Shown: positions 1 through 64,000 of the stretch, one piece after another
Layout of the letters: the number at the start of each line of letters is the position of its first letter
Numbering within the stretch: position 1 is the first letter of the stretch
Assembly: GCA_021404565.1 (NCBI GenBank)
Contig: JAAWWF010000006.1
Span: 1-64,000, forward strand
Direction of reading: 5' to 3'
Source of the DNA: Roseivirga sp.
GTDB lineage: Bacteria; Bacteroidota; Bacteroidia; Cytophagales; Cyclobacteriaceae
DNA length: 64,000 bases
The notes under the pieces: model-generated
Databases searched by the model: none
What the model was told of the DNA's origin: nothing
What the model saw: only the letters and a program-made list of their open reading frames with translations
Program-made: the position numbers and the translations under genes

Positions 1-1
1 G

Positions 2-2857
2 GGGGAAGTGGAAAGTTTGTTTAAGCTCGTGGGGGGTGGTCACAACTTTAAAAACGCTGCTGATTGTGAGACTCCGGGAGATGGCGATACTAAAAACAGC
101 TATGTGATCGAAGTGCAGGCCAATGACGGGTTGAATACAGCCACTCAGGCTGTAACCATCACCGTTACCGATGTCGATGAAATATTGCCTGTCTTTACTT
201 CAGGTACTGCGGTAAACTTTGCTGAAAACGGTACAGGAAGCGCCTATACCATTGTGGCAACGGATGCCAACCCGGTAACCTACGCTTTAGGCAGTGGCAA
301 TGATGAAGCTTTGTTCGATATCAGTGGGGGAGTGATCACCTTTAAAAACGCTCCTGATTTTGAGACTCCTGGAGATGGCGATACTAATAACAGCTATGTG
401 ATCGAAGTGCAGGCCAATGACGGGTTGAATACAGCCACTCAGGCTGTAACCATCACCGTTACCGATGTCGATGAAATACTACCTGTCTTTACTTCAGGTA
501 CTGCGGTAAACTTTGCTGAGAATGGAAACGGTACAGCCTATACTATATCAGCTACAGATGCCAATGCTGTAACCTACGCTTTAGGCAGTGGCAATGATGA
601 AGCTTTGTTCGATATCAGCGGAGGAGTGGTCACCTTTAAGAACAGCCCTGACTTTGAAGTCCCGGGAGATGGCGATACCAATAACAGCTATGTGATTGAA
701 GTGCAGGCCAATGATGGGTTGAATACAGCCACTCAGACTGTAACCATCACCGTTACTGATGTGGACGAAATACTACCTGTCTTTACTTCGGGTACTGCAG
801 TAAACTTTGCTGAGAATGGAAACGGTACAGCCTATACTATATCAGCTACAGATGCCAACCCGGTAACCTACGCTTTAGGCAGTGGCAATGATGAAGCTTT
901 GTTCGATATCAGCGGGGGAGTGGTCACCTTTAAGAACGCTCCGGACTTTGAAGCACCTGGAGATGGTGATAGCAATAACAGCTATGTGATCGAAGTGCAG
1001 GCCAATGACGGGTTGAATACAGCCACTCAGACTGTAACGATTACTGTGACAGATGTTCAGGAAGATGTAACACCCCCTGCCAAACCCATCATTACCGGAA
1101 TAAGCGATGATACAGGCAGTAGTAGTACAGATGGTATTACCAGCGATCGCAGGCTGTTAATCCATGGAACTGCTGAAGCTCATGCCAGTGTGGAGGTTTT
1201 CTCACCCGGAGGTTTAATCGGTACCGTTCCTGCTGATGCCAATGGAGACTGGACACTGGACATATCCGCTTTCAACCTGCCCCCGATGGTTTCTAATACT
1301 ACTGCTCAGGCAGTAGACGCTGCAGGCAATCGCAGTGCTCTTAGTGATGGTTTTGTGATAACCATTGATTTTACAGCTCCCGCCAAGCCGGTGATTACAC
1401 ATATCAGTGATGACACAGGAAGCAGTAGTACAGATGGTATTACCAGCGATCGAAGACTGTTAATCCATGGAACTGCTGAGGCCCATGCCAGTGTGGAGGT
1501 TTTCTCACCCGGAGGCTTAATAGGAACCGTTCCAGCTGATGCCAATGGAGACTGGACATTGGATATAACCGCTTTCAACCTGCCCCCGATGGTTTCTAAT
1601 ACTACTGCTCAGGCAGTAGACGCTGCAGGCAACCGCAGTGCTCTCAGCGATGGTTTTGTGATAACCATTGATTTTACAGCTCCCGCTAAGCCGGTGATTA
1701 CGCATATCAGTGATGATACAGGTAGCAGTAGTACAGATGGTATTACCAGCGATCGCAGGCTGTTAATCCATGGAACTGCTGAGGCCCATGCCAGTGTGGA
1801 GGTTTTCTCACCCGGAGGCTTAATCGGAACTGTTTCTGCTGATGCCAATGGAGACTGGACACTGGACATATCCGCTTTCAACCTGCCCCCGATGGTTTCT
1901 AATACTACTGCTCAGGCAGTAGACGCTGCAGGCAACCGCAGTGCTCTTAGCGATGGTTTTGTGATAACCATTGATTTTACAGCTCCCGCTAAGCCGGTGA
2001 TTACGCATATCAGTGATGATACAGGTAGCAGTAGTACAGATGGTATTACCAGCGATCGCAGGCTGTTTATCCATGGAACTGCTGAGGCCCATGCCAGTGT
2101 GGAGGTCTTCTCACCCGGAGGCTTAATCGGAACTGTTTCTGCTGACGCCAATGGAGACTGGACACTGGATATTACAGGGTTCAATCTGCCTGAAATGACC
2201 TCCAATACCACGGCAGAAGCCATTGATATGGCAGGCAATCGCAGTGCAACCAGCAATGGATTTGTTATTAAGATTGACTTCACCGCACCTACAGTATCAT
2301 TGAGTGCACCAGCTGACCCTACCGGGGGTAACTACCTGGTGACAGCTCAGTTTAGCGAAGACGTAACAGACTTTTCCCTAAGCGATATTACTGTGGCTAC
2401 CGGTTCAGCAACTAACCTTGTAGGCATTAATACCAGTACCTATACTTTTATTGTAAGCAGCGGTAATAACGCAGCGGATGTGAGTATAGGATCGGGTATG
2501 GTTTCGGATATAGCAGGAAATACCAATGTGGATTCTAATGTACTGCACCTTGACTTTACTGCTCCACCACTGGTAGCAACGCTTGAAAACACTCTGGCAG
2601 ATTTTGTTAAGTCAGAACAGGTGAGGCTTTTCCCCAATCCCGCCAGAGAAATTCTCAACATTGACCTCTCAGAACTCAGTGCCAAAGAAGTAGATCTTGC
2701 ACTTGTAAACTCTTCGGGTACTACCATATTCGAAAAGAGAGACCTGAGTGAAAGAACCCTGCGATTGGATGTGTCAGATTACCCGAGCGGACTCTACATT
2801 GTACAGGTTTATGATGGTACCAATGTGATAAGAAAGAAGGTGCTTATTCGAAAATAA
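2..2857 (+). CDS. Cadherin/Ig-repeat T9SS adhesin, 3' part (5' truncated at window edge)
   Basis: Cell-surface adhesin fragment; the true start lies upstream of the window. In order it has about three and a half cadherin-like repeats with a 294-bp period (core motifs NFAENG, ATDAN, GSGNDEALFDI, APDFE, VTITVTDV). Four 101-residue Ig-like repeats follow (1076-2287, each opening PAKPVITHISDDTG and ending FVITIDFTAP), then one different Ig-like domain. The end is a type A T9SS sorting domain of about 75 residues (VRLFPNPAREILNIDLS ... GLYIVQVYDG ... RKKVLIRK). Cadherin repeats normally bind calcium and mediate adhesion; the C-terminal signal sends the protein across the outer membrane through T9SS. 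The first ~20 codons diverge strongly from every other repeat and contain the only cysteine in the repeats, as expected of a low-quality contig end. A GTG at position 8 is in frame but should not be taken as a real start. Confidence 0.88.
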   Translation, partial: GEVESLFKLVGGGHNFKNAADCETPGDGDTKNSYVIEVQANDGLNTATQAVTITVTDVDEILPVFTSGTAVNFAENGTGSAYTIVATDANPVTYALGSGNDEALFDISGGVITFKNAPDFETPGDGDTNNSYVIEVQANDGLNTATQAVTITVTDVDEILPVFTSGTAVNFAENGNGTAYTISATDANAVTYALGSGNDEALFDISGGVVTFKNSPDFEVPGDGDTNNSYVIEVQANDGLNTATQTVTITVTDVDEILPVFTSGTAVNFAENGNGTAYTISATDANPVTYALGSGNDEALFDISGGVVTFKNAPDFEAPGDGDSNNSYVIEVQANDGLNTATQTVTITVTDVQEDVTPPAKPIITGISDDTGSSSTDGITSDRRLLIHGTAEAHASVEVFSPGGLIGTVPADANGDWTLDISAFNLPPMVSNTTAQAVDAAGNRSALSDGFVITIDFTAPAKPVITHISDDTGSSSTDGITSDRRLLIHGTAEAHASVEVFSPGGLIGTVPADANGDWTLDITAFNLPPMVSNTTAQAVDAAGNRSALSDGFVITIDFTAPAKPVITHISDDTGSSSTDGITSDRRLLIHGTAEAHASVEVFSPGGLIGTVSADANGDWTLDISAFNLPPMVSNTTAQAVDAAGNRSALSDGFVITIDFTAPAKPVITHISDDTGSSSTDGITSDRRLFIHGTAEAHASVEVFSPGGLIGTVSADANGDWTLDITGFNLPEMTSNTTAEAIDMAGNRSATSNGFVIKIDFTAPTVSLSAPADPTGGNYLVTAQFSEDVTDFSLSDITVATGSATNLVGINTSTYTFIVSSGNNAADVSIGSGMVSDIAGNTNVDSNVLHLDFTAPPLVATLENTLADFVKSEQVRLFPNPAREILNIDLSELSAKEVDLALVNSSGTTIFEKRDLSERTLRLDVSDYPSGLYIVQVYDGTNVIRKKVLIRK
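1076..2287 (+). repeat. Four tandem 303-bp Ig-like cassettes
   Basis: Units begin at 1076, 1379, 1682 and 1985, each exactly 303 bp (101 residues) and nearly identical in DNA. The same 303-bp unit length recurs at 24492-26006 and 42056-43570 in the other two adhesins. The family is the bacterial Ig-like type with a GTAEAHASVEVF / ANGDWTLDI core. Confidence 0.9.
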
Positions 2858-2895
2858 CCGAGCTTCAACTTCGGGTACACAAGTCAGGAATTGAG

Positions 2896-2934
2896 AGACG
2901 TTATCGCTTTATGTGATAACGTCTTTCTGTTTTC
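2896..2934 (+). terminator. Rho-independent terminator after the first adhesin
   Basis: A perfect 10-bp stem, AGACGTTATC (2896-2905) with GATAACGTCT (2915-2924), has a 9-nt loop and is followed by a T-rich stretch. It lies 39 bp after the stop codon and separates the adhesin from the sensor kinase gene. Confidence 0.8.
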
Positions 2935-3068
2935 TTAAAACCATACCAGTTACAGCCGATTTTGACCTTGCATTGCATATTTTCATCCTGTTATTGTACC
3001 CTTTGAGTGAATTAGAATATGTGAAACGTAAATTGCTATCTTGATTGACCAAGACCTCTCAACCAAAG

Positions 3069-6000
3069 ATGAACCACCTGTTGAAAAAGTATTTAATCTA
3101 TTACCTGCTTTGCCAACTACCTTTGCTCACTGCTGCCCGGCAGACAGCGCCACTCAGAATCTCTGAAATTGGCACTCCCTTTATCAATACCTATGCGCTG
3201 GAAGATCACTTTACTTCGAGAGCTACTTACAATACCAAACAAGCTGATAATGGTATCATGTACTTTGCCAATGGTTGGGGTTTGGGCTTTTTCGATGGCA
3301 AGACCTGGGATTTGATTATCGATGGTCGCAGAGCAGAAGTTTACGATATCGGTTTTGGTAAAAACTCAAGGATTTATACCGTCAGGCGCGATGGGCTCGC
3401 TTACTGGTCTCCTAATGCCAGTGGTGAGCTAAAGCGTACTTCACTTAATGAAAAGATGCCCGATGGTGTTCCTTCCTCAGCCCTGTTCAGGCAGGTAGAA
3501 AGACTCGGACAATACATTCTGTTTCGATCACGCAATACCATTCTTGTTTATAATGAAAATGAAGAGGCCTTTAGTCTGATGAGCTCCGAAAGAGGTTTTG
3601 GTCCGGCCGTTGTCGTGCAGGACCGGATTTTGGTATCGGACTATGGACGTGGTGTGATGCAGTTTTCTGAGGGAGAATTAACTCCATTGGCACCTTACCC
3701 GGCCCCGAAGGAATACATCGTGGATATGGCCGGTATAGGAACGGATTATCAACCGGTAGGGCTGTCCAGCAATGGCAAGCTCTACAAGCTGACCAATGGT
3801 TCTTATACACCCTGGGAAACAGATTTGGACGGTTTCCTGGAAGGAAAGGAAATCTCAAGACTGGTTCGTGTATCTGATCAGTATGTCCTGATCGCCACCC
3901 GGATAAGCGGCATCTTCATATTGGATATCAACGGGCGACTTGTCCAAAAACTGAACAATGATCTGGGACTCCTGGACTCGGAGGTGCTGTCGGTCACGGT
4001 AGATAAAAAAGGAGACCTCTGGGTAAGTCACTATGCAGGTCTCAGTCATGTTATTCTAAGCGAACCTATTACCACTCTGAATAGAAATCATGGAATTCCG
4101 GCCGAATTTGTGAATGTTATGATCGAGCATCAGGGCAGACTCTATGCTGGTACCAACCTGGGGCTGGGGTATAAAGAACTGGACAAACCCTGGCAAAGTG
4201 CCGATGATACCCAACCTTTTGTGGCCATTCCGGAATTCAGGGAGAGAGTCAATCTGATGTACTCCGCAGGGGAAGACCTTCTTGTGGCCTCCAGGGGTGG
4301 TTTTTATAAGGTCAGAGGTGACAAGATGGAGCTCCTTTTCAACGACTATATCGTAGGAGCAGGAATGGTATTCCCTGACAATGAAAGCATGATAGTTTTG
4401 AGCTTAGATGCTGAACCTTTCCTGCTTAAGAAAGAAGGCAACAGGTGGAGAAGCAAAGGAAATATCAAAGGAATCAACAAAGATATCAGCGATGTGGTCA
4501 ATGCAGGAGAGTATGGTTTCTGGTTTCGGATGTCAAGAGATGAGGTATTTAAAGTAGAATTCAATAGTACCAAAGATTCTGTGATCAGTATGCAGTCTTT
4601 TGGCGAAGCGCAGGGAATACCGCAAGGGGTAGATCTCAGGCTTTTTTCCAATGCATCAGGCCTGGCCCTGGCCACAGGAGGAAAAGGAGTATTTTATTAT
4701 AACCCCGATAGAGGTACTTTTGAGCCTGATGAAACCCTCAATGAATACCTGGGTGATAAATATGTTTTTCGCTTTCACGAGTTGTCTAACGGCCAGATTC
4801 TAACGAGCGACTTTTCAGGGTCGGATGGTAACAAGTCTCATTTCATACCAGCAGGGGAGAGCTATCGTTTTGAGGACTATCCTTTGAAACGAATTTCGAA
4901 AATTGCAGCCCAGGAAATTCAGGGTTTTGACGATAAGTTCTGGATAGGAGGACGGGGTATTACGCTTTTCAGGCCCGATGATGTAAGACCTGAAGCAGGT
5001 GAATTTGATGCTCTTTTCAGGGAGGTAAGGCTAGTCAGTGGCAGAGATTCAATTGTTTACGGAGGCGTGGGAAACCGGAATGACCTGAGTTTTCAACCCG
5101 CCCAAAACGCTTTTAAATTCTTTTTTGGAGCCAATGCCTTTGATAAACCCGATCAGTTAGAGTTTCAAAGCTATCTGGAAGGGTCCGAAGAAACCTGGTC
5201 TGCCTGGAGCACTGAATACAGTCGTACCTATACCAATCTGCCACATGGGTCCTATACTTTCAAAGTAAGGGCCAGGAATGTGTATGGTAAGATAAGCAGA
5301 GTTGATGAATACAACTTTGTGATAATCACCCCCTGGTACCTCAGGCCCTGGGCCTATATACTCTACGCCATACTGGTGTTTGTGATCGTCCGGCTCATTG
5401 TCCGGTTCAACCTGAGAAGGTTGGAAAAAGAGAATGAGGAGCTGGAACAAACTGTTTTAGAGCGCACGGAAGAAATCAGGCAGCAAAAAAATGAAATAGA
5501 GGCTCAGGCCAATCGGTTAAGAGAATTGGATAAAGTGAAATCCCGTTTCTTTGCCAATATTTCTCATGAATTGCGTACACCCCTGACCCTCATCAATGCG
5601 CCTCTGGAATCGCTGGTACACAACGGGAAAATAGAAGACCCGGAAGTACGCGAAACGTTGGAAACCGCCACCCGCAACGGGGTAAGTCTGCTTTCCCTTG
5701 TCGAAGAAATACTTGACCTGGCCAAGCTGGACGGGGGCAAGCTGGAGTTGGTACAAAACCCTGTGAGGGTAAATGATTTTCTCAGCCTCACGATGAGTGA
5801 CTATAAGTCCGGGCTCGACCAAAAATCCATTGAACTTAGCTACACATTCTATCCAAAACCTGAGCTGGCGATTTTACTGGATGAGAACAGATGCTCCAAG
5901 ATCGTGAACAATCTTCTTTCCAATGCGCTTAAATTCACACCGGAAGGAGGGAAGATATCTGTGGTGGTAGATGAAGATATTGAAGACAACCTGTTGTTTA

Positions 6001-6935
6001 TCAAAGTAGCCGATAGCGGGCCAGGTATTCATCCCGATGACCTGCCACATATTTTTGATCGCTATTATCAATCAGAACAACCCGGTACAAAGGCTGAAGG
6101 GGGGACCGGTATTGGTCTGGCATTGGCCAAAGAACTGGCAGAACTCCATCAGGGAAGTCTGACGGTCGAAAGTGAGCCGGGTAAGGGGAGTACTTTTACT
6201 TTCACCCTGCCGATCAAAGAGGTGTATGAAGAAACCATCGTACCCCTGACGGCTGTGGAAACAGAAGCGCTCGATCAGGCACTAACAGAAACGGTGACGC
6301 GCTATAATGCCCGTTTTGAGATTGATAAGCCCGTTTTACTTATTACAGAAGACCATTCTGAGATGCGGGCCTTTATTGCCAAAACCCTCGATCCCTTCTT
6401 TGCCGTGAGGCAAGCCGAAAATGGTAAGGTGGCATTGGAAATACTGAATTCAGAGCGGGTGGATATTGTGATATCAGATGTAATGATGCCGGTGATGGAT
6501 GGTTTCGAATTGCTGGAAGCTATTAAGAAAAATGAAGCCCTACATCAGGTTTCGCTGATTATGCTTACTGCCAGGGCCGATCATGAAGATAAACTCTATG
6601 CCCTTACCCTGGGCATTGACGACTACCTGACCAAGCCCTTCAGTGCATCTGAGTTTTTGGCCAGGATCAAGAACATCCTCGAAAACCGAATCAAGATTAT
6701 CAGAGAGCTGGATAAGACTGATGCTAAGACAGACCTTACTGCTCTGACTAAACAATATAACCTGGTAGAACGGGAAGTCGAAATATTGAACCTGTTGGCG
6801 AAAAGGTATACGAATCCTCAGATTGCCGAGGAGCTGTTTATTTCCCGCAATACGGTGAAGTTTCACATCAAAAACCTCTTTGGTAAAATGGGTATCAAAA
6901 CCCGCAAAGAGGCTGCGGAACGAGTGAATGTTTAA
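3069..6935 (+). CDS. Hybrid two-component sensor kinase/response regulator with LuxR-type output
   Basis: One-protein phosphorelay (1288 residues) of the HTCS type, with a periplasmic sensor and a cytoplasmic DNA-binding output. Reading along: a signal peptide or N-terminal anchor (residues 1-22), Reg_prop-like propeller blades (about 30-665, e.g. GDLWVSHYAGLSHV), a Y_Y_Y domain (about 670-753), a membrane segment (about 755-780) and a coiled coil. Then come HisKA with phospho-acceptor His833 in SHELRTPL, HATPase_c (N box near 945, GGTGIGLAL near 1010), a receiver domain with Asp1137 in SDVMMP, and a GerE/LuxR helix-turn-helix (about 1230-1288). Most HTCS proteins end in an AraC-type HTH, so the LuxR output is unusual. 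The first ATG at 3069 is preferred over an in-frame TTG at 3045 because it directly begins a signal-peptide-like stretch with lysines and a hydrophobic core. It sits just upstream of the regulatory region and small LuxR gene and may control the adhesins; the ligand is unknown. Confidence 0.93.
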   Translation: MNHLLKKYLIYYLLCQLPLLTAARQTAPLRISEIGTPFINTYALEDHFTSRATYNTKQADNGIMYFANGWGLGFFDGKTWDLIIDGRRAEVYDIGFGKNSRIYTVRRDGLAYWSPNASGELKRTSLNEKMPDGVPSSALFRQVERLGQYILFRSRNTILVYNENEEAFSLMSSERGFGPAVVVQDRILVSDYGRGVMQFSEGELTPLAPYPAPKEYIVDMAGIGTDYQPVGLSSNGKLYKLTNGSYTPWETDLDGFLEGKEISRLVRVSDQYVLIATRISGIFILDINGRLVQKLNNDLGLLDSEVLSVTVDKKGDLWVSHYAGLSHVILSEPITTLNRNHGIPAEFVNVMIEHQGRLYAGTNLGLGYKELDKPWQSADDTQPFVAIPEFRERVNLMYSAGEDLLVASRGGFYKVRGDKMELLFNDYIVGAGMVFPDNESMIVLSLDAEPFLLKKEGNRWRSKGNIKGINKDISDVVNAGEYGFWFRMSRDEVFKVEFNSTKDSVISMQSFGEAQGIPQGVDLRLFSNASGLALATGGKGVFYYNPDRGTFEPDETLNEYLGDKYVFRFHELSNGQILTSDFSGSDGNKSHFIPAGESYRFEDYPLKRISKIAAQEIQGFDDKFWIGGRGITLFRPDDVRPEAGEFDALFREVRLVSGRDSIVYGGVGNRNDLSFQPAQNAFKFFFGANAFDKPDQLEFQSYLEGSEETWSAWSTEYSRTYTNLPHGSYTFKVRARNVYGKISRVDEYNFVIITPWYLRPWAYILYAILVFVIVRLIVRFNLRRLEKENEELEQTVLERTEEIRQQKNEIEAQANRLRELDKVKSRFFANISHELRTPLTLINAPLESLVHNGKIEDPEVRETLETATRNGVSLLSLVEEILDLAKLDGGKLELVQNPVRVNDFLSLTMSDYKSGLDQKSIELSYTFYPKPELAILLDENRCSKIVNNLLSNALKFTPEGGKISVVVDEDIEDNLLFIKVADSGPGIHPDDLPHIFDRYYQSEQPGTKAEGGTGIGLALAKELAELHQGSLTVESEPGKGSTFTFTLPIKEVYEETIVPLTAVETEALDQALTETVTRYNARFEIDKPVLLITEDHSEMRAFIAKTLDPFFAVRQAENGKVALEILNSERVDIVISDVMMPVMDGFELLEAIKKNEALHQVSLIMLTARADHEDKLYALTLGIDDYLTKPFSASEFLARIKNILENRIKIIRELDKTDAKTDLTALTKQYNLVEREVEILNLLAKRYTNPQIAEELFISRNTVKFHIKNLFGKMGIKTRKEAAERVNV

Positions 6936-7012
6936 ACACCTTCAGGTGACCACCAAGGTCGACACGGCCCGTCAGACCGGTCATCTCTTCCGACTCATCG
7001 ATCTAACCAACA

Positions 7013-7226
7013 AAGCCTTCTTATACTGAGGCAGAAAGTATCTAGGGCGGTTTTAGTGTGTCGGGCTTTCTTTTCTTCAGACTCTTGCTCTCGTCAGCAT
7101 AGGAAAGAAAAGAGTAACTCACACCCCGATCTAAGAGGCCTCACCCTTTAGGGCCGGGGTCAAAATTTCATCATTGCCTCACACCATATGACCACCAAGG
7201 TCGGCACGGCACATCAAACCGGTAAT
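7013..7226. repeat. Direct repeat, copy 1 (about 214 bp)
   Basis: It starts at AAGCCTTCTTATACTGAGGC and ends in the 38-bp element that opens TGACCACCAAGGTCG. Copy 2 lies at 7464-7678 with high similarity by eye and no length change larger than a base or two. Inside are opposed purine/pyrimidine tracts (TCTTTTCTT and AAGAAAAGA) able to form a long hairpin, and a GAGGCCTC palindrome next to CCCTTTAGGG. No open reading frame is conserved between the copies, so it looks like an interspersed non-coding repeat. Confidence 0.8.
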
Positions 7227-7316
7227 CTTTCTCAACTCATCAGTCAGACCAGCACTGTACTTTCCCATATACAGGTCTGACGATTAATGATGCCACCTTT
7301 GCGGGCATTGGAAATT

Positions 7317-7440
7317 TGTACACCGAATATTTCTTTTTTTTAAACCAGTGTACAATCACTGTACACCGTTAAATTTTTTTTAAAAAGACGGTGTACAACC
7401 CCTGTACACCAGATTGAATAATTTAAAAAAGCAGTGTACA
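7317..7440. repeat. Three 38-bp AT-rich hairpin units with 43-bp period
   Basis: Units lie at 7317-7354, 7360-7397 and 7403-7440. Each begins TGTACACC and ends (A/G)GTGTACA, which are inverted copies of each other, around a 22-bp AT-rich core. Spacers of exactly 5 bp (ATCAC, ACCCC) separate them, so the junctions are themselves dyads: GTGTACA-N5-TGTACAC at 7348-7366 and GGTGTACA-N5-TGTACACC at 7390-7410. The 43-bp period is close to four helical turns, consistent with a cooperative protein-binding array, but the function is unknown. Confidence 0.85.
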
Positions 7441-7463
7441 AAATGATGAGGAGCCACGAATCT

Positions 7464-7678
7464 AAGCCTTCTTATACTGAGGCAGGAAGTATCCAAGGCG
7501 GTTTTAGTATATCGAGCTTTCTTTTCTTTAGATGCTTCCTCTCGTCAGCATAGGAAAGAAAAGAGTAATTCCCACCCCGATTTAAGAGGCCTCACCCTTT
7601 AGGGCCGGGACAAAATTTCATCATTACCTAACATACCCTCTGACCACCAAGGTCGACACCGCCTGTCAGACCGGTAAT
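7464..7678. repeat. Direct repeat, copy 2 (about 215 bp)
   Basis: This is the second copy of the unit at 7013-7226, with the same order of features: the AAGCCTTCTTATACTGAGGC start, the opposed TTCTTTTC/GAAAAGAA tracts, the GAGGCCTC palindrome and the terminal TGACCACCAAGGTCG element. The 43-bp-period array lies between the two copies. Confidence 0.8.
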
Positions 7679-7680
7679 TA

Positions 7681-7696
7681 TGCGAGATATCTCGCA
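7681..7696. promoter_or_regulatory. Perfect 16-bp palindrome TGCGAGATATCTCGCA
   Basis: This is a perfect two-fold symmetric site 169 bp upstream of the small LuxR gene. Its right half, ATCTCGCA, recurs at 8114-8121, right after that gene and upstream of the second adhesin. It could be an operator for a dimeric regulator; none is identified. Confidence 0.5.
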
Positions 7697-7765
7697 AATA
7701 CCATAAACCTCGCAGACCTTCTGCTGACATCCTACCCATCCCTCTAACTGTAGGTGATTTCAAGA

Positions 7766-7784
7766 ACTACCCATACTGGGTAGT
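7766..7784. promoter_or_regulatory. Operator-like dyad ACTACCCA-N3-TGGGTAGT, site 1
   Basis: Perfect 8-bp inverted arms flank a TAC spacer, centred 91 bp upstream of the small LuxR start codon. An extra half-site CTACCCA lies at 7732-7738. The same dyad with spacer CTC occurs at 8242-8260 before the giant adhesin. Size and symmetry fit a LuxR/GerE dimer site, which suggests autoregulation; this is inference. Confidence 0.7.
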
Positions 7785-7865
7785 GGGTTGAAGCTAATTC
7801 TTGTCGATATTGATAGAGTACTGATGGCCTGAAAAGGTCTTTAGTAACCAAAACACTATTAAGTA

Positions 7866-8114
7866 ATGAAGTTTACGTCAAATCACAGCATTGAACGGGT
7901 GAGTTCGGAAATGTCCGAATCCATTCGTTCATGTGATTTGTCTGATCGTGAAGTAGAAATACTCAAACTGGTGGTGCTGCAATACTCCAATGCTGAAATA
8001 TCCGAACGAATCAACCTCTCACGCAATACGGTGAAATTTCACCTTAAAAGTATCTTCCAGAAACTGCAGGTGTCTACCCGGCAGGAAGCTGCCCGGCTTG
8101 TATTGAGTACCTGA
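7866..8114 (+). CDS. Small stand-alone LuxR/GerE-type HTH regulator
   Basis: An 82-residue protein consisting almost entirely of a GerE/LuxR helix-turn-helix (about residues 25-80, LSDREVEILKLV ... LSRNTVKFHLKSIFQKL ... TRQEAARLV). It has no receiver, ligand-binding or membrane domain, so its DNA binding is probably controlled by abundance or by partner proteins. The HTH is about half identical by eye to the output domain of the hybrid kinase at 3069-6935, and the predicted recognition-helix segment SRNTVKFH is the same. ATG at 7866 is the only sensible start. It is followed after 244 bp by the second giant adhesin, and both upstream regions carry the same 19-bp dyad, so it is a good candidate for the local adhesin regulator. 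Confidence 0.85.
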   Translation: MKFTSNHSIERVSSEMSESIRSCDLSDREVEILKLVVLQYSNAEISERINLSRNTVKFHLKSIFQKLQVSTRQEAARLVLST

Positions 8115-8241
8115 TCTCGCAATCTCTTTTTTTCAAATCTACCCATCAGAGGGCTGCCAAAAGAGGTCTTTTTCATAAATAATCAATAAAGTACAATCGG
8201 GCTGTTATTAAACTATATAGAGGCCCGTATTGGGTAGCAAA

Positions 8242-8260
8242 ACTACCCACTCTGGGTAGT
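8242..8260. promoter_or_regulatory. Operator-like dyad ACTACCCA-N3-TGGGTAGT, site 2
   Basis: Arms identical to site 1 flank a CTC spacer, centred 108 bp upstream of the adhesin start at 8359. An additional half-site TGGGTAG (8231-8237) forms a second inverted pair with the left arm, and CTACCCA also occurs at 8139-8145. It probably controls the second adhesin. Confidence 0.7.
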
Positions 8261-8293
8261 AGGACGTACCCGCTTTATCTGCATTTTACAACT

Positions 8294-8358
8294 GTGTAAA
8301 TCCATCGTGTGTGTATGTGTGATTTGCCCGCCAGAACCATTGATCAAAACATTATTTT
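8294..8358 (+). promoter_or_regulatory. Conserved leader of the second adhesin
   Basis: Shares a layout with 26955-27016 before the third adhesin: GTG..AATCCAT, a T/G-rich stretch, GATTTGCCC, then (T)GA(T/C)CAAA..CA..TATTTT immediately before ATGGA. GATTTG lies about 32 nt before the start codon and resembles the TTTG half of a Bacteroidota -7 box. A conserved promoter/leader is likely; the exact transcription start is not determined. Confidence 0.5.
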
Positions 8359-11300
8359 ATGGATACCATCTCAGACTCCTTTGTCGTAGCCAAGCCCATT
8401 TCCAGGTTTCTATCAGGGCTTCAACGAACCATGCTATTCACAGTATTACTCTTCTTCACTGTAATTGTCCAGTCACAAGAGGAGAGCCCGGCTTTTAGTG
8501 AAGGATCGAACATGGCCTATGTAGGTCCTGTTGAATCAACCGTTGGTATCAACAGCCTCAATAACCATGTAAACGCTTACGGCAGTGGTTTTACAGCGCC
8601 AGAAAGTACCACTATTGGTTATGTCAATTCGGATATCGATGTTTCAAATCCCCCTTGTGATGTCAGCTATACTGACGGGACAAGTTTGGGAGCTCTTGAT
8701 ACCTTCGGGCAGAGCTTCACGGCTACCTGTACCGGTAAGTTGAAGACACTGGCTTTTGCGGGGCACAGCGGAAATGCTCATAGTTTAACCATGACGGTTT
8801 ACAGTGGTGAAGGAACCACTACTCAACTGGGGCAACTTACAAGTCAGACTATTTCAGCCGGAACGCCAAATGCTACAGATTTCACCAGGGCCTCATTCGA
8901 TTTTTCCAGTCAGGGGATAGATATCGTAAATGGTAATCAATATACCTTCATCGTGTCCGGTGGAGCATATCAACAATATCTTAATAATGCTGGTACCTAT
9001 TCGGGTGGAAGAGGCTATCTGACCAACTCCTTTAACTCCTCATACGATTTTAATTTCAAAGTGGACATAGGGTCTGCAGTGAATGCAGTACCCACCTTTA
9101 CTTCTCTTTCAGGCCCGGTTGAAACAACAACTGAGGATACAGGTGTTGAGATTACCTTTGCCGAAATTGCCGCACAGGGAGATGAAGCTGATAGCGATGG
9201 AACGGTTGGTGCATTCGTTGTGCAGGCTGTGAGCACGGGAACTCTTACGATTAACGGAGCTAATTTTGCCACTGGCACCAATGATGAGATCACCGCAGCA
9301 AAATCAGCAATATGGACTCCGGCAACGAGTGCTAGTGGAGTACTCAATGCTTTTACAATCAAAGCTAAAGATAATGATGGGGGTGAAAGTGCTACAGCCA
9401 TACAAGCAACGGTAAATGTTTCTGGTCAGGCACCAGAAGTCTCCTGTAATAATACGCACGATGCCGGTACCAGCCTTTTTGGTCTCGATTCCTTCGGTCA
9501 AAGCTTTACAGCCACCTGTTCCGGGAAACTAACCATCTTATCAACAGCTAGCTGGACCTCAAACAATCCAACTTTGACCGTTACCTTGTACAGTGGGGAA
9601 GGTTTGTCTAACCAATTGGCTCAACTCACCAATCAAACCATAACCAACTCAGGGAACAGCCCTTATTCCAAAGATTTTGCTTCTACTGCCTTCGATTTTT
9701 CAAGCTTCAATATTGATCTGGTTAATGGTCAGCAGTATACTTTTCTGGTTTCGGGCAGTGGGCATCAGCAATATGCCAGCAATAGCAGTACTTATGCTGG
9801 TGGCCAGGGATACTACTCGGGGTCGTTCAGAGATGCAGATTTTAACTTCAGTGTTCAGGTAGGTACCGATAACTCTGCGCCCTCTTTCACTTCTGCCAAA
9901 ACAGAAAATTTTGCTGAAAACGGTACAGGTACTGTTTATACAGCTACTGCAACTGACAATGCACCAGTAAACTTCTCACTTGGCTCTGGAAATGACGAAA
10001 GCCTTTTCAATATCGTTGGTGGCGCAGTAACCTTTAAAAATACACCTGATTTTGAAAGCCCTCAGGATGGAGATACGCAGAACGATTATGTCGTCAACCT
10101 AATAGCCAAAGATGCCAACGGCAATACAGCCAATCAGAACGTGACCATTACAGTAACAGATGTAAATGAGAATACAGCACCCAGCTTTACCTCTACCGCA
10201 GTAATAGCAATTTTAGACAACCAAACCTACAGCTATACACCCACAGCCACCGATGCTGATAACGATGCACTTACCTTCACTGCGACAACCAAACCTAGTT
10301 GGTTGACCCTGAGAACACCTGATAATTTTAAAGTAAGCACTATCGCTGGTAATGGCAGTAGACCTTCTCCACCAATTAATGGTACAGGTACGGTCGCCAC
10401 ATTTTTGGAACCAGAAGCCCTGGTCACAGATTCTAATGGCAATATTTATGTTGCAGATACTCACCATCAGTTAGTGAGAAAAATAACCCCACAAGGCGTT
10501 GTTAGTACCCTGGCTGGCCAATATGGAGCCGGAGGACTTAGCGGTGTTGATGGTACAGGTACAAATGCCACCTTTGTGGGTTTAAGTACTCTCACCATTA
10601 CCAATACTGACATTATTTATGTAGCAGATAAAAGTATCATCAGAAAGGTGACAACGGGAGGGGTAGTGACAACATTTGCCGGTAATAATGATGCAGGTAA
10701 TACTGCTACCGATTTCCCTACAGATGGAACTGGAACGGCTGCCAACTTTCATGAAATTGATGCCATGGTGGTGGATGCCAATGGCAACCTCTTTGTAGGA
10801 GATAAGAACAATATCAATACCTCAGGAATCATCAGAAAAGTGACTCCTGCAGGGGTTGTCACAACATTAGCTGGTGGTCAGACAGGAGGTACCACAGGTG
10901 GTACAGGTACAGCTGCCCAGTTCACAATGCCGAGAGGGATGGATTTTGATTCTCAGGGAGTGCTCCATTTTGCGGATGCGAGTATAATCTACAAAATGGA
11001 TGGTAACAATGTAGTCACACCCATTGCCGGTTCTACAGGAGGCGCTCAGGACATTGATGGCACAGGTACCAGCGCAAGGTTCAACTTTATCAGAGGCATT
11101 GCCCTGGATTCAAAAGATGATATTTATGTGGTGGCAGGACCTAGCCAAAGAGTAAGAAAAGTGACGCAGCAGGGTGTTGTAACTACTCCAATAGGATTGG
11201 TGTTGGGTTTTTTAGATGGGTATGATAACGATGCCAAGTTCAACCAACCCTTCGGTATTCACATAGATGACAATGATGTGTTTTATATATCGGATAGGGA

Positions 11301-14300
11301 AAACGGAGCGATTAGAAAAATCGAAAAATCGGCTGTTTTATTAACAGGTGATCCGGCCAGCCAGATTGGCAACCATAATGTAACGCTCAAAGTAGATGAT
11401 GGTAATGGAGGAACGGCCGAGCAGACTTTTGTCGTGGCGGTTACAGCTCCTCTTGCTGTGTCTATTTCGGCTCAGTCTGATATTAGTTGCAATGGAGGCT
11501 CAGATGGTTCGGCAACTGCCGCAGGAGCGGGGGGAACCTCACCATATACTTATTCCTGGAATGATGGGTCGACAACAGCTACCGTCAATACCTTTTCGGC
11601 AGGAACTTACACCGTAACCGTAACGGACAATGCGGCCGCTACCACAACTACTACTGTTACATTAACAGAACCTGTGGCCCTGGGTGCCAGTGCTACGGTA
11701 GATTCCAATGTAAGCTGCAACAGAGGCTCCGATGGATCAGCTACCGCAGTAGGCTCAGGAGGAACAGCACCCTACACATATTTCTGGAATAACGGAGCAA
11801 CAACTGCTTCAATCACTGGTCAGACGGCCGGTACTTATACGGTAAGCATCACCGATGCCAATGGTTGTAACCCGGCAGTTGATCAGATCACGATCACCGA
11901 GCCTGCGGTTTTAGATGTCTCTGTTACAGGGCAAACCAATGTGTCTGCCTTTGGAGGTGCTGATGGTTCAGCCACGGCTCAGGCTTCGGGAGGTACTGCC
12001 CCTTATACCTATTCCTGGAATAATGGTCAGGTTGGAGCAACTGCCAATGGCCTGTTCGCGAGTACCTATACGGTTTCGGTAACTGATGCCAATGGATGCA
12101 ATCCGGCTATAACTTCAGTCACAATCACACAGCCTGCCAATAGTCTTCCGGTCTTTACATCTACTCCGGTTACTTCAATACTGGATAATCAGATCTATAA
12201 TTATCCGCTTACGGCTTCAGATGCCAACGATGAATTTTTCACTTTTACACTCACATCACCCACAGCACCAAGCTGGCTCTCTATTGTTACAGAGTACGAA
12301 GGGGAAGTAACCACATTTGCAGGTTCAGGCTTTGGAAGCCAACAAGATGGTACCGGAACCTCAGCAACATTTGCAAGCCCAAAAAGTGTGGCAACTGATG
12401 CGACCGGAAACATTTACATAGCAGAATCCGGAATAGGAGGGACACCCCTGATAAGAAAGGTTTCACCAGATGGTGTGGTAACAACCATAGCAGGTGGGGC
12501 CAGTGGCTATGTGGACGGCACAGGAACGAATGCCGGTTTCATCAGACCTTTTGGAATAGCCGTAGATGTTTCAGGTAATATTTTTGTATCTGATCTGGGT
12601 AGTACCAACGCCAATACGATCCGTAAAATCACCCCGGAAGGAGTTGTAACTACCTTTGCCGGATCAGCAGGGTTTTCAGGTAATACGGATAGCCACGGTA
12701 CTTCAGCCTCTTTTACGAGCCCCAAAGGCCTGGCTTTCGACAGCTCTGGAAATTTGTTTGTAGCCGATGGTTTCAATGTTAGAAAAATTACGCCTGACAG
12801 ATTCGTTACAACATTTGCCGGAACAGGCAGTGCCGGCTCAGCAGAAGGTACCGGCACCAGTGCCAGTTTTAACGAACCAATAGATATTGCCATTGATGGA
12901 TCAGACAATTTATATGTCAGTGATTACCTGAACAACAAAATCAGGAAAATCACACCAACTGGTATTGTAGGCACATTTGTAGGTACAGGTTCTCAGGGCT
13001 CGGCCGATGGACCGGGGACCTCAGCCACCTTCTATTTTCCATTTGGGTTGACATTTGACAACTCCGGGAATTTGTATGTGGCCGATTGGGCCAATGAGAA
13101 GATAAGAAAGGTCACACCAGGTAGAGTCGTGTCAACTTTCGCAGGGTCAGGCACCACAGGTTCGCAAGATGGTATCGGCACCTCAGCCAGCTTTAACTAT
13201 CCCGATGGAATTGCCTTCAATATTGACAATGCCATTTATGTAGGGGATGATGCCAATCACCTGCTGCGCAGGGTTTCTTTGGGCAGTGTAAAGCTTACCG
13301 GAACGCCAACATCAATGCTGGTTGGAGATCATAACGTTACCCTAAAAGTAGCCGATGGCAACAGTGGAACAGCAGAGCAATCCTTTATCCTCACTGTAGT
13401 CAAATCTAACACGGCCCCGGTTGTAGACCTGAACGGAGCTACAGCAGGCTTGACAACAGCGCATAATTACAACGAGAACTCCGAGATCAAATTCGCAACA
13501 GCTGGTACGGTTTCAGACAGTGATAATGACAATATCACCTCGATGACCGTTACCATCACCAATTCCACGCAGTCTAATGATGATCACTATGTGGCGATGG
13601 ATTTTCAGGCAACTGCTGAAAAAACTGCCGCTACTAATGCCGGGGTTACCATTGGTTTTATGAGTAATGGCGTGATGAACATTACAGGAGGCGCCTCAGC
13701 GCAGATTTATCAGGACATCCTCCAAAACCTTATTTACGGAAACAGCAGTGATGTACCCCCGTCTGAAACTTTCAATATAGAAGTAGTAGTAAATGATGGA
13801 ACCGTCAACAGTGCTACGGCAAGCAGTGCGATAACTATTATACCTCTGAATGATGGTTCTTCTGCCTTTGGTACCGGAAACGATCCGACTTTTACCGAAG
13901 GAGGGAATGCGGTCACCTTGTTTAGCAATATGACAGGACATACCCAGGAGGCAAACGAAACCATTACCGGCTTCAAATTCACGGTTACCAATGTAACCAG
14001 TAATTCAGGGGCAGATGAGAAACTGACAGTGGATGGAACAGCCATTGCCTTAAATAATGGCAACTCTGGTACCACTTCAGGTAATAACCTGTCTTATTCT
14101 GTCAGCATATCAGGTAGTACAGCCACAGTTAGTTTAAGCGGAGGCACCTTTACTGCATCAGCCTTCGCCACTTTGTTGGAAGGTGTGAAATATGAAAATA
14201 TCAATCAAAACCCATCCAATGCCAGTAGGGAAGTGACCTTAAGCGAAGTAACAGACAGTGGTGCGCAGGGTGCAGGCCATGATAATCCATGGGCGACCAA

Positions 14301-17300
14301 TCATGCTGTTTCAACCGTATCAGTAAGTCCTGTAAATGACCCTTCAGTATTCACCTCAGCTACCACGGCTAATTTTGCAGAAAACGGAACCGGTACTGCC
14401 TATACGATAACGGCTACAGATGTAGAGTCATCCAATTTTACTTACGCTTTGGGTACAGGAAATGATGAAGACAAATTCAACATCAATGGGAACCTGGTGA
14501 CATTCAAAACAGCTCCGGACTTTGAAAACCCAACAGATGGAGGTACCAATAATACCTATGTTATAGAAGTAAAAGTTACGGAGAACAGCTTGACTGTAAA
14601 TCAAAATGTTACGATTACGGTAACTGATGTTGTTGAGGATGTTACTAGTCCAGTACTCAGCACACCCACCGTATCTAATTTACAGGATTTATATTTTACG
14701 TTAAATCTGGATTTGGATGAATCAGGGACTGCATATTATGTGGTGGTGGCTGATGGTGCAAACGCACCTACTTCAGCAGAAGTAAAAGCAGGAACAGCCT
14801 CAGGAGGAGGTTCAGCAATAATCTCAGGAAATAAAGCTTTCAATGAGTCCCCGGAATTTTCAGGCATAGCACAAATAGCTGTATTAACACCAGTCACCAG
14901 TTATGATGTATATGTCGTTGCAGAGGATGTGAATGCGAACCTTCAGGCTATCCCAACAAAAGTAGATGTAACCACCGCAGTTTTGAGCCCGAACTTTAGA
15001 TGGACAACAGCTACACGTCCTTCTAACGGAACGGTTGCCGAAACTGTTAATGGCGTAACGGCAACAGTAACAACTTCTGGTACAGATGCTGATTTCGCAG
15101 ATGCTAGTAACGGATTGGGAACAATATTTAATCTAGTTGGTGCCACAGGTGTAAACGCATCTATGACTGTCACTTTTGATTCTCCCGTGAACTTGACAAG
15201 TATACAATTATTGTATTTAGCCCCTTCGGCCAATTGGTTATTAACACCTGCAGGAGGGAGTAACGCAGTAGTGAATTCAGGTGAATTATCTCCAGGTGGG
15301 AACGTAGTAAATGTCAATTGGATAGGGGTCACAAGCTTTACCCTCACTCTAGAAGGGGGAGGTACAACAAATTTTGGGATGGATGAAATTGTGGTGAATC
15401 CTAACTCAGCTCCGGTAGTCGATCTGGATGGAGCTACCAGCGGTTTTATCAATGAAAATGGAAGTATTGGTATTGCCGATTATGCTACCGTCACAGATGC
15501 CGACAATGACAATATTGTGTCGATGACCATCAGCGTGACAGGATACACAGGCACAAACGCAGATCAATATCTGGGTATCAATGGTGCCATAAATACCATC
15601 GCTACAAATGCCGGAGTAACCGTTGGTGCCTATGACACCAACACAGGAATCATGGCCATTACTGGTAGTGCAACTGCAGCCACCTATCAATCCATTTTGC
15701 AAGGCATTGTCTATGGCAACAATAGTGATACGCCTCCTGCAGGAGATGTAGTAATTCATATTGAAGTAAACGATGGTACAGTGAAGAGCAGTGATGTTAC
15801 GAACACAATCACCATTACTCCTGTAAATGACGAGCCTGTATTTACTTCTCAAGTGGTTACTTCAGTAAATGAAGGAGAGCCATATACATACAATTTTGCT
15901 GCAACCGATGTCGATGGAGATGCACTTTCTTTTACAACGCCAACCACTCCAAGCTGGTTAAGCCTTGTCAATGCTCCGGGAGGAATAGGCTCAGCCGTCA
16001 GTACATTCGCAGGCAACGGTACTGCCGGCAACCAGAATGGAACGGGGACCAATGCGATTTTAGACACTCCTGTAAGTTTTACCATCGATGCGAACGGTAA
16101 CCTGTATGCATTGACAAAAAGTGGCGAAATAAAGAAGATTACCGCTCAGGGAGTTGTAAGTACTTATTTAAGTCAGGTAATAAGTGGTATTACAGATGCG
16201 AGCTCGTCTCAGATGGATATAGATAGCAATGGAAACATCTATTATACGGTAGGAGATGCTACTGTAATGAAAGTCACTCCTCAAGGTGTCTCAAGCACTT
16301 TTATCGCAGATCCCAGGTCAGGTAAAAATCCTGAATTAGCGATCATTTCTGGTGGAAATTATTTTGTCATTGACAATAATGATGTCATGTACTTTCGATC
16401 ATTTAGTGGATTTTTAAAGATAGACCTAAACACCAATCAGGTTACGGAGGTTTTTGCCAATGGTCCATCTATGCCTGAAAGAGTTGGTGAAGATAATCAA
16501 GGTAATATCATCTTAACTGTCGTTGATTTGGCTGGTGTTGCCAATACCACGATTCAAAAACTGAATGGAGACAACAGCTTGACACTTTTACTTGATCTGG
16601 GTGCACCGACCATCATTGACGACCTGGTTTTTGATGCTTCGGGTAATATGATTTTTGTGGACAAAGCCGCTCACTTGGTTAAAACATATAATGCCACTGA
16701 TGGCATTGTTACTTTAGCAGGAGGAGCGGGCCAATCCTTAATAGATGGCACAGGTACGAGTGCCGGTTTTAACAAACCGATTTCTATTGAGATAGATAAT
16801 TCACAAAATCTATATGTTTTAGACGTTCTTAATCATGCCATAAGAAAAATCGAAGCTAACGCAGGGCAACAAAGCCTTTCAGGAACAGCTCCTTCTACGG
16901 CAGGCACCCACAATGTGGTTTTGAAAGCAGATGATAACAATGGAGGTACAGCCGAGCAGAGCTTCACCATCACGGTAAATGATGTGACAGACCCTGTCTT
17001 TACTTCAGCAACAGCAGTGAACTTTGCCGAAAATGGCACAGGAACAGCCTACACGGTAGTAGCGACAGATGCCAATCAGGTTACCTATAGTTTAGGAACA
17101 GGCAATGACGAAGGCTTATTCAATATCAATGGCGGAATAGTCACCTTCAAAAACGCTCCTGACTTTGAAGCACCGGCAGATGGGGATACCAACAATACTT
17201 ATGTGATCAATGTAATTGCAAGTGATGGTACCCATTCAGTCAACCAGGATGTCACCATTACTGTGACTGATGTCAATGAGAACGTTGCTCCGGTGTTCAC

Positions 17301-19656
17301 CTCACAGCCTGTCACGAGTTTAGAATTTGGAGAAACCTACAACTATGAGTTTGCGGCAACAGATGGTAATGGAGATGCATTGACTTTTACAGCCCCGACT
17401 TTACCAACAGCATTATCTTTAACATCCAGTGCGGGTAATGTAGTCTCAACAGTGGCTGGTGCTTCCACCGGAGGAAGCACAGATGGTACAGCCAGCTCAG
17501 CTACGTTTAATGAACCTCAGGATGTGGCCATAGATTCTCAGGGGAATTTGTATGTGTCAGACCTGGAGAACTATAGAATCAGGAAAATCACTCCTGCCGG
17601 GGTAGTGACCACCCTTGCCGGAGGGGGCAAGGGGCAATCGGATGGTACAGGAACAGCCGCAGCTTTCAGGGCAGTTAAGGGAATTGTAGTAGACAGCAAC
17701 GACAATATTTTTGTTGCCGATACAGATTCACACACCATTCGCAAAGTAACACAAGCGGGCGTGGTTACCAGCTTTGCAGGCACAATAGGCTCGGGAGGCA
17801 CTACCGATGGCACAGGAACCAATGCGCGGTTCAATATTCCGTATGGACTGACAATAGACAGTAATGACAACCTGTATGTTACGGACGCGCAAAACTCCGG
17901 AATTGTCAGAAAAATAACTCCGGCAGGGGTTGTAACGACTTTACCCTCAATAGGCTTTAATCAGGGTATCGGTATCATAGGTATTGCTGCAGATGTAGCC
18001 GGAGACGTATATCTTTCAAACCACATCTCTCAGAAAATCGTCAAGCTGGATGTTTCTGCAGGCACTACTTCAGACTTTGTATCGCTTGGCTTTAATCCTT
18101 ATGACCTGGCCTTCGATAAAGACGGTAACCTGTTTATTTCTGACGCAACAAATGCTATTTATGTCAGGAATTCATCCGGAACAGTATCTCTTTTAGCAGG
18201 AGGGACTACAGGCTCAACCGATGGGGCAGGCGCGGCAGCAGCATTTAATGCTCCCCTGGGTTTAACTACCGATGCTACCGGAAGTCTGTTCATAGCCGAG
18301 AGGGATGCCCATAATATCAGAATGATCGCAGCAGGCGGACAAAGAATCAGCGGTACAGTCAATTCGTTGGGAGACTTTAATGTTGTACTCCGTGCTGACG
18401 ATAGCAATGGAGGGGTAACTGAGCAGGCATTCACCATTACCGTCAGTGATAACACAGATCCATCCTTTACCTCTGTCACTACCGCCAGTTTTGCCGAAAA
18501 CGGCACAGGTACAGCTTATACCATAGCTGCCACCGATGCAAGTGCACTTACGTATAGCCTGGGCACAGGCAATGATGAGGGCTTATTCAATATTGCCAAT
18601 GGCCTGGTTACCTTCAAAGCTGCTCCTGATTTTGAGAATCCTACTGATGGTAACACTGATAATGACTATGTGATCAATGTGATTGCTACGGATGCCGTCA
18701 ATAACTCCAGCAATCAAAATGTAACCATTACCGTGACAGATGTTCAGGAAAATGTGGCTCCGGTATTCACCTCACAGCCTGTTACAAGTCTGGAATTTGG
18801 AGAAACCTACAACTATGAGTTTACAGCATCTGATGCTAATGGAGATGCATTGACTTTTACAGCACCGACTTTACCATCAGCTTTATCTATAACATCCAGT
18901 GTGGGGAATGTAGTCTCAACAGTGGCTGGTGCTTCTACCGGAGGAAGCACAGATGGAACAGCCAGCTCAGCTACGTTTAATAAGCCTCAGGATGTGGCCA
19001 TAGATTCTCAGGGGAATTTGTATGTGTCAGACCTGGAGAACTATAGAATCAGGAAAATAACTCCTGCCGGGGTAGTGACCACCCTTGCCGGAGGGGGCAA
19101 GGGGCAATCGGATGGTACAGGAACAGCCGCAGCTTTCAGGGCAGTTAAGGGAATTGTAGTAGACAGCAACGACAATATTTTTGTAGCCGATACAGATTCA
19201 CACACCATTCGCAAAGTAACGCAAGCGGGCGTGGTTACCAGCTTTGCAGGCACAATAGGCTTGGGAGGTACTACAGACGGAACAGGAACGAATGCCCGTT
19301 TCAATATTCCTTATGGACTGACGATAGACAGTAACGACAACCTGTATGTTACGGACGCGCAAAACTCCGGAATTGTCAGAAAAATAACTCCGGCAGGGGT
19401 TGTAACGACCTTACCCTCTATCGGCTTTGATCAGGGCAACGGTATCATAGGCATTGCTGTAGACGCAGCCGGAGACCTATACCTTTCAAACCACATCTCT
19501 CAGAAAATGGTGAATCTGGAGGCCCTTCTTCAGACTTTGCATCGCTTGGCTTTAATCCTTATGACCTGGCCTTCGATAAAGACGGTAACCTGTTTATTTC
19601 TGACGCAACAAATGCTATTTATGTCAGGAATTCATCAGGCACAGTATCTCTTTTAG
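8359..19656 (+). CDS. Giant T9SS gliding-type adhesin, N-terminal part (frameshifted)
   Basis: Secreted adhesin, 3765 residues as read. A long signal peptide (hydrophobic core about 26-40) precedes two copies of an unnamed ~140-residue module with FGQSFTATC (about 100-237 and 361-503) and cadherin repeats. Next are nested Ig/NHL-propeller modules at 10180-11448, 12139-13410, 15831-16980, 17281-18450 and 18751 onward; three SprB-type repeats (11449-12138, motif GGTAPYTYSWNNG ... GTYTVSVTDANGC); cadherin-like domains of the IYQDILQNLIYGN type; and an Fn3-like segment near 14641-15000. SprB is the gliding adhesin of Flavobacterium johnsoniae, and size and secretion route match. Compared with the upstream tandem copy, 10 bp are missing at about 19520, so the last ~44 residues are out of frame and the T9SS signal is lost. 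Restoring 10 bp would give one protein of 6075 residues ending at 26576. ATG 8359 is supported by the leader it shares with the third adhesin. Confidence 0.85.
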   Translation: MDTISDSFVVAKPISRFLSGLQRTMLFTVLLFFTVIVQSQEESPAFSEGSNMAYVGPVESTVGINSLNNHVNAYGSGFTAPESTTIGYVNSDIDVSNPPCDVSYTDGTSLGALDTFGQSFTATCTGKLKTLAFAGHSGNAHSLTMTVYSGEGTTTQLGQLTSQTISAGTPNATDFTRASFDFSSQGIDIVNGNQYTFIVSGGAYQQYLNNAGTYSGGRGYLTNSFNSSYDFNFKVDIGSAVNAVPTFTSLSGPVETTTEDTGVEITFAEIAAQGDEADSDGTVGAFVVQAVSTGTLTINGANFATGTNDEITAAKSAIWTPATSASGVLNAFTIKAKDNDGGESATAIQATVNVSGQAPEVSCNNTHDAGTSLFGLDSFGQSFTATCSGKLTILSTASWTSNNPTLTVTLYSGEGLSNQLAQLTNQTITNSGNSPYSKDFASTAFDFSSFNIDLVNGQQYTFLVSGSGHQQYASNSSTYAGGQGYYSGSFRDADFNFSVQVGTDNSAPSFTSAKTENFAENGTGTVYTATATDNAPVNFSLGSGNDESLFNIVGGAVTFKNTPDFESPQDGDTQNDYVVNLIAKDANGNTANQNVTITVTDVNENTAPSFTSTAVIAILDNQTYSYTPTATDADNDALTFTATTKPSWLTLRTPDNFKVSTIAGNGSRPSPPINGTGTVATFLEPEALVTDSNGNIYVADTHHQLVRKITPQGVVSTLAGQYGAGGLSGVDGTGTNATFVGLSTLTITNTDIIYVADKSIIRKVTTGGVVTTFAGNNDAGNTATDFPTDGTGTAANFHEIDAMVVDANGNLFVGDKNNINTSGIIRKVTPAGVVTTLAGGQTGGTTGGTGTAAQFTMPRGMDFDSQGVLHFADASIIYKMDGNNVVTPIAGSTGGAQDIDGTGTSARFNFIRGIALDSKDDIYVVAGPSQRVRKVTQQGVVTTPIGLVLGFLDGYDNDAKFNQPFGIHIDDNDVFYISDRENGAIRKIEKSAVLLTGDPASQIGNHNVTLKVDDGNGGTAEQTFVVAVTAPLAVSISAQSDISCNGGSDGSATAAGAGGTSPYTYSWNDGSTTATVNTFSAGTYTVTVTDNAAATTTTTVTLTEPVALGASATVDSNVSCNRGSDGSATAVGSGGTAPYTYFWNNGATTASITGQTAGTYTVSITDANGCNPAVDQITITEPAVLDVSVTGQTNVSAFGGADGSATAQASGGTAPYTYSWNNGQVGATANGLFASTYTVSVTDANGCNPAITSVTITQPANSLPVFTSTPVTSILDNQIYNYPLTASDANDEFFTFTLTSPTAPSWLSIVTEYEGEVTTFAGSGFGSQQDGTGTSATFASPKSVATDATGNIYIAESGIGGTPLIRKVSPDGVVTTIAGGASGYVDGTGTNAGFIRPFGIAVDVSGNIFVSDLGSTNANTIRKITPEGVVTTFAGSAGFSGNTDSHGTSASFTSPKGLAFDSSGNLFVADGFNVRKITPDRFVTTFAGTGSAGSAEGTGTSASFNEPIDIAIDGSDNLYVSDYLNNKIRKITPTGIVGTFVGTGSQGSADGPGTSATFYFPFGLTFDNSGNLYVADWANEKIRKVTPGRVVSTFAGSGTTGSQDGIGTSASFNYPDGIAFNIDNAIYVGDDANHLLRRVSLGSVKLTGTPTSMLVGDHNVTLKVADGNSGTAEQSFILTVVKSNTAPVVDLNGATAGLTTAHNYNENSEIKFATAGTVSDSDNDNITSMTVTITNSTQSNDDHYVAMDFQATAEKTAATNAGVTIGFMSNGVMNITGGASAQIYQDILQNLIYGNSSDVPPSETFNIEVVVNDGTVNSATASSAITIIPLNDGSSAFGTGNDPTFTEGGNAVTLFSNMTGHTQEANETITGFKFTVTNVTSNSGADEKLTVDGTAIALNNGNSGTTSGNNLSYSVSISGSTATVSLSGGTFTASAFATLLEGVKYENINQNPSNASREVTLSEVTDSGAQGAGHDNPWATNHAVSTVSVSPVNDPSVFTSATTANFAENGTGTAYTITATDVESSNFTYALGTGNDEDKFNINGNLVTFKTAPDFENPTDGGTNNTYVIEVKVTENSLTVNQNVTITVTDVVEDVTSPVLSTPTVSNLQDLYFTLNLDLDESGTAYYVVVADGANAPTSAEVKAGTASGGGSAIISGNKAFNESPEFSGIAQIAVLTPVTSYDVYVVAEDVNANLQAIPTKVDVTTAVLSPNFRWTTATRPSNGTVAETVNGVTATVTTSGTDADFADASNGLGTIFNLVGATGVNASMTVTFDSPVNLTSIQLLYLAPSANWLLTPAGGSNAVVNSGELSPGGNVVNVNWIGVTSFTLTLEGGGTTNFGMDEIVVNPNSAPVVDLDGATSGFINENGSIGIADYATVTDADNDNIVSMTISVTGYTGTNADQYLGINGAINTIATNAGVTVGAYDTNTGIMAITGSATAATYQSILQGIVYGNNSDTPPAGDVVIHIEVNDGTVKSSDVTNTITITPVNDEPVFTSQVVTSVNEGEPYTYNFAATDVDGDALSFTTPTTPSWLSLVNAPGGIGSAVSTFAGNGTAGNQNGTGTNAILDTPVSFTIDANGNLYALTKSGEIKKITAQGVVSTYLSQVISGITDASSSQMDIDSNGNIYYTVGDATVMKVTPQGVSSTFIADPRSGKNPELAIISGGNYFVIDNNDVMYFRSFSGFLKIDLNTNQVTEVFANGPSMPERVGEDNQGNIILTVVDLAGVANTTIQKLNGDNSLTLLLDLGAPTIIDDLVFDASGNMIFVDKAAHLVKTYNATDGIVTLAGGAGQSLIDGTGTSAGFNKPISIEIDNSQNLYVLDVLNHAIRKIEANAGQQSLSGTAPSTAGTHNVVLKADDNNGGTAEQSFTITVNDVTDPVFTSATAVNFAENGTGTAYTVVATDANQVTYSLGTGNDEGLFNINGGIVTFKNAPDFEAPADGDTNNTYVINVIASDGTHSVNQDVTITVTDVNENVAPVFTSQPVTSLEFGETYNYEFAATDGNGDALTFTAPTLPTALSLTSSAGNVVSTVAGASTGGSTDGTASSATFNEPQDVAIDSQGNLYVSDLENYRIRKITPAGVVTTLAGGGKGQSDGTGTAAAFRAVKGIVVDSNDNIFVADTDSHTIRKVTQAGVVTSFAGTIGSGGTTDGTGTNARFNIPYGLTIDSNDNLYVTDAQNSGIVRKITPAGVVTTLPSIGFNQGIGIIGIAADVAGDVYLSNHISQKIVKLDVSAGTTSDFVSLGFNPYDLAFDKDGNLFISDATNAIYVRNSSGTVSLLAGGTTGSTDGAGAAAAFNAPLGLTTDATGSLFIAERDAHNIRMIAAGGQRISGTVNSLGDFNVVLRADDSNGGVTEQAFTITVSDNTDPSFTSVTTASFAENGTGTAYTIAATDASALTYSLGTGNDEGLFNIANGLVTFKAAPDFENPTDGNTDNDYVINVIATDAVNNSSNQNVTITVTDVQENVAPVFTSQPVTSLEFGETYNYEFTASDANGDALTFTAPTLPSALSITSSVGNVVSTVAGASTGGSTDGTASSATFNKPQDVAIDSQGNLYVSDLENYRIRKITPAGVVTTLAGGGKGQSDGTGTAAAFRAVKGIVVDSNDNIFVADTDSHTIRKVTQAGVVTSFAGTIGLGGTTDGTGTNARFNIPYGLTIDSNDNLYVTDAQNSGIVRKITPAGVVTTLPSIGFDQGNGIIGIAVDAAGDLYLSNHISQKMVNLEALLQTLHRLALILMTWPSIKTVTCLFLTQQMLFMSGIHQAQYLF

Positions 19657-20210
19657 CAGGAGGGACTACCGGATCAACCGATGGTACAGGCACTGCAGCA
19701 GCATTTAATGCTCCCCTGGGTTTAACTATTGATGCTACTGGAAATCTGTTCATAGCCGAGAGGAATGCCCATAATATCAGAAAGATCGCAGCAGGCGGAC
19801 AAAGTTTAAGCGGTACAATCAATTCGCTGGGTGACTTTAATGTTGTGCTCCGTGCTGACGATAGCAATGGAGGAATAACCGAGCAGGCATTTACCATTAC
19901 CGTCAGTGATAACACTGATCCTTCTTTCACCTCAGCGACCGCTGTAAATTTTGCGGAAAACGGAACAGGCACTGCTTACACAGTAACAGCCACCGATGCG
20001 AACCAAGTAACTTACAGTTTGGGTACTGGTAATGATGAAGCCTTATTCGATATCAATGGGGGACTAGTCACCTTTAAGTCAGCTCCGGATTTTGAAACTC
20101 CAGGTGGTAATAATTCAGACAACACCTATGTAATCAATGTGATTGCTACTGATGCCAGTAACAATACTGCCAATCAGAATGTGACCATTACGGTAACGGA
20201 TGTGGATGAA
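17281..20210 (+). repeat. Tandem duplication with 1470-bp unit
   Basis: The unit [split Ig + NHL propeller + cadherin repeat] at 17281-18750 is repeated at 18751-20210. Long stretches match exactly at a 1470-bp offset, dropping to 1460 bp after about 19520 because of the 10-bp deletion. The propeller part is the most similar and the cadherin part has diverged more. Confidence 0.85.
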
Positions 20211-23200
20211 ATTGCTCCGATAATTAGTCAGGACATTCGCCCAGACCTGAACCCAAATGCCAATCAAGTGGATATTACTTTTAGTAAAGGTGTTTTCGGA
20301 GGTACAGGGACCGGACCTGTTGAGGCCTCAGATTTTTCTCTTCTTCTTAGTAATAACACGGCTGTAAATACTCCGGTAATTACTTCAATCACGAATAATG
20401 CAGGGCAAGCCCTTGTGGGAGGTGAAACTGTGTTGAGAGTTAATTTTGGATATACCGGTACGGCAGAAGGAGATGAAAGCCTCACCTTTACACCAGTTCA
20501 AGGAGCAATTTTTGATGCAGCCGGAAATGCTGCTTCAACTCAGCAAACTCACGGAACCTTAGAATTACACGATAATACATTCCCGACTATCACTGGAATC
20601 ACATTAGCAGAAGCATCAGGTACACATAACATTAACCTGACTTATTACATTGATGTTGACTTCAGCGAAGCTGTAAACGGGGTTACGTTTGAGGATTTTG
20701 CGTTGAGTTTTTCCAGTTCACAAACCGGGTTAACACATACAGTGACTACCATAGCCGGTACAGCACTTACAGGCGTTGAAACTACCGTAAGGCTTAACTT
20801 AACCTTTGATACGGGTGAAGCAGAAGGGAATACCATCAATATGATGGTGGCCAACAATACCATCTTCGATAGGGCGAATAACCCTGTTGGAGCAACTGAT
20901 CTTACTACCACACTTAAAATTGATCAGGTTATTCCGGGTATTGGGTTTATGCAGCTGGATGCCAATAATTCTGTGCTGACTACATTTTTTACCGAAAAAG
21001 TGTTTGGAGACGGCAATGCGTCATTGCCATTACAAACGGATGACTTGTCAATTAGCGTTTCTGGTGGTACTGCTACAGGAGCAACCATTACTTCATTAAC
21101 CAATGGAGGAGGTGGAGCCCTGGTAGGAGGAGAAGAGCAAGTGCTGGTGAATTTCACACTTACCGGAACTCCCAATGGGAATGAGTCGGTGATACTAGAC
21201 GCTACTTCAGTGACTTCTATCTTTGATGAGGCTGGATATAATCAGGATACACCTCAGGGCGACAATGTGAATAAAGTTAGTCTTAATGATATTTATGCTC
21301 CGGCATTTACATCTCTGACTACCGAAACTTTTGCCGAAAACGGCACAGGCACAGCCTATACCGTAGCAGCTACTGATGCCAATGCAGTTACATACAGTTT
21401 AGGCACAGGCAATGACGAGGGCTTATTCAATATTGCCAATGGCTTAGTGACCTTTAAGTCAGCCCCTGACTTTGAGAACCCAGGCGGTAATAACACTGAC
21501 AATACCTATGTGATCAATGTGATTGCTACAGATGCCAGTAACAATGCTGTCAATCGGAATGTGACCATTACGGTGACCAATGTTGACGACACTGCTCCGG
21601 TATTCACGTCTCTGACTACAGCTTCCTTTGCTGAGAACGGAACGGGCACGGTTTATACCGTAGCCGCCACAGATGCGAATGCCGTGACTTACAGTTTTGG
21701 TAATGGTAACGATGAAGCACAATTCGACATCAATGGAGGAGTGGTAACCTTTAAGTCAGCTCCTGATTTCGAAGCACCTGGAGATGGGGATACCAACAAC
21801 ACCTATGTAGTCAATGTTATTGCCACTGATGCTGGAAACAATGCAGCCAATCAGAATGTGACCATTACGGTGACCAATGTTGACGACACTGCTCCGGTAT
21901 TCACGTCTCTGACTACAGCTTCCTTTGCTGAGAACGGAACGGGCACGGTTTATACCGTAGCCGCCACAGATGCGAATGCCGTGACTTACAGTTTTGGTAA
22001 TGGTAACGATGAAGCACTATTCGATATCAATGGGGGAGTAGTGACCTTTAAATCTGCCCCGGATTTTGAAGCGCCTGAAGGTAATAATTCAGACAACACC
22101 TATGTAATCAATGTGATTGCCACTGATGCCGGTAACAATGCTGTTAATCAGAATGTAACGATTACCGTAACCAATGTAAATGACAATGATCCAGTATTTA
22201 CTTCTCAACCGATTATCGCGGTTAATGGAGGAGAAGAATATGTTTATCAATATAAAGCCACTGACGGAGATGGTGACGACCTCACCTTTAGTGCTCCTAC
22301 AATTCCTACCTGGTTGAGTTTAGAAGCAAGTGGTTCTGGAGGGCAGGTGACAACATTTGTTGGTAATGGTACCGCTGCAGATACTGATGGGACAGGCACA
22401 AGTGCAAGTTTCGATCAACCCGAAGCCATGGCGGTTGATAGCAACGACAACCTACATGTCTACACCTTCGAGAAGATTTCAAAAGTAAGTCCTGCCGGTG
22501 TCAAAACAGATTTTGCTTCTGTCGAAAGGAATGTGACAAAAATTGATTTTGACAGCAACGACAATCTTTATGTTTTTACATCAAGTAAAATTTATAAGAT
22601 TGATCAGTCCGGGAATATCACCTTTTACGCTGCACCACAATTTCCGGGACAACCTGCTGCAGAAGTGAGTTTTGGAAGAGACATGATTCAAAACTTTGCC
22701 ATGGATGCGGGTAATGGCATCCTATATATTATTTCCAGTGGTAGCATAAAGTCAGTTGATCTATCTGATGGGAGCATTGGAACCACCTCATTCAATACTA
22801 ATGGGATGAATGTGGAGGACATGATTATCGATAGTCAGGGAAACTTGATATTCACGTATATTGAAGCGACTTTTTATAATGTCGGTAGGTCTACTCCACA
22901 AGGCTCCTTTACCCAACTATTCAATACCAATTCAACCAATAAGGTTTCCGATGTTGTAGTAGATGCAAATGGTGACATTATTTTCATAGATCAAACAGCT
23001 CATTTGATTAAGAAGCATAATGCAACGGATGGAATAACAACATTAGCAGGAGGGGCAGGACAATCACTTATCGATGGAGAAGGTACTGCAGCCGGTTTCA
23101 ATCAACCAGATGAAATAGTGTTGGACTCGAATGGAAATGCCTTTGTTTCCGATGCTTTGAACCATGCGGTGAGAAAACTGTCACTTGGAGGCGGAAGAGG

Positions 23201-26200
23201 CCTTAATGGCATAGCACCATTGGCACAGGGAGATCACAATGTTGTATTGAGAGCCGATGATGGCCATGGAGGAGTTACTGATCAGAGCTTTACCATAACT
23301 GTCAACGATATTACCGATCCGGTATTTACTTCCGGCACTGCAGAAACCTTCGCTGAAAATGGTACAGGCACAGCCTATACTGTTGCTGCGACTGATGCCA
23401 ATGCTGTGACTTATAGCCTGGGGACCGGTAATGACGAAGCATTATTCGATATCAACGGAGGGCTAGTAACCTTTAAAACTACTCCTGATTTTGAAGCACC
23501 TAATGACGGTGACAACAATAACACTTATGTGATTGATGTAAAAGCCAATGATGGAGTGAATACGGCCATGCAATTGGTGACGATTACGGTCACCAATGTT
23601 GATGATACTGATCCTGTGTTCATCTCAGCCACTGCCGTCAACTTTGCAGAAAACGGTACAGGTACCGCCTATACGGTAGCAGCCACTGATGCCAATTCGG
23701 TTACTTACAGCTTAGGTACGGGCCATGATGAAGGCTTATTCAATATTGCCAATGGCTTAGTGACCTTTAAGTCAGCCCCTGATTTTGAGACCCCGGGTGG
23801 CAATAATACAGACAATACCTATGTCATCAATGTGATTGCTACGGATGCCAGTAACAACACTGCCAATCAAAACGTGACCATTACGGTGACCGATATTGAC
23901 GATACTGCTCCGGTATTCACTTCACTCACCACCGCTTCTTTTGTAGAAAATGGTACGGGCACGGCTTATACTATTGCTGCGACTGATGCCAATGCTGTGA
24001 CTTATGCCTTGGGCACAGGAAACGATGAGGCACTGTTCAATATCAATGGGGGAGAGGTAACCTTTAAGTCAGCCCCTGACTTTGAGACTCCTGAAGGCAA
24101 CAATACTAACAATACCTATGTAATCAATGTGATTGCCACGGATGCGGTTAACAATGCAGCCAATCAGAATGTGACCATTACGGTGACGGATGTTGACGAG
24201 ATTGCTCCAAGTGTAGTACTAACCGCCTCAACCAACGCTCCGGTAGGAGGAGCCTATGAGGTCACCGCACAATTCAGCGAAGACGTAACCGGTTTTGAAC
24301 TTGCAGATATTACGGTTACCGGTGGTACGCCCGGTAGCTTTGCTACCGTAGATGCCAACACCTATACATTCTTTGTAACCAGTGGTGGTGGAGGAGCAGA
24401 CGTAAGTGTTGCCGCCAGCCTCGCCCATGATCTGGCGGGTAACGCAAATGTCGGTTCTAACATCCTGTCTTTGGTATTTACCGTCACACCACCTGCCAAA
24501 CCTATTATCACCCATATCAGTGATGACACAGGTGCCAGCAACACGGATGGTATCACCAGCGACCGTAACCTGACGGTGAGTGGTACTTCAGATCCAAATG
24601 CAGTGATCAACCTTTTTGCCAATGGTCAGAATGTGAACAGCAGCACGGCAGATGCCAACGGCAACTGGACGGTGGACGCGAGTCATGTGACTTTACCCGC
24701 CATTACTTTCAGCTTTTTGGCCACGGCTAGTGATGGAGCGGGCAATACCAGCGAAAACAGTGACGCTTTCAGTGTCAGTATAGACTTTACTGCCCCAGCC
24801 AAGCCGGTAATCACCCATATCAGTGATGATACAGGAAGTAGCAGTACTGATGGAGTTACCAGTGACCGCAACCTGACGGTGAGCGGCACTTCAGAACCAA
24901 ACGCGGTGATCAACCTTTTTGCCAATGGTCAGAACGTGAACAGCGCCCAGGCCGATGGCAGTGGCAACTGGACGGTGGATGCCAGCCATGTGACTTTACC
25001 AGCCATTACTTTCGGTTTTGTAGCCAGAGCCTCTGATGTAGCAGGCAATATGAGTGGAGACAGTGATCCTTTCAGCGTCAGCATAGACTTTACTGCTCCT
25101 GCGAAGCCGGTAATCACCCATATCAGTGATGATATAGGAAGCAGCAGTAATGACGGCATCACCAGCGACCGTAACCTGACGGTGAGTGGTACCTCAGAAC
25201 CAAACGCCTTGATCAACCTGTTTGCCAATGGTCAGAATGTGAACTCTGCCCAGGCCGATGGCAGTGGCAACTGGACGTTAGACGCCAGTCATGTGACTTT
25301 ACCCGCCATTACTTTCGGTTTTGTAGCCAGAGCCTCTGATGTAGCAGGCAATATGAGTGGAGACAGTGATCCTTTCAGCGTCAGCATAGACTTTACAGCC
25401 CCTGCGAAACCTGTGATCACCCATATAAGCGATGATACTGGTTCCAGCAGTACTGATGGGGTTACCAGCGATCGCAACATTCTAATTAATGGAACAGCCG
25501 AAGCAGGTGTAAGTGTGGATGTATTCTCACAGGCAGGCAAAATCGGCACAGTTGAGGCAGATGCTAACGGAGACTGGATGCTGGATATCAGTGGATTTAA
25601 TCTGCCTGAGTTCACGCAAAACATGACAGCTGAGGCCATCGATCTTGCGGGTAACCGAAGTGCTGTAAGCGACATTTTTACAATTACCATAGACTTCACT
25701 GCCCCTGTCAAACCCATCATTACCCACATCAGCGATGATACCGGAAGCAGCAGCACCGATGGAATTACCAGTGATCGTAACCTGATGGTGAGTGGTACGT
25801 CAGAGCCCAATGCATTGATCAACTTCTATGCAGGTGGTACGAACGTAACCAGTGCTCTGGCCAATGGCAATGGTGACTGGACAATTGATGTAAGTCATCT
25901 CACCTTGCCCACCATCACCTTTGGCATGACGGTGACAGCTACCGATGTCGCTGGTAATGTGAGTGATGTGAGTGATCCTTATATCGCCACGATTGACTTC
26001 ACCGGACCCACGGTGGCACTCAGTGCCCCCAGTGGCCCGACAGAAGGAAGCTTTGTGGTAACCGCACAGTTCAATGAAGATGTGACAGGTTTAACACTTG
26101 GTGATATTACCGTAGCTACCGGAACTGCCAGCAACCTGGTCACCGTAGATGCGAGGACCTACACATTCTCGGTGAGCAGTGGTAACAATGCAGCAGATGT

Positions 26201-26576
26201 GACCATTGCGGCAAGCCTGGTCACTGATATAGCCGGTAATGCCAATATCGGCTCCAATCAGATGAATCTTGACTTTACCGCGCCTGCACCAGTAGGCGTG
26301 CTGGAAAACTCTCTGGTCGATTTTATAAAATCAGAAGAGATCAGTGTTTACCCTAATCCGGCAAAGGACATACTCAACATAGACCTTTCAGAGCTTAGTG
26401 TTGAAAAGGTAGATATTACACTGATCAATGCATCCGGTTTAGCCGTTTTCGAAAGGAACGACTTTACTGGAAAAACATTAAGACTGAATGTATCCGGCTA
26501 TACGAGTGGCCTCTACATTGTCCAGTTCTATGACGGTATTACTATCATAAGGAAGAAGGTGATGGTGAGGAAATAA
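19521..26576 (+). CDS. Giant T9SS adhesin, C-terminal part of the frameshifted gene
   Basis: Continues the protein begun at 8359 in another frame. The reading frame is open from 19521, and the first start-like codon (GTG) is only at 19845, inside a domain, so independent translation is doubtful. In order: the end of a nested propeller module, a cadherin repeat, three related Ig-like domains with a G(A/E)xLVGGE motif (about 20215-21293), three cadherin repeats, one nested Ig/propeller module (22179-23310), three more cadherin repeats, an Ig-like domain (24201-24491), five 101-residue Ig cassettes (24492-26006), a final Ig domain and a type A T9SS sorting domain (ISVYPNPAKDILNIDLS ... RKKVMVRK). 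It is the surface-anchoring end of the adhesin. If the deletion is real the locus is a pseudogene; if it is an assembly error, the two parts are one gene. Confidence 0.8.
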   Translation, partial: GPSSDFASLGFNPYDLAFDKDGNLFISDATNAIYVRNSSGTVSLLAGGTTGSTDGTGTAAAFNAPLGLTIDATGNLFIAERNAHNIRKIAAGGQSLSGTINSLGDFNVVLRADDSNGGITEQAFTITVSDNTDPSFTSATAVNFAENGTGTAYTVTATDANQVTYSLGTGNDEALFDINGGLVTFKSAPDFETPGGNNSDNTYVINVIATDASNNTANQNVTITVTDVDEIAPIISQDIRPDLNPNANQVDITFSKGVFGGTGTGPVEASDFSLLLSNNTAVNTPVITSITNNAGQALVGGETVLRVNFGYTGTAEGDESLTFTPVQGAIFDAAGNAASTQQTHGTLELHDNTFPTITGITLAEASGTHNINLTYYIDVDFSEAVNGVTFEDFALSFSSSQTGLTHTVTTIAGTALTGVETTVRLNLTFDTGEAEGNTINMMVANNTIFDRANNPVGATDLTTTLKIDQVIPGIGFMQLDANNSVLTTFFTEKVFGDGNASLPLQTDDLSISVSGGTATGATITSLTNGGGGALVGGEEQVLVNFTLTGTPNGNESVILDATSVTSIFDEAGYNQDTPQGDNVNKVSLNDIYAPAFTSLTTETFAENGTGTAYTVAATDANAVTYSLGTGNDEGLFNIANGLVTFKSAPDFENPGGNNTDNTYVINVIATDASNNAVNRNVTITVTNVDDTAPVFTSLTTASFAENGTGTVYTVAATDANAVTYSFGNGNDEAQFDINGGVVTFKSAPDFEAPGDGDTNNTYVVNVIATDAGNNAANQNVTITVTNVDDTAPVFTSLTTASFAENGTGTVYTVAATDANAVTYSFGNGNDEALFDINGGVVTFKSAPDFEAPEGNNSDNTYVINVIATDAGNNAVNQNVTITVTNVNDNDPVFTSQPIIAVNGGEEYVYQYKATDGDGDDLTFSAPTIPTWLSLEASGSGGQVTTFVGNGTAADTDGTGTSASFDQPEAMAVDSNDNLHVYTFEKISKVSPAGVKTDFASVERNVTKIDFDSNDNLYVFTSSKIYKIDQSGNITFYAAPQFPGQPAAEVSFGRDMIQNFAMDAGNGILYIISSGSIKSVDLSDGSIGTTSFNTNGMNVEDMIIDSQGNLIFTYIEATFYNVGRSTPQGSFTQLFNTNSTNKVSDVVVDANGDIIFIDQTAHLIKKHNATDGITTLAGGAGQSLIDGEGTAAGFNQPDEIVLDSNGNAFVSDALNHAVRKLSLGGGRGLNGIAPLAQGDHNVVLRADDGHGGVTDQSFTITVNDITDPVFTSGTAETFAENGTGTAYTVAATDANAVTYSLGTGNDEALFDINGGLVTFKTTPDFEAPNDGDNNNTYVIDVKANDGVNTAMQLVTITVTNVDDTDPVFISATAVNFAENGTGTAYTVAATDANSVTYSLGTGHDEGLFNIANGLVTFKSAPDFETPGGNNTDNTYVINVIATDASNNTANQNVTITVTDIDDTAPVFTSLTTASFVENGTGTAYTIAATDANAVTYALGTGNDEALFNINGGEVTFKSAPDFETPEGNNTNNTYVINVIATDAVNNAANQNVTITVTDVDEIAPSVVLTASTNAPVGGAYEVTAQFSEDVTGFELADITVTGGTPGSFATVDANTYTFFVTSGGGGADVSVAASLAHDLAGNANVGSNILSLVFTVTPPAKPIITHISDDTGASNTDGITSDRNLTVSGTSDPNAVINLFANGQNVNSSTADANGNWTVDASHVTLPAITFSFLATASDGAGNTSENSDAFSVSIDFTAPAKPVITHISDDTGSSSTDGVTSDRNLTVSGTSEPNAVINLFANGQNVNSAQADGSGNWTVDASHVTLPAITFGFVARASDVAGNMSGDSDPFSVSIDFTAPAKPVITHISDDIGSSSNDGITSDRNLTVSGTSEPNALINLFANGQNVNSAQADGSGNWTLDASHVTLPAITFGFVARASDVAGNMSGDSDPFSVSIDFTAPAKPVITHISDDTGSSSTDGVTSDRNILINGTAEAGVSVDVFSQAGKIGTVEADANGDWMLDISGFNLPEFTQNMTAEAIDLAGNRSAVSDIFTITIDFTAPVKPIITHISDDTGSSSTDGITSDRNLMVSGTSEPNALINFYAGGTNVTSALANGNGDWTIDVSHLTLPTITFGMTVTATDVAGNVSDVSDPYIATIDFTGPTVALSAPSGPTEGSFVVTAQFNEDVTGLTLGDITVATGTASNLVTVDARTYTFSVSSGNNAADVTIAASLVTDIAGNANIGSNQMNLDFTAPAPVGVLENSLVDFIKSEEISVYPNPAKDILNIDLSELSVEKVDITLINASGLAVFERNDFTGKTLRLNVSGYTSGLYIVQFYDGITIIRKKVMVRK
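24492..26006 (+). repeat. Five tandem 303-bp Ig-like cassettes
   Basis: Units begin at 24492, 24795, 25098, 25401 and 25704. The second and third share long identical stretches (FGFVARASDVAGNMSGDSD), suggesting recent duplication or gene conversion. The fourth is of the GTAEAGVSVDVF subtype seen in the first adhesin; the others are of the GTSEPNAxINLFA subtype. Confidence 0.88.
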
Positions 26577-26612
26577 GAGTAGCACTATACTCAACAGCTG
26601 ACCTGTCTTATC

Positions 26613-26655
26613 AAAAAGGCGATATCCTTCTTCAAGGTGTCGCCTTTTTGTCATT
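26613..26655 (+). terminator. Rho-independent terminator after the second adhesin
   Basis: AAAAAGGCGA (26613-26622) pairs with TCGCCTTTTT (26640-26649), with an inner CCTT/AAGG stem. T residues run out of the stem. Confidence 0.85.
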
Positions 26656-26954
26656 TATCTTTTGCCCGACCGAGCGTCCTGCAACTGTTAGCTCAACTCA
26701 GACCCAATCACCAGAGTACCGGAAAAATCCCTGTTCATACCCAGTCATTTTGCCAATGACAGTATGAGTTCATCAGAAACTGTGCTGAATCCATAACCCC
26801 TGCTAACCGCCTATAAGCAACTTAGAGAGTCTGGTACAGTAATTCATTAGAAAAATAATATTTCAATAGTCTGAAACGAAAAACCAGGGTATATTCGTAG
26901 GTAACCAGCCAACCTGGCTGTAGAAAGATTTCATCATTGTAAATCTTCCGATTT

Positions 26955-27016
26955 GTGAATCCATTTTTGAGTGTAGATGGATTTGCCCTTTAAACGTTCG
27001 ACCAAAGCAGTATTTT
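26955..27016 (+). promoter_or_regulatory. Conserved leader of the third adhesin
   Basis: Counterpart of 8294-8358: GTGAATCCAT, T/G-rich stretch, GGATTTGCCC, GACCAAAGCAGTATTTT, then ATGGA. Almost the same length lies between GATTTGCCC and ATG in both genes (33 versus 32 nt or so). A promoter with a short untranslated leader is the simplest reading. Confidence 0.5.
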
Positions 27017-30000
27017 ATGGAATCCTCAACCATCCCGTTTATATTAGCCCATCCCTTCCAAAAATCTTCCGGATATAAAAAAAAGGGGCTTGTAAGAAGC
27101 TTGTTGACCCTTTGTTTATTGATATCAGCTATTTTCTGTGGGCATGCTCAGAAAGACAAACCCGATCAGAATCGGACAATTCCATCATCTGATTTTATCA
27201 TCAATGGTCATATTGCGGCCAGCTATAACAAGTCAGATAGTGACCCCTTGATTACTACAGAGGCTAGTCTGGTCATTGATCTGAAAGATACTGGTGCTCT
27301 CAAAAATACTGATGGCAACATGCCCTCATTCATGATTATTCCTTTCCTGAAAAATTCCAGTCCGGTTTTTACTTCTACGGCTGTCACAGCGGTGAATGAT
27401 GATGAGACCTACTTTTACGAAATCACATACAGTGATGCTGATGCGGATGATGCGATAGTGACTGCGACCACCAGACCTGCCTGGCTTACCCTTACTTCAA
27501 CCCCTGAGGGAAACAGAAGCACCCTGGCCGGAAGCGGTGCTGAAACCCATGCAGATGGCACTGGTACAGCGGCAAGCTTCTATGGTCCGGTTGGTTTGGC
27601 ACTGGACCCGCACGGTAACGTCATTGTTATGGATCAATATGGTTATGCGATCAGAAAAGTAACACCTGAGGGAGTGGCGAGTACAGTTTCCGGAGGGGCG
27701 TTTATAGGAGGGAGGAATGGAAGTGTATCTGTTGCTTCATTTAATCATCCCAAATATGCCGTTGTAAATGACGCAGGGGATATTTTCCTCACCGAATCTA
27801 CCGGACAAATCGTAAGAAAGATTTCTCATGACGGTATTGTAACTACTGTAGCAGGAGGTAATACAGGCACTGCTTTCAACCCGCCTGGCTATGTTGATGC
27901 CACAGGGCTGAATGCCCGGTTTAAAAACCCTCAAGGGATTGCTATTGACGAAACAGGCATACTCTATGTGTATGACCAGGGCAATAGAAGAATTAGAAGA
28001 GTTACTCAGTCAGGTGTAGTAACTACCCTTTCTGGCTCTGGAAATACCGGGGATGCTGATGGAGCGGCTTCCGCTGCCTCATTCTCAAGTTCTGCACAAG
28101 GTCTGGTCTATTATAACGGATTCCTTTATATGGCCGACCTGGGAAATCACAGTATCAGGAAGATTTCTGTAACAGATGGATCCGTGACTACACTTGCAGG
28201 TAGTGGCACGAGAGCTACGGTTGATGGTACCGGCACCGCTGCCAGTTTTAAGAATCCGATTGGCATAACGGCCGACCCGAGTGATGGTACTCTTTATGTA
28301 ACAGAGCAGGTCGATGAAAAGATAAGAAGAATCACCCAGGGTGGAGTGGTCACGACTATAGCAGGGAGCGGAGCAAGCCTGAATCCGGATGGTTCTGTGA
28401 TCCAATCTAATTTTCCCGGAGGTATCATTATTAATAATGATGGAAACTTAGTGGTGGCAGAAAGAACCGGCAGAAGAGTAAGAGTCATTACATTAGAAAA
28501 ACATGTATTGGAAGGGAGTGCTACCGGGCAGGCAGGAACCCACAATGTAGTTTTGTCGCTCAGCGATGGCAATGGTGGTACTGCTCAGCAAAGTTTTGTA
28601 GTAACGGTCAGCGCATCCAATAGCGCACCCGCTTTTACTTCCTCACCGGTAACTTCCATATTAAATAATCAAACCTACAACTATGTGCTCAGTGCCTCAG
28701 ATGTTGATAATGATGCGCTGACTTTTACAGTAATAACCAAGCCTGCCTGGCTGACTCTGACGACAGATACCCAGGTAAATGTGAGCACATTGGCGGGGTC
28801 AGGCGAAGGCTCTGATGATGGTACAGGAACCAATACTCAATTTGATACACCTACGGGAATTGCGGTAGATAACTCAGGAAATGTATATGTAGCAGATCAG
28901 TTCAACCATAGAATCAGGAAAATTACATCCGGAGGTATTGTATCCACTCTTGCGGGCTCGAGTAAAGGTTTTGCTGATGGAACGGGAACTTCCGCACAGT
29001 TTGATACTCCTACAGGTGTTGCCCTGGATAGTGAAGGGAATGTATATGTAGCTGACCAACTTAACCATAAAATCAGAAAAATAGGCCCGGCAGGCGTGGT
29101 GGTTACTTTCGCAGGCTCAGCTGCAGGGTTTTCCAACGGAACGGGTACCTCATCTCAATTTAATGCACCCAGAGATGTAGCTGTTGATGCATCAGGGAAT
29201 GTATATGTAGCCGACCAAAATAACCACCTCATCCGAAAAATAAGCCCATCAGGGGTGGCCATGACCTTAGCTGGTTCTGTGGAAGGGTTCGCTGACGGTA
29301 CAGGTACTACCGCCCGATTCGACACGCCAACTGGGGTTGCTGTCGGGGCATCGGGGATTGTATATGTGGCAGATGAGGATAATATCAAAGTAAGAGAGGT
29401 TACCCAGTCAGGCGTGGTGACTACTATCAGTGGTACCAGTTTTGGCAGACCCTTTGGAATAGACGTTGACAATTCCGGTAATATCTATATCGCAGACAAG
29501 CTTACTGATAATATTCGAAAGATAAGCTCATCAGGTGATGTGAGTGTAGTAGCGGGCGGCACCTCCGGGAATCTTGATGGTCCGGGAACTATCGCACAGT
29601 TTGCTTCTCCACAAGGAGTGGCACTCGATGGATTGGGAAATATGTTTGTGGCCGATGCACTAAATCATCGGATCAGGAAAGTTTCCGGTCTGTCCAACAT
29701 TTTGACCGGAGATCCCTCAGGCCAGGTTGGTAATCACAATGTCACCTTGAAAGTAGACGATGGCAATGGAGGTACAGCTGAACAGACTTTTGTAGTGGCC
29801 GTTGCGGCAGCAAATATTTATGAAGGCAATGTGGTCATCAATGAAGTGGTCACTGACCCACAGCAGGACTGGAGCACCAACAGCTTCAATGGCATTGCCG
29901 GAAGCGGAGCTATTTCTTCCGGTACAGATGAGTGGGTGGAGTTATATATCAATACAGCTGGAATTGATCTAACAGGATGGACTATAGAGCTCAACGATGG

Positions 30001-33000
30001 AACCGATGTCACCGGAGATCTCACCAGTTCAGGAGCATTTAGTACAAGCCGCTATATCACCGCAGGCTCAGGCAGTTTTACAAGTACTGAGGTCGGGGAC
30101 TTTCTCGTCCTTGGAAATGTCGATGGTTCAGGGGCCATTAACAATGATGCTACCATCATTCTGAAAGACAATCATGGCAGCATCATTGACCAGGTCACGC
30201 TAGGAGGTGATACAGGAGAGGCCCCGAGTGGCAATGCCAGCAGTACCGCTAACGAATCTATTCAGAGGATTCCTAACGGTACCGATACTGATGCAGATGA
30301 TGTGGACTTTATTGCCGGTGTTTCTTCTCTTGGTTTAGTCAATGACATAACTCCCCCCACGTTCACTTCTTCTACCGGGGCCAGTTTTGAGGAACAGGTC
30401 AGCGGTACAGTGTATACCGCTGTTGCTACCGCCAGGCATAACAAAACGGTCGTCTATGGTTTAGGTTCCGGCAATGATGAAGGGTTCTTCAATATTGATA
30501 CCTCAACTGGTATTTTGACTTTCAAAACACCGCCTGATTATGATAGCCCTACAGATGCTGATAGCGATAACGTTTATAATGTGCATGTGACAGCCAGCGA
30601 TGGTAGTCTTTCATCAAGCCAGTTGGTAAGTGTATTTGTATTTAAGCAAAGTAACCTGACGGGTACGGCCTGGCAGCAGGTGGGCCCCGATTTTACAGGT
30701 GATGTTGCCGGTGAAAGCCTTGGTTATGCGGTAGGTATCAACCATGACGGAAGCATCATAGCCATTGGCACCCCTGGCTATGATAATGGTACACAGCATG
30801 GCTCAGGTAAAATGGAAGTCTATCAGAGGTCGGGCAATTCCTGGGTACAAATGGGAGCAGCTATTGTAGGCGAAAAGGTAGCTGATTTTTCCGCAAGCTC
30901 GGTTTCCTTAAGTAGAGATGGGAAAATCATGGCTATTGGCGCCTACAATGGAGATAACGAGCTTCCTGGTTCCGGACAAAACAGGACAGGCTACACCAAG
31001 GTGTATAAGTACGAGAACAATCAATGGACCCAATTAGGAAGTAACATATATGGAGAGAACGTGACTGATGCCTCTGGCTGGTCTTTAGAATTAAACGCTA
31101 ATGGCACATTTCTGGTCATTGGTGAAAGGTCCAATGCTGATAACGGTACTAATGCAGGGCAAGTGAGGGTGTTTCACTATGAAAGTGGTGACTGGGTTCA
31201 GGTAGGATCCGATTTGAACGGTGAAGCCGGTGATGATTACTTCGGACAATCGGTTAGCATAAGTGCGGATGGAAATATTATTGCTGCAGGAGCATTTTGG
31301 AATGATGGCAATTTTAATAATTCTGGCCACGTAAGGGTCTTTCAATATATAAATTCCGACTGGCAGCAGTTGGGAGTTGATATTGACAGCGAATTCGGTG
31401 GAGATGAATCTGGTTATTCGGTAGACCTGAGTGCTGATGGTTCAACAGTGGCCATTGGGGCTCCTAAAAACAATAATAGCAATGGGGTAGATGCCGGTCA
31501 GGTACGGGTGTATCGATACAACGGCACAAGCTGGTTACAGGCAGGTGGAGACATTGATGGCGAACACACTGATGACTACGGGGGATGGTCCCTGAGTATA
31601 AGTGATGATGGCAATGTTTTAGCCTTTGGCTCCCTGGCGAGTGCTGGCGATGATTCGGGTAATGGTGGTCAGATTGAGGTATTCACTTTTTCTCAGGGTT
31701 CCTGGACCCAGGTAGGCGCTGATATTCATGGTTCAAATTTTATCAAGCTGGGTTGGAGTGTTGCATTGAGTGCCAATGGAGAACACCTGATTGCCGGGGG
31801 GATTGGTAATGGTACCGTAGAAGGATTGGCTCAGGTCTATCAGTTGATTGATCCTGCTCCTGTTATCACATCTGTGGCTACCGTAAATTTTGCCGAAAAC
31901 GGAACAGGCACTGCCTATACAATTACGGCCACTGACGACTCTAATATTACCTACTCTCTGGGGCAGGGCAATGATGAAGCGCTTTTCAACATTGTTAGTA
32001 ACCTGGTGACTTTTAAGAGTGCACCTGACTTTGAGAGTCCACAAGACGGGAATACAGACAACAACTACCTGGTGGAAGTCAAGGCCAGTGATGGTACCAG
32101 TGAAGCGAGTCATGTGGTAACAGTAACGGTGACCGATGTTTTTGAAAACATCAACCCTGTTGTTACTTCTGTAGCAGTGACAACAGTGAATGAAACTGAA
32201 ACTTATGACTACGAGATAACCACAACGGACGATAATTCAGACCCGGTTTCTATCGTAGCCAGTACCTTACCTGCATGGCTCAGTTTAAAAACCCCCGATA
32301 GTTATAGGGTGACCACCATTGCAGGTAATGGCAGCAGACCATCCCCTCCACTCAATGGTACAGGAACGAATGCCACCTTTAGTGAACCTGAAGATCTCGT
32401 GACTGATTCAAATGGCAATATCTATGTGATCGATACGCATCATCAATTGATCCGGAAAATCACTCCCCAGAGTGTTGTATCGACATTAGCTGGTAATTAT
32501 GGAGCCGGTGGTTTATCTGCCGATGGTACCGGAACGAACGCAAATTTCCAAAACCTGGAGGCTATTACGATCGACCAGAATGACCTTATTTATATAAGTG
32601 ATTTAAGCATTATCAAGACAGTCACTATGGCAGGGGTCGTAACCACCTTTGCAGGTAATAATAATGCAGGAAATAATCTGCAGGATTTCCCGACAGATGG
32701 TACCGGCACTGATGCTAATTTTTATGAGATCGATGCCATCACGACCGATGCCATTGGTAATCTGTATGTTGGCGATCACAGTAATGTCAACTCGGCCGGA
32801 ATGATTCGGAAAGTCACTCCACAAGGAGTCGTAACCACATTGGCAGGGGGAGTGACTGTCGGTTTTGTTGGGGGAACTGGTACTGATGCTCAGTTCACCT
32901 TACCCCGTGGCCTGGCCTTTGACTCTCAAAATACGCTGTATTTTGCAGATGCTGCCATTATTTATAGAATGGATGGCAATAACGTGGTGACGCCAGTGGC

Positions 33001-36000
33001 CGGATCTACAGGTTCCAGACAAGATATAGACGGTACAGGTACAAATGCCAGGTTTAACTTTATCCGGGGAATCGCCATTGACGCCAACGATGACTTATAT
33101 GTAGTAGCAGGACCGAGCCAGAGAGTGCGAAAAGTGACGCAGACTGGTGTGGTGACTACGCCCATTGGTTTGGTTTTAGGACTTCTTGATGGTTTTGATA
33201 ACACTGCTAAGTTTAATCTGCCATATGGTATCCATATTGACGATAACGATGTGTATTACGTGTCCGACAGAGCCAACGGAGCCGTTCGGAAGATAGTCAG
33301 GCCGGGTTATACCTTAACAGGTGATGCTGCGGGGCAATACGGAACTCACGCTGTGATATTGGATGCAAGCGATGGCAGGGGAGGTACAGCCCAACAGTCC
33401 TTTACCATCAACGTCACCGATGGCACACCTCCCGTATTTTCATCGGGCGCTAATGCCAATTTTGCCGAAAATGGTACTGGCACAGTGTATACCGCAATAG
33501 CCTCGGATGCTGTAAGCTCTGTGGTAAGCTATAGTTTGGGGAGTGGAAACGATGAAGCACTTTTCATGATAGACAGCAATACAGGTAGCCTCACCTTTTT
33601 AAGTCCTCCTGATTTTGAGAATAAGCTCGACCAGGGGAGTAACAATTTCTATGATGTAGATGTTATCGCCAGCGATGGAGCAAACGAAGCTACCATATCT
33701 GTCAGTATCCAGGTAACAGATGTAGACGAAAACCCACCGGTGTTTTTGTCCTCTAACGCAGCTGTCTTTGCAGAGAATGGAACGGGAACCGTTTATACCG
33801 CCAATGCCAGTGATATTCAAAACGTTACCTACAGTCTTGGAAATAATGCTGATGAGGCACTGTTCAATATCGATATTAATACAGGGGTTGTTATATTTCA
33901 GAGCCCACCTGACTTTGAAAATCCACAAGACAGTAATGGCGATAATGACTATTTGGTGGAAGTTCTGGCCAAAGATTCAGGCGAGAATGAATCAAGTATG
34001 ACGGTTACCATTACGGTGAGCAATCTAAATGAAACAACGGTATTTCTAAGTAGCCCTTTAACCACAGTTGCCAGTAATGAAAACTATCTTTCAGGAGTAT
34101 TGGCTTATGATGAAGATGGAGATCCGCTCACCATTACCGACACCCAAAAACCGTCCTGGCTTTCTTTGACTCCTAGTGTGGGGTATTCGGTATCAACTTT
34201 TGCCGGAGATGGCTCGGGTTCGCTAAATGGTACAGGTACAAATGCCCTCTTTAATTTGCCCGACAATCTGGGTGTTGACCATGATGGAAATGTCTATGTA
34301 GCTGCTAATGCTGAGATTCGGAAAATAACACCAGAAGGCGTGGTAACATCTTTTGTGGGGAGTCAGGGAGGTTTTGCCGATGGCACAGGTTCCGATGCCA
34401 GATTTAGTGCAGTAATGGGGCGCATGACCTTCGATGACCAAAACAATATGTACATAGCAGACCGTGTCAACGGGCGCATTCGTAAGGTCACTCCGGCAGG
34501 GGAGGTGACTACTTTTGCAGGTTCGGCCGGAGGAAGAACTTCCTCAGATGGCCCGAGGTTGACCGCCAGGTTTGATAACCCGATTGACGTTGAAATCGAT
34601 AGTCAGGGTAATTTCTTTGTAGTGGAATTCCTGGGAAACAAAATTAAGAAAATAGGAGCTGATGGTACGGCAACTACGTTCCTGACAGGTCTCAAGAACC
34701 CTACCGATCTCGTTATTGACGATGCTGATAATTTATATGTGACGGACCGCGGTAACAGACGGATTGTGAAAATCACTTCGAATGCGGTAATGACTGTATT
34801 GGCCGGGTCAGGTAGTCTCGGCTTTACCGATGGTACAGGTACCAATGCCTTGTTTGGTTCTCCTTCCAGTATCTTAATAGATCAGAATGGGGACTTTCTT
34901 GTAGGGGATAGCTTTTATCATAATCTCAGAAAAGTTACATCTGCCGGGGTTGTGACTACCATTGCAGGTACATCTGATTTGTCTGGCAGTAATGATGGTT
35001 TTGGTACAATGTCATCTTTTAATGAACCTGGCAGCCTTGCTATAGATGACAAGGGTAATATTTATTTAGCTGATTATCGAAATCATAGAATCCGCAAAAT
35101 TCAAAGGTATACCCACGAATTGTCTGGAGACCCATCGGGGCAAACAGGTACCCATGCCGTAACACTTAATGCATCAGATGGTAATGGAGCATCGGTGGAT
35201 CAGGTATTTACTATAACCGTCAACGATGTGGTAGCTCCGGTGGCTGTAGCGAAGAATGTAACGATACAACTGGACGCTAATGGTGGTGCTATCATTACAG
35301 CAGAAGATATTAACGATGGAAGTTCTGATAATGTAGGAATATCTTCTATTGCTGTCAGCAAAACGGCTTTTACCTGTGATGATCTGGGGTCAGGCACTAC
35401 GGTAACGCTCACTGTAACCGATGCTGCCGGCAATCAAAGTACTGATACCGCTGTAGTTACTGTAGAAGATAAGATTGCCCCCTCGGTTATTACCAAAGAC
35501 ATCACCATTGTACTTGATGATCAGGGAGCAGCCTCCTTTAATGATGAGGACATAAACAATGGAAGTTCAGATAATTGTGGAATCGCTTCCTTCGTAGCCA
35601 GCAATACTATTTTCAACAACAATGATATTGGAGAAAATGAGGTGACACTTACGGTTATGGATAACTCTGGAAATCAACAAACCGCTACCGCCACAGTGAC
35701 CGTGGCTCAAATAGCACAATCTATCACCTTTAATCCGTTGAGTACGGCTACCTATGGTGATGCAGATATTGACCTTACCGGAATGGCTTCCAGTAATCTG
35801 GCCGTTACCTATTCAAGCTCTAATACCGATGTGGCAGTTGTAAATGGTTCCAGTATAGAGATAGTGGGTGTAGGAAATACTACAATTACCGCTGCTCAGT
35901 CTGGTAATATTAATTATGAGGCCGCTGCTGATGTCGAGCAACAATTGACAGTCAATCAGCTCCCCCTTACGGTAACCGCTGATGAAAAGTCTAAGACTTA

Positions 36001-39000
36001 TGGCAGTGTCGAACCAGCGCTGACCTATCAGATTACGGCAGGTGCGTTGGTTGGAACGGATGTCATATCAGGGGCACTTTCCAGAACTGCCGGAGAGAAT
36101 GCTGGCACCTACCCAATTAATCAGAATACGCTTACCGCGGGAGCTAATTATGACCTCACCTATGTCAGCGAAAATCTGACAATATCCAAGGCCGTTTTGT
36201 ATGCTGTTGCAGATGATAAGGAAGCTGATTTTGGTGAAAATATACCGGTGCTGACCACCTCCTACTATGGTTTTAAAAATGGAGAAGATGTAGCTGCTAT
36301 ATCGCCTCCTGCCATTACCACCTCAGGCTCGGATAACTCCGGAATCGGGACTTACACAATCTCCTTATCAGGAGGATCAGCTACCAATTATGAACTCCAT
36401 TTATTTGGCGGTAAACTTTCAATAAATCGCTTCATTGCTGGTCAGGAGGAAACTTTGGTAGGTTCAGGTGGCTATGCTCCTGGTTCTGATTCCTGGGGTA
36501 CCAGTATCTTTGGAGTAAATCCAATCTCAAACAGTGCTGAAAATTGGTTCAGTTTTAACAATTCAAATGGAAGATTGGGCAACCCCAAATGGGGCGTAAC
36601 GGAATCTAATAATAAACTGTGGGGGACGACCTATGCAGGAGGAGATCACGATTTCGGTACTTTATTTACGATAAACAAAGACGGTTCAGATTTCGAAAAG
36701 AAGTTTGATTTTCCATCGAGTTTTTGGTATCCCAATAGCCCGTTAATTGAAAGCAATGGGTTTTTATGGGGAGTTTCGCTCGGAAATGTCGGCACGCAGA
36801 GTAATAACAGGGGAGTGATTTTTGCAGTAGATACAGCCACCGGCAGTGTCGGTATGGTGCATGAATTTAACGCTGATAAAAGCGATGGTTGGGCCCCCAA
36901 TGGATTGGTGGAAGTTGGTGACAAACTCTGGGGAATGACCCAATTAGGAGGAACTCATAACGCAGGTGTAATCTTTCATATAGATAATGATGGCAGCAAT
37001 TTTACGAAGGTACACGACTTTGAGGCTGGGAAAGGAGACCCGGAAGGAACATTGCTATACGCTTATGGAAAACTCTGGGGTACAACTAAAGGAACAAAGG
37101 TCGGATATCCGGCAACTCTTAATTCCAATGTTACTGATTTTGGAACTGTTTTCTCCATAAATACAGATGGCTCTGGTTTTGAGGTAGTCCATGAATTTAC
37201 CAAATCCAGCATTGCCCACTCAGACTTTTTAAATGGTAGAAATCCGGAGGGCAGTTTGGTTGCCTTTGATGGAAAAATATGGGGAATGACTCCTTTTGGT
37301 GGAAGTAGTATTTCGAATGGTGCTTATGGAGTAATATTTCAAATTGACCCTATAGAATTGGTTTATGAAAAAGTTCACAGTTTTACTGCAGGAGGAGGCA
37401 TTATTCCCAGGGGCAATCTGTATGTGTATGAGAACGCGCTTTGGGGTATGACATATGCCGGAGGTACGGTCAATAAAGGCACCGCATTTAAGTATGTTCC
37501 CGGTACATCGACTTTTACCAGTGTGCTTGATTTTTCTTCGGATACGGGTGGATTACCTTTGCACGGTGGCTTTTTGGGGGTAGTCAACACTCCTCCAACA
37601 ATAAAGAATGCTCTGGCCGATGTTTCATATTCTGAAGATGAGACTGCGCAGAGCATATCTTTACTCAATACCTTCAGCGACTTAGAGTCGGGTAATCTTA
37701 CCTATTCCATCCAGAATGTCACGAATAGCAGCATAATCTCAACGAGTATTGTCTCAAACAGTAGTTTATCGATAACCCCTGCCACGAATGCATTTGGTAC
37801 TTCAGTGGTTACCATCAGAGCAACCGACCCTCGGGGTCTCTTCACAGAATCTGATTTTACCGTTACAATAAACCCGGTAGCAGATACCCCGTCAGGAACA
37901 AATGCCACTACGACATATGGAAGTCAGACAAACAGTGGTTTGGTAATAACAAAAAATGAGGTCGATGGTCCGGAAGTATCACATTTTCAGGTAACAGAGA
38001 TTTTGAATGGCTCCCTCTATCTGAATAACGGTACTGATCAGATTAACGCTGGAGAATTTGTGACTTTTGATCAAGCCGTTAACGGGCTAAAGTTTACCCC
38101 ATTATCAGCAGGGGTAGGGTCCTTTAAAATTCAGGCAAGCACCGAGGGTTCATCAACTGGGTTGGGGGGAGATAAACAGCAGATAATCATCAATATTAAT
38201 AAGGCCGCTATTACTGTAACCGCTGATGACCTCAACAAAGATTTTGGCTCCGTTGACCCTGACCTTACTTTTAATATCACCTCTGGTGCTTTAGTGGGGA
38301 GTGATCGCTTTTCGGGAGATCTCATCAGAGATGTGGGTGAAACTCTTGGTCAATACGATATTAACATAGGTAACCTCACCGCTGGAGCGAGTTATGATGT
38401 AACCTATGTTAAAGGAACCTTCGAAATCCTCGACCTCACACCACCGGTGATAACATCAGGGGATACTTTCAGTGTTGCGGAGGGGAGTTCTGGTACGGTA
38501 TTTACAGCCCGGGCCACAGACCTGAGACCCCTTTCTTATACCTTGCAAACGGGTAATGACGCAGCGCTCTTCAGTATTACAAATGGAGCAGTATCTTTTC
38601 TTAGCCCTCCTGATTTTGAGAATCCTCAGGATGCCAACACTGATAATACCTACCTGATCAATGTAGTTGCCAGTGACGGGATCCACTCTGTCAATCAGGA
38701 TGTAACCATTTCAATAACCAATGTGAATGATAATGATCCGGTCTTCACTTCTCAACCACTTACATCCGTAGATGATAACCTTACTTATGAGTATAAGGTA
38801 GAGGTAGGTGATGCCGATGGAGACAATGTTTCAGTGACAGGAACAACCTTGCCAGACTGGTTAACGCTGACTACAAAAGATGAAGTGTCAACGCTGGCGG
38901 GTTCTGCATCCGGACTTGCTGATGGTACCGGAACGGGTGCTTCATTTTTCCTCCCTTTCGGCCTGGCTATCGATATCAATGGAAATATATACGTGGCCGA

Positions 39001-42000
39001 TAGCTTCAATAATCGTATCAGAAAGATCACAGCTGATGGAGTTGTTTCCACGATTGGAACTTCCGGTAGCTTTACTACTCCTATGGCCGTTACGGTAGAT
39101 GCAGATGGTAATGTGTATGCAGTTGGGGCAGGTAATAAGGTGCAGAAAATTACCCCGGATGGTACCGTCAGTACGGTAGCTGGTGGAAACAATGGCTTTC
39201 AGGATGGAACCGGTACTGATGCTCAGTTTAATGTTCCGAACGGCATAACGGTGGATCAGTCAGGTAACCTCTTTGTGGCCGATCAGCTCAATCATAGTAT
39301 ACGTATGATTACACCAGTTGGAGTAGTCACCACCATTGCTGGTTCAATCAATGCTGGCTTTGCTGATGGTACCGGCTCAGCGGCTTCGTTCAATTCACCC
39401 TCTGGTATTGCGGTGGATGCCTCGGGTAATCTGTATGTAGCAGATCAATTGAATCACAGCATTAGAAAGATTACGGCTACCGGTGTAGTAAGTACTATTG
39501 CCGGGTCGGGCACATCAGGTTTTGCAGATGGTACCGGAACCTCAGCCCTGTTTGCAGGGCCATTTGGCATAGCGATGGATAGATCTGGTAACTTGTATGT
39601 TGGTGATGAAAACAATAACCGTGTTCGAAAAATTGATGCGAATGGTGTCGTAAGTACTTTGGCAGGAAACGGTACAACCGGCAAGCTGGATGGAGCAGTA
39701 CAAGCAGCTACTTTTAACAACCTGAGAGGCGTAGCGGTCGGCTCTGATGGACTCATTTATGTTGCCGATCAGGGCAATAGTCTCATTCGCAAAGTGGCAA
39801 TCGGCACCATTACCTTAACAGGTAACCCCGCTGGGGAAAACGGAACTCATTCGATAGTGTTGATTGCTGATGATGGAGGTGGAAGAACTACATCACAGTC
39901 ATTCGATATCACCATAACAGATAAGACAGTTCCGGTATTCTCTTCTGAAACCACAGTCACATTTGCAGAAAATGGAACAGGAACCGCCTATACAGCAATG
40001 GCCGCTGATACAAACCCGGTGGCTTACAATCTGGGCTCTGGCAATGATGAATCGTTGTTTAATATTGACGGAACAAGTGGGGCAGTAACCTTCAAAGCTG
40101 CTCCGGACTTTGAGAAACCTAATGACAGAGATTGTGATAATATCTATGTAATTGAAGTCGAAGCTACGGATGGTAGTAATGAAAGTAGCCTGACTGTCTC
40201 ATTGACAATAACTAATGTCAATGAGAATCCAGTATTTTATAGTACACCGGTATTGTCGGTCGATGATAGTGAAACCTATAGCTATACTGTAGAGGTATCT
40301 GATCCGGACATAGATGATTTGACTGTGTTAGCTCAGACTAAACCTGCCTGGTTGAACTTAAGTCAAAATCCACAAACTCTGTTTACGGTGGCAGGCTCAA
40401 CCCCCTCTTTTTCTAATGGCACCGGAACTGAGGCAGCATTTTCGCAGGCAGCCTCTATTGTAGTCGGACCGGATAATAATATTTATATCGCAGACTGGTT
40501 TTGGAACAGGATAAGGAAAGTAACCCCTGAAGGTGTGGTGACAACCTTTGCGGGAAATGGAGTAAAAGCCTCAGTTGATGGAAGCCTTCTGACTGCTAGT
40601 TTCAGTCATCCGACTGGTATTGGTATAGATGAAGATGGAAACTTCTATGTGGTTGATAACGGGTCCAGCACCATTAGAAAAATTGATACCTCGGGGCAAG
40701 TTACCACAATAGCCGGTACAGGCACTGCAGGTGACACAGATGGCACAGGAACAAATGCTGCCTTGAACTTCCCTCAAAGACTTGGTTTAGATCAGAGTGG
40801 AAATATTTACATCCTTGATGTCGGGAATAATAAAATCAAGAAACTTAGCCCAACCGGAGAGTTGACTACACTGGCCGGTTCGGGTGCAGAAGGGTCGGCC
40901 AATGGCACGGGTACCGAAGCCACCTTCAGAATATTGAATGGACTGACTGTAGATAAGCAGGGCAATGTCTATACGACAAGTCAGAATAATGTTATCAGAA
41001 AGATAGACACGGAAGGGATCGTAACCACATTTGCAGGGTCAGGCGGTTATAGCCTTTTGGATGGAACCGGGACCAATGCCTCATTTGCCAATCCAGCCGG
41101 TCTTAGGTTGGATATGCAGGGTAATTTGTATGTGGCGGATAATGGTAACAACAGAATAAGAAAAATCGATAGTCAGGGTGTGGTAACCACCGTAGCGGGT
41201 AATGGTACTGGGGAGTCTGTTGACGGAACGAACGGATCTTTTAACCGGCCAATTGATATAGATTTTGACGAAAATGGAAATATCTATGTGATGGACTGGA
41301 CCCAGGGCAGGCTTAGAAAAATTGTAACAAACTCCTGGATATTAAGTGGTGATCCCACGGGGCAACTTGGAAAGCACGCTGTTTTAATTACCGCGAATGA
41401 TGGTAACAATGGAACGAGTCAACAATCTTTTGAGATTACAATAACAGATGGCACGGCTCCTGAATTGACTTCAGGAACAGTCGTGAATTTTGCGGAAAAT
41501 GGCACGGGCACAGCCTACACTGTAGCTGCCACTGATGCCAGTGATTTGACTTACAGTCTGGGTGCCGGCAATGATGAATCACTTTTCGATGTTGATGGAA
41601 CAAGTGGGGCCATAACTTTCAAAGCTGCTGCGGATTTTGAAAACCCTACCGATGGAACCAGTGATGGTACTTCAAATACCTATCTGATTAAGGTCATTGC
41701 CACCGATGCGAATAACAACAGTTCAAATCAGGATGTGACCATTGTGGTAACTGATGTTGATGAGATTGCCCCAACGGTACTCTTAACAGCTGCCACAACA
41801 AGCCCTGTGGCAGGAGCCTATACCGTAACTGCTCAATTCAGTGAGGATGTAACCGGCTTTGAACTTTCGGATATCACAGTCACAGGTGGCACGACTGGCA
41901 GCTTTGCTACCGTAGATGCCAATACTTATACTTTCTCCGTAACAAGCGTGGGAGAGGAAGCAGACGTAAGTGTTGCTGCGAGTCTCGCTAATGATTTGGC

Positions 42001-44140
42001 GGGTAATGCTAATATCGGTTCTAACATCTTGACGCTTGTATTTGATGTTACACCACCAGCTAAGCCTGTCATTACGGGAATCAGTGATGATACAGGTATC
42101 AGCAATACTGATGGCATTACGAGTGATCGTAATCTCTTTGTAAACGGTAGTTCAGAAGCCAACGCTACAATTGACTTCTATGCAGCGGGGACTAAAGTAA
42201 CAAGTACCCAGGCCGATGACAATGGCGACTGGACGATTGATATTAGCCATTTTAACCTGACTGAGATCACCTTTGGTGTTACCGTTACCGCAGCTGATAT
42301 AGCGGGTAATGTCAGTGAGTCCAGCGACCCTTTTATCATCACGATAGATTTCACAGCCCCTGCTGAGCCGGTCATCACCCATATAAGCGATGATACAGGG
42401 AGCAGCAATACAGATGGTATTACCAATGACCGGAATATACTCATTCACGGAACAGCCGATGCCGGTACAAGTGTAGATGTATTTTCTCCGGGAGGCAAAA
42501 TTGGTACAGTTGAGGCAGATACTAACGGAGACTGGGTGCTCGACATCAGTAGATTTAATCTCCCTCAGTTTACTGCAGCTATGACTGCGGAGGCCTTTGA
42601 TCTGGCAGGTAACCGCAGTAGTACAAGCGGGGTTTTTACACTCACCATAGATTTTACGGCTCCGGCTAAACCGGTTATTACCGGTATCAGCGATGATACA
42701 GGCGGCAGCAGTGTTGATGGTATCACACGCGACCGCAATCTATTTATAAACGGTACCTCAGAGCCGAATGCTACGATTGACTTTTATGCCGGAGGCACGA
42801 AGGTCACCAGTACTCAGGCTGAGGACAATGGTGACTGGACAATTGATATAACGCGTTTTAACCTGCCTGAAATCACCTTTGGTATAACCGTTACGGCTAC
42901 TGATTTGGCTGGTAATGTCAGTGAGGTTAGCAGTCCTTTTATCATCAATATTGATTTTACTGCTCCTGCAAAACCCATTATCACCCATATCAGTGAGGAT
43001 ACCGGGAATAGCGGTGCTGATGGCATCACCAGTGACCGCAGTCTTCTGGTCAATGGTACTTCAGAAGCCAACGCTACCATTGATTTTTATGCAGGAGGTA
43101 CCCGCGTCACCGGCACTCAGGCTGACCTCAATGGTAACTGGACAATCGATATAACCCGTTATAACTTGCCTGAGATCACCTTTGGTGTAACGGTTACAGC
43201 CACCGATGTGGCGGGTAATGTGAGTGAGATCAGCAATCCATTTATTATCAACATAGATTTCACGCCCCCTGTTAAGCCCCTGATCACCCATATCAGTGAT
43301 GATACCGGTAGTAATAGTGAGGATGGTATTACCAGCGATCGCAATCTGCTTGTAAATGGCATTTCGGAAGGTAACGCTACGATTGACTTCTATGCTGGAG
43401 GGACTAAAGTAACCAGTACTCAGGCCGATCTTAATGGTAACTGGACAATCGATATTAGCCATTTTAACTTACCCGAAATCAGCTTTGGTATGACGGTTAC
43501 TGCTACCGATATAGCTGGTAATGTGAGTAATGTCAGTGACCCTTTCATCGTGAAAATTGACTTTACAGGGCCCACTGTAGCATTAAGCGCACCCAGTGGT
43601 CTTACAGATGGCAGCTTTGAGGTCACTGCACAGTTCAATGAAGACGTGTCAGGTTTTACACTCAGTGATATTACGGTAGCCACCGGAACAGCCAGTAATC
43701 TGCTTATGGTAGATGCCAAAACCTATACTTTCCTGGTAGCCAGTGCCAATGATGCAGCAGACGTGACCATTGGGGCAAGTCTGGTGACTGATATAGCCGG
43801 AAATGTCAACACAGCTTCCAACCAGTTGAACCTTGACTTTACAGTCGAACCATCAATGGGAGTGCTCGAGAATTCTCTGGTTGATTTTATCAAACCCGAA
43901 GAAATCAGAATTTATCCGAACCCTGCCAGGGAAATACTGAATGTAGATCTTTCAGAACTGAGTACTGAAAAAGTAGATATTACACTGATTAATGCATCCG
44001 GCATAGCCGTTTTCGAAAGAGATGATTTTAATCAAAAATCAATAAGACTGGATGTATCTGGTTACAACAGCGGCTTGTACATCATGCAGTTCTACGATGG
44101 TCATTCTGTTATAAGAAAGAAAGTGATGATCCGGAAGTAG
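27017..44140 (+). CDS. Giant mosaic T9SS adhesin (5707 residues)
   Basis: Intact surface adhesin of about 5700 residues. After a long signal peptide (core about 27-41) come two nested Ig/NHL-propeller modules (27359-29812) and a lamin-tail-like domain (29815-30348, VVINEVVTD ... WVELYIN). Then a cadherin-like repeat, a six-to-seven-blade FG-GAP/integrin-like propeller (30659-31852), more cadherin repeats and two nested modules (32151-33420, 34037-35226). Further on are two HYR-like Ig domains (35227-35708), a Big-type domain with two MBG domains (35709-36430), a GloVer-type repeat domain (36431-37588, LWGTTYAGG motifs), another MBG domain (38201-38440) and two nested modules (38736-39925, 40229-41450). 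The end is an Ig domain, five 101-residue Ig cassettes and the type A T9SS domain (IRIYPNPAREILNVDLS ... RKKVMIRK). Extracellular calcium-dependent adhesion is inferred from the family content; the ligand is unknown. ATG 27017 follows a leader conserved with the second adhesin. Confidence 0.92.
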   Translation: MESSTIPFILAHPFQKSSGYKKKGLVRSLLTLCLLISAIFCGHAQKDKPDQNRTIPSSDFIINGHIAASYNKSDSDPLITTEASLVIDLKDTGALKNTDGNMPSFMIIPFLKNSSPVFTSTAVTAVNDDETYFYEITYSDADADDAIVTATTRPAWLTLTSTPEGNRSTLAGSGAETHADGTGTAASFYGPVGLALDPHGNVIVMDQYGYAIRKVTPEGVASTVSGGAFIGGRNGSVSVASFNHPKYAVVNDAGDIFLTESTGQIVRKISHDGIVTTVAGGNTGTAFNPPGYVDATGLNARFKNPQGIAIDETGILYVYDQGNRRIRRVTQSGVVTTLSGSGNTGDADGAASAASFSSSAQGLVYYNGFLYMADLGNHSIRKISVTDGSVTTLAGSGTRATVDGTGTAASFKNPIGITADPSDGTLYVTEQVDEKIRRITQGGVVTTIAGSGASLNPDGSVIQSNFPGGIIINNDGNLVVAERTGRRVRVITLEKHVLEGSATGQAGTHNVVLSLSDGNGGTAQQSFVVTVSASNSAPAFTSSPVTSILNNQTYNYVLSASDVDNDALTFTVITKPAWLTLTTDTQVNVSTLAGSGEGSDDGTGTNTQFDTPTGIAVDNSGNVYVADQFNHRIRKITSGGIVSTLAGSSKGFADGTGTSAQFDTPTGVALDSEGNVYVADQLNHKIRKIGPAGVVVTFAGSAAGFSNGTGTSSQFNAPRDVAVDASGNVYVADQNNHLIRKISPSGVAMTLAGSVEGFADGTGTTARFDTPTGVAVGASGIVYVADEDNIKVREVTQSGVVTTISGTSFGRPFGIDVDNSGNIYIADKLTDNIRKISSSGDVSVVAGGTSGNLDGPGTIAQFASPQGVALDGLGNMFVADALNHRIRKVSGLSNILTGDPSGQVGNHNVTLKVDDGNGGTAEQTFVVAVAAANIYEGNVVINEVVTDPQQDWSTNSFNGIAGSGAISSGTDEWVELYINTAGIDLTGWTIELNDGTDVTGDLTSSGAFSTSRYITAGSGSFTSTEVGDFLVLGNVDGSGAINNDATIILKDNHGSIIDQVTLGGDTGEAPSGNASSTANESIQRIPNGTDTDADDVDFIAGVSSLGLVNDITPPTFTSSTGASFEEQVSGTVYTAVATARHNKTVVYGLGSGNDEGFFNIDTSTGILTFKTPPDYDSPTDADSDNVYNVHVTASDGSLSSSQLVSVFVFKQSNLTGTAWQQVGPDFTGDVAGESLGYAVGINHDGSIIAIGTPGYDNGTQHGSGKMEVYQRSGNSWVQMGAAIVGEKVADFSASSVSLSRDGKIMAIGAYNGDNELPGSGQNRTGYTKVYKYENNQWTQLGSNIYGENVTDASGWSLELNANGTFLVIGERSNADNGTNAGQVRVFHYESGDWVQVGSDLNGEAGDDYFGQSVSISADGNIIAAGAFWNDGNFNNSGHVRVFQYINSDWQQLGVDIDSEFGGDESGYSVDLSADGSTVAIGAPKNNNSNGVDAGQVRVYRYNGTSWLQAGGDIDGEHTDDYGGWSLSISDDGNVLAFGSLASAGDDSGNGGQIEVFTFSQGSWTQVGADIHGSNFIKLGWSVALSANGEHLIAGGIGNGTVEGLAQVYQLIDPAPVITSVATVNFAENGTGTAYTITATDDSNITYSLGQGNDEALFNIVSNLVTFKSAPDFESPQDGNTDNNYLVEVKASDGTSEASHVVTVTVTDVFENINPVVTSVAVTTVNETETYDYEITTTDDNSDPVSIVASTLPAWLSLKTPDSYRVTTIAGNGSRPSPPLNGTGTNATFSEPEDLVTDSNGNIYVIDTHHQLIRKITPQSVVSTLAGNYGAGGLSADGTGTNANFQNLEAITIDQNDLIYISDLSIIKTVTMAGVVTTFAGNNNAGNNLQDFPTDGTGTDANFYEIDAITTDAIGNLYVGDHSNVNSAGMIRKVTPQGVVTTLAGGVTVGFVGGTGTDAQFTLPRGLAFDSQNTLYFADAAIIYRMDGNNVVTPVAGSTGSRQDIDGTGTNARFNFIRGIAIDANDDLYVVAGPSQRVRKVTQTGVVTTPIGLVLGLLDGFDNTAKFNLPYGIHIDDNDVYYVSDRANGAVRKIVRPGYTLTGDAAGQYGTHAVILDASDGRGGTAQQSFTINVTDGTPPVFSSGANANFAENGTGTVYTAIASDAVSSVVSYSLGSGNDEALFMIDSNTGSLTFLSPPDFENKLDQGSNNFYDVDVIASDGANEATISVSIQVTDVDENPPVFLSSNAAVFAENGTGTVYTANASDIQNVTYSLGNNADEALFNIDINTGVVIFQSPPDFENPQDSNGDNDYLVEVLAKDSGENESSMTVTITVSNLNETTVFLSSPLTTVASNENYLSGVLAYDEDGDPLTITDTQKPSWLSLTPSVGYSVSTFAGDGSGSLNGTGTNALFNLPDNLGVDHDGNVYVAANAEIRKITPEGVVTSFVGSQGGFADGTGSDARFSAVMGRMTFDDQNNMYIADRVNGRIRKVTPAGEVTTFAGSAGGRTSSDGPRLTARFDNPIDVEIDSQGNFFVVEFLGNKIKKIGADGTATTFLTGLKNPTDLVIDDADNLYVTDRGNRRIVKITSNAVMTVLAGSGSLGFTDGTGTNALFGSPSSILIDQNGDFLVGDSFYHNLRKVTSAGVVTTIAGTSDLSGSNDGFGTMSSFNEPGSLAIDDKGNIYLADYRNHRIRKIQRYTHELSGDPSGQTGTHAVTLNASDGNGASVDQVFTITVNDVVAPVAVAKNVTIQLDANGGAIITAEDINDGSSDNVGISSIAVSKTAFTCDDLGSGTTVTLTVTDAAGNQSTDTAVVTVEDKIAPSVITKDITIVLDDQGAASFNDEDINNGSSDNCGIASFVASNTIFNNNDIGENEVTLTVMDNSGNQQTATATVTVAQIAQSITFNPLSTATYGDADIDLTGMASSNLAVTYSSSNTDVAVVNGSSIEIVGVGNTTITAAQSGNINYEAAADVEQQLTVNQLPLTVTADEKSKTYGSVEPALTYQITAGALVGTDVISGALSRTAGENAGTYPINQNTLTAGANYDLTYVSENLTISKAVLYAVADDKEADFGENIPVLTTSYYGFKNGEDVAAISPPAITTSGSDNSGIGTYTISLSGGSATNYELHLFGGKLSINRFIAGQEETLVGSGGYAPGSDSWGTSIFGVNPISNSAENWFSFNNSNGRLGNPKWGVTESNNKLWGTTYAGGDHDFGTLFTINKDGSDFEKKFDFPSSFWYPNSPLIESNGFLWGVSLGNVGTQSNNRGVIFAVDTATGSVGMVHEFNADKSDGWAPNGLVEVGDKLWGMTQLGGTHNAGVIFHIDNDGSNFTKVHDFEAGKGDPEGTLLYAYGKLWGTTKGTKVGYPATLNSNVTDFGTVFSINTDGSGFEVVHEFTKSSIAHSDFLNGRNPEGSLVAFDGKIWGMTPFGGSSISNGAYGVIFQIDPIELVYEKVHSFTAGGGIIPRGNLYVYENALWGMTYAGGTVNKGTAFKYVPGTSTFTSVLDFSSDTGGLPLHGGFLGVVNTPPTIKNALADVSYSEDETAQSISLLNTFSDLESGNLTYSIQNVTNSSIISTSIVSNSSLSITPATNAFGTSVVTIRATDPRGLFTESDFTVTINPVADTPSGTNATTTYGSQTNSGLVITKNEVDGPEVSHFQVTEILNGSLYLNNGTDQINAGEFVTFDQAVNGLKFTPLSAGVGSFKIQASTEGSSTGLGGDKQQIIININKAAITVTADDLNKDFGSVDPDLTFNITSGALVGSDRFSGDLIRDVGETLGQYDINIGNLTAGASYDVTYVKGTFEILDLTPPVITSGDTFSVAEGSSGTVFTARATDLRPLSYTLQTGNDAALFSITNGAVSFLSPPDFENPQDANTDNTYLINVVASDGIHSVNQDVTISITNVNDNDPVFTSQPLTSVDDNLTYEYKVEVGDADGDNVSVTGTTLPDWLTLTTKDEVSTLAGSASGLADGTGTGASFFLPFGLAIDINGNIYVADSFNNRIRKITADGVVSTIGTSGSFTTPMAVTVDADGNVYAVGAGNKVQKITPDGTVSTVAGGNNGFQDGTGTDAQFNVPNGITVDQSGNLFVADQLNHSIRMITPVGVVTTIAGSINAGFADGTGSAASFNSPSGIAVDASGNLYVADQLNHSIRKITATGVVSTIAGSGTSGFADGTGTSALFAGPFGIAMDRSGNLYVGDENNNRVRKIDANGVVSTLAGNGTTGKLDGAVQAATFNNLRGVAVGSDGLIYVADQGNSLIRKVAIGTITLTGNPAGENGTHSIVLIADDGGGRTTSQSFDITITDKTVPVFSSETTVTFAENGTGTAYTAMAADTNPVAYNLGSGNDESLFNIDGTSGAVTFKAAPDFEKPNDRDCDNIYVIEVEATDGSNESSLTVSLTITNVNENPVFYSTPVLSVDDSETYSYTVEVSDPDIDDLTVLAQTKPAWLNLSQNPQTLFTVAGSTPSFSNGTGTEAAFSQAASIVVGPDNNIYIADWFWNRIRKVTPEGVVTTFAGNGVKASVDGSLLTASFSHPTGIGIDEDGNFYVVDNGSSTIRKIDTSGQVTTIAGTGTAGDTDGTGTNAALNFPQRLGLDQSGNIYILDVGNNKIKKLSPTGELTTLAGSGAEGSANGTGTEATFRILNGLTVDKQGNVYTTSQNNVIRKIDTEGIVTTFAGSGGYSLLDGTGTNASFANPAGLRLDMQGNLYVADNGNNRIRKIDSQGVVTTVAGNGTGESVDGTNGSFNRPIDIDFDENGNIYVMDWTQGRLRKIVTNSWILSGDPTGQLGKHAVLITANDGNNGTSQQSFEITITDGTAPELTSGTVVNFAENGTGTAYTVAATDASDLTYSLGAGNDESLFDVDGTSGAITFKAAADFENPTDGTSDGTSNTYLIKVIATDANNNSSNQDVTIVVTDVDEIAPTVLLTAATTSPVAGAYTVTAQFSEDVTGFELSDITVTGGTTGSFATVDANTYTFSVTSVGEEADVSVAASLANDLAGNANIGSNILTLVFDVTPPAKPVITGISDDTGISNTDGITSDRNLFVNGSSEANATIDFYAAGTKVTSTQADDNGDWTIDISHFNLTEITFGVTVTAADIAGNVSESSDPFIITIDFTAPAEPVITHISDDTGSSNTDGITNDRNILIHGTADAGTSVDVFSPGGKIGTVEADTNGDWVLDISRFNLPQFTAAMTAEAFDLAGNRSSTSGVFTLTIDFTAPAKPVITGISDDTGGSSVDGITRDRNLFINGTSEPNATIDFYAGGTKVTSTQAEDNGDWTIDITRFNLPEITFGITVTATDLAGNVSEVSSPFIINIDFTAPAKPIITHISEDTGNSGADGITSDRSLLVNGTSEANATIDFYAGGTRVTGTQADLNGNWTIDITRYNLPEITFGVTVTATDVAGNVSEISNPFIINIDFTPPVKPLITHISDDTGSNSEDGITSDRNLLVNGISEGNATIDFYAGGTKVTSTQADLNGNWTIDISHFNLPEISFGMTVTATDIAGNVSNVSDPFIVKIDFTGPTVALSAPSGLTDGSFEVTAQFNEDVSGFTLSDITVATGTASNLLMVDAKTYTFLVASANDAADVTIGASLVTDIAGNVNTASNQLNLDFTVEPSMGVLENSLVDFIKPEEIRIYPNPAREILNVDLSELSTEKVDITLINASGIAVFERDDFNQKSIRLDVSGYNSGLYIMQFYDGHSVIRKKVMIRK
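42056..43570 (+). repeat. Five tandem 303-bp Ig-like cassettes
   Basis: Units begin at 42056, 42359, 42662, 42965 and 43268. Four are of the ATIDFYAGGTKVTSTQAD subtype; the second is of the GTADAGTSVDVFSPGG subtype. Unit length matches the two other adhesins exactly. Confidence 0.88.
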
Positions 44141-44178
44141 TCACCCATCTTAATAGAGTAAACAAGCAGAGAAATATG

Positions 44179-44222
44179 AAGAAAGGCGACACCGGAATTC
44201 CGGATGTTGCCTTTCTTTTTGT
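44179..44222. terminator. Strong hairpin terminator between convergent genes
   Basis: AAGAAAGGCGACA and TGTTGCCTTTCTT pair around a CCGG-AATT-CCGG inner stem (44179-44217), followed by T residues. It ends the third adhesin and, because the stem also starts with an A-run, could serve the convergent peptidase gene ending at 44235. Confidence 0.88.
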
Positions 44223-44234
44223 AATTCGAGAGTC

Positions 44235-46271
44235 CTAAGCTTCGATTAAGCCTGCTCTTTTGAGTAATGCTTTAACATCAGGTTCCTGGCCTCTGAACCG
44301 CTTGTAGAGAGTCATGGGATGCTCAGAACCACCGGCAGCCAGAACGTTTTCTTTGAATTTTTGAGCTACCTCCTGATTGAAGATTCCTTCTTCCTGGAAG
44401 TAAGCAAAGGCGTCAGCATCCAATACCTCGGCCCATTTGTAGCTGTAATAACCGGCAGAGTAGCCTCCCTGGAATATATGAGAGAAGGAGCAGCTCATGT
44501 TGGTGCCTTCTATCGCAGGCAACACACTGTTCTCTTCCAAAATGGCATTTTCAAAGGCCGATACATCTTCTACCGCACTATTGTCCTGGCCATGCCATGC
44601 CATATCCAGCTTTCCAAAGCCGAGCTGACGCATGGTCTGATAACCTTCCATAAAGTTGGCGCTGTCTTTTATCTTTTGAATAAGCTCTTCCGGTATCGCT
44701 TCTCCCGTCTCATAATGCCTGGCAAAGAGGTCCAGACATTCCTTTTCATAGCACCAGTTTTCCAATACCTGTGAAGGCAATTCCACAAAATCCCAATATA
44801 CACTGGTGCCGCTCAGACTTTCATAAGTTCCGTTTGCCAGCATACCATGCAAGCCATGACCAAACTCGTGAAAAAGCGTGGTTACCTCGTTAAAGGTCAG
44901 TAGGGATGGGGCAGTGGCGGTAGGTTTGGTAAAATTGCACACATTGGAGATCAAAGGACGATGATCTCCTTCCTGATCTTTGTATTGTCCGCCAAAAGAA
45001 GTCATCCAGGCACCGGCTCTTTTTCCGGCCCTTGGAAAGAAATCTGCATAGAAAATTGCCACCTCATTTCCATCAGCATCTGTTACTTCATATACGGTCA
45101 CCTCAGGATGATATTTGTCTATCTCAGTATTCTCCTTAAAATGAAGTCCATAGAGCTTCTCGGCCGTTTTGAAAACACCTTCAACCACATTCTCTAATTT
45201 GAAATAGGGTTTCAGAAGCTCGTCATCGATGGTGTATTTTTCCTTTTTTAGTTTTTCGGAGTAGTACGCAAAGTCCCAACGTTGTAAATCAGTAAGTCTA
45301 TCAAGTTTTTCAGCATAAGCTGCCACCTCTCTTACATCTTTTTCAGCTCCCGGTTTGCCATATTGCTGAATCTCGTCCAGGAAGCCCATAACCTTCTCAG
45401 GTGACTCAGCCATGCGCTCTTCAAGGACAAAATGGGCATGTGTGGTATAGCCAAGCAGCTGAGCGCGGTCATTTCTTAAGTTGACAATTTGCTTTACAAT
45501 TTCCTGATTGTCAAGTTCATCACCCTTAAAACCCTTTGAAGAAAAGGCAAGGCTAAGCTCCCTTCTTAGTTCTCGATTGCTGGCATAGGTCATAAAAGGC
45601 ACATAACTCGGGTAGTCCAGTGTGATTACCCATTTACCCTCATGGCCTTTCTCCTTTGCAGTCTGAGCAGCCATCTCCCTGACATAGTCAGGCAATCCAT
45701 CCAGATCACTTTCCTTCTCTATCACCATTTCATAGCGATTCGTCTCTGCCAGTACATGTTCTCCAAATTCCAGCGACAATTTCGAGAGTGAGATATCTAT
45801 CTCTCTGAGTTTGGCTTTTTGCTCTTCGTTCAGAAGGGCTCCGTTTCTGACAAAACCCTTATAGGTTTTATTCAGAAGCATTCGTTGCTCCGGATCGAGT
45901 TGATCCAGATCTGTTTGATCATAGGCTGCCTTGACTCTTGCAAAGAGTTCTTCATTCAATAAGATATCGTTAGAAAACTCGCTGAGGAGGGGAGAAACAT
46001 CTCTCGCAATGGCTTGTATCTCATCATTTGTTTCGGCCGAATTGAGATTGAAGAAAATAGAAGAAGCTCTGTCCAGCAGCTTACCACTTCGTTCAAGTGC
46101 TTCAATCGTATTAGGAAAAGTTGCTTCCTCATCTTGCTCTGTGATCGCCTTGATCTCTGCTTTGGCAGAGGCAATTAACTCCTTAATAGCGGGGAGAAAA
46201 TGCTCGTTTTGTAGCTGACTGAAAGGAGGTGTCTGAAATGGAGTATCAGGTATAGAAAGTAATGGGTTCAT
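44235..46271 (-). CDS. M3 family metallopeptidase (oligopeptidase A / Dcp type)
   Basis: Zinc peptidase of 678 residues that degrades short peptides, probably in the cytoplasm because no signal peptide is seen. The active-site motif HEFGH lies at residues 468-472, and the third zinc ligand is predicted as Glu497 in YWDFVELPSQ, 25 residues after the second histidine as in the family. The C-terminal signature AGYYSYKWAEVLDADAF and FRGQEP resembles PrlC/OpdA more than Dcp, and the length fits both. It is transcribed towards the third adhesin with a shared hairpin between them and has no obvious operon partner. The exact subfamily is uncertain, so no symbol is given. Confidence 0.93.
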   Translation of the reverse strand: MNPLLSIPDTPFQTPPFSQLQNEHFLPAIKELIASAKAEIKAITEQDEEATFPNTIEALERSGKLLDRASSIFFNLNSAETNDEIQAIARDVSPLLSEFSNDILLNEELFARVKAAYDQTDLDQLDPEQRMLLNKTYKGFVRNGALLNEEQKAKLREIDISLSKLSLEFGEHVLAETNRYEMVIEKESDLDGLPDYVREMAAQTAKEKGHEGKWVITLDYPSYVPFMTYASNRELRRELSLAFSSKGFKGDELDNQEIVKQIVNLRNDRAQLLGYTTHAHFVLEERMAESPEKVMGFLDEIQQYGKPGAEKDVREVAAYAEKLDRLTDLQRWDFAYYSEKLKKEKYTIDDELLKPYFKLENVVEGVFKTAEKLYGLHFKENTEIDKYHPEVTVYEVTDADGNEVAIFYADFFPRAGKRAGAWMTSFGGQYKDQEGDHRPLISNVCNFTKPTATAPSLLTFNEVTTLFHEFGHGLHGMLANGTYESLSGTSVYWDFVELPSQVLENWCYEKECLDLFARHYETGEAIPEELIQKIKDSANFMEGYQTMRQLGFGKLDMAWHGQDNSAVEDVSAFENAILEENSVLPAIEGTNMSCSFSHIFQGGYSAGYYSYKWAEVLDADAFAYFQEEGIFNQEVAQKFKENVLAAGGSEHPMTLYKRFRGQEPDVKALLKRAGLIEA

Positions 46272-46620
46272 ATTCGCTTTAATTTCAACTAAGGGGACGC
46301 AATTATAGGTACTTATGTTTTGAAAAACATCGATCCCGTTCGGGATTTTCAGAATAAGAGAACTGGTTGGCTATTTCTGTCATATGACTGGCTAAAGACT
46401 CATTGTAGGGTCGGTTAAAACTCAATTCATATTAAATTTTTGTTATTGAAATGAAATATTGTGTTAAGAAAATAAATGTTTCTACATGGAATGGTGGGGT
46501 TGTACGTTACTATAAGGGTAGATATAACAGAAGCCACTAAGTACAATGCGCTGGTCGAGGTTAACAAAATGCAAATTTAATAACCTCTAAAGCGCAAAAA
46601 ACAGAATCACAGACAGCCAT
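46272..46620. other. 349-bp divergent intergenic region
   Basis: No gene is seen. It holds the short palindrome ATCCCG-TT-CGGGAT (46333-46346), an AT-rich stretch (about 46420-46480) and an inverted pair GAGGTTA / TAACCTC (46557-46563 and 46581-46587) about 35 bp upstream of the earliest start of the next gene. Promoters for the two divergent genes must lie here, but none is clear. Confidence 0.55.
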
Positions 46621-49600
46621 TTGTCTACTCTGTATGTCTGGTGGTTTAAAAAGGCAAAGCGAGTTTTGCCTCCTCAATTCACCAGAGATACTGTTATTGT
46701 GAGAGCACGTGGGAAGTTGATACGAATGATTGGATTAGTACTACTATGGTACCTGTCCTTCATAGGTGTCTCCAGGGCCCAGGCAGTGTTTGAGAGCAAT
46801 GTCAGCGGTGGGGCAGGGAACTGGAATGACTCAGGTAGCTGGACCCGCATCAGCGGATCAGATGGCGATGACATTCCGGATTCAGATGATGATGTGACGA
46901 TTCTTGCCGGTGATGAAATTGATCTCACGACCACTACTACTAATGTAGATGACCTTACAATTACCGGTACCCTGGACATCGCTGGAAACAACAGAACCAT
47001 CAATGTAGGAGGGAACCTGGTCATGTCGGGAACCAGCTCTATTACCGGTAACAATGCCACCCGCTCCATAAATGTGACCGGAACCTTTACCGTCAATACC
47101 AGTGCTTCAGCCACTATCAACGGAGAGAACGTGGATGTGACGGGAAACACCACCATAGATGGTACGCTCACCTTTGGTAATAACCGGGGTGATAAGTCCT
47201 TTAGCAATATCACAATCTCGGCAACCGGCAACTGGAACAACACGGTTAGAGAGAGTTTTACCATTAGTGGTGACTGGACTAACAATGGAAGCTTTACCTC
47301 TTGCTCAAATCAGGCTTGTGATTATGAGTTTACAAGCACATCAGGCACCTTTAGTGGCTCTGCTACCAGCACTTTTTCTGATATAGTAATCAACGGCTCA
47401 GCCAGTTATACCAATACGGGTACTATAGTGATTTCCGATGAAATTCGGGGAACGGGTACCTATATAAACGGCAATGGGTCATCTCTGGAATTACAGGGAG
47501 CAGGACCTTTTGGTACCACTACTTTTACCGTTTCTACCAGTGCCAACACTGTAATTTATGGAGGAGGCAGCAGCCCTTCGCTAGTAGCAACAACTTACCA
47601 CAACCTGACCATAGACAAGTCGGGTGGTACGGCTAACAATGCAGGTACAGTCACAGTGAACAACGATTTGACAGTAATTTCCAATCTTGATATTAACAGT
47701 ATATTCAATGTATCCAATGATGTGATTGTACAATCTGGCACCCTCGAAATCAACGGGGCCACCTTGACTGTCTCGCGGGATTTATCTGTTACAGGAGGTG
47801 AATTCACACCAAACAATGCCTCTGCACAAGTTGATATTACCAGGGACTTGCTGATGTCAGGCAGCGCACTTTACGATCACAATTTGGGAGATGTTAACAT
47901 AACCGGAGACCTGACCATTACAGGAGGAACTTTGGATTTTGATAATGCCTCATCCACACTGGACGCAGATAACATGAACCTGACCACTGGCACGGTAACC
48001 TTTGACAACGGTACAATAAATATCAATAGCCTATCCGGAGGATTGACAGTCAACAGTGGCAGCTTTGATGTGAACGGGACAGCACTTACTATAGACAATC
48101 TTTACGATGTTAATGGAGGTACAAATGACCTGGACGGAGGCTCATTGACAGTAGTCGATATCGACATTGAAGCCGGGGATGCATTTACAGTAAGCAATGC
48201 TACATTGGTAGCTACCGGTACCACCACCATTAACGGAACACTCAATTTTGATAGTGGGGCTGGCTCGTATACATTAGATGATATCAACGTTGCTGCCGGG
48301 GGGACATGGAACGTGACTGCTGCATCTGACTTTACGATTAACGGAAATATTCAGCACAATGGCCTTGCCTGGAATGCTTGTAGCGCAAGCGGTTGCGATT
48401 ATACACTTACCAGCACCAGCGGTACAATCAGTGGCAGCACTGCTTTGAGTGTAACAGATATCATTATAAATGGATCCGGTAGCTACACAAACAGCGGCAC
48501 CTTGACGGTTACTGATCGGCTCACTGGTACCGGTGCCTTTACAAACGGAACCAGCGCTAACTTTACTTATTCAGGAAATAACTCAGGTGGAGCCAATTTC
48601 GACATCACAAGCTTCACCGCTTCTGCCACGGGTAATACTGTTACTTATGGTAGAACGGGTGACATGCAGTTGCGCACCACAACTGACGCAGACAACAATT
48701 ACTATAACCTGATTATAAGTACAGGAGCTGCTGGTAATGATGTTACCCTGGCCGGGAATATTACAGTCGATAATCAGCTTACCCTGACTGTTGGTGATAT
48801 TATTCTTAGTACCAACCGCCTTACCATGGAAGATGGGGCTACCATTTCAGGGGGAGATGCGGATAGCTTTATTCGAATCAACAGTAGCGGAGTACTTCGA
48901 CAGAATTACAGCTCATCAGGTGCTACTTTGTCATTTCCTATAGGGGATGGAGGGGATTTCTCTCCTATTACCGCTTTTACGCTTACCAATGGTACTTTCG
49001 GTGCAGGTGCTTATGTGGAATTTGATATTACGGATGCCAATCACCCAAACCGCAATACAGATAATACTGCTGCGGGAGGGGATGACGATGGCACCGCGGC
49101 TACTGCATTTATTAGTCGTTATTGGACCCTCACAGGCAATGCCATTACTGGTGAAAGATTCGATGCCACCTATCAGTATATAGATGCCGATATTACAGGA
49201 ATAGAGGCCAACATGGTGGCCACTTTGTACCGGGGACTTACTTCACCTGCGATTGATGACTGGCTTTCTGCCGGAATGGTAACAGCAGGTTCGAATACGG
49301 TGACTCTTACCGGAGGAGATAACTTTGGAGATATCTACGCCATGGACGACACCCTGGACAGGTTACCAATCGTATTAATTTCCTTTGAAGGCAAGGCTGT
49401 AGATGGCAAGGTGGAGCTAACATGGACCACTGGCAGCGAGGAGGACAATTCGTTCTTTACGGTAGAGCGATCTACTAATGGCTTTGATTTTGAACCGATT
49501 CTGTTTGTAAATGGGGCCGGTGATAGTAAAACGTTTATCAACTATACGGCCACGGATGTCAATCCAGAAGAGGGACTTATGTACTACAGGTTAAAGCAAA

Positions 49601-49917
49601 CCGATTTTAATGGTACATTCTCTTATTCAGAATTGGTCTCTGTGTTCAGCGCTATCTCAAATATCAAACCTGACTTTGTTATCCAGGGTAATCCACTTGA
49701 TAGGGGGCAACGATTGATTATAAACCGAAATCAACAAGGAGAGGCGTATCTGATGATAATGGGATTGAATGCCGATAAATTGGTGGATATAAAACTGAAT
49801 GAATCTGAATCAGGTCAACTTGAGCTGGAACTACCCACTAGCATACGTCCCGGGACCTATATGGTAGTATTGCATCAGCAAGGACACAGGGTATCGAAGA
49901 AGCTGATCATTCGTTGA
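46621..49917 (+). CDS. Beta-helical cell-surface protein with probable T9SS sorting domain
   Basis: Predicted secreted protein of up to 1098 residues. After a signal peptide, the first ~850 residues are short Asn/Thr/Gly/Asp-rich strands such as LTITGTLDIAGNN and INVGGNLVMSG, typical of a right-handed parallel beta-helix. Two segments of the CDYxxTSTSGTxSGS type (near 47320-47460 and 48390-48550) show an internal duplication. An Fn3-like domain (PIVLISFEGKAVDGKVELTW ... YYRLKQTDFNG, about 920-1010) and a C-terminal type A-like sorting domain (about 1020-1098, ending SKKLIIR) follow. The start is uncertain: TTG 46621 is the longest, GTG 46699 gives the best signal peptide (RARGKLIR before the hydrophobic core), and the first ATG is 46726. 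Function beyond surface location is unknown. Confidence 0.85.
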   Translation: MSTLYVWWFKKAKRVLPPQFTRDTVIVRARGKLIRMIGLVLLWYLSFIGVSRAQAVFESNVSGGAGNWNDSGSWTRISGSDGDDIPDSDDDVTILAGDEIDLTTTTTNVDDLTITGTLDIAGNNRTINVGGNLVMSGTSSITGNNATRSINVTGTFTVNTSASATINGENVDVTGNTTIDGTLTFGNNRGDKSFSNITISATGNWNNTVRESFTISGDWTNNGSFTSCSNQACDYEFTSTSGTFSGSATSTFSDIVINGSASYTNTGTIVISDEIRGTGTYINGNGSSLELQGAGPFGTTTFTVSTSANTVIYGGGSSPSLVATTYHNLTIDKSGGTANNAGTVTVNNDLTVISNLDINSIFNVSNDVIVQSGTLEINGATLTVSRDLSVTGGEFTPNNASAQVDITRDLLMSGSALYDHNLGDVNITGDLTITGGTLDFDNASSTLDADNMNLTTGTVTFDNGTININSLSGGLTVNSGSFDVNGTALTIDNLYDVNGGTNDLDGGSLTVVDIDIEAGDAFTVSNATLVATGTTTINGTLNFDSGAGSYTLDDINVAAGGTWNVTAASDFTINGNIQHNGLAWNACSASGCDYTLTSTSGTISGSTALSVTDIIINGSGSYTNSGTLTVTDRLTGTGAFTNGTSANFTYSGNNSGGANFDITSFTASATGNTVTYGRTGDMQLRTTTDADNNYYNLIISTGAAGNDVTLAGNITVDNQLTLTVGDIILSTNRLTMEDGATISGGDADSFIRINSSGVLRQNYSSSGATLSFPIGDGGDFSPITAFTLTNGTFGAGAYVEFDITDANHPNRNTDNTAAGGDDDGTAATAFISRYWTLTGNAITGERFDATYQYIDADITGIEANMVATLYRGLTSPAIDDWLSAGMVTAGSNTVTLTGGDNFGDIYAMDDTLDRLPIVLISFEGKAVDGKVELTWTTGSEEDNSFFTVERSTNGFDFEPILFVNGAGDSKTFINYTATDVNPEEGLMYYRLKQTDFNGTFSYSELVSVFSAISNIKPDFVIQGNPLDRGQRLIINRNQQGEAYLMIMGLNADKLVDIKLNESESGQLELELPTSIRPGTYMVVLHQQGHRVSKKLIIR

Positions 49918-49950
49918 TCAGGCCCGGGCTTATCAAAAAACAGAATCGAT

Positions 49951-50502
49951 TCAGAAATTGGAATTGCAGGTGGTGATGCTTTTACTTCCGTTAAGGTAAG
50001 CGGCATTACCTTCCATGTTGAGTCCTATGTTAGTAGAACCAAGAATGGCATCCTCCAGCGGACCAGAAGCTTCAAAATGGATTTTAATGCTCCCATTGAA
50101 AGTAAGCACATTGCTGTAACTCACTTGCGTGTCATTGTCAAGGCCTGTTAGTATGGTACTACTGCGGCCTACACCATCTACTTCTCTGATGGTAGTAAGA
50201 AAAGTAGCCACATCTCCATTGTCTTCAAGACTGCCAAAATGCAGATGAACAGGGTGTTCTGCTCCTGAAAGCACGTTGTTAAGGGTAATGTCAAGCTGTG
50301 CATTTCCATCTACTCGCTCTCTGATCAGCAAATTCCCTGAGGTAGTATTGCCTGAGACGGTACCGGGAATTAATTCCATGCGTACTTCATTACCAGTAAA
50401 CTCAGAGTCTCCTCCGTTACCCTCATCACAAGCACCAATTAAGAGTACCAATGCAAGGGTCGCTAAGTAAGTGCTGATTCGTTTCATCCTGACATTTTTC
50501 AT
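49951..50502 (-). CDS. CHRD-like lipoprotein
   Basis: A 183-residue predicted lipoprotein. The signal sequence ends in lipobox LIGAC with the acylated Cys25, followed by a Gly/Asp-rich linker. The body contains SGNLLIRERVDGNAQLDITL and HPVHLHFGSLEDNGDVATFL, matching the pattern of CHRD domains (a strand, then H.H.G.....G). Role unknown; CHRD proteins are often periplasmic or surface. The start at 50502 was chosen as the outer of two ATG codons; 50487 (MKRISTYLAT) is equally good and a GTG at 50511 is less likely. It converges with the beta-helical protein gene. Confidence 0.75.
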   Translation of the reverse strand: MKNVRMKRISTYLATLALVLLIGACDEGNGGDSEFTGNEVRMELIPGTVSGNTTSGNLLIRERVDGNAQLDITLNNVLSGAEHPVHLHFGSLEDNGDVATFLTTIREVDGVGRSSTILTGLDNDTQVSYSNVLTFNGSIKIHFEASGPLEDAILGSTNIGLNMEGNAAYLNGSKSITTCNSNF

Positions 50503-50654
50503 TGCAAGCACAATTTATAATTAAAACAGCTAAGAGACAGCCTTATTGCCTCATAAAGTAGATAATAGGAGACAGTTATTTGACTCTTTGCTTAAATGAA
50601 TTGTTTATTTTTCAAAACGCCTGGTACAAGGCCATTATCTGATTTAACGCCATT

Positions 50655-51326
50655 ATGCTCAAAAAGTCACATGCCTACCTACTGAAGCTCAGTAAAAACA
50701 ATAACCGGGAGTGGTTTCACGATCATAAGCAGGAGTATACTGAGGCCAAAGAAGAGTTTGTACACTTTACTCAGCAGCTGATTGACGGCATGTCTGATTT
50801 TGAAAACCTGGGTGATCTGAAAGCCAAAGATTGTATTTACCGTATTCAACGAGATGTACGTTTTTCTCCAAACAAAACACCCTACAATACGCATTTCAGT
50901 GCCATGATTGCTCTACAGGGCCGTAAAACCCGCCTGGCACCTTACTACTTTCGCTTAAAACCCGATGGAGAGTCATTGGTGGCAGGCGGAGTTTGGGAAG
51001 GTAAGGCTGCTATGATCAACACCATTCGGGAGGAAATAGACTACAATATGGGAGCTTTTAAGGCCATTTTAGAAGCTCCGGCATTCGTTCAGTTTTTCAA
51101 ATCGATGGAGGGAAATCAGCTGAAAAGACCTCCGAAGGGCTATCCCCCAGATCACCCACAGATCGACTTGCTCAGGCATAAGCAATTTCTGGTTTTTCAT
51201 CACTATCCTCACAGGCAGGCATTGAAAAGGAATTTCTCCGATTATCTGTTAGAAGCTTTCAGGTCTATGAAGCCATTTCTAGATTTCCTCAATGCACCCC
51301 TCAGGGATTATCATGGACTTGACTAA
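50655..51326 (+). CDS. DUF2461 family protein
   Basis: A 223-residue cytoplasmic protein matching the DUF2461 / TIGR02453 family in its whole length. Signature parts are NNREWFHDHKQEY near the start, RIQRDVRFSPNKTPYNTHF in the middle, and YYFRLKPDGESLVAGGVW. The biochemical function of the family is not established. The gene overlaps the convergent LruC lipoprotein gene by 4 bp at their stop codons. Confidence 0.92.
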   Translation: MLKKSHAYLLKLSKNNNREWFHDHKQEYTEAKEEFVHFTQQLIDGMSDFENLGDLKAKDCIYRIQRDVRFSPNKTPYNTHFSAMIALQGRKTRLAPYYFRLKPDGESLVAGGVWEGKAAMINTIREEIDYNMGAFKAILEAPAFVQFFKSMEGNQLKRPPKGYPPDHPQIDLLRHKQFLVFHHYPHRQALKRNFSDYLLEAFRSMKPFLDFLNAPLRDYHGLD

Positions 51327-53305
51327 TTATTCTGGTAGATCTTAGACAGGTTCCGATAACCACTGTTGTCTCCATACCAGTCAGCATAGTTTTGTCCATT
51401 GCTTTCACCCCAGTGCAGAAAGTAGTTATAGGCTTTGTCAATGCGTGACTTTTCAGTCGGGTATCTGAAAGTATGAATGATGTTGATGGCCCAGGGCGTA
51501 TTGTCTGTGGACTGATAAAAGCGACTCAAACCCGGACGCGTATCGTCATCTTCGGTACCGAACAAACTTGCATCAGCCAGGTCGGTGGGAGTATGACCGC
51601 TCAGGTGCACCTCACTTCCTCTTTCGAAACTATTGAACAGAAAGGGATTGTAAGGTGGGTTGGCCAGAGGAGCCGGGTCAATGGGTTCGGTAAAGTTGAT
51701 TACAATGGTAAAGGGCTTTTCTGCAACCTGAGTTTGCCCACTCACCGTATTTACAAAAGCACCGGCAGCAGGAGCACTCATGTGATCAAATGCGTCATTA
51801 AATACTATTATGGTTGGTATGCTTTGCCCTTGCTCCAGGCCGTTGGCTTTGAGGCTTACCAGGCTGCCAAATATCTCGTAGCCAGTTACCTGACTGATCA
51901 GTGATTCATCCAACGGAATTTGTATGCCGAAGCCATTGTGATTTCCGGCACCCACCGCCCTGATTGTCAATTCAATCTCGGTTCGTACGGCCAGATTATC
52001 TGAATTCAACACATTTACAAAGCGATAACCCATGACCAGATCATTAAAGTCATAGTCTCCTTTAACAGGCCAGAGGTCTTCGAAGGCCAGTGAACCCATG
52101 CCTATTTCTGAAGGGGTATATACATCATAGGCCGCCTCGGCATCATTCGGGTAATCATCCAATTCGTCTATCACCCCATCATTATCCGAATCCTGTTGCT
52201 CAAGTTGGTTCAATTCACATCTCCAGGCGGTCAGGTCGTTGATCTTAAAGTCATAGGTCTTTACAATCTGATAAGATCCGTCTTCCTTGCTGATCTGAAT
52301 CAGGTTGGAATTGGCATCGTTAGTGCCTACAAAAATCCGATCCTGTCTGTCGATGGCCATAGAGGTGAGCTGGAAAGGGAAGTTCTCAGCACTGATGCGC
52401 CCGATACTGGCCGTAGTTTCAGTAAAATCTGTAAACTTATAGAGCCCCGAAAAGCAGGCTAAGTACAACTCACCCTGAGAGTCAAAGGCCAGGTCTCCAC
52501 CACTGGTTGAGTTTACAAAGCCATTTATGGTGTAGCTATTGACTACTTCGTTCGTGGTAGCGTTTACCTTATAGAGCTTGTCATTATTGCTCATCCAGAA
52601 ATATCCGTCTTTAAACGTAAGCCTCGGGTAGCTACCATTAAACGGATTGCCCGTATGAGCCACACTAAAAACAGTGCTGTAGATGTCATACTGATAGAGA
52701 GTGGTACCTACATTGTAGTATACCAATCCATTTTCCTGGTCCAGGGCATTGGCAATAGATCCACCGCCTTCCAGGTCATCCAGGGCGGTGGGCGTATAGT
52801 CATCACCGGTAAGGTCGATGCTGTAAAAGCCTCTTTGTCCGTTTACGGCATACAAGCGATCCTGGCAACTTTCATTTTCTGACACCAAATTGTTATTCGC
52901 CTGGCTACCAACAAAGGTTTCTTCAAATTCCACATTGGCCTCATTACCCTGAATGCTTACAACCTTCAGTTCTATACCGCCTGCGGTATGCTTTTCTACC
53001 TGCAGCTCCGAAACTGCTGTGGGTATAACCAGTGACTGACTCATGCTTACAGCGGTTTTACCAATCGAGAGTACTTTGTGAACCTCATTTTGAAAGGTAT
53101 AGCTGAGACTGTATTTCACTTGTGAAGCATTACCCGGGTCAGTAATATTTACCTGAAGTTTCCGGCTGGTCCTGAAATTGAATTCATTTGGAAAAGATAG
53201 GCCAGTATCAAGAGTTTCTGTATCCTCGGGATTTAACTCAGGTTTTTCTATACAGCCAGCTACCAGTAGGCAAAGCAGCAAACACAGGGGCGCAAAGTTT
53301 TTCAT
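51323..53305 (-). CDS. LruC domain-containing lipoprotein
   Basis: A 660-residue predicted outer-membrane or surface lipoprotein. The lipobox VAGC puts the acylated cysteine at residue 18. Residues about 145-365 look like a propeller of YWTN/NHL-like blades (RLYAVNGQRGFYSIDL, GELYLACFSGLYKF). A calcium-binding, EF-hand-like loop (DSDNDGVIDELDDYPND, about 371-387) leads into an LruC domain (GDYDFNDLVMGYRF ... GNHNGFGIQI), which fills the rest. LruC-domain proteins are widespread surface proteins of unknown role in Bacteroidota and spirochaetes. It has no operon partner: trpS upstream on the same strand is 109 bp away. Confidence 0.9.
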   Translation of the reverse strand: MKNFAPLCLLLCLLVAGCIEKPELNPEDTETLDTGLSFPNEFNFRTSRKLQVNITDPGNASQVKYSLSYTFQNEVHKVLSIGKTAVSMSQSLVIPTAVSELQVEKHTAGGIELKVVSIQGNEANVEFEETFVGSQANNNLVSENESCQDRLYAVNGQRGFYSIDLTGDDYTPTALDDLEGGGSIANALDQENGLVYYNVGTTLYQYDIYSTVFSVAHTGNPFNGSYPRLTFKDGYFWMSNNDKLYKVNATTNEVVNSYTINGFVNSTSGGDLAFDSQGELYLACFSGLYKFTDFTETTASIGRISAENFPFQLTSMAIDRQDRIFVGTNDANSNLIQISKEDGSYQIVKTYDFKINDLTAWRCELNQLEQQDSDNDGVIDELDDYPNDAEAAYDVYTPSEIGMGSLAFEDLWPVKGDYDFNDLVMGYRFVNVLNSDNLAVRTEIELTIRAVGAGNHNGFGIQIPLDESLISQVTGYEIFGSLVSLKANGLEQGQSIPTIIVFNDAFDHMSAPAAGAFVNTVSGQTQVAEKPFTIVINFTEPIDPAPLANPPYNPFLFNSFERGSEVHLSGHTPTDLADASLFGTEDDDTRPGLSRFYQSTDNTPWAINIIHTFRYPTEKSRIDKAYNYFLHWGESNGQNYADWYGDNSGYRNLSKIYQNN

Positions 53306-53414
53306 AACAGTGATCTTTGATTGCCCGAATTAGCATCAAAGGACTGTTATCAAAGCTCTTTTTCGTTGAGTGACCTGAATTTGCGGAAGAGGGTTACGGA
53401 AATGAGGACGGCTA

Positions 53415-54383
53415 TCAGAAGCCAATCGCTGATTTTACACGCCCCAGTACTTCTCCGGCTACCTTTCTGGCTTTCGCTTCACCAGCTTCAAGCTTCGCGT
53501 TGAGCTCATCCAGGTTTTCCATATAGTAGTTATAGGTATCACGCTCTTTGGCATACTTATCTATAATCAACTCATACAGTGCCTGCTTGGCATGACCATA
53601 GCCATAGTTGCCCCCTTCATAATTAGCTCTCATTTCTGCAATCTGATCTTCAGAGGCAAGTAAAGAGTACAAGGCAAAAACATTGTCAGTATCAGGATCT
53701 TTGGCTTCTTCCAGGCCCTTACTGTCCGTTACAATCTGCATGATATTCTTTCTCAGTTTTTTATCGGGTTGAAAGATGTCGATGATATTGCCATAGGACT
53801 TACTCATTTTCTGGCCGTCAATTCCCGGCACCGTCATTACCTCCTCGCTGATCTGAGCTTCAGGCATTACGAAAAGGTCTCCGTACTTGCGGTTTACCGA
53901 ACTGGCAATATCACGCGTAATTTCCAGGTGCTGTCGCTGATCTTTCCCCACAGGTACAACATCCGCATCATACATCAATATGTCACAGGCCATCAACACG
54001 GGGTAAATGAAGAGTCCTGCATTCACATCAGCGAGCCGGTCTGCTTTGTCTTTAAACGAATGCGCATTGGCCAACATAGGAAATGGCGTAAAGCAGTTCA
54101 TGTACCAGGTCAACTCACATACTTCCGGTATTTTAGATTGCCGGTAGAAGGTGTTTTGATCAGTATCAAAACCAAAAGCCATCCAGGCTGCGGCTACAGC
54201 ATTTGTATTGTCTATTCTCGTTTGCGGATCCTTGATCTGAGTGAGAGAGTGGAGGTCGGCAATAAAGAAAAACGAATCGTTTTTCGGATTTTTAGATAAC
54301 TCAATTGCAGGAATAATCGCCCCGAGCAAATTACCCAGGTGTGGTTTTCCAGAGCTCTGAATGCCTGTAAGAATGCGTGCCAT
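53415..54383 (-). CDS. trpS: Tryptophan--tRNA ligase
   Basis: Class I aminoacyl-tRNA synthetase charging tRNA-Trp in the cytoplasm. The HIGH-equivalent PHLGN is at residues 14-18 and KMSKS at residues 192-196 (GQKMSKSYGN). Other family signatures are MLMYDADVVPVGKDQ-like text (ILMYDADVVPVGKDQRQHLE) and GIQSSGKPHLGN at the start. At 322 residues it is normal for the bacterial enzyme. ATG 54383 is the natural start because the conserved N-terminus begins immediately. Confidence 0.97.
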   Translation of the reverse strand: MARILTGIQSSGKPHLGNLLGAIIPAIELSKNPKNDSFFFIADLHSLTQIKDPQTRIDNTNAVAAAWMAFGFDTDQNTFYRQSKIPEVCELTWYMNCFTPFPMLANAHSFKDKADRLADVNAGLFIYPVLMACDILMYDADVVPVGKDQRQHLEITRDIASSVNRKYGDLFVMPEAQISEEVMTVPGIDGQKMSKSYGNIIDIFQPDKKLRKNIMQIVTDSKGLEEAKDPDTDNVFALYSLLASEDQIAEMRANYEGGNYGYGHAKQALYELIIDKYAKERDTYNYYMENLDELNAKLEAGEAKARKVAGEVLGRVKSAIGF

Positions 54384-54476
54384 TGGTACTTTTTGATTTG
54401 TGGCAAATTAAGTAATTAATCATAGGTCAATTCAAGAATAAGCACGTTAAATTTTAGGTATGAGCTGTCATTCATA

Positions 54477-54484
54477 TAAATTTG
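54477..54484 (+). promoter_or_regulatory. Bacteroidota -7 box TAAATTTG
   Basis: Exact match to TAnnTTTG, 22 bp upstream of the DUF1573 gene start. The -33 region about 20 bp further up reads TTTAGG, a weak fit to TTG. Confidence 0.5.
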
Positions 54485-54506
54485 GCAGGCTGAAACAGCA
54501 AAGCTT

Positions 54507-55550
54507 ATGAAAAGAGTGTTTGGGTACATGATATGCGCTTTGTGCATTGCAATAAACAGTAAGGCACAGAATCTGGATGTCATCGAGCTGGGGAGTATAA
54601 TGGGTGAAATGGGCAGCTTTCATAGCAGCCTGACATGGCATAATACAAGTGATGATACTGTTCGGTTGAACTTCTGGGCAAGCAGGGAAGAGCTGACTTT
54701 TGAGAAGAAGAGCGCATTGGTACTACCAAAGAGTGAGATGCTCGTTGCCTATGCTATTGGTCTTGAAGGTACCAGTGGAGAGGAGGTTTATGAGATTCGT
54801 TTGATCGGTGAAGAGCAGATAGTATTACATGGTTTCCTATTGAAGGCAAGGGTTTTTGAGGCGGAAGAAGATGTTTTCAAGGCTTATAGAAATGATTTCT
54901 TTCCATTTCGAAGCACAGGACAAGTGTTCAATCTGAAAAGTGGGTTCAGAGGAGATAAACTCAGTGAAAAATTCAGTTTATACAATTTTGGAGGTAAAAC
55001 GCTGAATATGGAAGGTGTGTTGACCTCTATCCCGGGCATAAAGGTTTCTTTTGAACCTGAAGAAATACCACATAATTCCTTTTCAAGAATCACCATCAGC
55101 CTGCAAAGTAACAGTGAGCATGCGCTTGGTTTTACCCGGGATAAACTGCAGCTTATAAACTCAGATAGTACTGTATTGGCCATTCTGCCTGTTCAATTTA
55201 CCCTTGAGCAGACCCCGGAATATGGACGGCATACAGAAGCACCTCATCTGGCTCTAAGCAAACTGACGCACGATTTCAGAGTAATGAAGGCAGGAGATTA
55301 TGAGTCCGTGAATATCACTATATCTAATACGGGCAGGGGTCCGCTTAAAATTGAAGCACTGGAAGCTAACTGCGATTGCCTGGAGTATGAACTCGATAGC
55401 AGAGAGGTTGCCCAGGGTTCCTCAGTTAGTCTGAAGGTAAGCTTCAATGCGGCAAACCGCCTGGGTTACGAGCGCAAGACACTGGCACTGTTTACCAATG
55501 ACCCCAATCAGCCCACCCGGGTGCTTACCTTCAAGGCACATGTAAAATAG
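54507..55550 (+). CDS. Secreted protein with C-terminal DUF1573 domain
   Basis: A 347-residue exported protein with a signal peptide (residues 1-20, cut near SKAQN). The middle has an Ig-like or ASH-type fold with no clear name. Residues about 250-347 match DUF1573 (HDFRVMKAGDYESVNITISNTG ... ANCDCLEY ... FNAANRLGYERKTLALFTNDP), an Ig-like domain very common in secreted Bacteroidota proteins and possibly involved in protein-protein contact. Function is unknown. It is followed by a convergent gene after 6 bp. Confidence 0.82.
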   Translation: MKRVFGYMICALCIAINSKAQNLDVIELGSIMGEMGSFHSSLTWHNTSDDTVRLNFWASREELTFEKKSALVLPKSEMLVAYAIGLEGTSGEEVYEIRLIGEEQIVLHGFLLKARVFEAEEDVFKAYRNDFFPFRSTGQVFNLKSGFRGDKLSEKFSLYNFGGKTLNMEGVLTSIPGIKVSFEPEEIPHNSFSRITISLQSNSEHALGFTRDKLQLINSDSTVLAILPVQFTLEQTPEYGRHTEAPHLALSKLTHDFRVMKAGDYESVNITISNTGRGPLKIEALEANCDCLEYELDSREVAQGSSVSLKVSFNAANRLGYERKTLALFTNDPNQPTRVLTFKAHVK

Positions 55551-55556
55551 GGGGCG

Positions 55557-56369
55557 TTACTTCAGAATCTCTTTGATCAGCTTTTGCAGCTGTGGGTCTG
55601 TTTTGAGGGCTTCAGTGAGGGCTGTTTTCAGGTAATTCGGCACAGCCTCTTTTTTTCTTAGTTTTCCTGATACATCATTGAACATGGCGGTCACATCGGC
55701 TTTGTTCGATACCTTGTCGGAGTATTCAAGTAAGGTGGCAAAGTCTGAGAGTTTTTGTTCGAGCCCTTTTGAGAGTTGAAGCCTCTTTTTTTCCTTTTCT
55801 GCGAGCTTGTCCTGTTTGGCTTTTTCCTCAATGGCCGTTTTACTCATCAGTCCTTTTTGAGAAACACAGACATTGTAGTCGTTCACAAGCTTGTTGATGT
55901 CGCTACGCTGGTATTTTTTGTTTTGTATAGCCTGAGCTATCTCAGTACAATCTCCAAGAAAATCTCTGGCTACTGATCTGAACCCCATTTTTCCGCCTAA
56001 AAGAATATAGGTACCATCCATTTTATATAGCAGATCTGCGCTGAATTTCTCAGGGTTATTGTCCCGGGTTACCCGGTAATGAGACAGATAGCCACTGATG
56101 ATCTCTTTGCCAAATTTCAAGGCACCATTGAAACTTACCGGCTTAATCAGGTCTCCGTTGGCCATTTTAATCTGTCTGACCTCCAAAAGGTTAAGCTTTG
56201 TCTTTTTACGTCCGATTTTGATGGTTACATATTCCTTGTTCAGGCTGTTTGTGGCAATGTTTACACGACCCTCCAGTGTTTCACCATTGACTTTTACCAG
56301 GGTGTCCTGAGCGAAAGAAAGCCCTGAGAACAGGAGTAATATGCAGAGTGTAAAGGCTGTTTTTCTCAT
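55557..56369 (-). CDS. Secreted protein of unknown function
   Basis: A 270-residue protein with a clear signal peptide (MRKTAFTLCILLLFSGLSFAQ). I do not recognise the family. The N-terminal half has a small beta-rich part (DTLVKVNGETLEGRVNI ... KTKLNLLEVRQIKMANGDLIKP), as seen in other Bacteroidota proteins that begin with a short SH3-like barrel. The C-terminal half (about 165-270) is lysine-rich and helical, probably coiled coil (AIEEKAKQDKLAEKEKKRLQ). A possible promoter reads TACTTTCG on the minus strand at 56390-56397, 21 bp from a TTG. Confidence 0.7.
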   Translation of the reverse strand: MRKTAFTLCILLLFSGLSFAQDTLVKVNGETLEGRVNIATNSLNKEYVTIKIGRKKTKLNLLEVRQIKMANGDLIKPVSFNGALKFGKEIISGYLSHYRVTRDNNPEKFSADLLYKMDGTYILLGGKMGFRSVARDFLGDCTEIAQAIQNKKYQRSDINKLVNDYNVCVSQKGLMSKTAIEEKAKQDKLAEKEKKRLQLSKGLEQKLSDFATLLEYSDKVSNKADVTAMFNDVSGKLRKKEAVPNYLKTALTEALKTDPQLQKLIKEILK

Positions 56370-56517
56370 ATCGGAGATTTATGTAAAGACGAAAGTATAT
56401 CTAATTTAGTATTGAAGTCAAATTAGTACTGAGTAATTCTTAGTGAATTGGTCCAAGACCTGATATATTCGGGGGAGAAGCCTGATACATGTCATTCTTT
56501 AGGACAATAAATCAGGT

Positions 56518-56525
56518 TAGATTTG
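56518..56525 (+). promoter_or_regulatory. Bacteroidota -7 box TAGATTTG before the PPK2 pair
   Basis: Exact match to TAnnTTTG, 15 bp upstream of ATG 56541. It overlaps the alternative TTG start at 56523, so transcription would begin downstream of that codon. This supports 56541 as the start. Confidence 0.5.
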
Positions 56526-56540
56526 AAAAAAGAGGGTTAC

Positions 56541-57434
56541 ATGAGCGAATTTTTAGTAACAGATGATGCTGTTCAGGATAAGATGGAGCAGTCCGGCTTA
56601 CTGGGAAGCGATGATTTTGCGCGAATAAAGAATAAAGCGGAACTGAAGGCAACACTGAAAGAACACAAAAGGAGTATTTCCAAGGCGCTTTATAACATAG
56701 ATTATGAAAAGCAACTGGAAGAACTGCAGATTGAATTGGTAAAACTGCAGCATTGGATTGCTCAAAAACAACTTAGGGTAGCCGTGATTTTTGAAGGCCG
56801 GGATGCAGCCGGCAAAGGAGGGACGATTAAACGATTTACAGAGCACCTCAATCCCCGGTCTATGCGCATAGTGGCCTTGAATAAGCCTACGGACCTGGAA
56901 ATGAAGCAATGGTATTTTCGCAGATATATTAAAGAGCTGCCTAATGCAGGTGAGATTGTGTTTTTTGACCGTAGCTGGTACAACAGGGCGGTAGTGGAAC
57001 CGGTCATGGGCTTTTGCAATGATACCCAGTACAGCCAGTTTATGCGGCAGGTGCCTGAATTTGAGCACATGCTTTTCGAAGATGGCGTACACCTGATTAA
57101 GTTCTGGTTCTCCATTGATAAAGATGAACAAAGCAGACGTTTTAACGAGCGTAGGAAAAATCCACTGAAGCAATGGAAGCTGAGTCCCGTGGATGAAAAG
57201 GGCCAGGAGCTCTGGGACAGGTACACTTATTATAAAGAACAGATGTTTGCTCAGACGCACACATCTTTCAGTCCCTGGGTGATGGTGAAGACGAACACAA
57301 AAAAAGAAGCGAGGTTAGAAACCATCAGACATGTACTCAGCAGGTTTGAATATGACGGTAAGGATGAAGCACAAACCCGTGTGCTCCCCGATCCAAATGT
57401 AATTATGAGATTTCACCGATCAATCTACCACTAG
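56541..57434 (+). CDS. ppk2: PPK2 family polyphosphate kinase, first of a tandem pair
   Basis: Uses polyphosphate to phosphorylate nucleotides (class I PPK2: nucleoside diphosphates; the direction and base preference cannot be read from sequence). Length is 297 residues. Walker A is EGRDAAGKGG (85-94), Walker B region is FFDRSWYNRAVVEPV, and the lid loop RRKNPLKQWKLSPVD is present, so all catalytic elements appear intact. The start at 56541 follows a GAGGG a few bases upstream. The next gene, 4 bp after the stop, is a second PPK2; the two probably form an operon. Confidence 0.93.
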   Translation: MSEFLVTDDAVQDKMEQSGLLGSDDFARIKNKAELKATLKEHKRSISKALYNIDYEKQLEELQIELVKLQHWIAQKQLRVAVIFEGRDAAGKGGTIKRFTEHLNPRSMRIVALNKPTDLEMKQWYFRRYIKELPNAGEIVFFDRSWYNRAVVEPVMGFCNDTQYSQFMRQVPEFEHMLFEDGVHLIKFWFSIDKDEQSRRFNERRKNPLKQWKLSPVDEKGQELWDRYTYYKEQMFAQTHTSFSPWVMVKTNTKKEARLETIRHVLSRFEYDGKDEAQTRVLPDPNVIMRFHRSIYH

Positions 57435-57438
57435 AGCC

Positions 57439-58248
57439 ATGAATACATCCATTCCCGATTTTTCAGAAGAACAGCTTAAACTACTTAACTCAAATAAGGC
57501 GATAAAGCTGATGTTGCAGCAAAAGGAGATCAATCCAGCTAAGGTGCTGCGCTACGTGGAATACGAAAGAAAACTGGAAGAACTCCAGGTCGAGTTGATC
57601 AAGTTGCAGCATTGGGTAATTAATAATAAGAAAAGGGTTTGCATCCTGTTCGAAGGTCGTGATGCGGCTGGTAAGGGTGGGGCCATAAGGAGGCTGACCC
57701 ACCACCTGAATCCCCGGTTTTATAAGGTAGTGGCTTTACCGAAACCTACAGAGCAGGAGCGAGGGCAGTGGTATTTTCAGCGCTACATTAATAAGCTGCC
57801 TAATCCGGGAGAAATAGTGTTGTTTGACCGTAGCTGGTACAATCGCGCTGTGGTTGAACCTGTAAACGACTTTTGTACACCAGAGGAGTACGACCGTTTT
57901 ATGAACGAGGTAAATCATTTTGAGTCAATGATTACCAATGATGGTGTGATCCTGATCAAGCTCTATTTTTCTATTACCAAAAAAGAGCAACAGAGGCGCT
58001 TTGATGAAATTAAACGGAATCCCCTGAAACGATGGAAAATGTCTCCTGTAGATGACAGGGCTCAGGAACTCTGGGACGTTTATACGGATTACAAGCAGCG
58101 GATGTTTGATCATACGCACTCGAAGGCAATTCCCTGGACAGTGCTTGAAGCTGACCGTAAGACCATTGCCAGGGTTCAGGCCATTGAACATGTGCTGAAG
58201 ACCGTACCTTATAAGCTAGAAACGCTCGAAGCCGAGCAGGTTGATTGA
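57439..58248 (+). CDS. PPK2 family polyphosphate kinase, second of a tandem pair
   Basis: A 269-residue paralogue of the gene before it, with the same motifs: EGRDAAGKGG (72-81), LFDRSWYNRAVVEPV, and the lid KRNPLKRWKMSPVDD. It lacks about 15 N-terminal and 15 C-terminal residues compared with its partner. Differences in the region after Walker B (NDFCTPEEYDRF versus MGFCNDTQYSQF) may mean different nucleotide preference or a heteromeric enzyme; this is inference. The 3' end overlaps the convergent pseudouridine synthase gene by 33 bp. Confidence 0.93.
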   Translation: MNTSIPDFSEEQLKLLNSNKAIKLMLQQKEINPAKVLRYVEYERKLEELQVELIKLQHWVINNKKRVCILFEGRDAAGKGGAIRRLTHHLNPRFYKVVALPKPTEQERGQWYFQRYINKLPNPGEIVLFDRSWYNRAVVEPVNDFCTPEEYDRFMNEVNHFESMITNDGVILIKLYFSITKKEQQRRFDEIKRNPLKRWKMSPVDDRAQELWDVYTDYKQRMFDHTHSKAIPWTVLEADRKTIARVQAIEHVLKTVPYKLETLEAEQVD

Positions 58249-58902
58249 ACGCCTGAACTCAGACTGAAAAGCAGCTTTGATCACAACTTCGTCCTGGTCT
58301 GCCGGATGGTTAAAACGAAGCTGACCGGCATGAAGCAGCATCGTGGTCATCTCCCATTTTTCCTTGAACAAACGATTCTGCTTGTTGCAGCCGTGCGGTC
58401 TGTCTCCGATAATCGGGTGCAGAATATGGGCAAAATGCTTCCGGATTTGATGCATCCTGCCTGTTTCCGGCTTTACAGCCACTAACGAATAACGTGAGGT
58501 AGGGTGCTTGCCAAAGGGAACCGCTATTTCCGTTCTTTCCAGCGTTTGGTAATGGGTCACGGCATCCTGCTCTTTACCCTTGTCATTGGTCAGCGCATAA
58601 TCGATGGTTCCACCATCCTCTGTATAGCCTCGCACGATCGCGATATAGTCCTTTTGTATCTTTCTTTCTGAAAAAACCTGTTGCATATGCCTGAGTGTAT
58701 CTGTATCAAGGGCAAAGAGCAGTACTCCCGAAGTTTTTCTGTCGAGCCTATGAACAGGATACACATGCCGATCGAGCTGATTGCGAAGCTCCTGTACTGC
58801 AAAAGTATCTGCATTGGTAGCGATAGGAGAGCGGTGGACCAGCAGGCCATGTGGCTTGTTAATGGCCACCAGAGATTCGTCTTGGTATAGGATTTCCAGC
58901 AC
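58216..58902 (-). CDS. truC: RluA-family pseudouridine synthase, TruC-like
   Basis: Converts uridine to pseudouridine in RNA; the TruC group modifies position 65 of tRNAs. Catalytic Asp54 sits in HRLDRKTSG. Family signatures are INKPHGLLVHRS at residues 14-25, ETGRMHQIRKHFAHI, and PIIGDRPHGCNKQNR, the last typical of TruC. The 228-residue length without an S4 domain also fits TruC rather than RluA/C/D. Its 3' end overlaps the second PPK2 gene. Confidence 0.87.
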   Translation of the reverse strand: MLEILYQDESLVAINKPHGLLVHRSPIATNADTFAVQELRNQLDRHVYPVHRLDRKTSGVLLFALDTDTLRHMQQVFSERKIQKDYIAIVRGYTEDGGTIDYALTNDKGKEQDAVTHYQTLERTEIAVPFGKHPTSRYSLVAVKPETGRMHQIRKHFAHILHPIIGDRPHGCNKQNRLFKEKWEMTTMLLHAGQLRFNHPADQDEVVIKAAFQSEFRRSINLLGFERF

Positions 58903-58921
58903 GCTGATTGGTCAAATATGC

Positions 58922-59131
58922 CTAAGAGAATGGATTAGTATCAATAATCTCTTTAACCCTGCCTACCTCACCACTGGTCAGTCGGACCTTGATGCCATGG
59001 CTATGTTTAGGCGCGCTGGTCAAGATATCTTTCACAAAACCATGAGTCAACTTACCTGAGCGCTGGTCTTTCTTCAGTACTATCTTTACCTCACTACCGG
59101 GATCAATATCTTCTCTGCGGGTACCATTCAT
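58922..59131 (-). CDS. YwbE family protein
   Basis: A 69-residue protein matching YwbE/DUF2196 over its full length: RREDIDPGSEVKIVLKKDQ at the start, then GKLTHGFVKDILT and HGIKVRLTSGEVGRV. Family function is not known; the fold is a small beta barrel. It lies 19 bp upstream of the truC-like gene on the same strand and may share its transcript. Confidence 0.93.
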   Translation of the reverse strand: MNGTRREDIDPGSEVKIVLKKDQRSGKLTHGFVKDILTSAPKHSHGIKVRLTSGEVGRVKEIIDTNPFS

Positions 59132-59207
59132 AGTGCGAAGTTAAATCACCGGGTCATGAAAACCCACGACTATTTTTTATCTGATATCATCAGTAGCATT
59201 TATAAGC

Positions 59208-59771
59208 TTAATCGTCTCCTTCTTTCATAGCCTTCAATATCTCACTAAGGTTCCTCATTCTCCTCCCATACATCTGCCTGACGTATAGACTAACTGAGCA
59301 AATGATAGAGATAGAGAGCAACAGCAGCAGTTGCCCAGACCCATCTTCGACAAACCACCTGAGCGTTATAGATCCAACCTTCATGTAATTAATCGTCAGA
59401 TCGGTAACTATCAAAAGTAGTCCTGTTAAAACGATAAGGCCGTTCGAAAAAGCTCTCAGGAAACTGATCGATCTCTTGAGAAAAATCCTGTTGTTATGAG
59501 TGAGGTCAATGGTGCCTACTTTCCAATAACCGTAGTAACTGAAGCTACCTCCCAGCATTGTGGTGGTTAACAGGAGGTAACGTACTTCAGCCTCTAAAAC
59601 TGAACCTGACAGGAGCAAAACAAGCGCGATGATTGCGGTTACGACAATTTCGGCCATTAGTATTCTTTTAAAGTATCCGAGCTCAAACCCGGATTTTGAC
59701 TTAATGTCTCTGTCGAAAACGATATTGCTGCCTTGACTTGCGGCTCCACTCCATATATCTTCAATATCCAT
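59208..59771 (-). CDS. Four-helix membrane protein, possible anti-sigma partner
   Basis: A 187-residue protein with about four membrane segments (near residues 39-57, 63-83, 108-128 and 145-165) and a charged tail (RRMRNLSEILKAMKEGDD). No named domain is recognised. It overlaps the end of the upstream ECF sigma factor gene by 11 bp, a typical arrangement for sigma/anti-sigma pairs, but the N-terminal cytoplasmic part (about 38 residues) lacks the zinc-binding HxxxCxxC motif of common anti-sigma factors. An anti-sigma role is inferred only from the overlap. Confidence 0.72.
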   Translation of the reverse strand: MDIEDIWSGAASQGSNIVFDRDIKSKSGFELGYFKRILMAEIVVTAIIALVLLLSGSVLEAEVRYLLLTTTMLGGSFSYYGYWKVGTIDLTHNNRIFLKRSISFLRAFSNGLIVLTGLLLIVTDLTINYMKVGSITLRWFVEDGSGQLLLLLSISIICSVSLYVRQMYGRRMRNLSEILKAMKEGDD

Positions 59772-60264
59772 GGTTAATCTTCTTTTTCAGTTCAATCTTA
59801 ATTCTGTTAATTTTTACCCCAATGTTGCTCTGGGTCAATCCGGTAATTTCAGCGATTTCCTCATAGCTTCTTTTGTCCAGGTAGAGCATAATAACTGCTC
59901 TGTTGATAGGCTTGAGTTTCCTGATAGCTTCGTATAACTTCTCTGCCATTGCATTGGGCTGGGAATCATGAGATAAATCCGCCCCTGTCATGACTGCTTC
60001 GTCTGAAAGCCTCACTTGTTGTACCGTTTTCTTTTTCTCTTTGCCGATATGATAGAGGCACATATTCACAGTGATGCGATAAATCCAGGTGGTGATTTTC
60101 GATTTGGCCTGAAAGCCCTTTAGTGACTTCCATACCTGGATGGATACTTCCTGAACCAAATCATTCAGTTCGTCAGGGTCATCGGTAAATCCTGCACAGA
60201 TCCTTCTTATGTAAGGCAGATGCTTCCTGATAATGTCCTCTCTGGCGGTCCCTTCTATAGCCAT
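59761..60264 (-). CDS. ECF-type RNA polymerase sigma factor
   Basis: Sigma-70 family regulator of about 167 residues with region 2 (DELNDLVQEVSIQVWKSL ... SKITTWIYRITVNMC) and region 4 (LKPINRAVIMLYLDKRSYEEIAEITGLTQSNIGVKINRIK). It directs RNA polymerase to a specific promoter set. The start at ATG 60264 was chosen because an earlier in-frame ATG at 60348 would leave only 11 bp to the divergent amidohydrolase gene and adds 28 residues unlike the family. The downstream overlapping membrane protein gene is its likely partner. Confidence 0.9.
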   Translation of the reverse strand: MAIEGTAREDIIRKHLPYIRRICAGFTDDPDELNDLVQEVSIQVWKSLKGFQAKSKITTWIYRITVNMCLYHIGKEKKKTVQQVRLSDEAVMTGADLSHDSQPNAMAEKLYEAIRKLKPINRAVIMLYLDKRSYEEIAEITGLTQSNIGVKINRIKIELKKKINHGY

Positions 60265-60359
60265 TTGTCTATAGGATAAAAAAAAGTCGAAAAACTTACA
60301 CCTTGTTGTAAGAAATCGATGGGGCTGCTTCTCATATAGCCGAATCAAAACAAAAACAG

Positions 60360-61772
60360 ATGAAATTCATAACAACACTCTTTTTGCTGTCGATAACCCT
60401 TTCTGTTATGGGGCAGCAGCGGGTCATTACCAATACGCATGTAGTAGATGTAAGCAGGGGTCAGCTTATTGAAAACCGGGATGTTTATATCACCGAAGGC
60501 AAAATCAGTGCTATCAAAAAGCACAAACCGCAAATTACCTACTCAGGCATGGAGGTCACCGATGGTACTGATAAGTACCTGATACCAGGGCTGATAGACT
60601 CTCATGTTCATGTGGCCATAGGTCCGGTAAAAGTAAGAATGGACGATCAGACTCCTGTAATATACCTGGAGCTGGAAAAGGAATATGCAGAAAGAACTGC
60701 GAACCTGTTGATTGCTTATGGCGTAACGACCGCGCGTGACCCGGGAGGTTTAACCGAAGTAACGGTGGGCACCAAAAAAGCAATAGCACGCGGTGAAATC
60801 CTGGGTCCTGAATTCTCTGTGGCAGGTAGTATCCTGGATACGCTGGCTTTTGAAAATTTAACCACCACTGTCAAAAATAAGGCTGAAATTCTGGCTGAAG
60901 TAAAGCGTCAGAAAGCAGCGGGGGTAGATTGGGTCAAGCTCTATACCAGCCTTTCTCCGGAGTTGCTTAAAGCTGGCATCGATGCAGCCCGAGACAACGG
61001 ACTTAAGTCAGTGTCTCATCTCCATACTACCTCCTGGACAGAAGCTGCCAGACTGGGGCTCGACAATATTGTCCATATCATTCCCGGGAGTAACAAATTG
61101 TTGCCTGAAGCCAAAAGAAGTGAGTATGAAAAATTTGAGGCTTTGGGAGCAATTGCCTTTTACAAATGGTTTGAATACGTTGATCTGGATAGCCCTGAAA
61201 TAGCAGACATGCTGGAGGCTATGTCGAAAAACAAGGTGACACTGGACCCGACCTTAGTGCCTTTTCACGCAGCATTTTTTGGCAATAAAAATATCTATCA
61301 ATCCAAAGCCGAACTGCAGTACATGCCGGAGGCCATGACCAATAACTGGAAGACCACCTTCAATTTCAACCTGGGCTGGAAGGAGCATGATTTTACGGCT
61401 GCTCAGGCTGTCTGGCCAAAAGTTGAAAAGTTGGTGCGAATGCTGCATGAAAAGGGGATTATGATGACCACAGGAACCGATGCCAATAACCCCTGGGTAG
61501 TACCGGGTTCAAGTTTGCATGACGAACTCGAAGTGTTGGTAAAATGCGGACTGACCAGCACAGAGGTGTTGAAAATGGCAACTATCCATGGGGCAAAACT
61601 GATTGGCATGGAAAAGAGAGTGGGTCAGGTCAAAAAAGGCTTTGAGGCAGATTTAGTGCTGCTCAACGGCAATCCCTTTGAAGATATAGCTAATACAAAA
61701 AACATCGAGACTGTATTTGTAAATGGCAAACCAGTGAACTCGAAGGCTGTGCTTGAAAAACTAAAGAGATGA
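60360..61772 (+). CDS. Secreted amidohydrolase (imidazolonepropionase-like)
   Basis: A 470-residue metal-dependent hydrolase with a signal peptide (residues 1-18). Predicted metal ligands are His82 and His84 (DSHVHV), Lys193 (WVKLYTS), His220/His222 (SHLH), His239 and Asp374 (TGTDANNP). The C-terminal segment GFEADLVLLNGNP is standard for the superfamily. The substrate cannot be told; relatives cleave cyclic amides or dipeptides. The gene is divergent from the ECF sigma factor and could be under its control. Confidence 0.9.
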   Translation: MKFITTLFLLSITLSVMGQQRVITNTHVVDVSRGQLIENRDVYITEGKISAIKKHKPQITYSGMEVTDGTDKYLIPGLIDSHVHVAIGPVKVRMDDQTPVIYLELEKEYAERTANLLIAYGVTTARDPGGLTEVTVGTKKAIARGEILGPEFSVAGSILDTLAFENLTTTVKNKAEILAEVKRQKAAGVDWVKLYTSLSPELLKAGIDAARDNGLKSVSHLHTTSWTEAARLGLDNIVHIIPGSNKLLPEAKRSEYEKFEALGAIAFYKWFEYVDLDSPEIADMLEAMSKNKVTLDPTLVPFHAAFFGNKNIYQSKAELQYMPEAMTNNWKTTFNFNLGWKEHDFTAAQAVWPKVEKLVRMLHEKGIMMTTGTDANNPWVVPGSSLHDELEVLVKCGLTSTEVLKMATIHGAKLIGMEKRVGQVKKGFEADLVLLNGNPFEDIANTKNIETVFVNGKPVNSKAVLEKLKR

Positions 61773-61785
61773 ACCTGGCCTTATT

Positions 61786-61819
61786 TCCCTGGCCCACCTA
61801 TTAATTCGTGCGCCAGGGA
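61786..61819. terminator. Weak hairpin between convergent genes
   Basis: TCCCTGGC (61786-61793) pairs with GCCAGGGA (61812-61819) across an 18-nt loop, between the convergent amidohydrolase and pntB genes. No clear T-run follows, so termination activity is uncertain. Confidence 0.35.
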
Positions 61820-61851
61820 TTAGTCTTGAGACCATTTCATTTTTCAGGCTC

Positions 61852-63261
61852 TTACAAATTCTTTACCTCGGCAATCAGTTTTTCCAGAGAGTCTTTTGCA
61901 TCCCCGAACAGCATGCGATTCTTTTCATGGAAGAAAAGCTCATTTTCGATGCCTGCATAACCCTTGCCCATACTACGTTTCATCACAATGATATTCTTGG
62001 CATCCAGGGCTTTGATAATAGGCATGCCATAAATAGGACTGGAAGGATCAGTCTCAGCGGCAGGGTTGACCACATCATTGGCCCCAATTACCAGTACCAC
62101 ATCTGTACTGGCCATATCGCCATTGGCATCTTCCATTTCCTGAAGTTTGGGGTAGGGCACATCAGCTTCCGCCAGTAGTACGTTCATATGGCCAGGCATA
62201 CGGCCTGCTACGGGGTGCACGGCATAATTAAATTCTACTCCCTTGTCTTCCAGAATCTTCTCCAGGTTGTGCACCGTATGCTGGGCCTGGGCAACTGCCA
62301 GCCCATAACCGGGCACTACAGACACTTTGTTGGCATAAGCAAGTAAAATGGCCGCATCGGTGGCCGTAATTTCTTTGATAGTTCCCTGCTCACTGTCTTT
62401 ACCCGCTGCTGCACCACCGCCACCAAAGGAGCCAATGATTACATTCATAAGCGATCGGTTCATGGCAGTGCACATCAACACTGTTAAAATAGTACCGGCT
62501 GAGCCTACAAGGATACCTCCCGTAAGCATGGCCTGGTTGCCATAAAGGAAACCACCAAAGGCCGCAGCCACACCGGTAAAGCTGTTGAGAAGAGAGATAA
62601 CGACCGGCATATCAGCACCGCCAATGGGCATTACAAAGAGAATACCGTAGAGCAGCGAAAGTGTTAGCAGGATGTACAGGTACATCGGTTCCGGAGATGC
62701 CATGGTAGCCATGTAAATGCCCAGGCCTAAAATGGCCAATAACAGGCCAATGTTGATCACTTGTCCTCCGGGGAAAGCCTTGTCACCGATTTTGCCCTCG
62801 AGCTTGCCGTAGGCGATGATACTACCTGCAAAAGAGACAGCACCAATGATTAAACCGAGTATGATCACGATGAGCATGCCCATCTCAAAAGTTCCACTAT
62901 GGCTGATATGGTCAAATTCGACAATGGAAATCACGGCAGCACAAGCGCCACCCATACCATTGAAGAAGGACACCATTTGAGGCATCGCGGTCATTTTTAC
63001 CTTCAGAGCCATGCGCATGCCTATAACAGTTCCTACCACCAGACCACCGAGTATCAGCCCGTAATTGAGCATTTTGTCAGAGGAAAGCTCTTCTTTAAAC
63101 AGAATGGTGGCCAGAATGGCCAGGCCCATACCATAGGCCGCATATAAGTTTCCTTTTCTTGCTTTGTCTGGGCTGCTGAGCATTTTCAGTCCCAAAATGA
63201 AAGTAACAGAAGCAATGAGGTAGCAAATCTCCAGTATGCTGTTTTGTAGTAATTCAGTCAT
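61852..63261 (-). CDS. pntB: NAD(P) transhydrogenase subunit beta
   Basis: Proton-translocating Re/Si-specific transhydrogenase, NADP-binding subunit (469 residues), in the inner membrane. The first ~280 residues are membrane helices (e.g. NLYAAYGMGLAILATILF). The C-terminal NADP domain shows VPGYGLAVAQAQHTV, HPVAGRMPGHMNVLLAEA and DVVLVIGANDVVNP. It is the last gene of pntAA-pntAB-pntB, 6 bp after pntAB. The enzyme makes NADPH from NADH using the proton gradient. Confidence 0.97.
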   Translation of the reverse strand: MTELLQNSILEICYLIASVTFILGLKMLSSPDKARKGNLYAAYGMGLAILATILFKEELSSDKMLNYGLILGGLVVGTVIGMRMALKVKMTAMPQMVSFFNGMGGACAAVISIVEFDHISHSGTFEMGMLIVIILGLIIGAVSFAGSIIAYGKLEGKIGDKAFPGGQVINIGLLLAILGLGIYMATMASPEPMYLYILLTLSLLYGILFVMPIGGADMPVVISLLNSFTGVAAAFGGFLYGNQAMLTGGILVGSAGTILTVLMCTAMNRSLMNVIIGSFGGGGAAAGKDSEQGTIKEITATDAAILLAYANKVSVVPGYGLAVAQAQHTVHNLEKILEDKGVEFNYAVHPVAGRMPGHMNVLLAEADVPYPKLQEMEDANGDMASTDVVLVIGANDVVNPAAETDPSSPIYGMPIIKALDAKNIIVMKRSMGKGYAGIENELFFHEKNRMLFGDAKDSLEKLIAEVKNL

Positions 63262-63267
63262 GGCTCC

Positions 63268-63582
63268 TTATTTCTTTTCCTTCTTCTTAAACATTTCCAG
63301 CATGCGGTTGGTCACCACAAAACCACCCACCACATTGAGCGTGCCCAGTACTACAGCGAGAAAGCCCAGAATCAGGGCGAAGTAGTTATCCGGTTCTGCT
63401 TCCAGCATAATGATGATGGAGCCGATAATCACCACCCCGTGAATGGCATTGGCACCCGACATAAGCGGAGTATGCAGCACGGCTGGTACATTGGAAATCA
63501 CCTCAATTCCTAAAAAAATGGAGACGATGATCAGGAAGATAAACTCCCTGTTTTCATAAAAAAGAGATAAGGCACTATCCAT
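63268..63582 (-). CDS. pntAB: NAD(P) transhydrogenase subunit alpha, membrane part
   Basis: A 104-residue protein with three membrane segments, including FIFLIIVSIFLGIEVISNVP and YFALILGFLAVVLGTLNVVG. It corresponds to the membrane end of PntA of E. coli, encoded separately here as in Rhodospirillum rubrum and many other bacteria. It is 3 bp downstream of pntAA and 6 bp upstream of pntB. Confidence 0.95.
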   Translation of the reverse strand: MDSALSLFYENREFIFLIIVSIFLGIEVISNVPAVLHTPLMSGANAIHGVVIIGSIIIMLEAEPDNYFALILGFLAVVLGTLNVVGGFVVTNRMLEMFKKKEKK

Positions 63583-63585
63583 GGA

Positions 63586-64000
63586 TTAAGCGTTTTCAGT
63601 TGGGAAGAGGATATTTTTAACACGTTCGCTCATGACTGCCTTGTCGTGAGTAACGCAGGTATTGGCTACAATGTCGTCTTCAAAGTTGAGGTTGAGAGCA
63701 CCTTCATCACCAATGATAAGCTTGGTGAAGTTGACTACATTTTTACCGAACATTTTACTGGCATCCATAGGCAGGGTAGAGGCCAGGTTGGAGTTGCCGA
63801 TAATGGTCACTCCATGCTTCTGAACAATTTTGTCGTTTTCTGTGCCCTCGCAGTTGCCACCGGTAGAGGCTGCCAGGTCTACTATGACAGAGCCGGGCTG
63901 CATGCGCTTTACGGTGTCTTCTGTAATCAGCACGGGGGCCTTTCTGCCCGGGATTTGGGCCGTGGTAATGACGATGTTGGCTTTACTGGCATGCTCTTGT
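63586..64000 (-). CDS. pntAA: NAD(P) transhydrogenase subunit alpha, NAD-binding part (5' end outside window)
   Basis: C-terminal ~138 residues of the soluble NAD-binding subunit; the gene continues past the right edge. Signatures seen are NIVITTAQIPGRKAP (just inside the edge), VIVDLAASTGGNCEGT and GVTIIGNSNLASTLP, all typical of PntAA. A GTG at 63933 is internal and not the start. It is the first gene of the operon with pntAB and pntB. Confidence 0.95.
   Translation of the reverse strand, partial: QEHASKANIVITTAQIPGRKAPVLITEDTVKRMQPGSVIVDLAASTGGNCEGTENDKIVQKHGVTIIGNSNLASTLPMDASKMFGKNVVNFTKLIIGDEGALNLNFEDDIVANTCVTHDKAVMSERVKNILFPTENA

What the first reader, a model, noticed from the sequence alone, without database searches (positions are those of the whole stretch)
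10180..41450. Beta-propellers nested inside split Ig-like domains, twelve times
Each module starts with an Ig-like half (PVFTS..VTS......Y.Y...ATD.DGD.L.F....P.WL.L), breaks at exactly that point into NHL-type blades (GNLYVAD..NH.IRKI.P.GVVTT.AG), and then resumes the Ig half (LTG.P....G.HNV.L.ADDGNGGTA.QSF.ITV). In ordinary He_PIG/CADG domains these halves are contiguous. Five copies start in the first part of the second adhesin, one in its second part and six in the third. A propeller carried in a loop of an Ig domain, repeated as a unit, would be a distinct adhesin building block with sideways-facing binding discs.
Basis: partly seen in the sequence, partly recalled or inferred. Interest (0 to 1): 0.75.

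Follow-up and report, generated by a model that had tools for sequence, protein, structure and literature searches.

The report
Propellers nested inside split Ig domains
Giant surface proteins of one bacterium carry many copies of a unit in which a six-bladed protein disc is inserted into the loop of a split immunoglobulin-like domain, which probably holds the disc out from the rod so that it can bind things.

Summary
The window has twelve modules (10177-41446): Ig-like N-half, one NHL beta-propeller, Ig-like C-half. Eleven are intact; M5 is cut by a frame break. Joined without the insert, the halves of six tested modules match Pfam's He_PIG as one full-length domain, above cut-off and better than the intact modules. 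Uninterrupted copies of the same Ig family lie in the same open frames as split ones. Across 164 modules the strongest coupling links the two halves, an Asp pair about 350 residues apart. AlphaFold2 strand lists fit a closed six-bladed propeller between Ig strands. The own genome has 38 full-length modules; 12 of 19 genomes of the genus (probably Roseivirga) list some.

The principle is known: Ig-like 'split domains' project ligand-binding domains from type-I-secreted RTX adhesins (PMC12077191, PMC10865825, passages read). New here, as far as nine paper searches show, is a propeller as cargo, in adhesins with type IX sorting tails, up to ten per protein. Ligand and orientation are inferred. 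Verdict: real; a new variant of a known kind.

The parts
8359..19656 (+). ORF, first part of adhesin 2 (3765 aa), with modules M1-M4, start of M5, SprB repeats and cadherin-like repeats
19431..26576 (+). open frame (stop to stop), second part of adhesin 2: end of M5, M6, cadherin-like and Big_13/Big_12 repeats, type IX sorting tail (Por_Secre_tail)
27017..44140 (+). ORF, adhesin 3 (5707 aa), with modules M7-M12, FG-GAP_2, MBG_2, Big_13 array and type IX sorting tail
10177..11445 (+). M1: Ig N-half 10177-10314, six-bladed NHL propeller, Ig C-half 11341-11445
12145..13398 (+). M2: N-half 12148-12285, propeller, C-half 13291-13398
15832..16980 (+). M3: N-half 15832-15969, propeller with degenerate blades (six by model), C-half 16876-16980
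17287..18447 (+). M4: N-half 17287-17424, six-bladed propeller, C-half 18346-18447
18757..19907 (+). M5: near-copy of M4; N-half 18757-18894, frame break about 19521-19551, C-half 19806-19907 in another frame
22188..23306 (+). M6: N-half 22188-22325, propeller (four blades found by sequence, not modelled), C-half 23202-23306
27359..28612 (+). M7: N-half 27359-27496, six-bladed propeller, C-half 28508-28612
28625..29806 (+). M8: N-half 28625-28762, six-bladed propeller, C-half 29699-29803; modelled, pLDDT 94.0, pTM 0.82
32153..33418 (+). M9: N-half 32153-32290, six-bladed propeller, C-half 33311-33418
34034..35224 (+). M10: N-half 34034-34171, six-bladed propeller, C-half 35117-35224
38735..39919 (+). 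M11: N-half 38735-38872, six-bladed propeller, C-half 39812-39919
40226..41446 (+). M12: N-half 40226-40363, six-bladed propeller, C-half 41339-41446

Best explanation
Each module is one He_PIG-type Ig-like domain whose hairpin between the 'WL.L' strand and the 'LTG' strand carries a complete six-bladed NHL beta-propeller instead of a turn of 4-14 residues. The fourth strand of the propeller's last blade comes from the chain just after the N-half ('VSTLAG'), so its two ends should lie side by side and it fits as a loop insert (order and blade count: shown by sequence; closure: read from sequence and the models' strand lists). The modules are interspersed with cadherin-like and other Ig-like repeats in giant proteins with type IX sorting tails. 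Inferred: the Ig domain stays in the rod and holds the propeller off its axis, attached by the face that bears the C-D loops, so that the opposite face with the D-A loops and the variable B-C loops points away and binds ligands (polysaccharides or surface proteins), many discs per adhesin giving avidity or several specificities.
Against: No coordinates could be read, so pairing of the two halves in the models was not seen. No ligand or binding assay. Only one inter-half pair beat the maximum of 30 shuffles, and those shuffles do not keep relatedness. The loop pattern is mixed: D-A loops, on the supposed outer face, are only slightly more variable (2.33 bits) than A-B and C-D loops (2.02, 2.08), and the share of very variable positions is the same in D-A (0.29) and A-B (0.30) loops. 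He_PIG is passed by 5 of 11 intact modules already, through single halves or overlaps with blades, and the joined halves of M1, M3 and M8 also pass Big_9, so the exact Ig family is not settled. The reversed-order control also scores 33.3, in two stretches. The best Foldseek hit is a teneurin-like protein, where the NHL propeller serves in a different assembly.
Confidence: 0.68

Rival explanations
1. Beads on a string: propellers stand between two different half-length Ig-like pieces or small domains, with no common fold.
For: Relatives with contiguous IPT/TIG-like domains between propellers look like beads (L172, L173), and no entry among the 50 listed shows a clear nested Ig (that list tests mostly residues 48-358).
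Against: Halves are about 46 and 36 residues, match He_PIG over its whole length only when joined, exist joined in nature and covary across the insert.
Confidence: 0.05
2. Structural spacer: the propellers lengthen or stiffen the protein or mask it, without ligand binding.
For: No ligand known; one copy (M5) is broken in frame; loop variability is only partly in line with a binding face.
Against: A side-loop insert adds little length to a rod (inference); B-C loops are the most variable class; uninterrupted versions of the same Ig domain exist in the same proteins.
Confidence: 0.2
3. The propellers are enzymes (lactonase-, lyase- or esterase-like) displayed on the surface.
For: SGL passes its cut-off of 26.3 in M4, M8, M10, M11 and M12 (31.5-47.3 bits), arylesterase (21.3) in M8 and M11, PhoX (24) in M2 and M11, and Vgb_lyase (50) in M11 (57.0). 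I raised this rival from 0.07 to 0.1 after one search showed the M11 match.
Against: Most such matches cover one or two blades (SGL in M8 residues 71-160, in M4 132-161) and different enzyme families share them, as expected of any blade repeat; Vgb_lyase is under its cut-off in the other modules it matches. Catalytic residues were not examined.
Confidence: 0.1

Closest known systems
Ig-like split domain with ligand-binding domain in RTX adhesins (AhLap, FrhA, MpIBP; PMC12077191, PMC10865825)
   Same: An Ig-like domain is interrupted, a ligand-binding domain with adjacent ends buds out, then the Ig fold is completed; projection away from the adhesin axis (passages).
   Different: There: type I secretion; cargo such as a carbohydrate-binding module, RTX roll, PA14 and peptide-binding domain; AhLap has two Ig-like split domains. 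Here: type IX sorting tail, NHL propeller, up to ten per protein (P0012). 'Propeller' does not occur in the main text of either paper and 'Bacteroid' not in PMC12077191.
NHL beta-propellers of known structure (quenching protein 7djj, NHLRC2, TRIM71, Pizza6)
   Different: No entry listed shows the propeller inside an Ig domain, as far as aligned ranges and titles tell.
Teneurins and teneurin-like protein (9ifo)
   Same: NHL propeller close in sequence and fold (9ifo 35% identity, E 4e-23); TEN_NHL passes its cut-off of 27.1 in 9 of 11 intact modules.
   Different: There part of a YD-repeat assembly (recalled, and abstracts). No YD/RHS family reaches its cut-off in the stretches scanned; M10 has one RHS_repeat hit at 14.4 bits, cut-off 22.
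Vibrio Bap1/RbmC biofilm adhesins (PMC12965690)
   Same: A beta-propeller used for adhesion (it binds the biofilm polysaccharide), with a nested adhesive element (passages).
   [quoted passage not shown] no Ig domain split by a propeller is described in the passages read.
Bacteroidota proteins with propellers in series with contiguous IPT/TIG-like domains (L172, L173)
   Same: Many NHL propellers in one giant chain.
   Different: The interleaved domains are contiguous (named IPT/TIG by eye, no scan), and the half HMMs find no N-C pair there.

Membership tests
He_PIG Ig-like domain (PF05345) | Profile match above the gathering score over the full length | tested here: met
   6 of 6 joined halves, 29.0-47.8 bits against 24, one spanning stretch; of 11 intact modules 5 pass (M3, M4, M6, M9, M10) but none with a best stretch that joins both halves
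He_PIG Ig-like domain (PF05345) | Both halves pair into one beta-sandwich | tested here: inconclusive
   Strands in both halves (M8 block pLDDT 77-96 there) and coupling across the insert, but coordinates were not readable
Six-bladed NHL propeller | NHL repeats above the gathering score | tested here: met
   10 of 11 intact modules; M3 is below it (16.0 against 20)
Six-bladed NHL propeller | Six four-stranded blades | tested here: met
   9 of 11 by blade profile; 24 strands in each of two models, M8 and M3
RTX-adhesin split domain plus ligand-binding domain | Interrupted Ig-like domain with a domain budding from it | tested here: met
RTX-adhesin split domain plus ligand-binding domain | RTX repeats and type I secretion signal at the C terminus | tested here: not met
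   C termini carry Por_Secre_tail at 48.1 and 50.9 bits (cut-off 27) and no RTX family is listed in the stretches scanned
RTX-adhesin split domain plus ligand-binding domain | Demonstrated ligand binding | not testable with these tools
   needs a binding assay
Type IX secretion cargo | C-terminal sorting domain | tested here: met
   Por_Secre_tail at the ends of both adhesins
Type IX secretion cargo | N-terminal Sec signal peptide | not tested
   a hydrophobic stretch is visible by eye near both N termini
Teneurin | YD-repeat shell beside the propeller | tested here: not met
   no YD/RHS family at its cut-off in the stretches scanned; 27017-27358, 33419-34033 and 39920-40225 were not scanned

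The most novel reading that the evidence does not exclude
A display cassette: an Ig-like split domain carrying a propeller has been amplified to about forty copies in one genome as a repertoire of outward faces that diversify while the Ig mount and the blade core are kept. It arose apart from the split domains of type-I-secreted adhesins (not tested) and is shared with at least one further lineage.
Probability: 0.35. Interest if true: 0.72.

Novelty: new variant of a known kind. Interest (0 to 1): 0.56.

Why it matters
It extends the split-domain rule, by which ligand-binding domains are recognised in type-I-secreted adhesins, to giant proteins with type IX sorting tails, and gives a sequence signature by which presumed binding domains can be picked out of poorly annotated giant genes. 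In the intact modules Pfam's best stretch never joins the two Ig halves, so the architecture does not show in domain lists. If the propellers bind ligands, one cell could show dozens of different discs.

Tried and rejected
Rejected: two unrelated half domains; chance spacing; the architecture being general in NHL proteins. Of 80 loci from genome contigs only L044 (a Prolixibacteraceae MAG) showed it by the half HMMs. Of the 240 proteins listed from two searches (648 and 7961 passed their thresholds; 120 of each are listed) 25 did, two of them the own genome's (P0016, P0029). In a phylum sample of 395 genomes 33 are listed with a match at 1e-30, the own genome among them, and only the own has full-length matches; but only 4 candidates per genome were scored (4 of 118 in the own genome), so this undercounts. 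The match of G276 that reached positions 15-386 was fetched (L171) and gave no N-C pair with the half HMMs; its own stretch was not read by eye. Divergent forms are missed: L174 and parts of P0031 show nested copies by eye that the half HMMs do not find.

Led nowhere: search by alignment in genome contigs; a nested Ig in PDB, for which one search tests mostly residues 48-358 of the model, so absence there is not evidence; PDB relatives of an uninterrupted copy, weak and mixed (best E 6.6e-06, endofucoidanase); naming the organism behind P0031 (contig of 1621302 bases). The nearest neighbours of the uninterrupted copies gave no clear answer on loss or ancestry. The second structure job went to M3, not to a tandem pair.

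Dropped rows and limits of counts: one search kept half hits of 8 bits or more, gaps of 200-420 (split) or under 30 (contiguous), with no stop or second N-half between. Of its 10 contiguous copies three (P0031 twice, P0058) are part matches of near-identical sequences, and one is from a non-Bacteroidota record (L046, Opitutus MAG). One search used 164 of 183 unique modules after a gap filter. M5 was left out of all alignments. The last blade of M1 matches to profile position 38 of 41, over the start of the C-half, unlike the others (30-34).
Full report
What is there. The window holds two giant adhesins with type IX sorting tails: one broken into the frames 8359-19656 and 19431-26576, and one ORF of 5707 aa at 27017-44140. 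They contain twelve modules. In each, an Ig-like N-half of about 46 residues (PVFTS ... TD.DGD ... P.WL.L) is followed by an NHL propeller and then by a C-half of about 36 residues (LTG.P....G.H.V.L...DDGNGG...QSF.ITV). HMMs built from the eleven intact copies find the halves 292-342 residues apart with no stop between, in 11 of 11. The twelfth, M5, is a near-copy of M4 whose frame breaks at about 19521-19551; its C-half is in another frame.

One Ig domain. With the propeller left out, 6 of 6 tested modules (M1, M3, M6, M8, M11, M12) match He_PIG with 29.0-47.8 bits in one stretch that spans the profile; the N-half of M8 alone gives no He_PIG hit and its C-half 22. Intact, the same six give 20.8, 34.0, 30.6, 15.9, 21.4 and no hit; of all eleven intact modules five pass the cut-off of 24 (M3, M4, M6, M9, M10), none with a best stretch that joins the halves, and M7 and M12 give no hit. 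The two long open frames of adhesin 2 list no He_PIG at 0.001. The reversed-order control scores 33.3, but in two stretches, as expected of a local profile search; Big_9 is passed as well by the joins of M1, M3 and M8. So the score alone is not proof; the single spanning stretch is the point. Nature supplies the uninterrupted form: ten contiguous copies were counted, with 4-14 residues where the propeller would be (four of the ten are weaker cases, see Tried and rejected). In the own genome (L034) one lies in the same open frame as two split modules, and in G010 (L131/L156) two lie in the same open frame as two split ones, with no stop between; P0075, P0077 and P0098 also hold both kinds.

Coupling across the insert. 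A mean-field coupling analysis of 164 modules gives as its strongest pair of all an Asp in the N-half (TD.DGD; residue 26 of M8) with an Asp in the C-half (.DDGNGG; residue 379), 8.9 standard deviations; it is also the only inter-half pair above the maximum of 30 shuffles. The table is 145 both Asp, 1 and 4 with one only, 14 with neither (one a gap on both sides); among 104 representatives at 60% identity 87, 1, 4 and 12, Fisher p 1.3e-11. Relatedness inflates such numbers, but the effect remains in the thinned set. A shared calcium site is a guess. The divergence of the halves correlates better with each other (0.41) than with the propeller (0.25 and 0.34); maxima of 60 permutations were 0.08-0.11.

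Where it occurs. The own genome (8.57 Mb) has 43 matches at 1e-40 or better, of which 38 span the whole module (my count from the list; spans from position 10 or less to 408 or more). Twelve of 19 genomes of the genus, the own included, list at least one such match; seven list none, and the list is cut at its end. The genus is probably Roseivirga: P0083 (R. ehrenbergii) and P0041 (Roseivirga sp. E12) lie on contigs of the same lengths (415057, 170692) as contigs of G004 and G013. Outside it, L044 (Prolixibacteraceae MAG) has two modules, P0100 three (organism not named), and the unidentified organism of P0031 has divergent ones in several giant proteins. Other propeller-rich giants, such as L172 and L173, keep the interleaved domains whole.

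How it probably works. [quoted passage not shown] start of the abstracts and passages seen). The modules here have the same anatomy. From the strand order (A, B, C, D in each blade; junction between strands C and D of the last blade) the Ig domain should join the face with the A-B and C-D loops, with the D-A and B-C loops on the other face (inference). Mean entropy is highest in the B-C loops (3.10 bits, 24 positions), then D-A (2.33, 95), C-D (2.08, 21), A-B (2.02, 30), strands 1.82 (133); positions above 3.3 bits make up 0.46, 0.29, 0.05, 0.30 and 0.06. This fits an outward, variable face in the B-C loops, less so in the D-A loops, and proves nothing about binding. Ligand, orientation and number of specificities are unknown.

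Novelty. Nine paper searches in an open-access library listed nothing that by title or start of abstract describes a propeller inserted in an Ig-like domain; subscription papers are not covered, and some listings were cut (15 of 228; 20 of 33; 15 of 63). Hence a new variant of a known kind: known principle, new cargo domain, a type IX sorting tail in place of type I secretion, and high copy number. Membership of the RTX family is not claimed, as its C-terminal signal is absent.

Noticed in passing
window 18757-19907: M5 is a near-copy of M4 with a frame break at about 19521-19551; real break or sequencing error cannot be told here. The sorting tail of this adhesin lies only in the second frame.
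   Followed up: partly
window 8-2857, 19431-26576, 27017-44140: Big_13 arrays and similar type IX sorting tails at the ends of three neighbouring giant genes, suggesting a tandem family of adhesins.
   Followed up: partly
window 3045-6935: Hybrid two-component sensor (Y_Y_Y, histidine kinase, receiver, LuxR-type DNA binding; Reg_prop just under its cut-off) directly between two adhesin genes; a possible regulator.
   Followed up: no
P0021, P0031, P0042, P0043, P0057, P0082 (contig of 1621302 bases): An unidentified organism has several giant proteins with divergent nested propellers; no Por_Secre_tail is in their precomputed Pfam lists.
   Followed up: partly
window about 30650-31850: FG-GAP_2 match and, by eye, further repeats of the kind between modules M8 and M9, perhaps a second kind of propeller in the same chain.
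   Followed up: no
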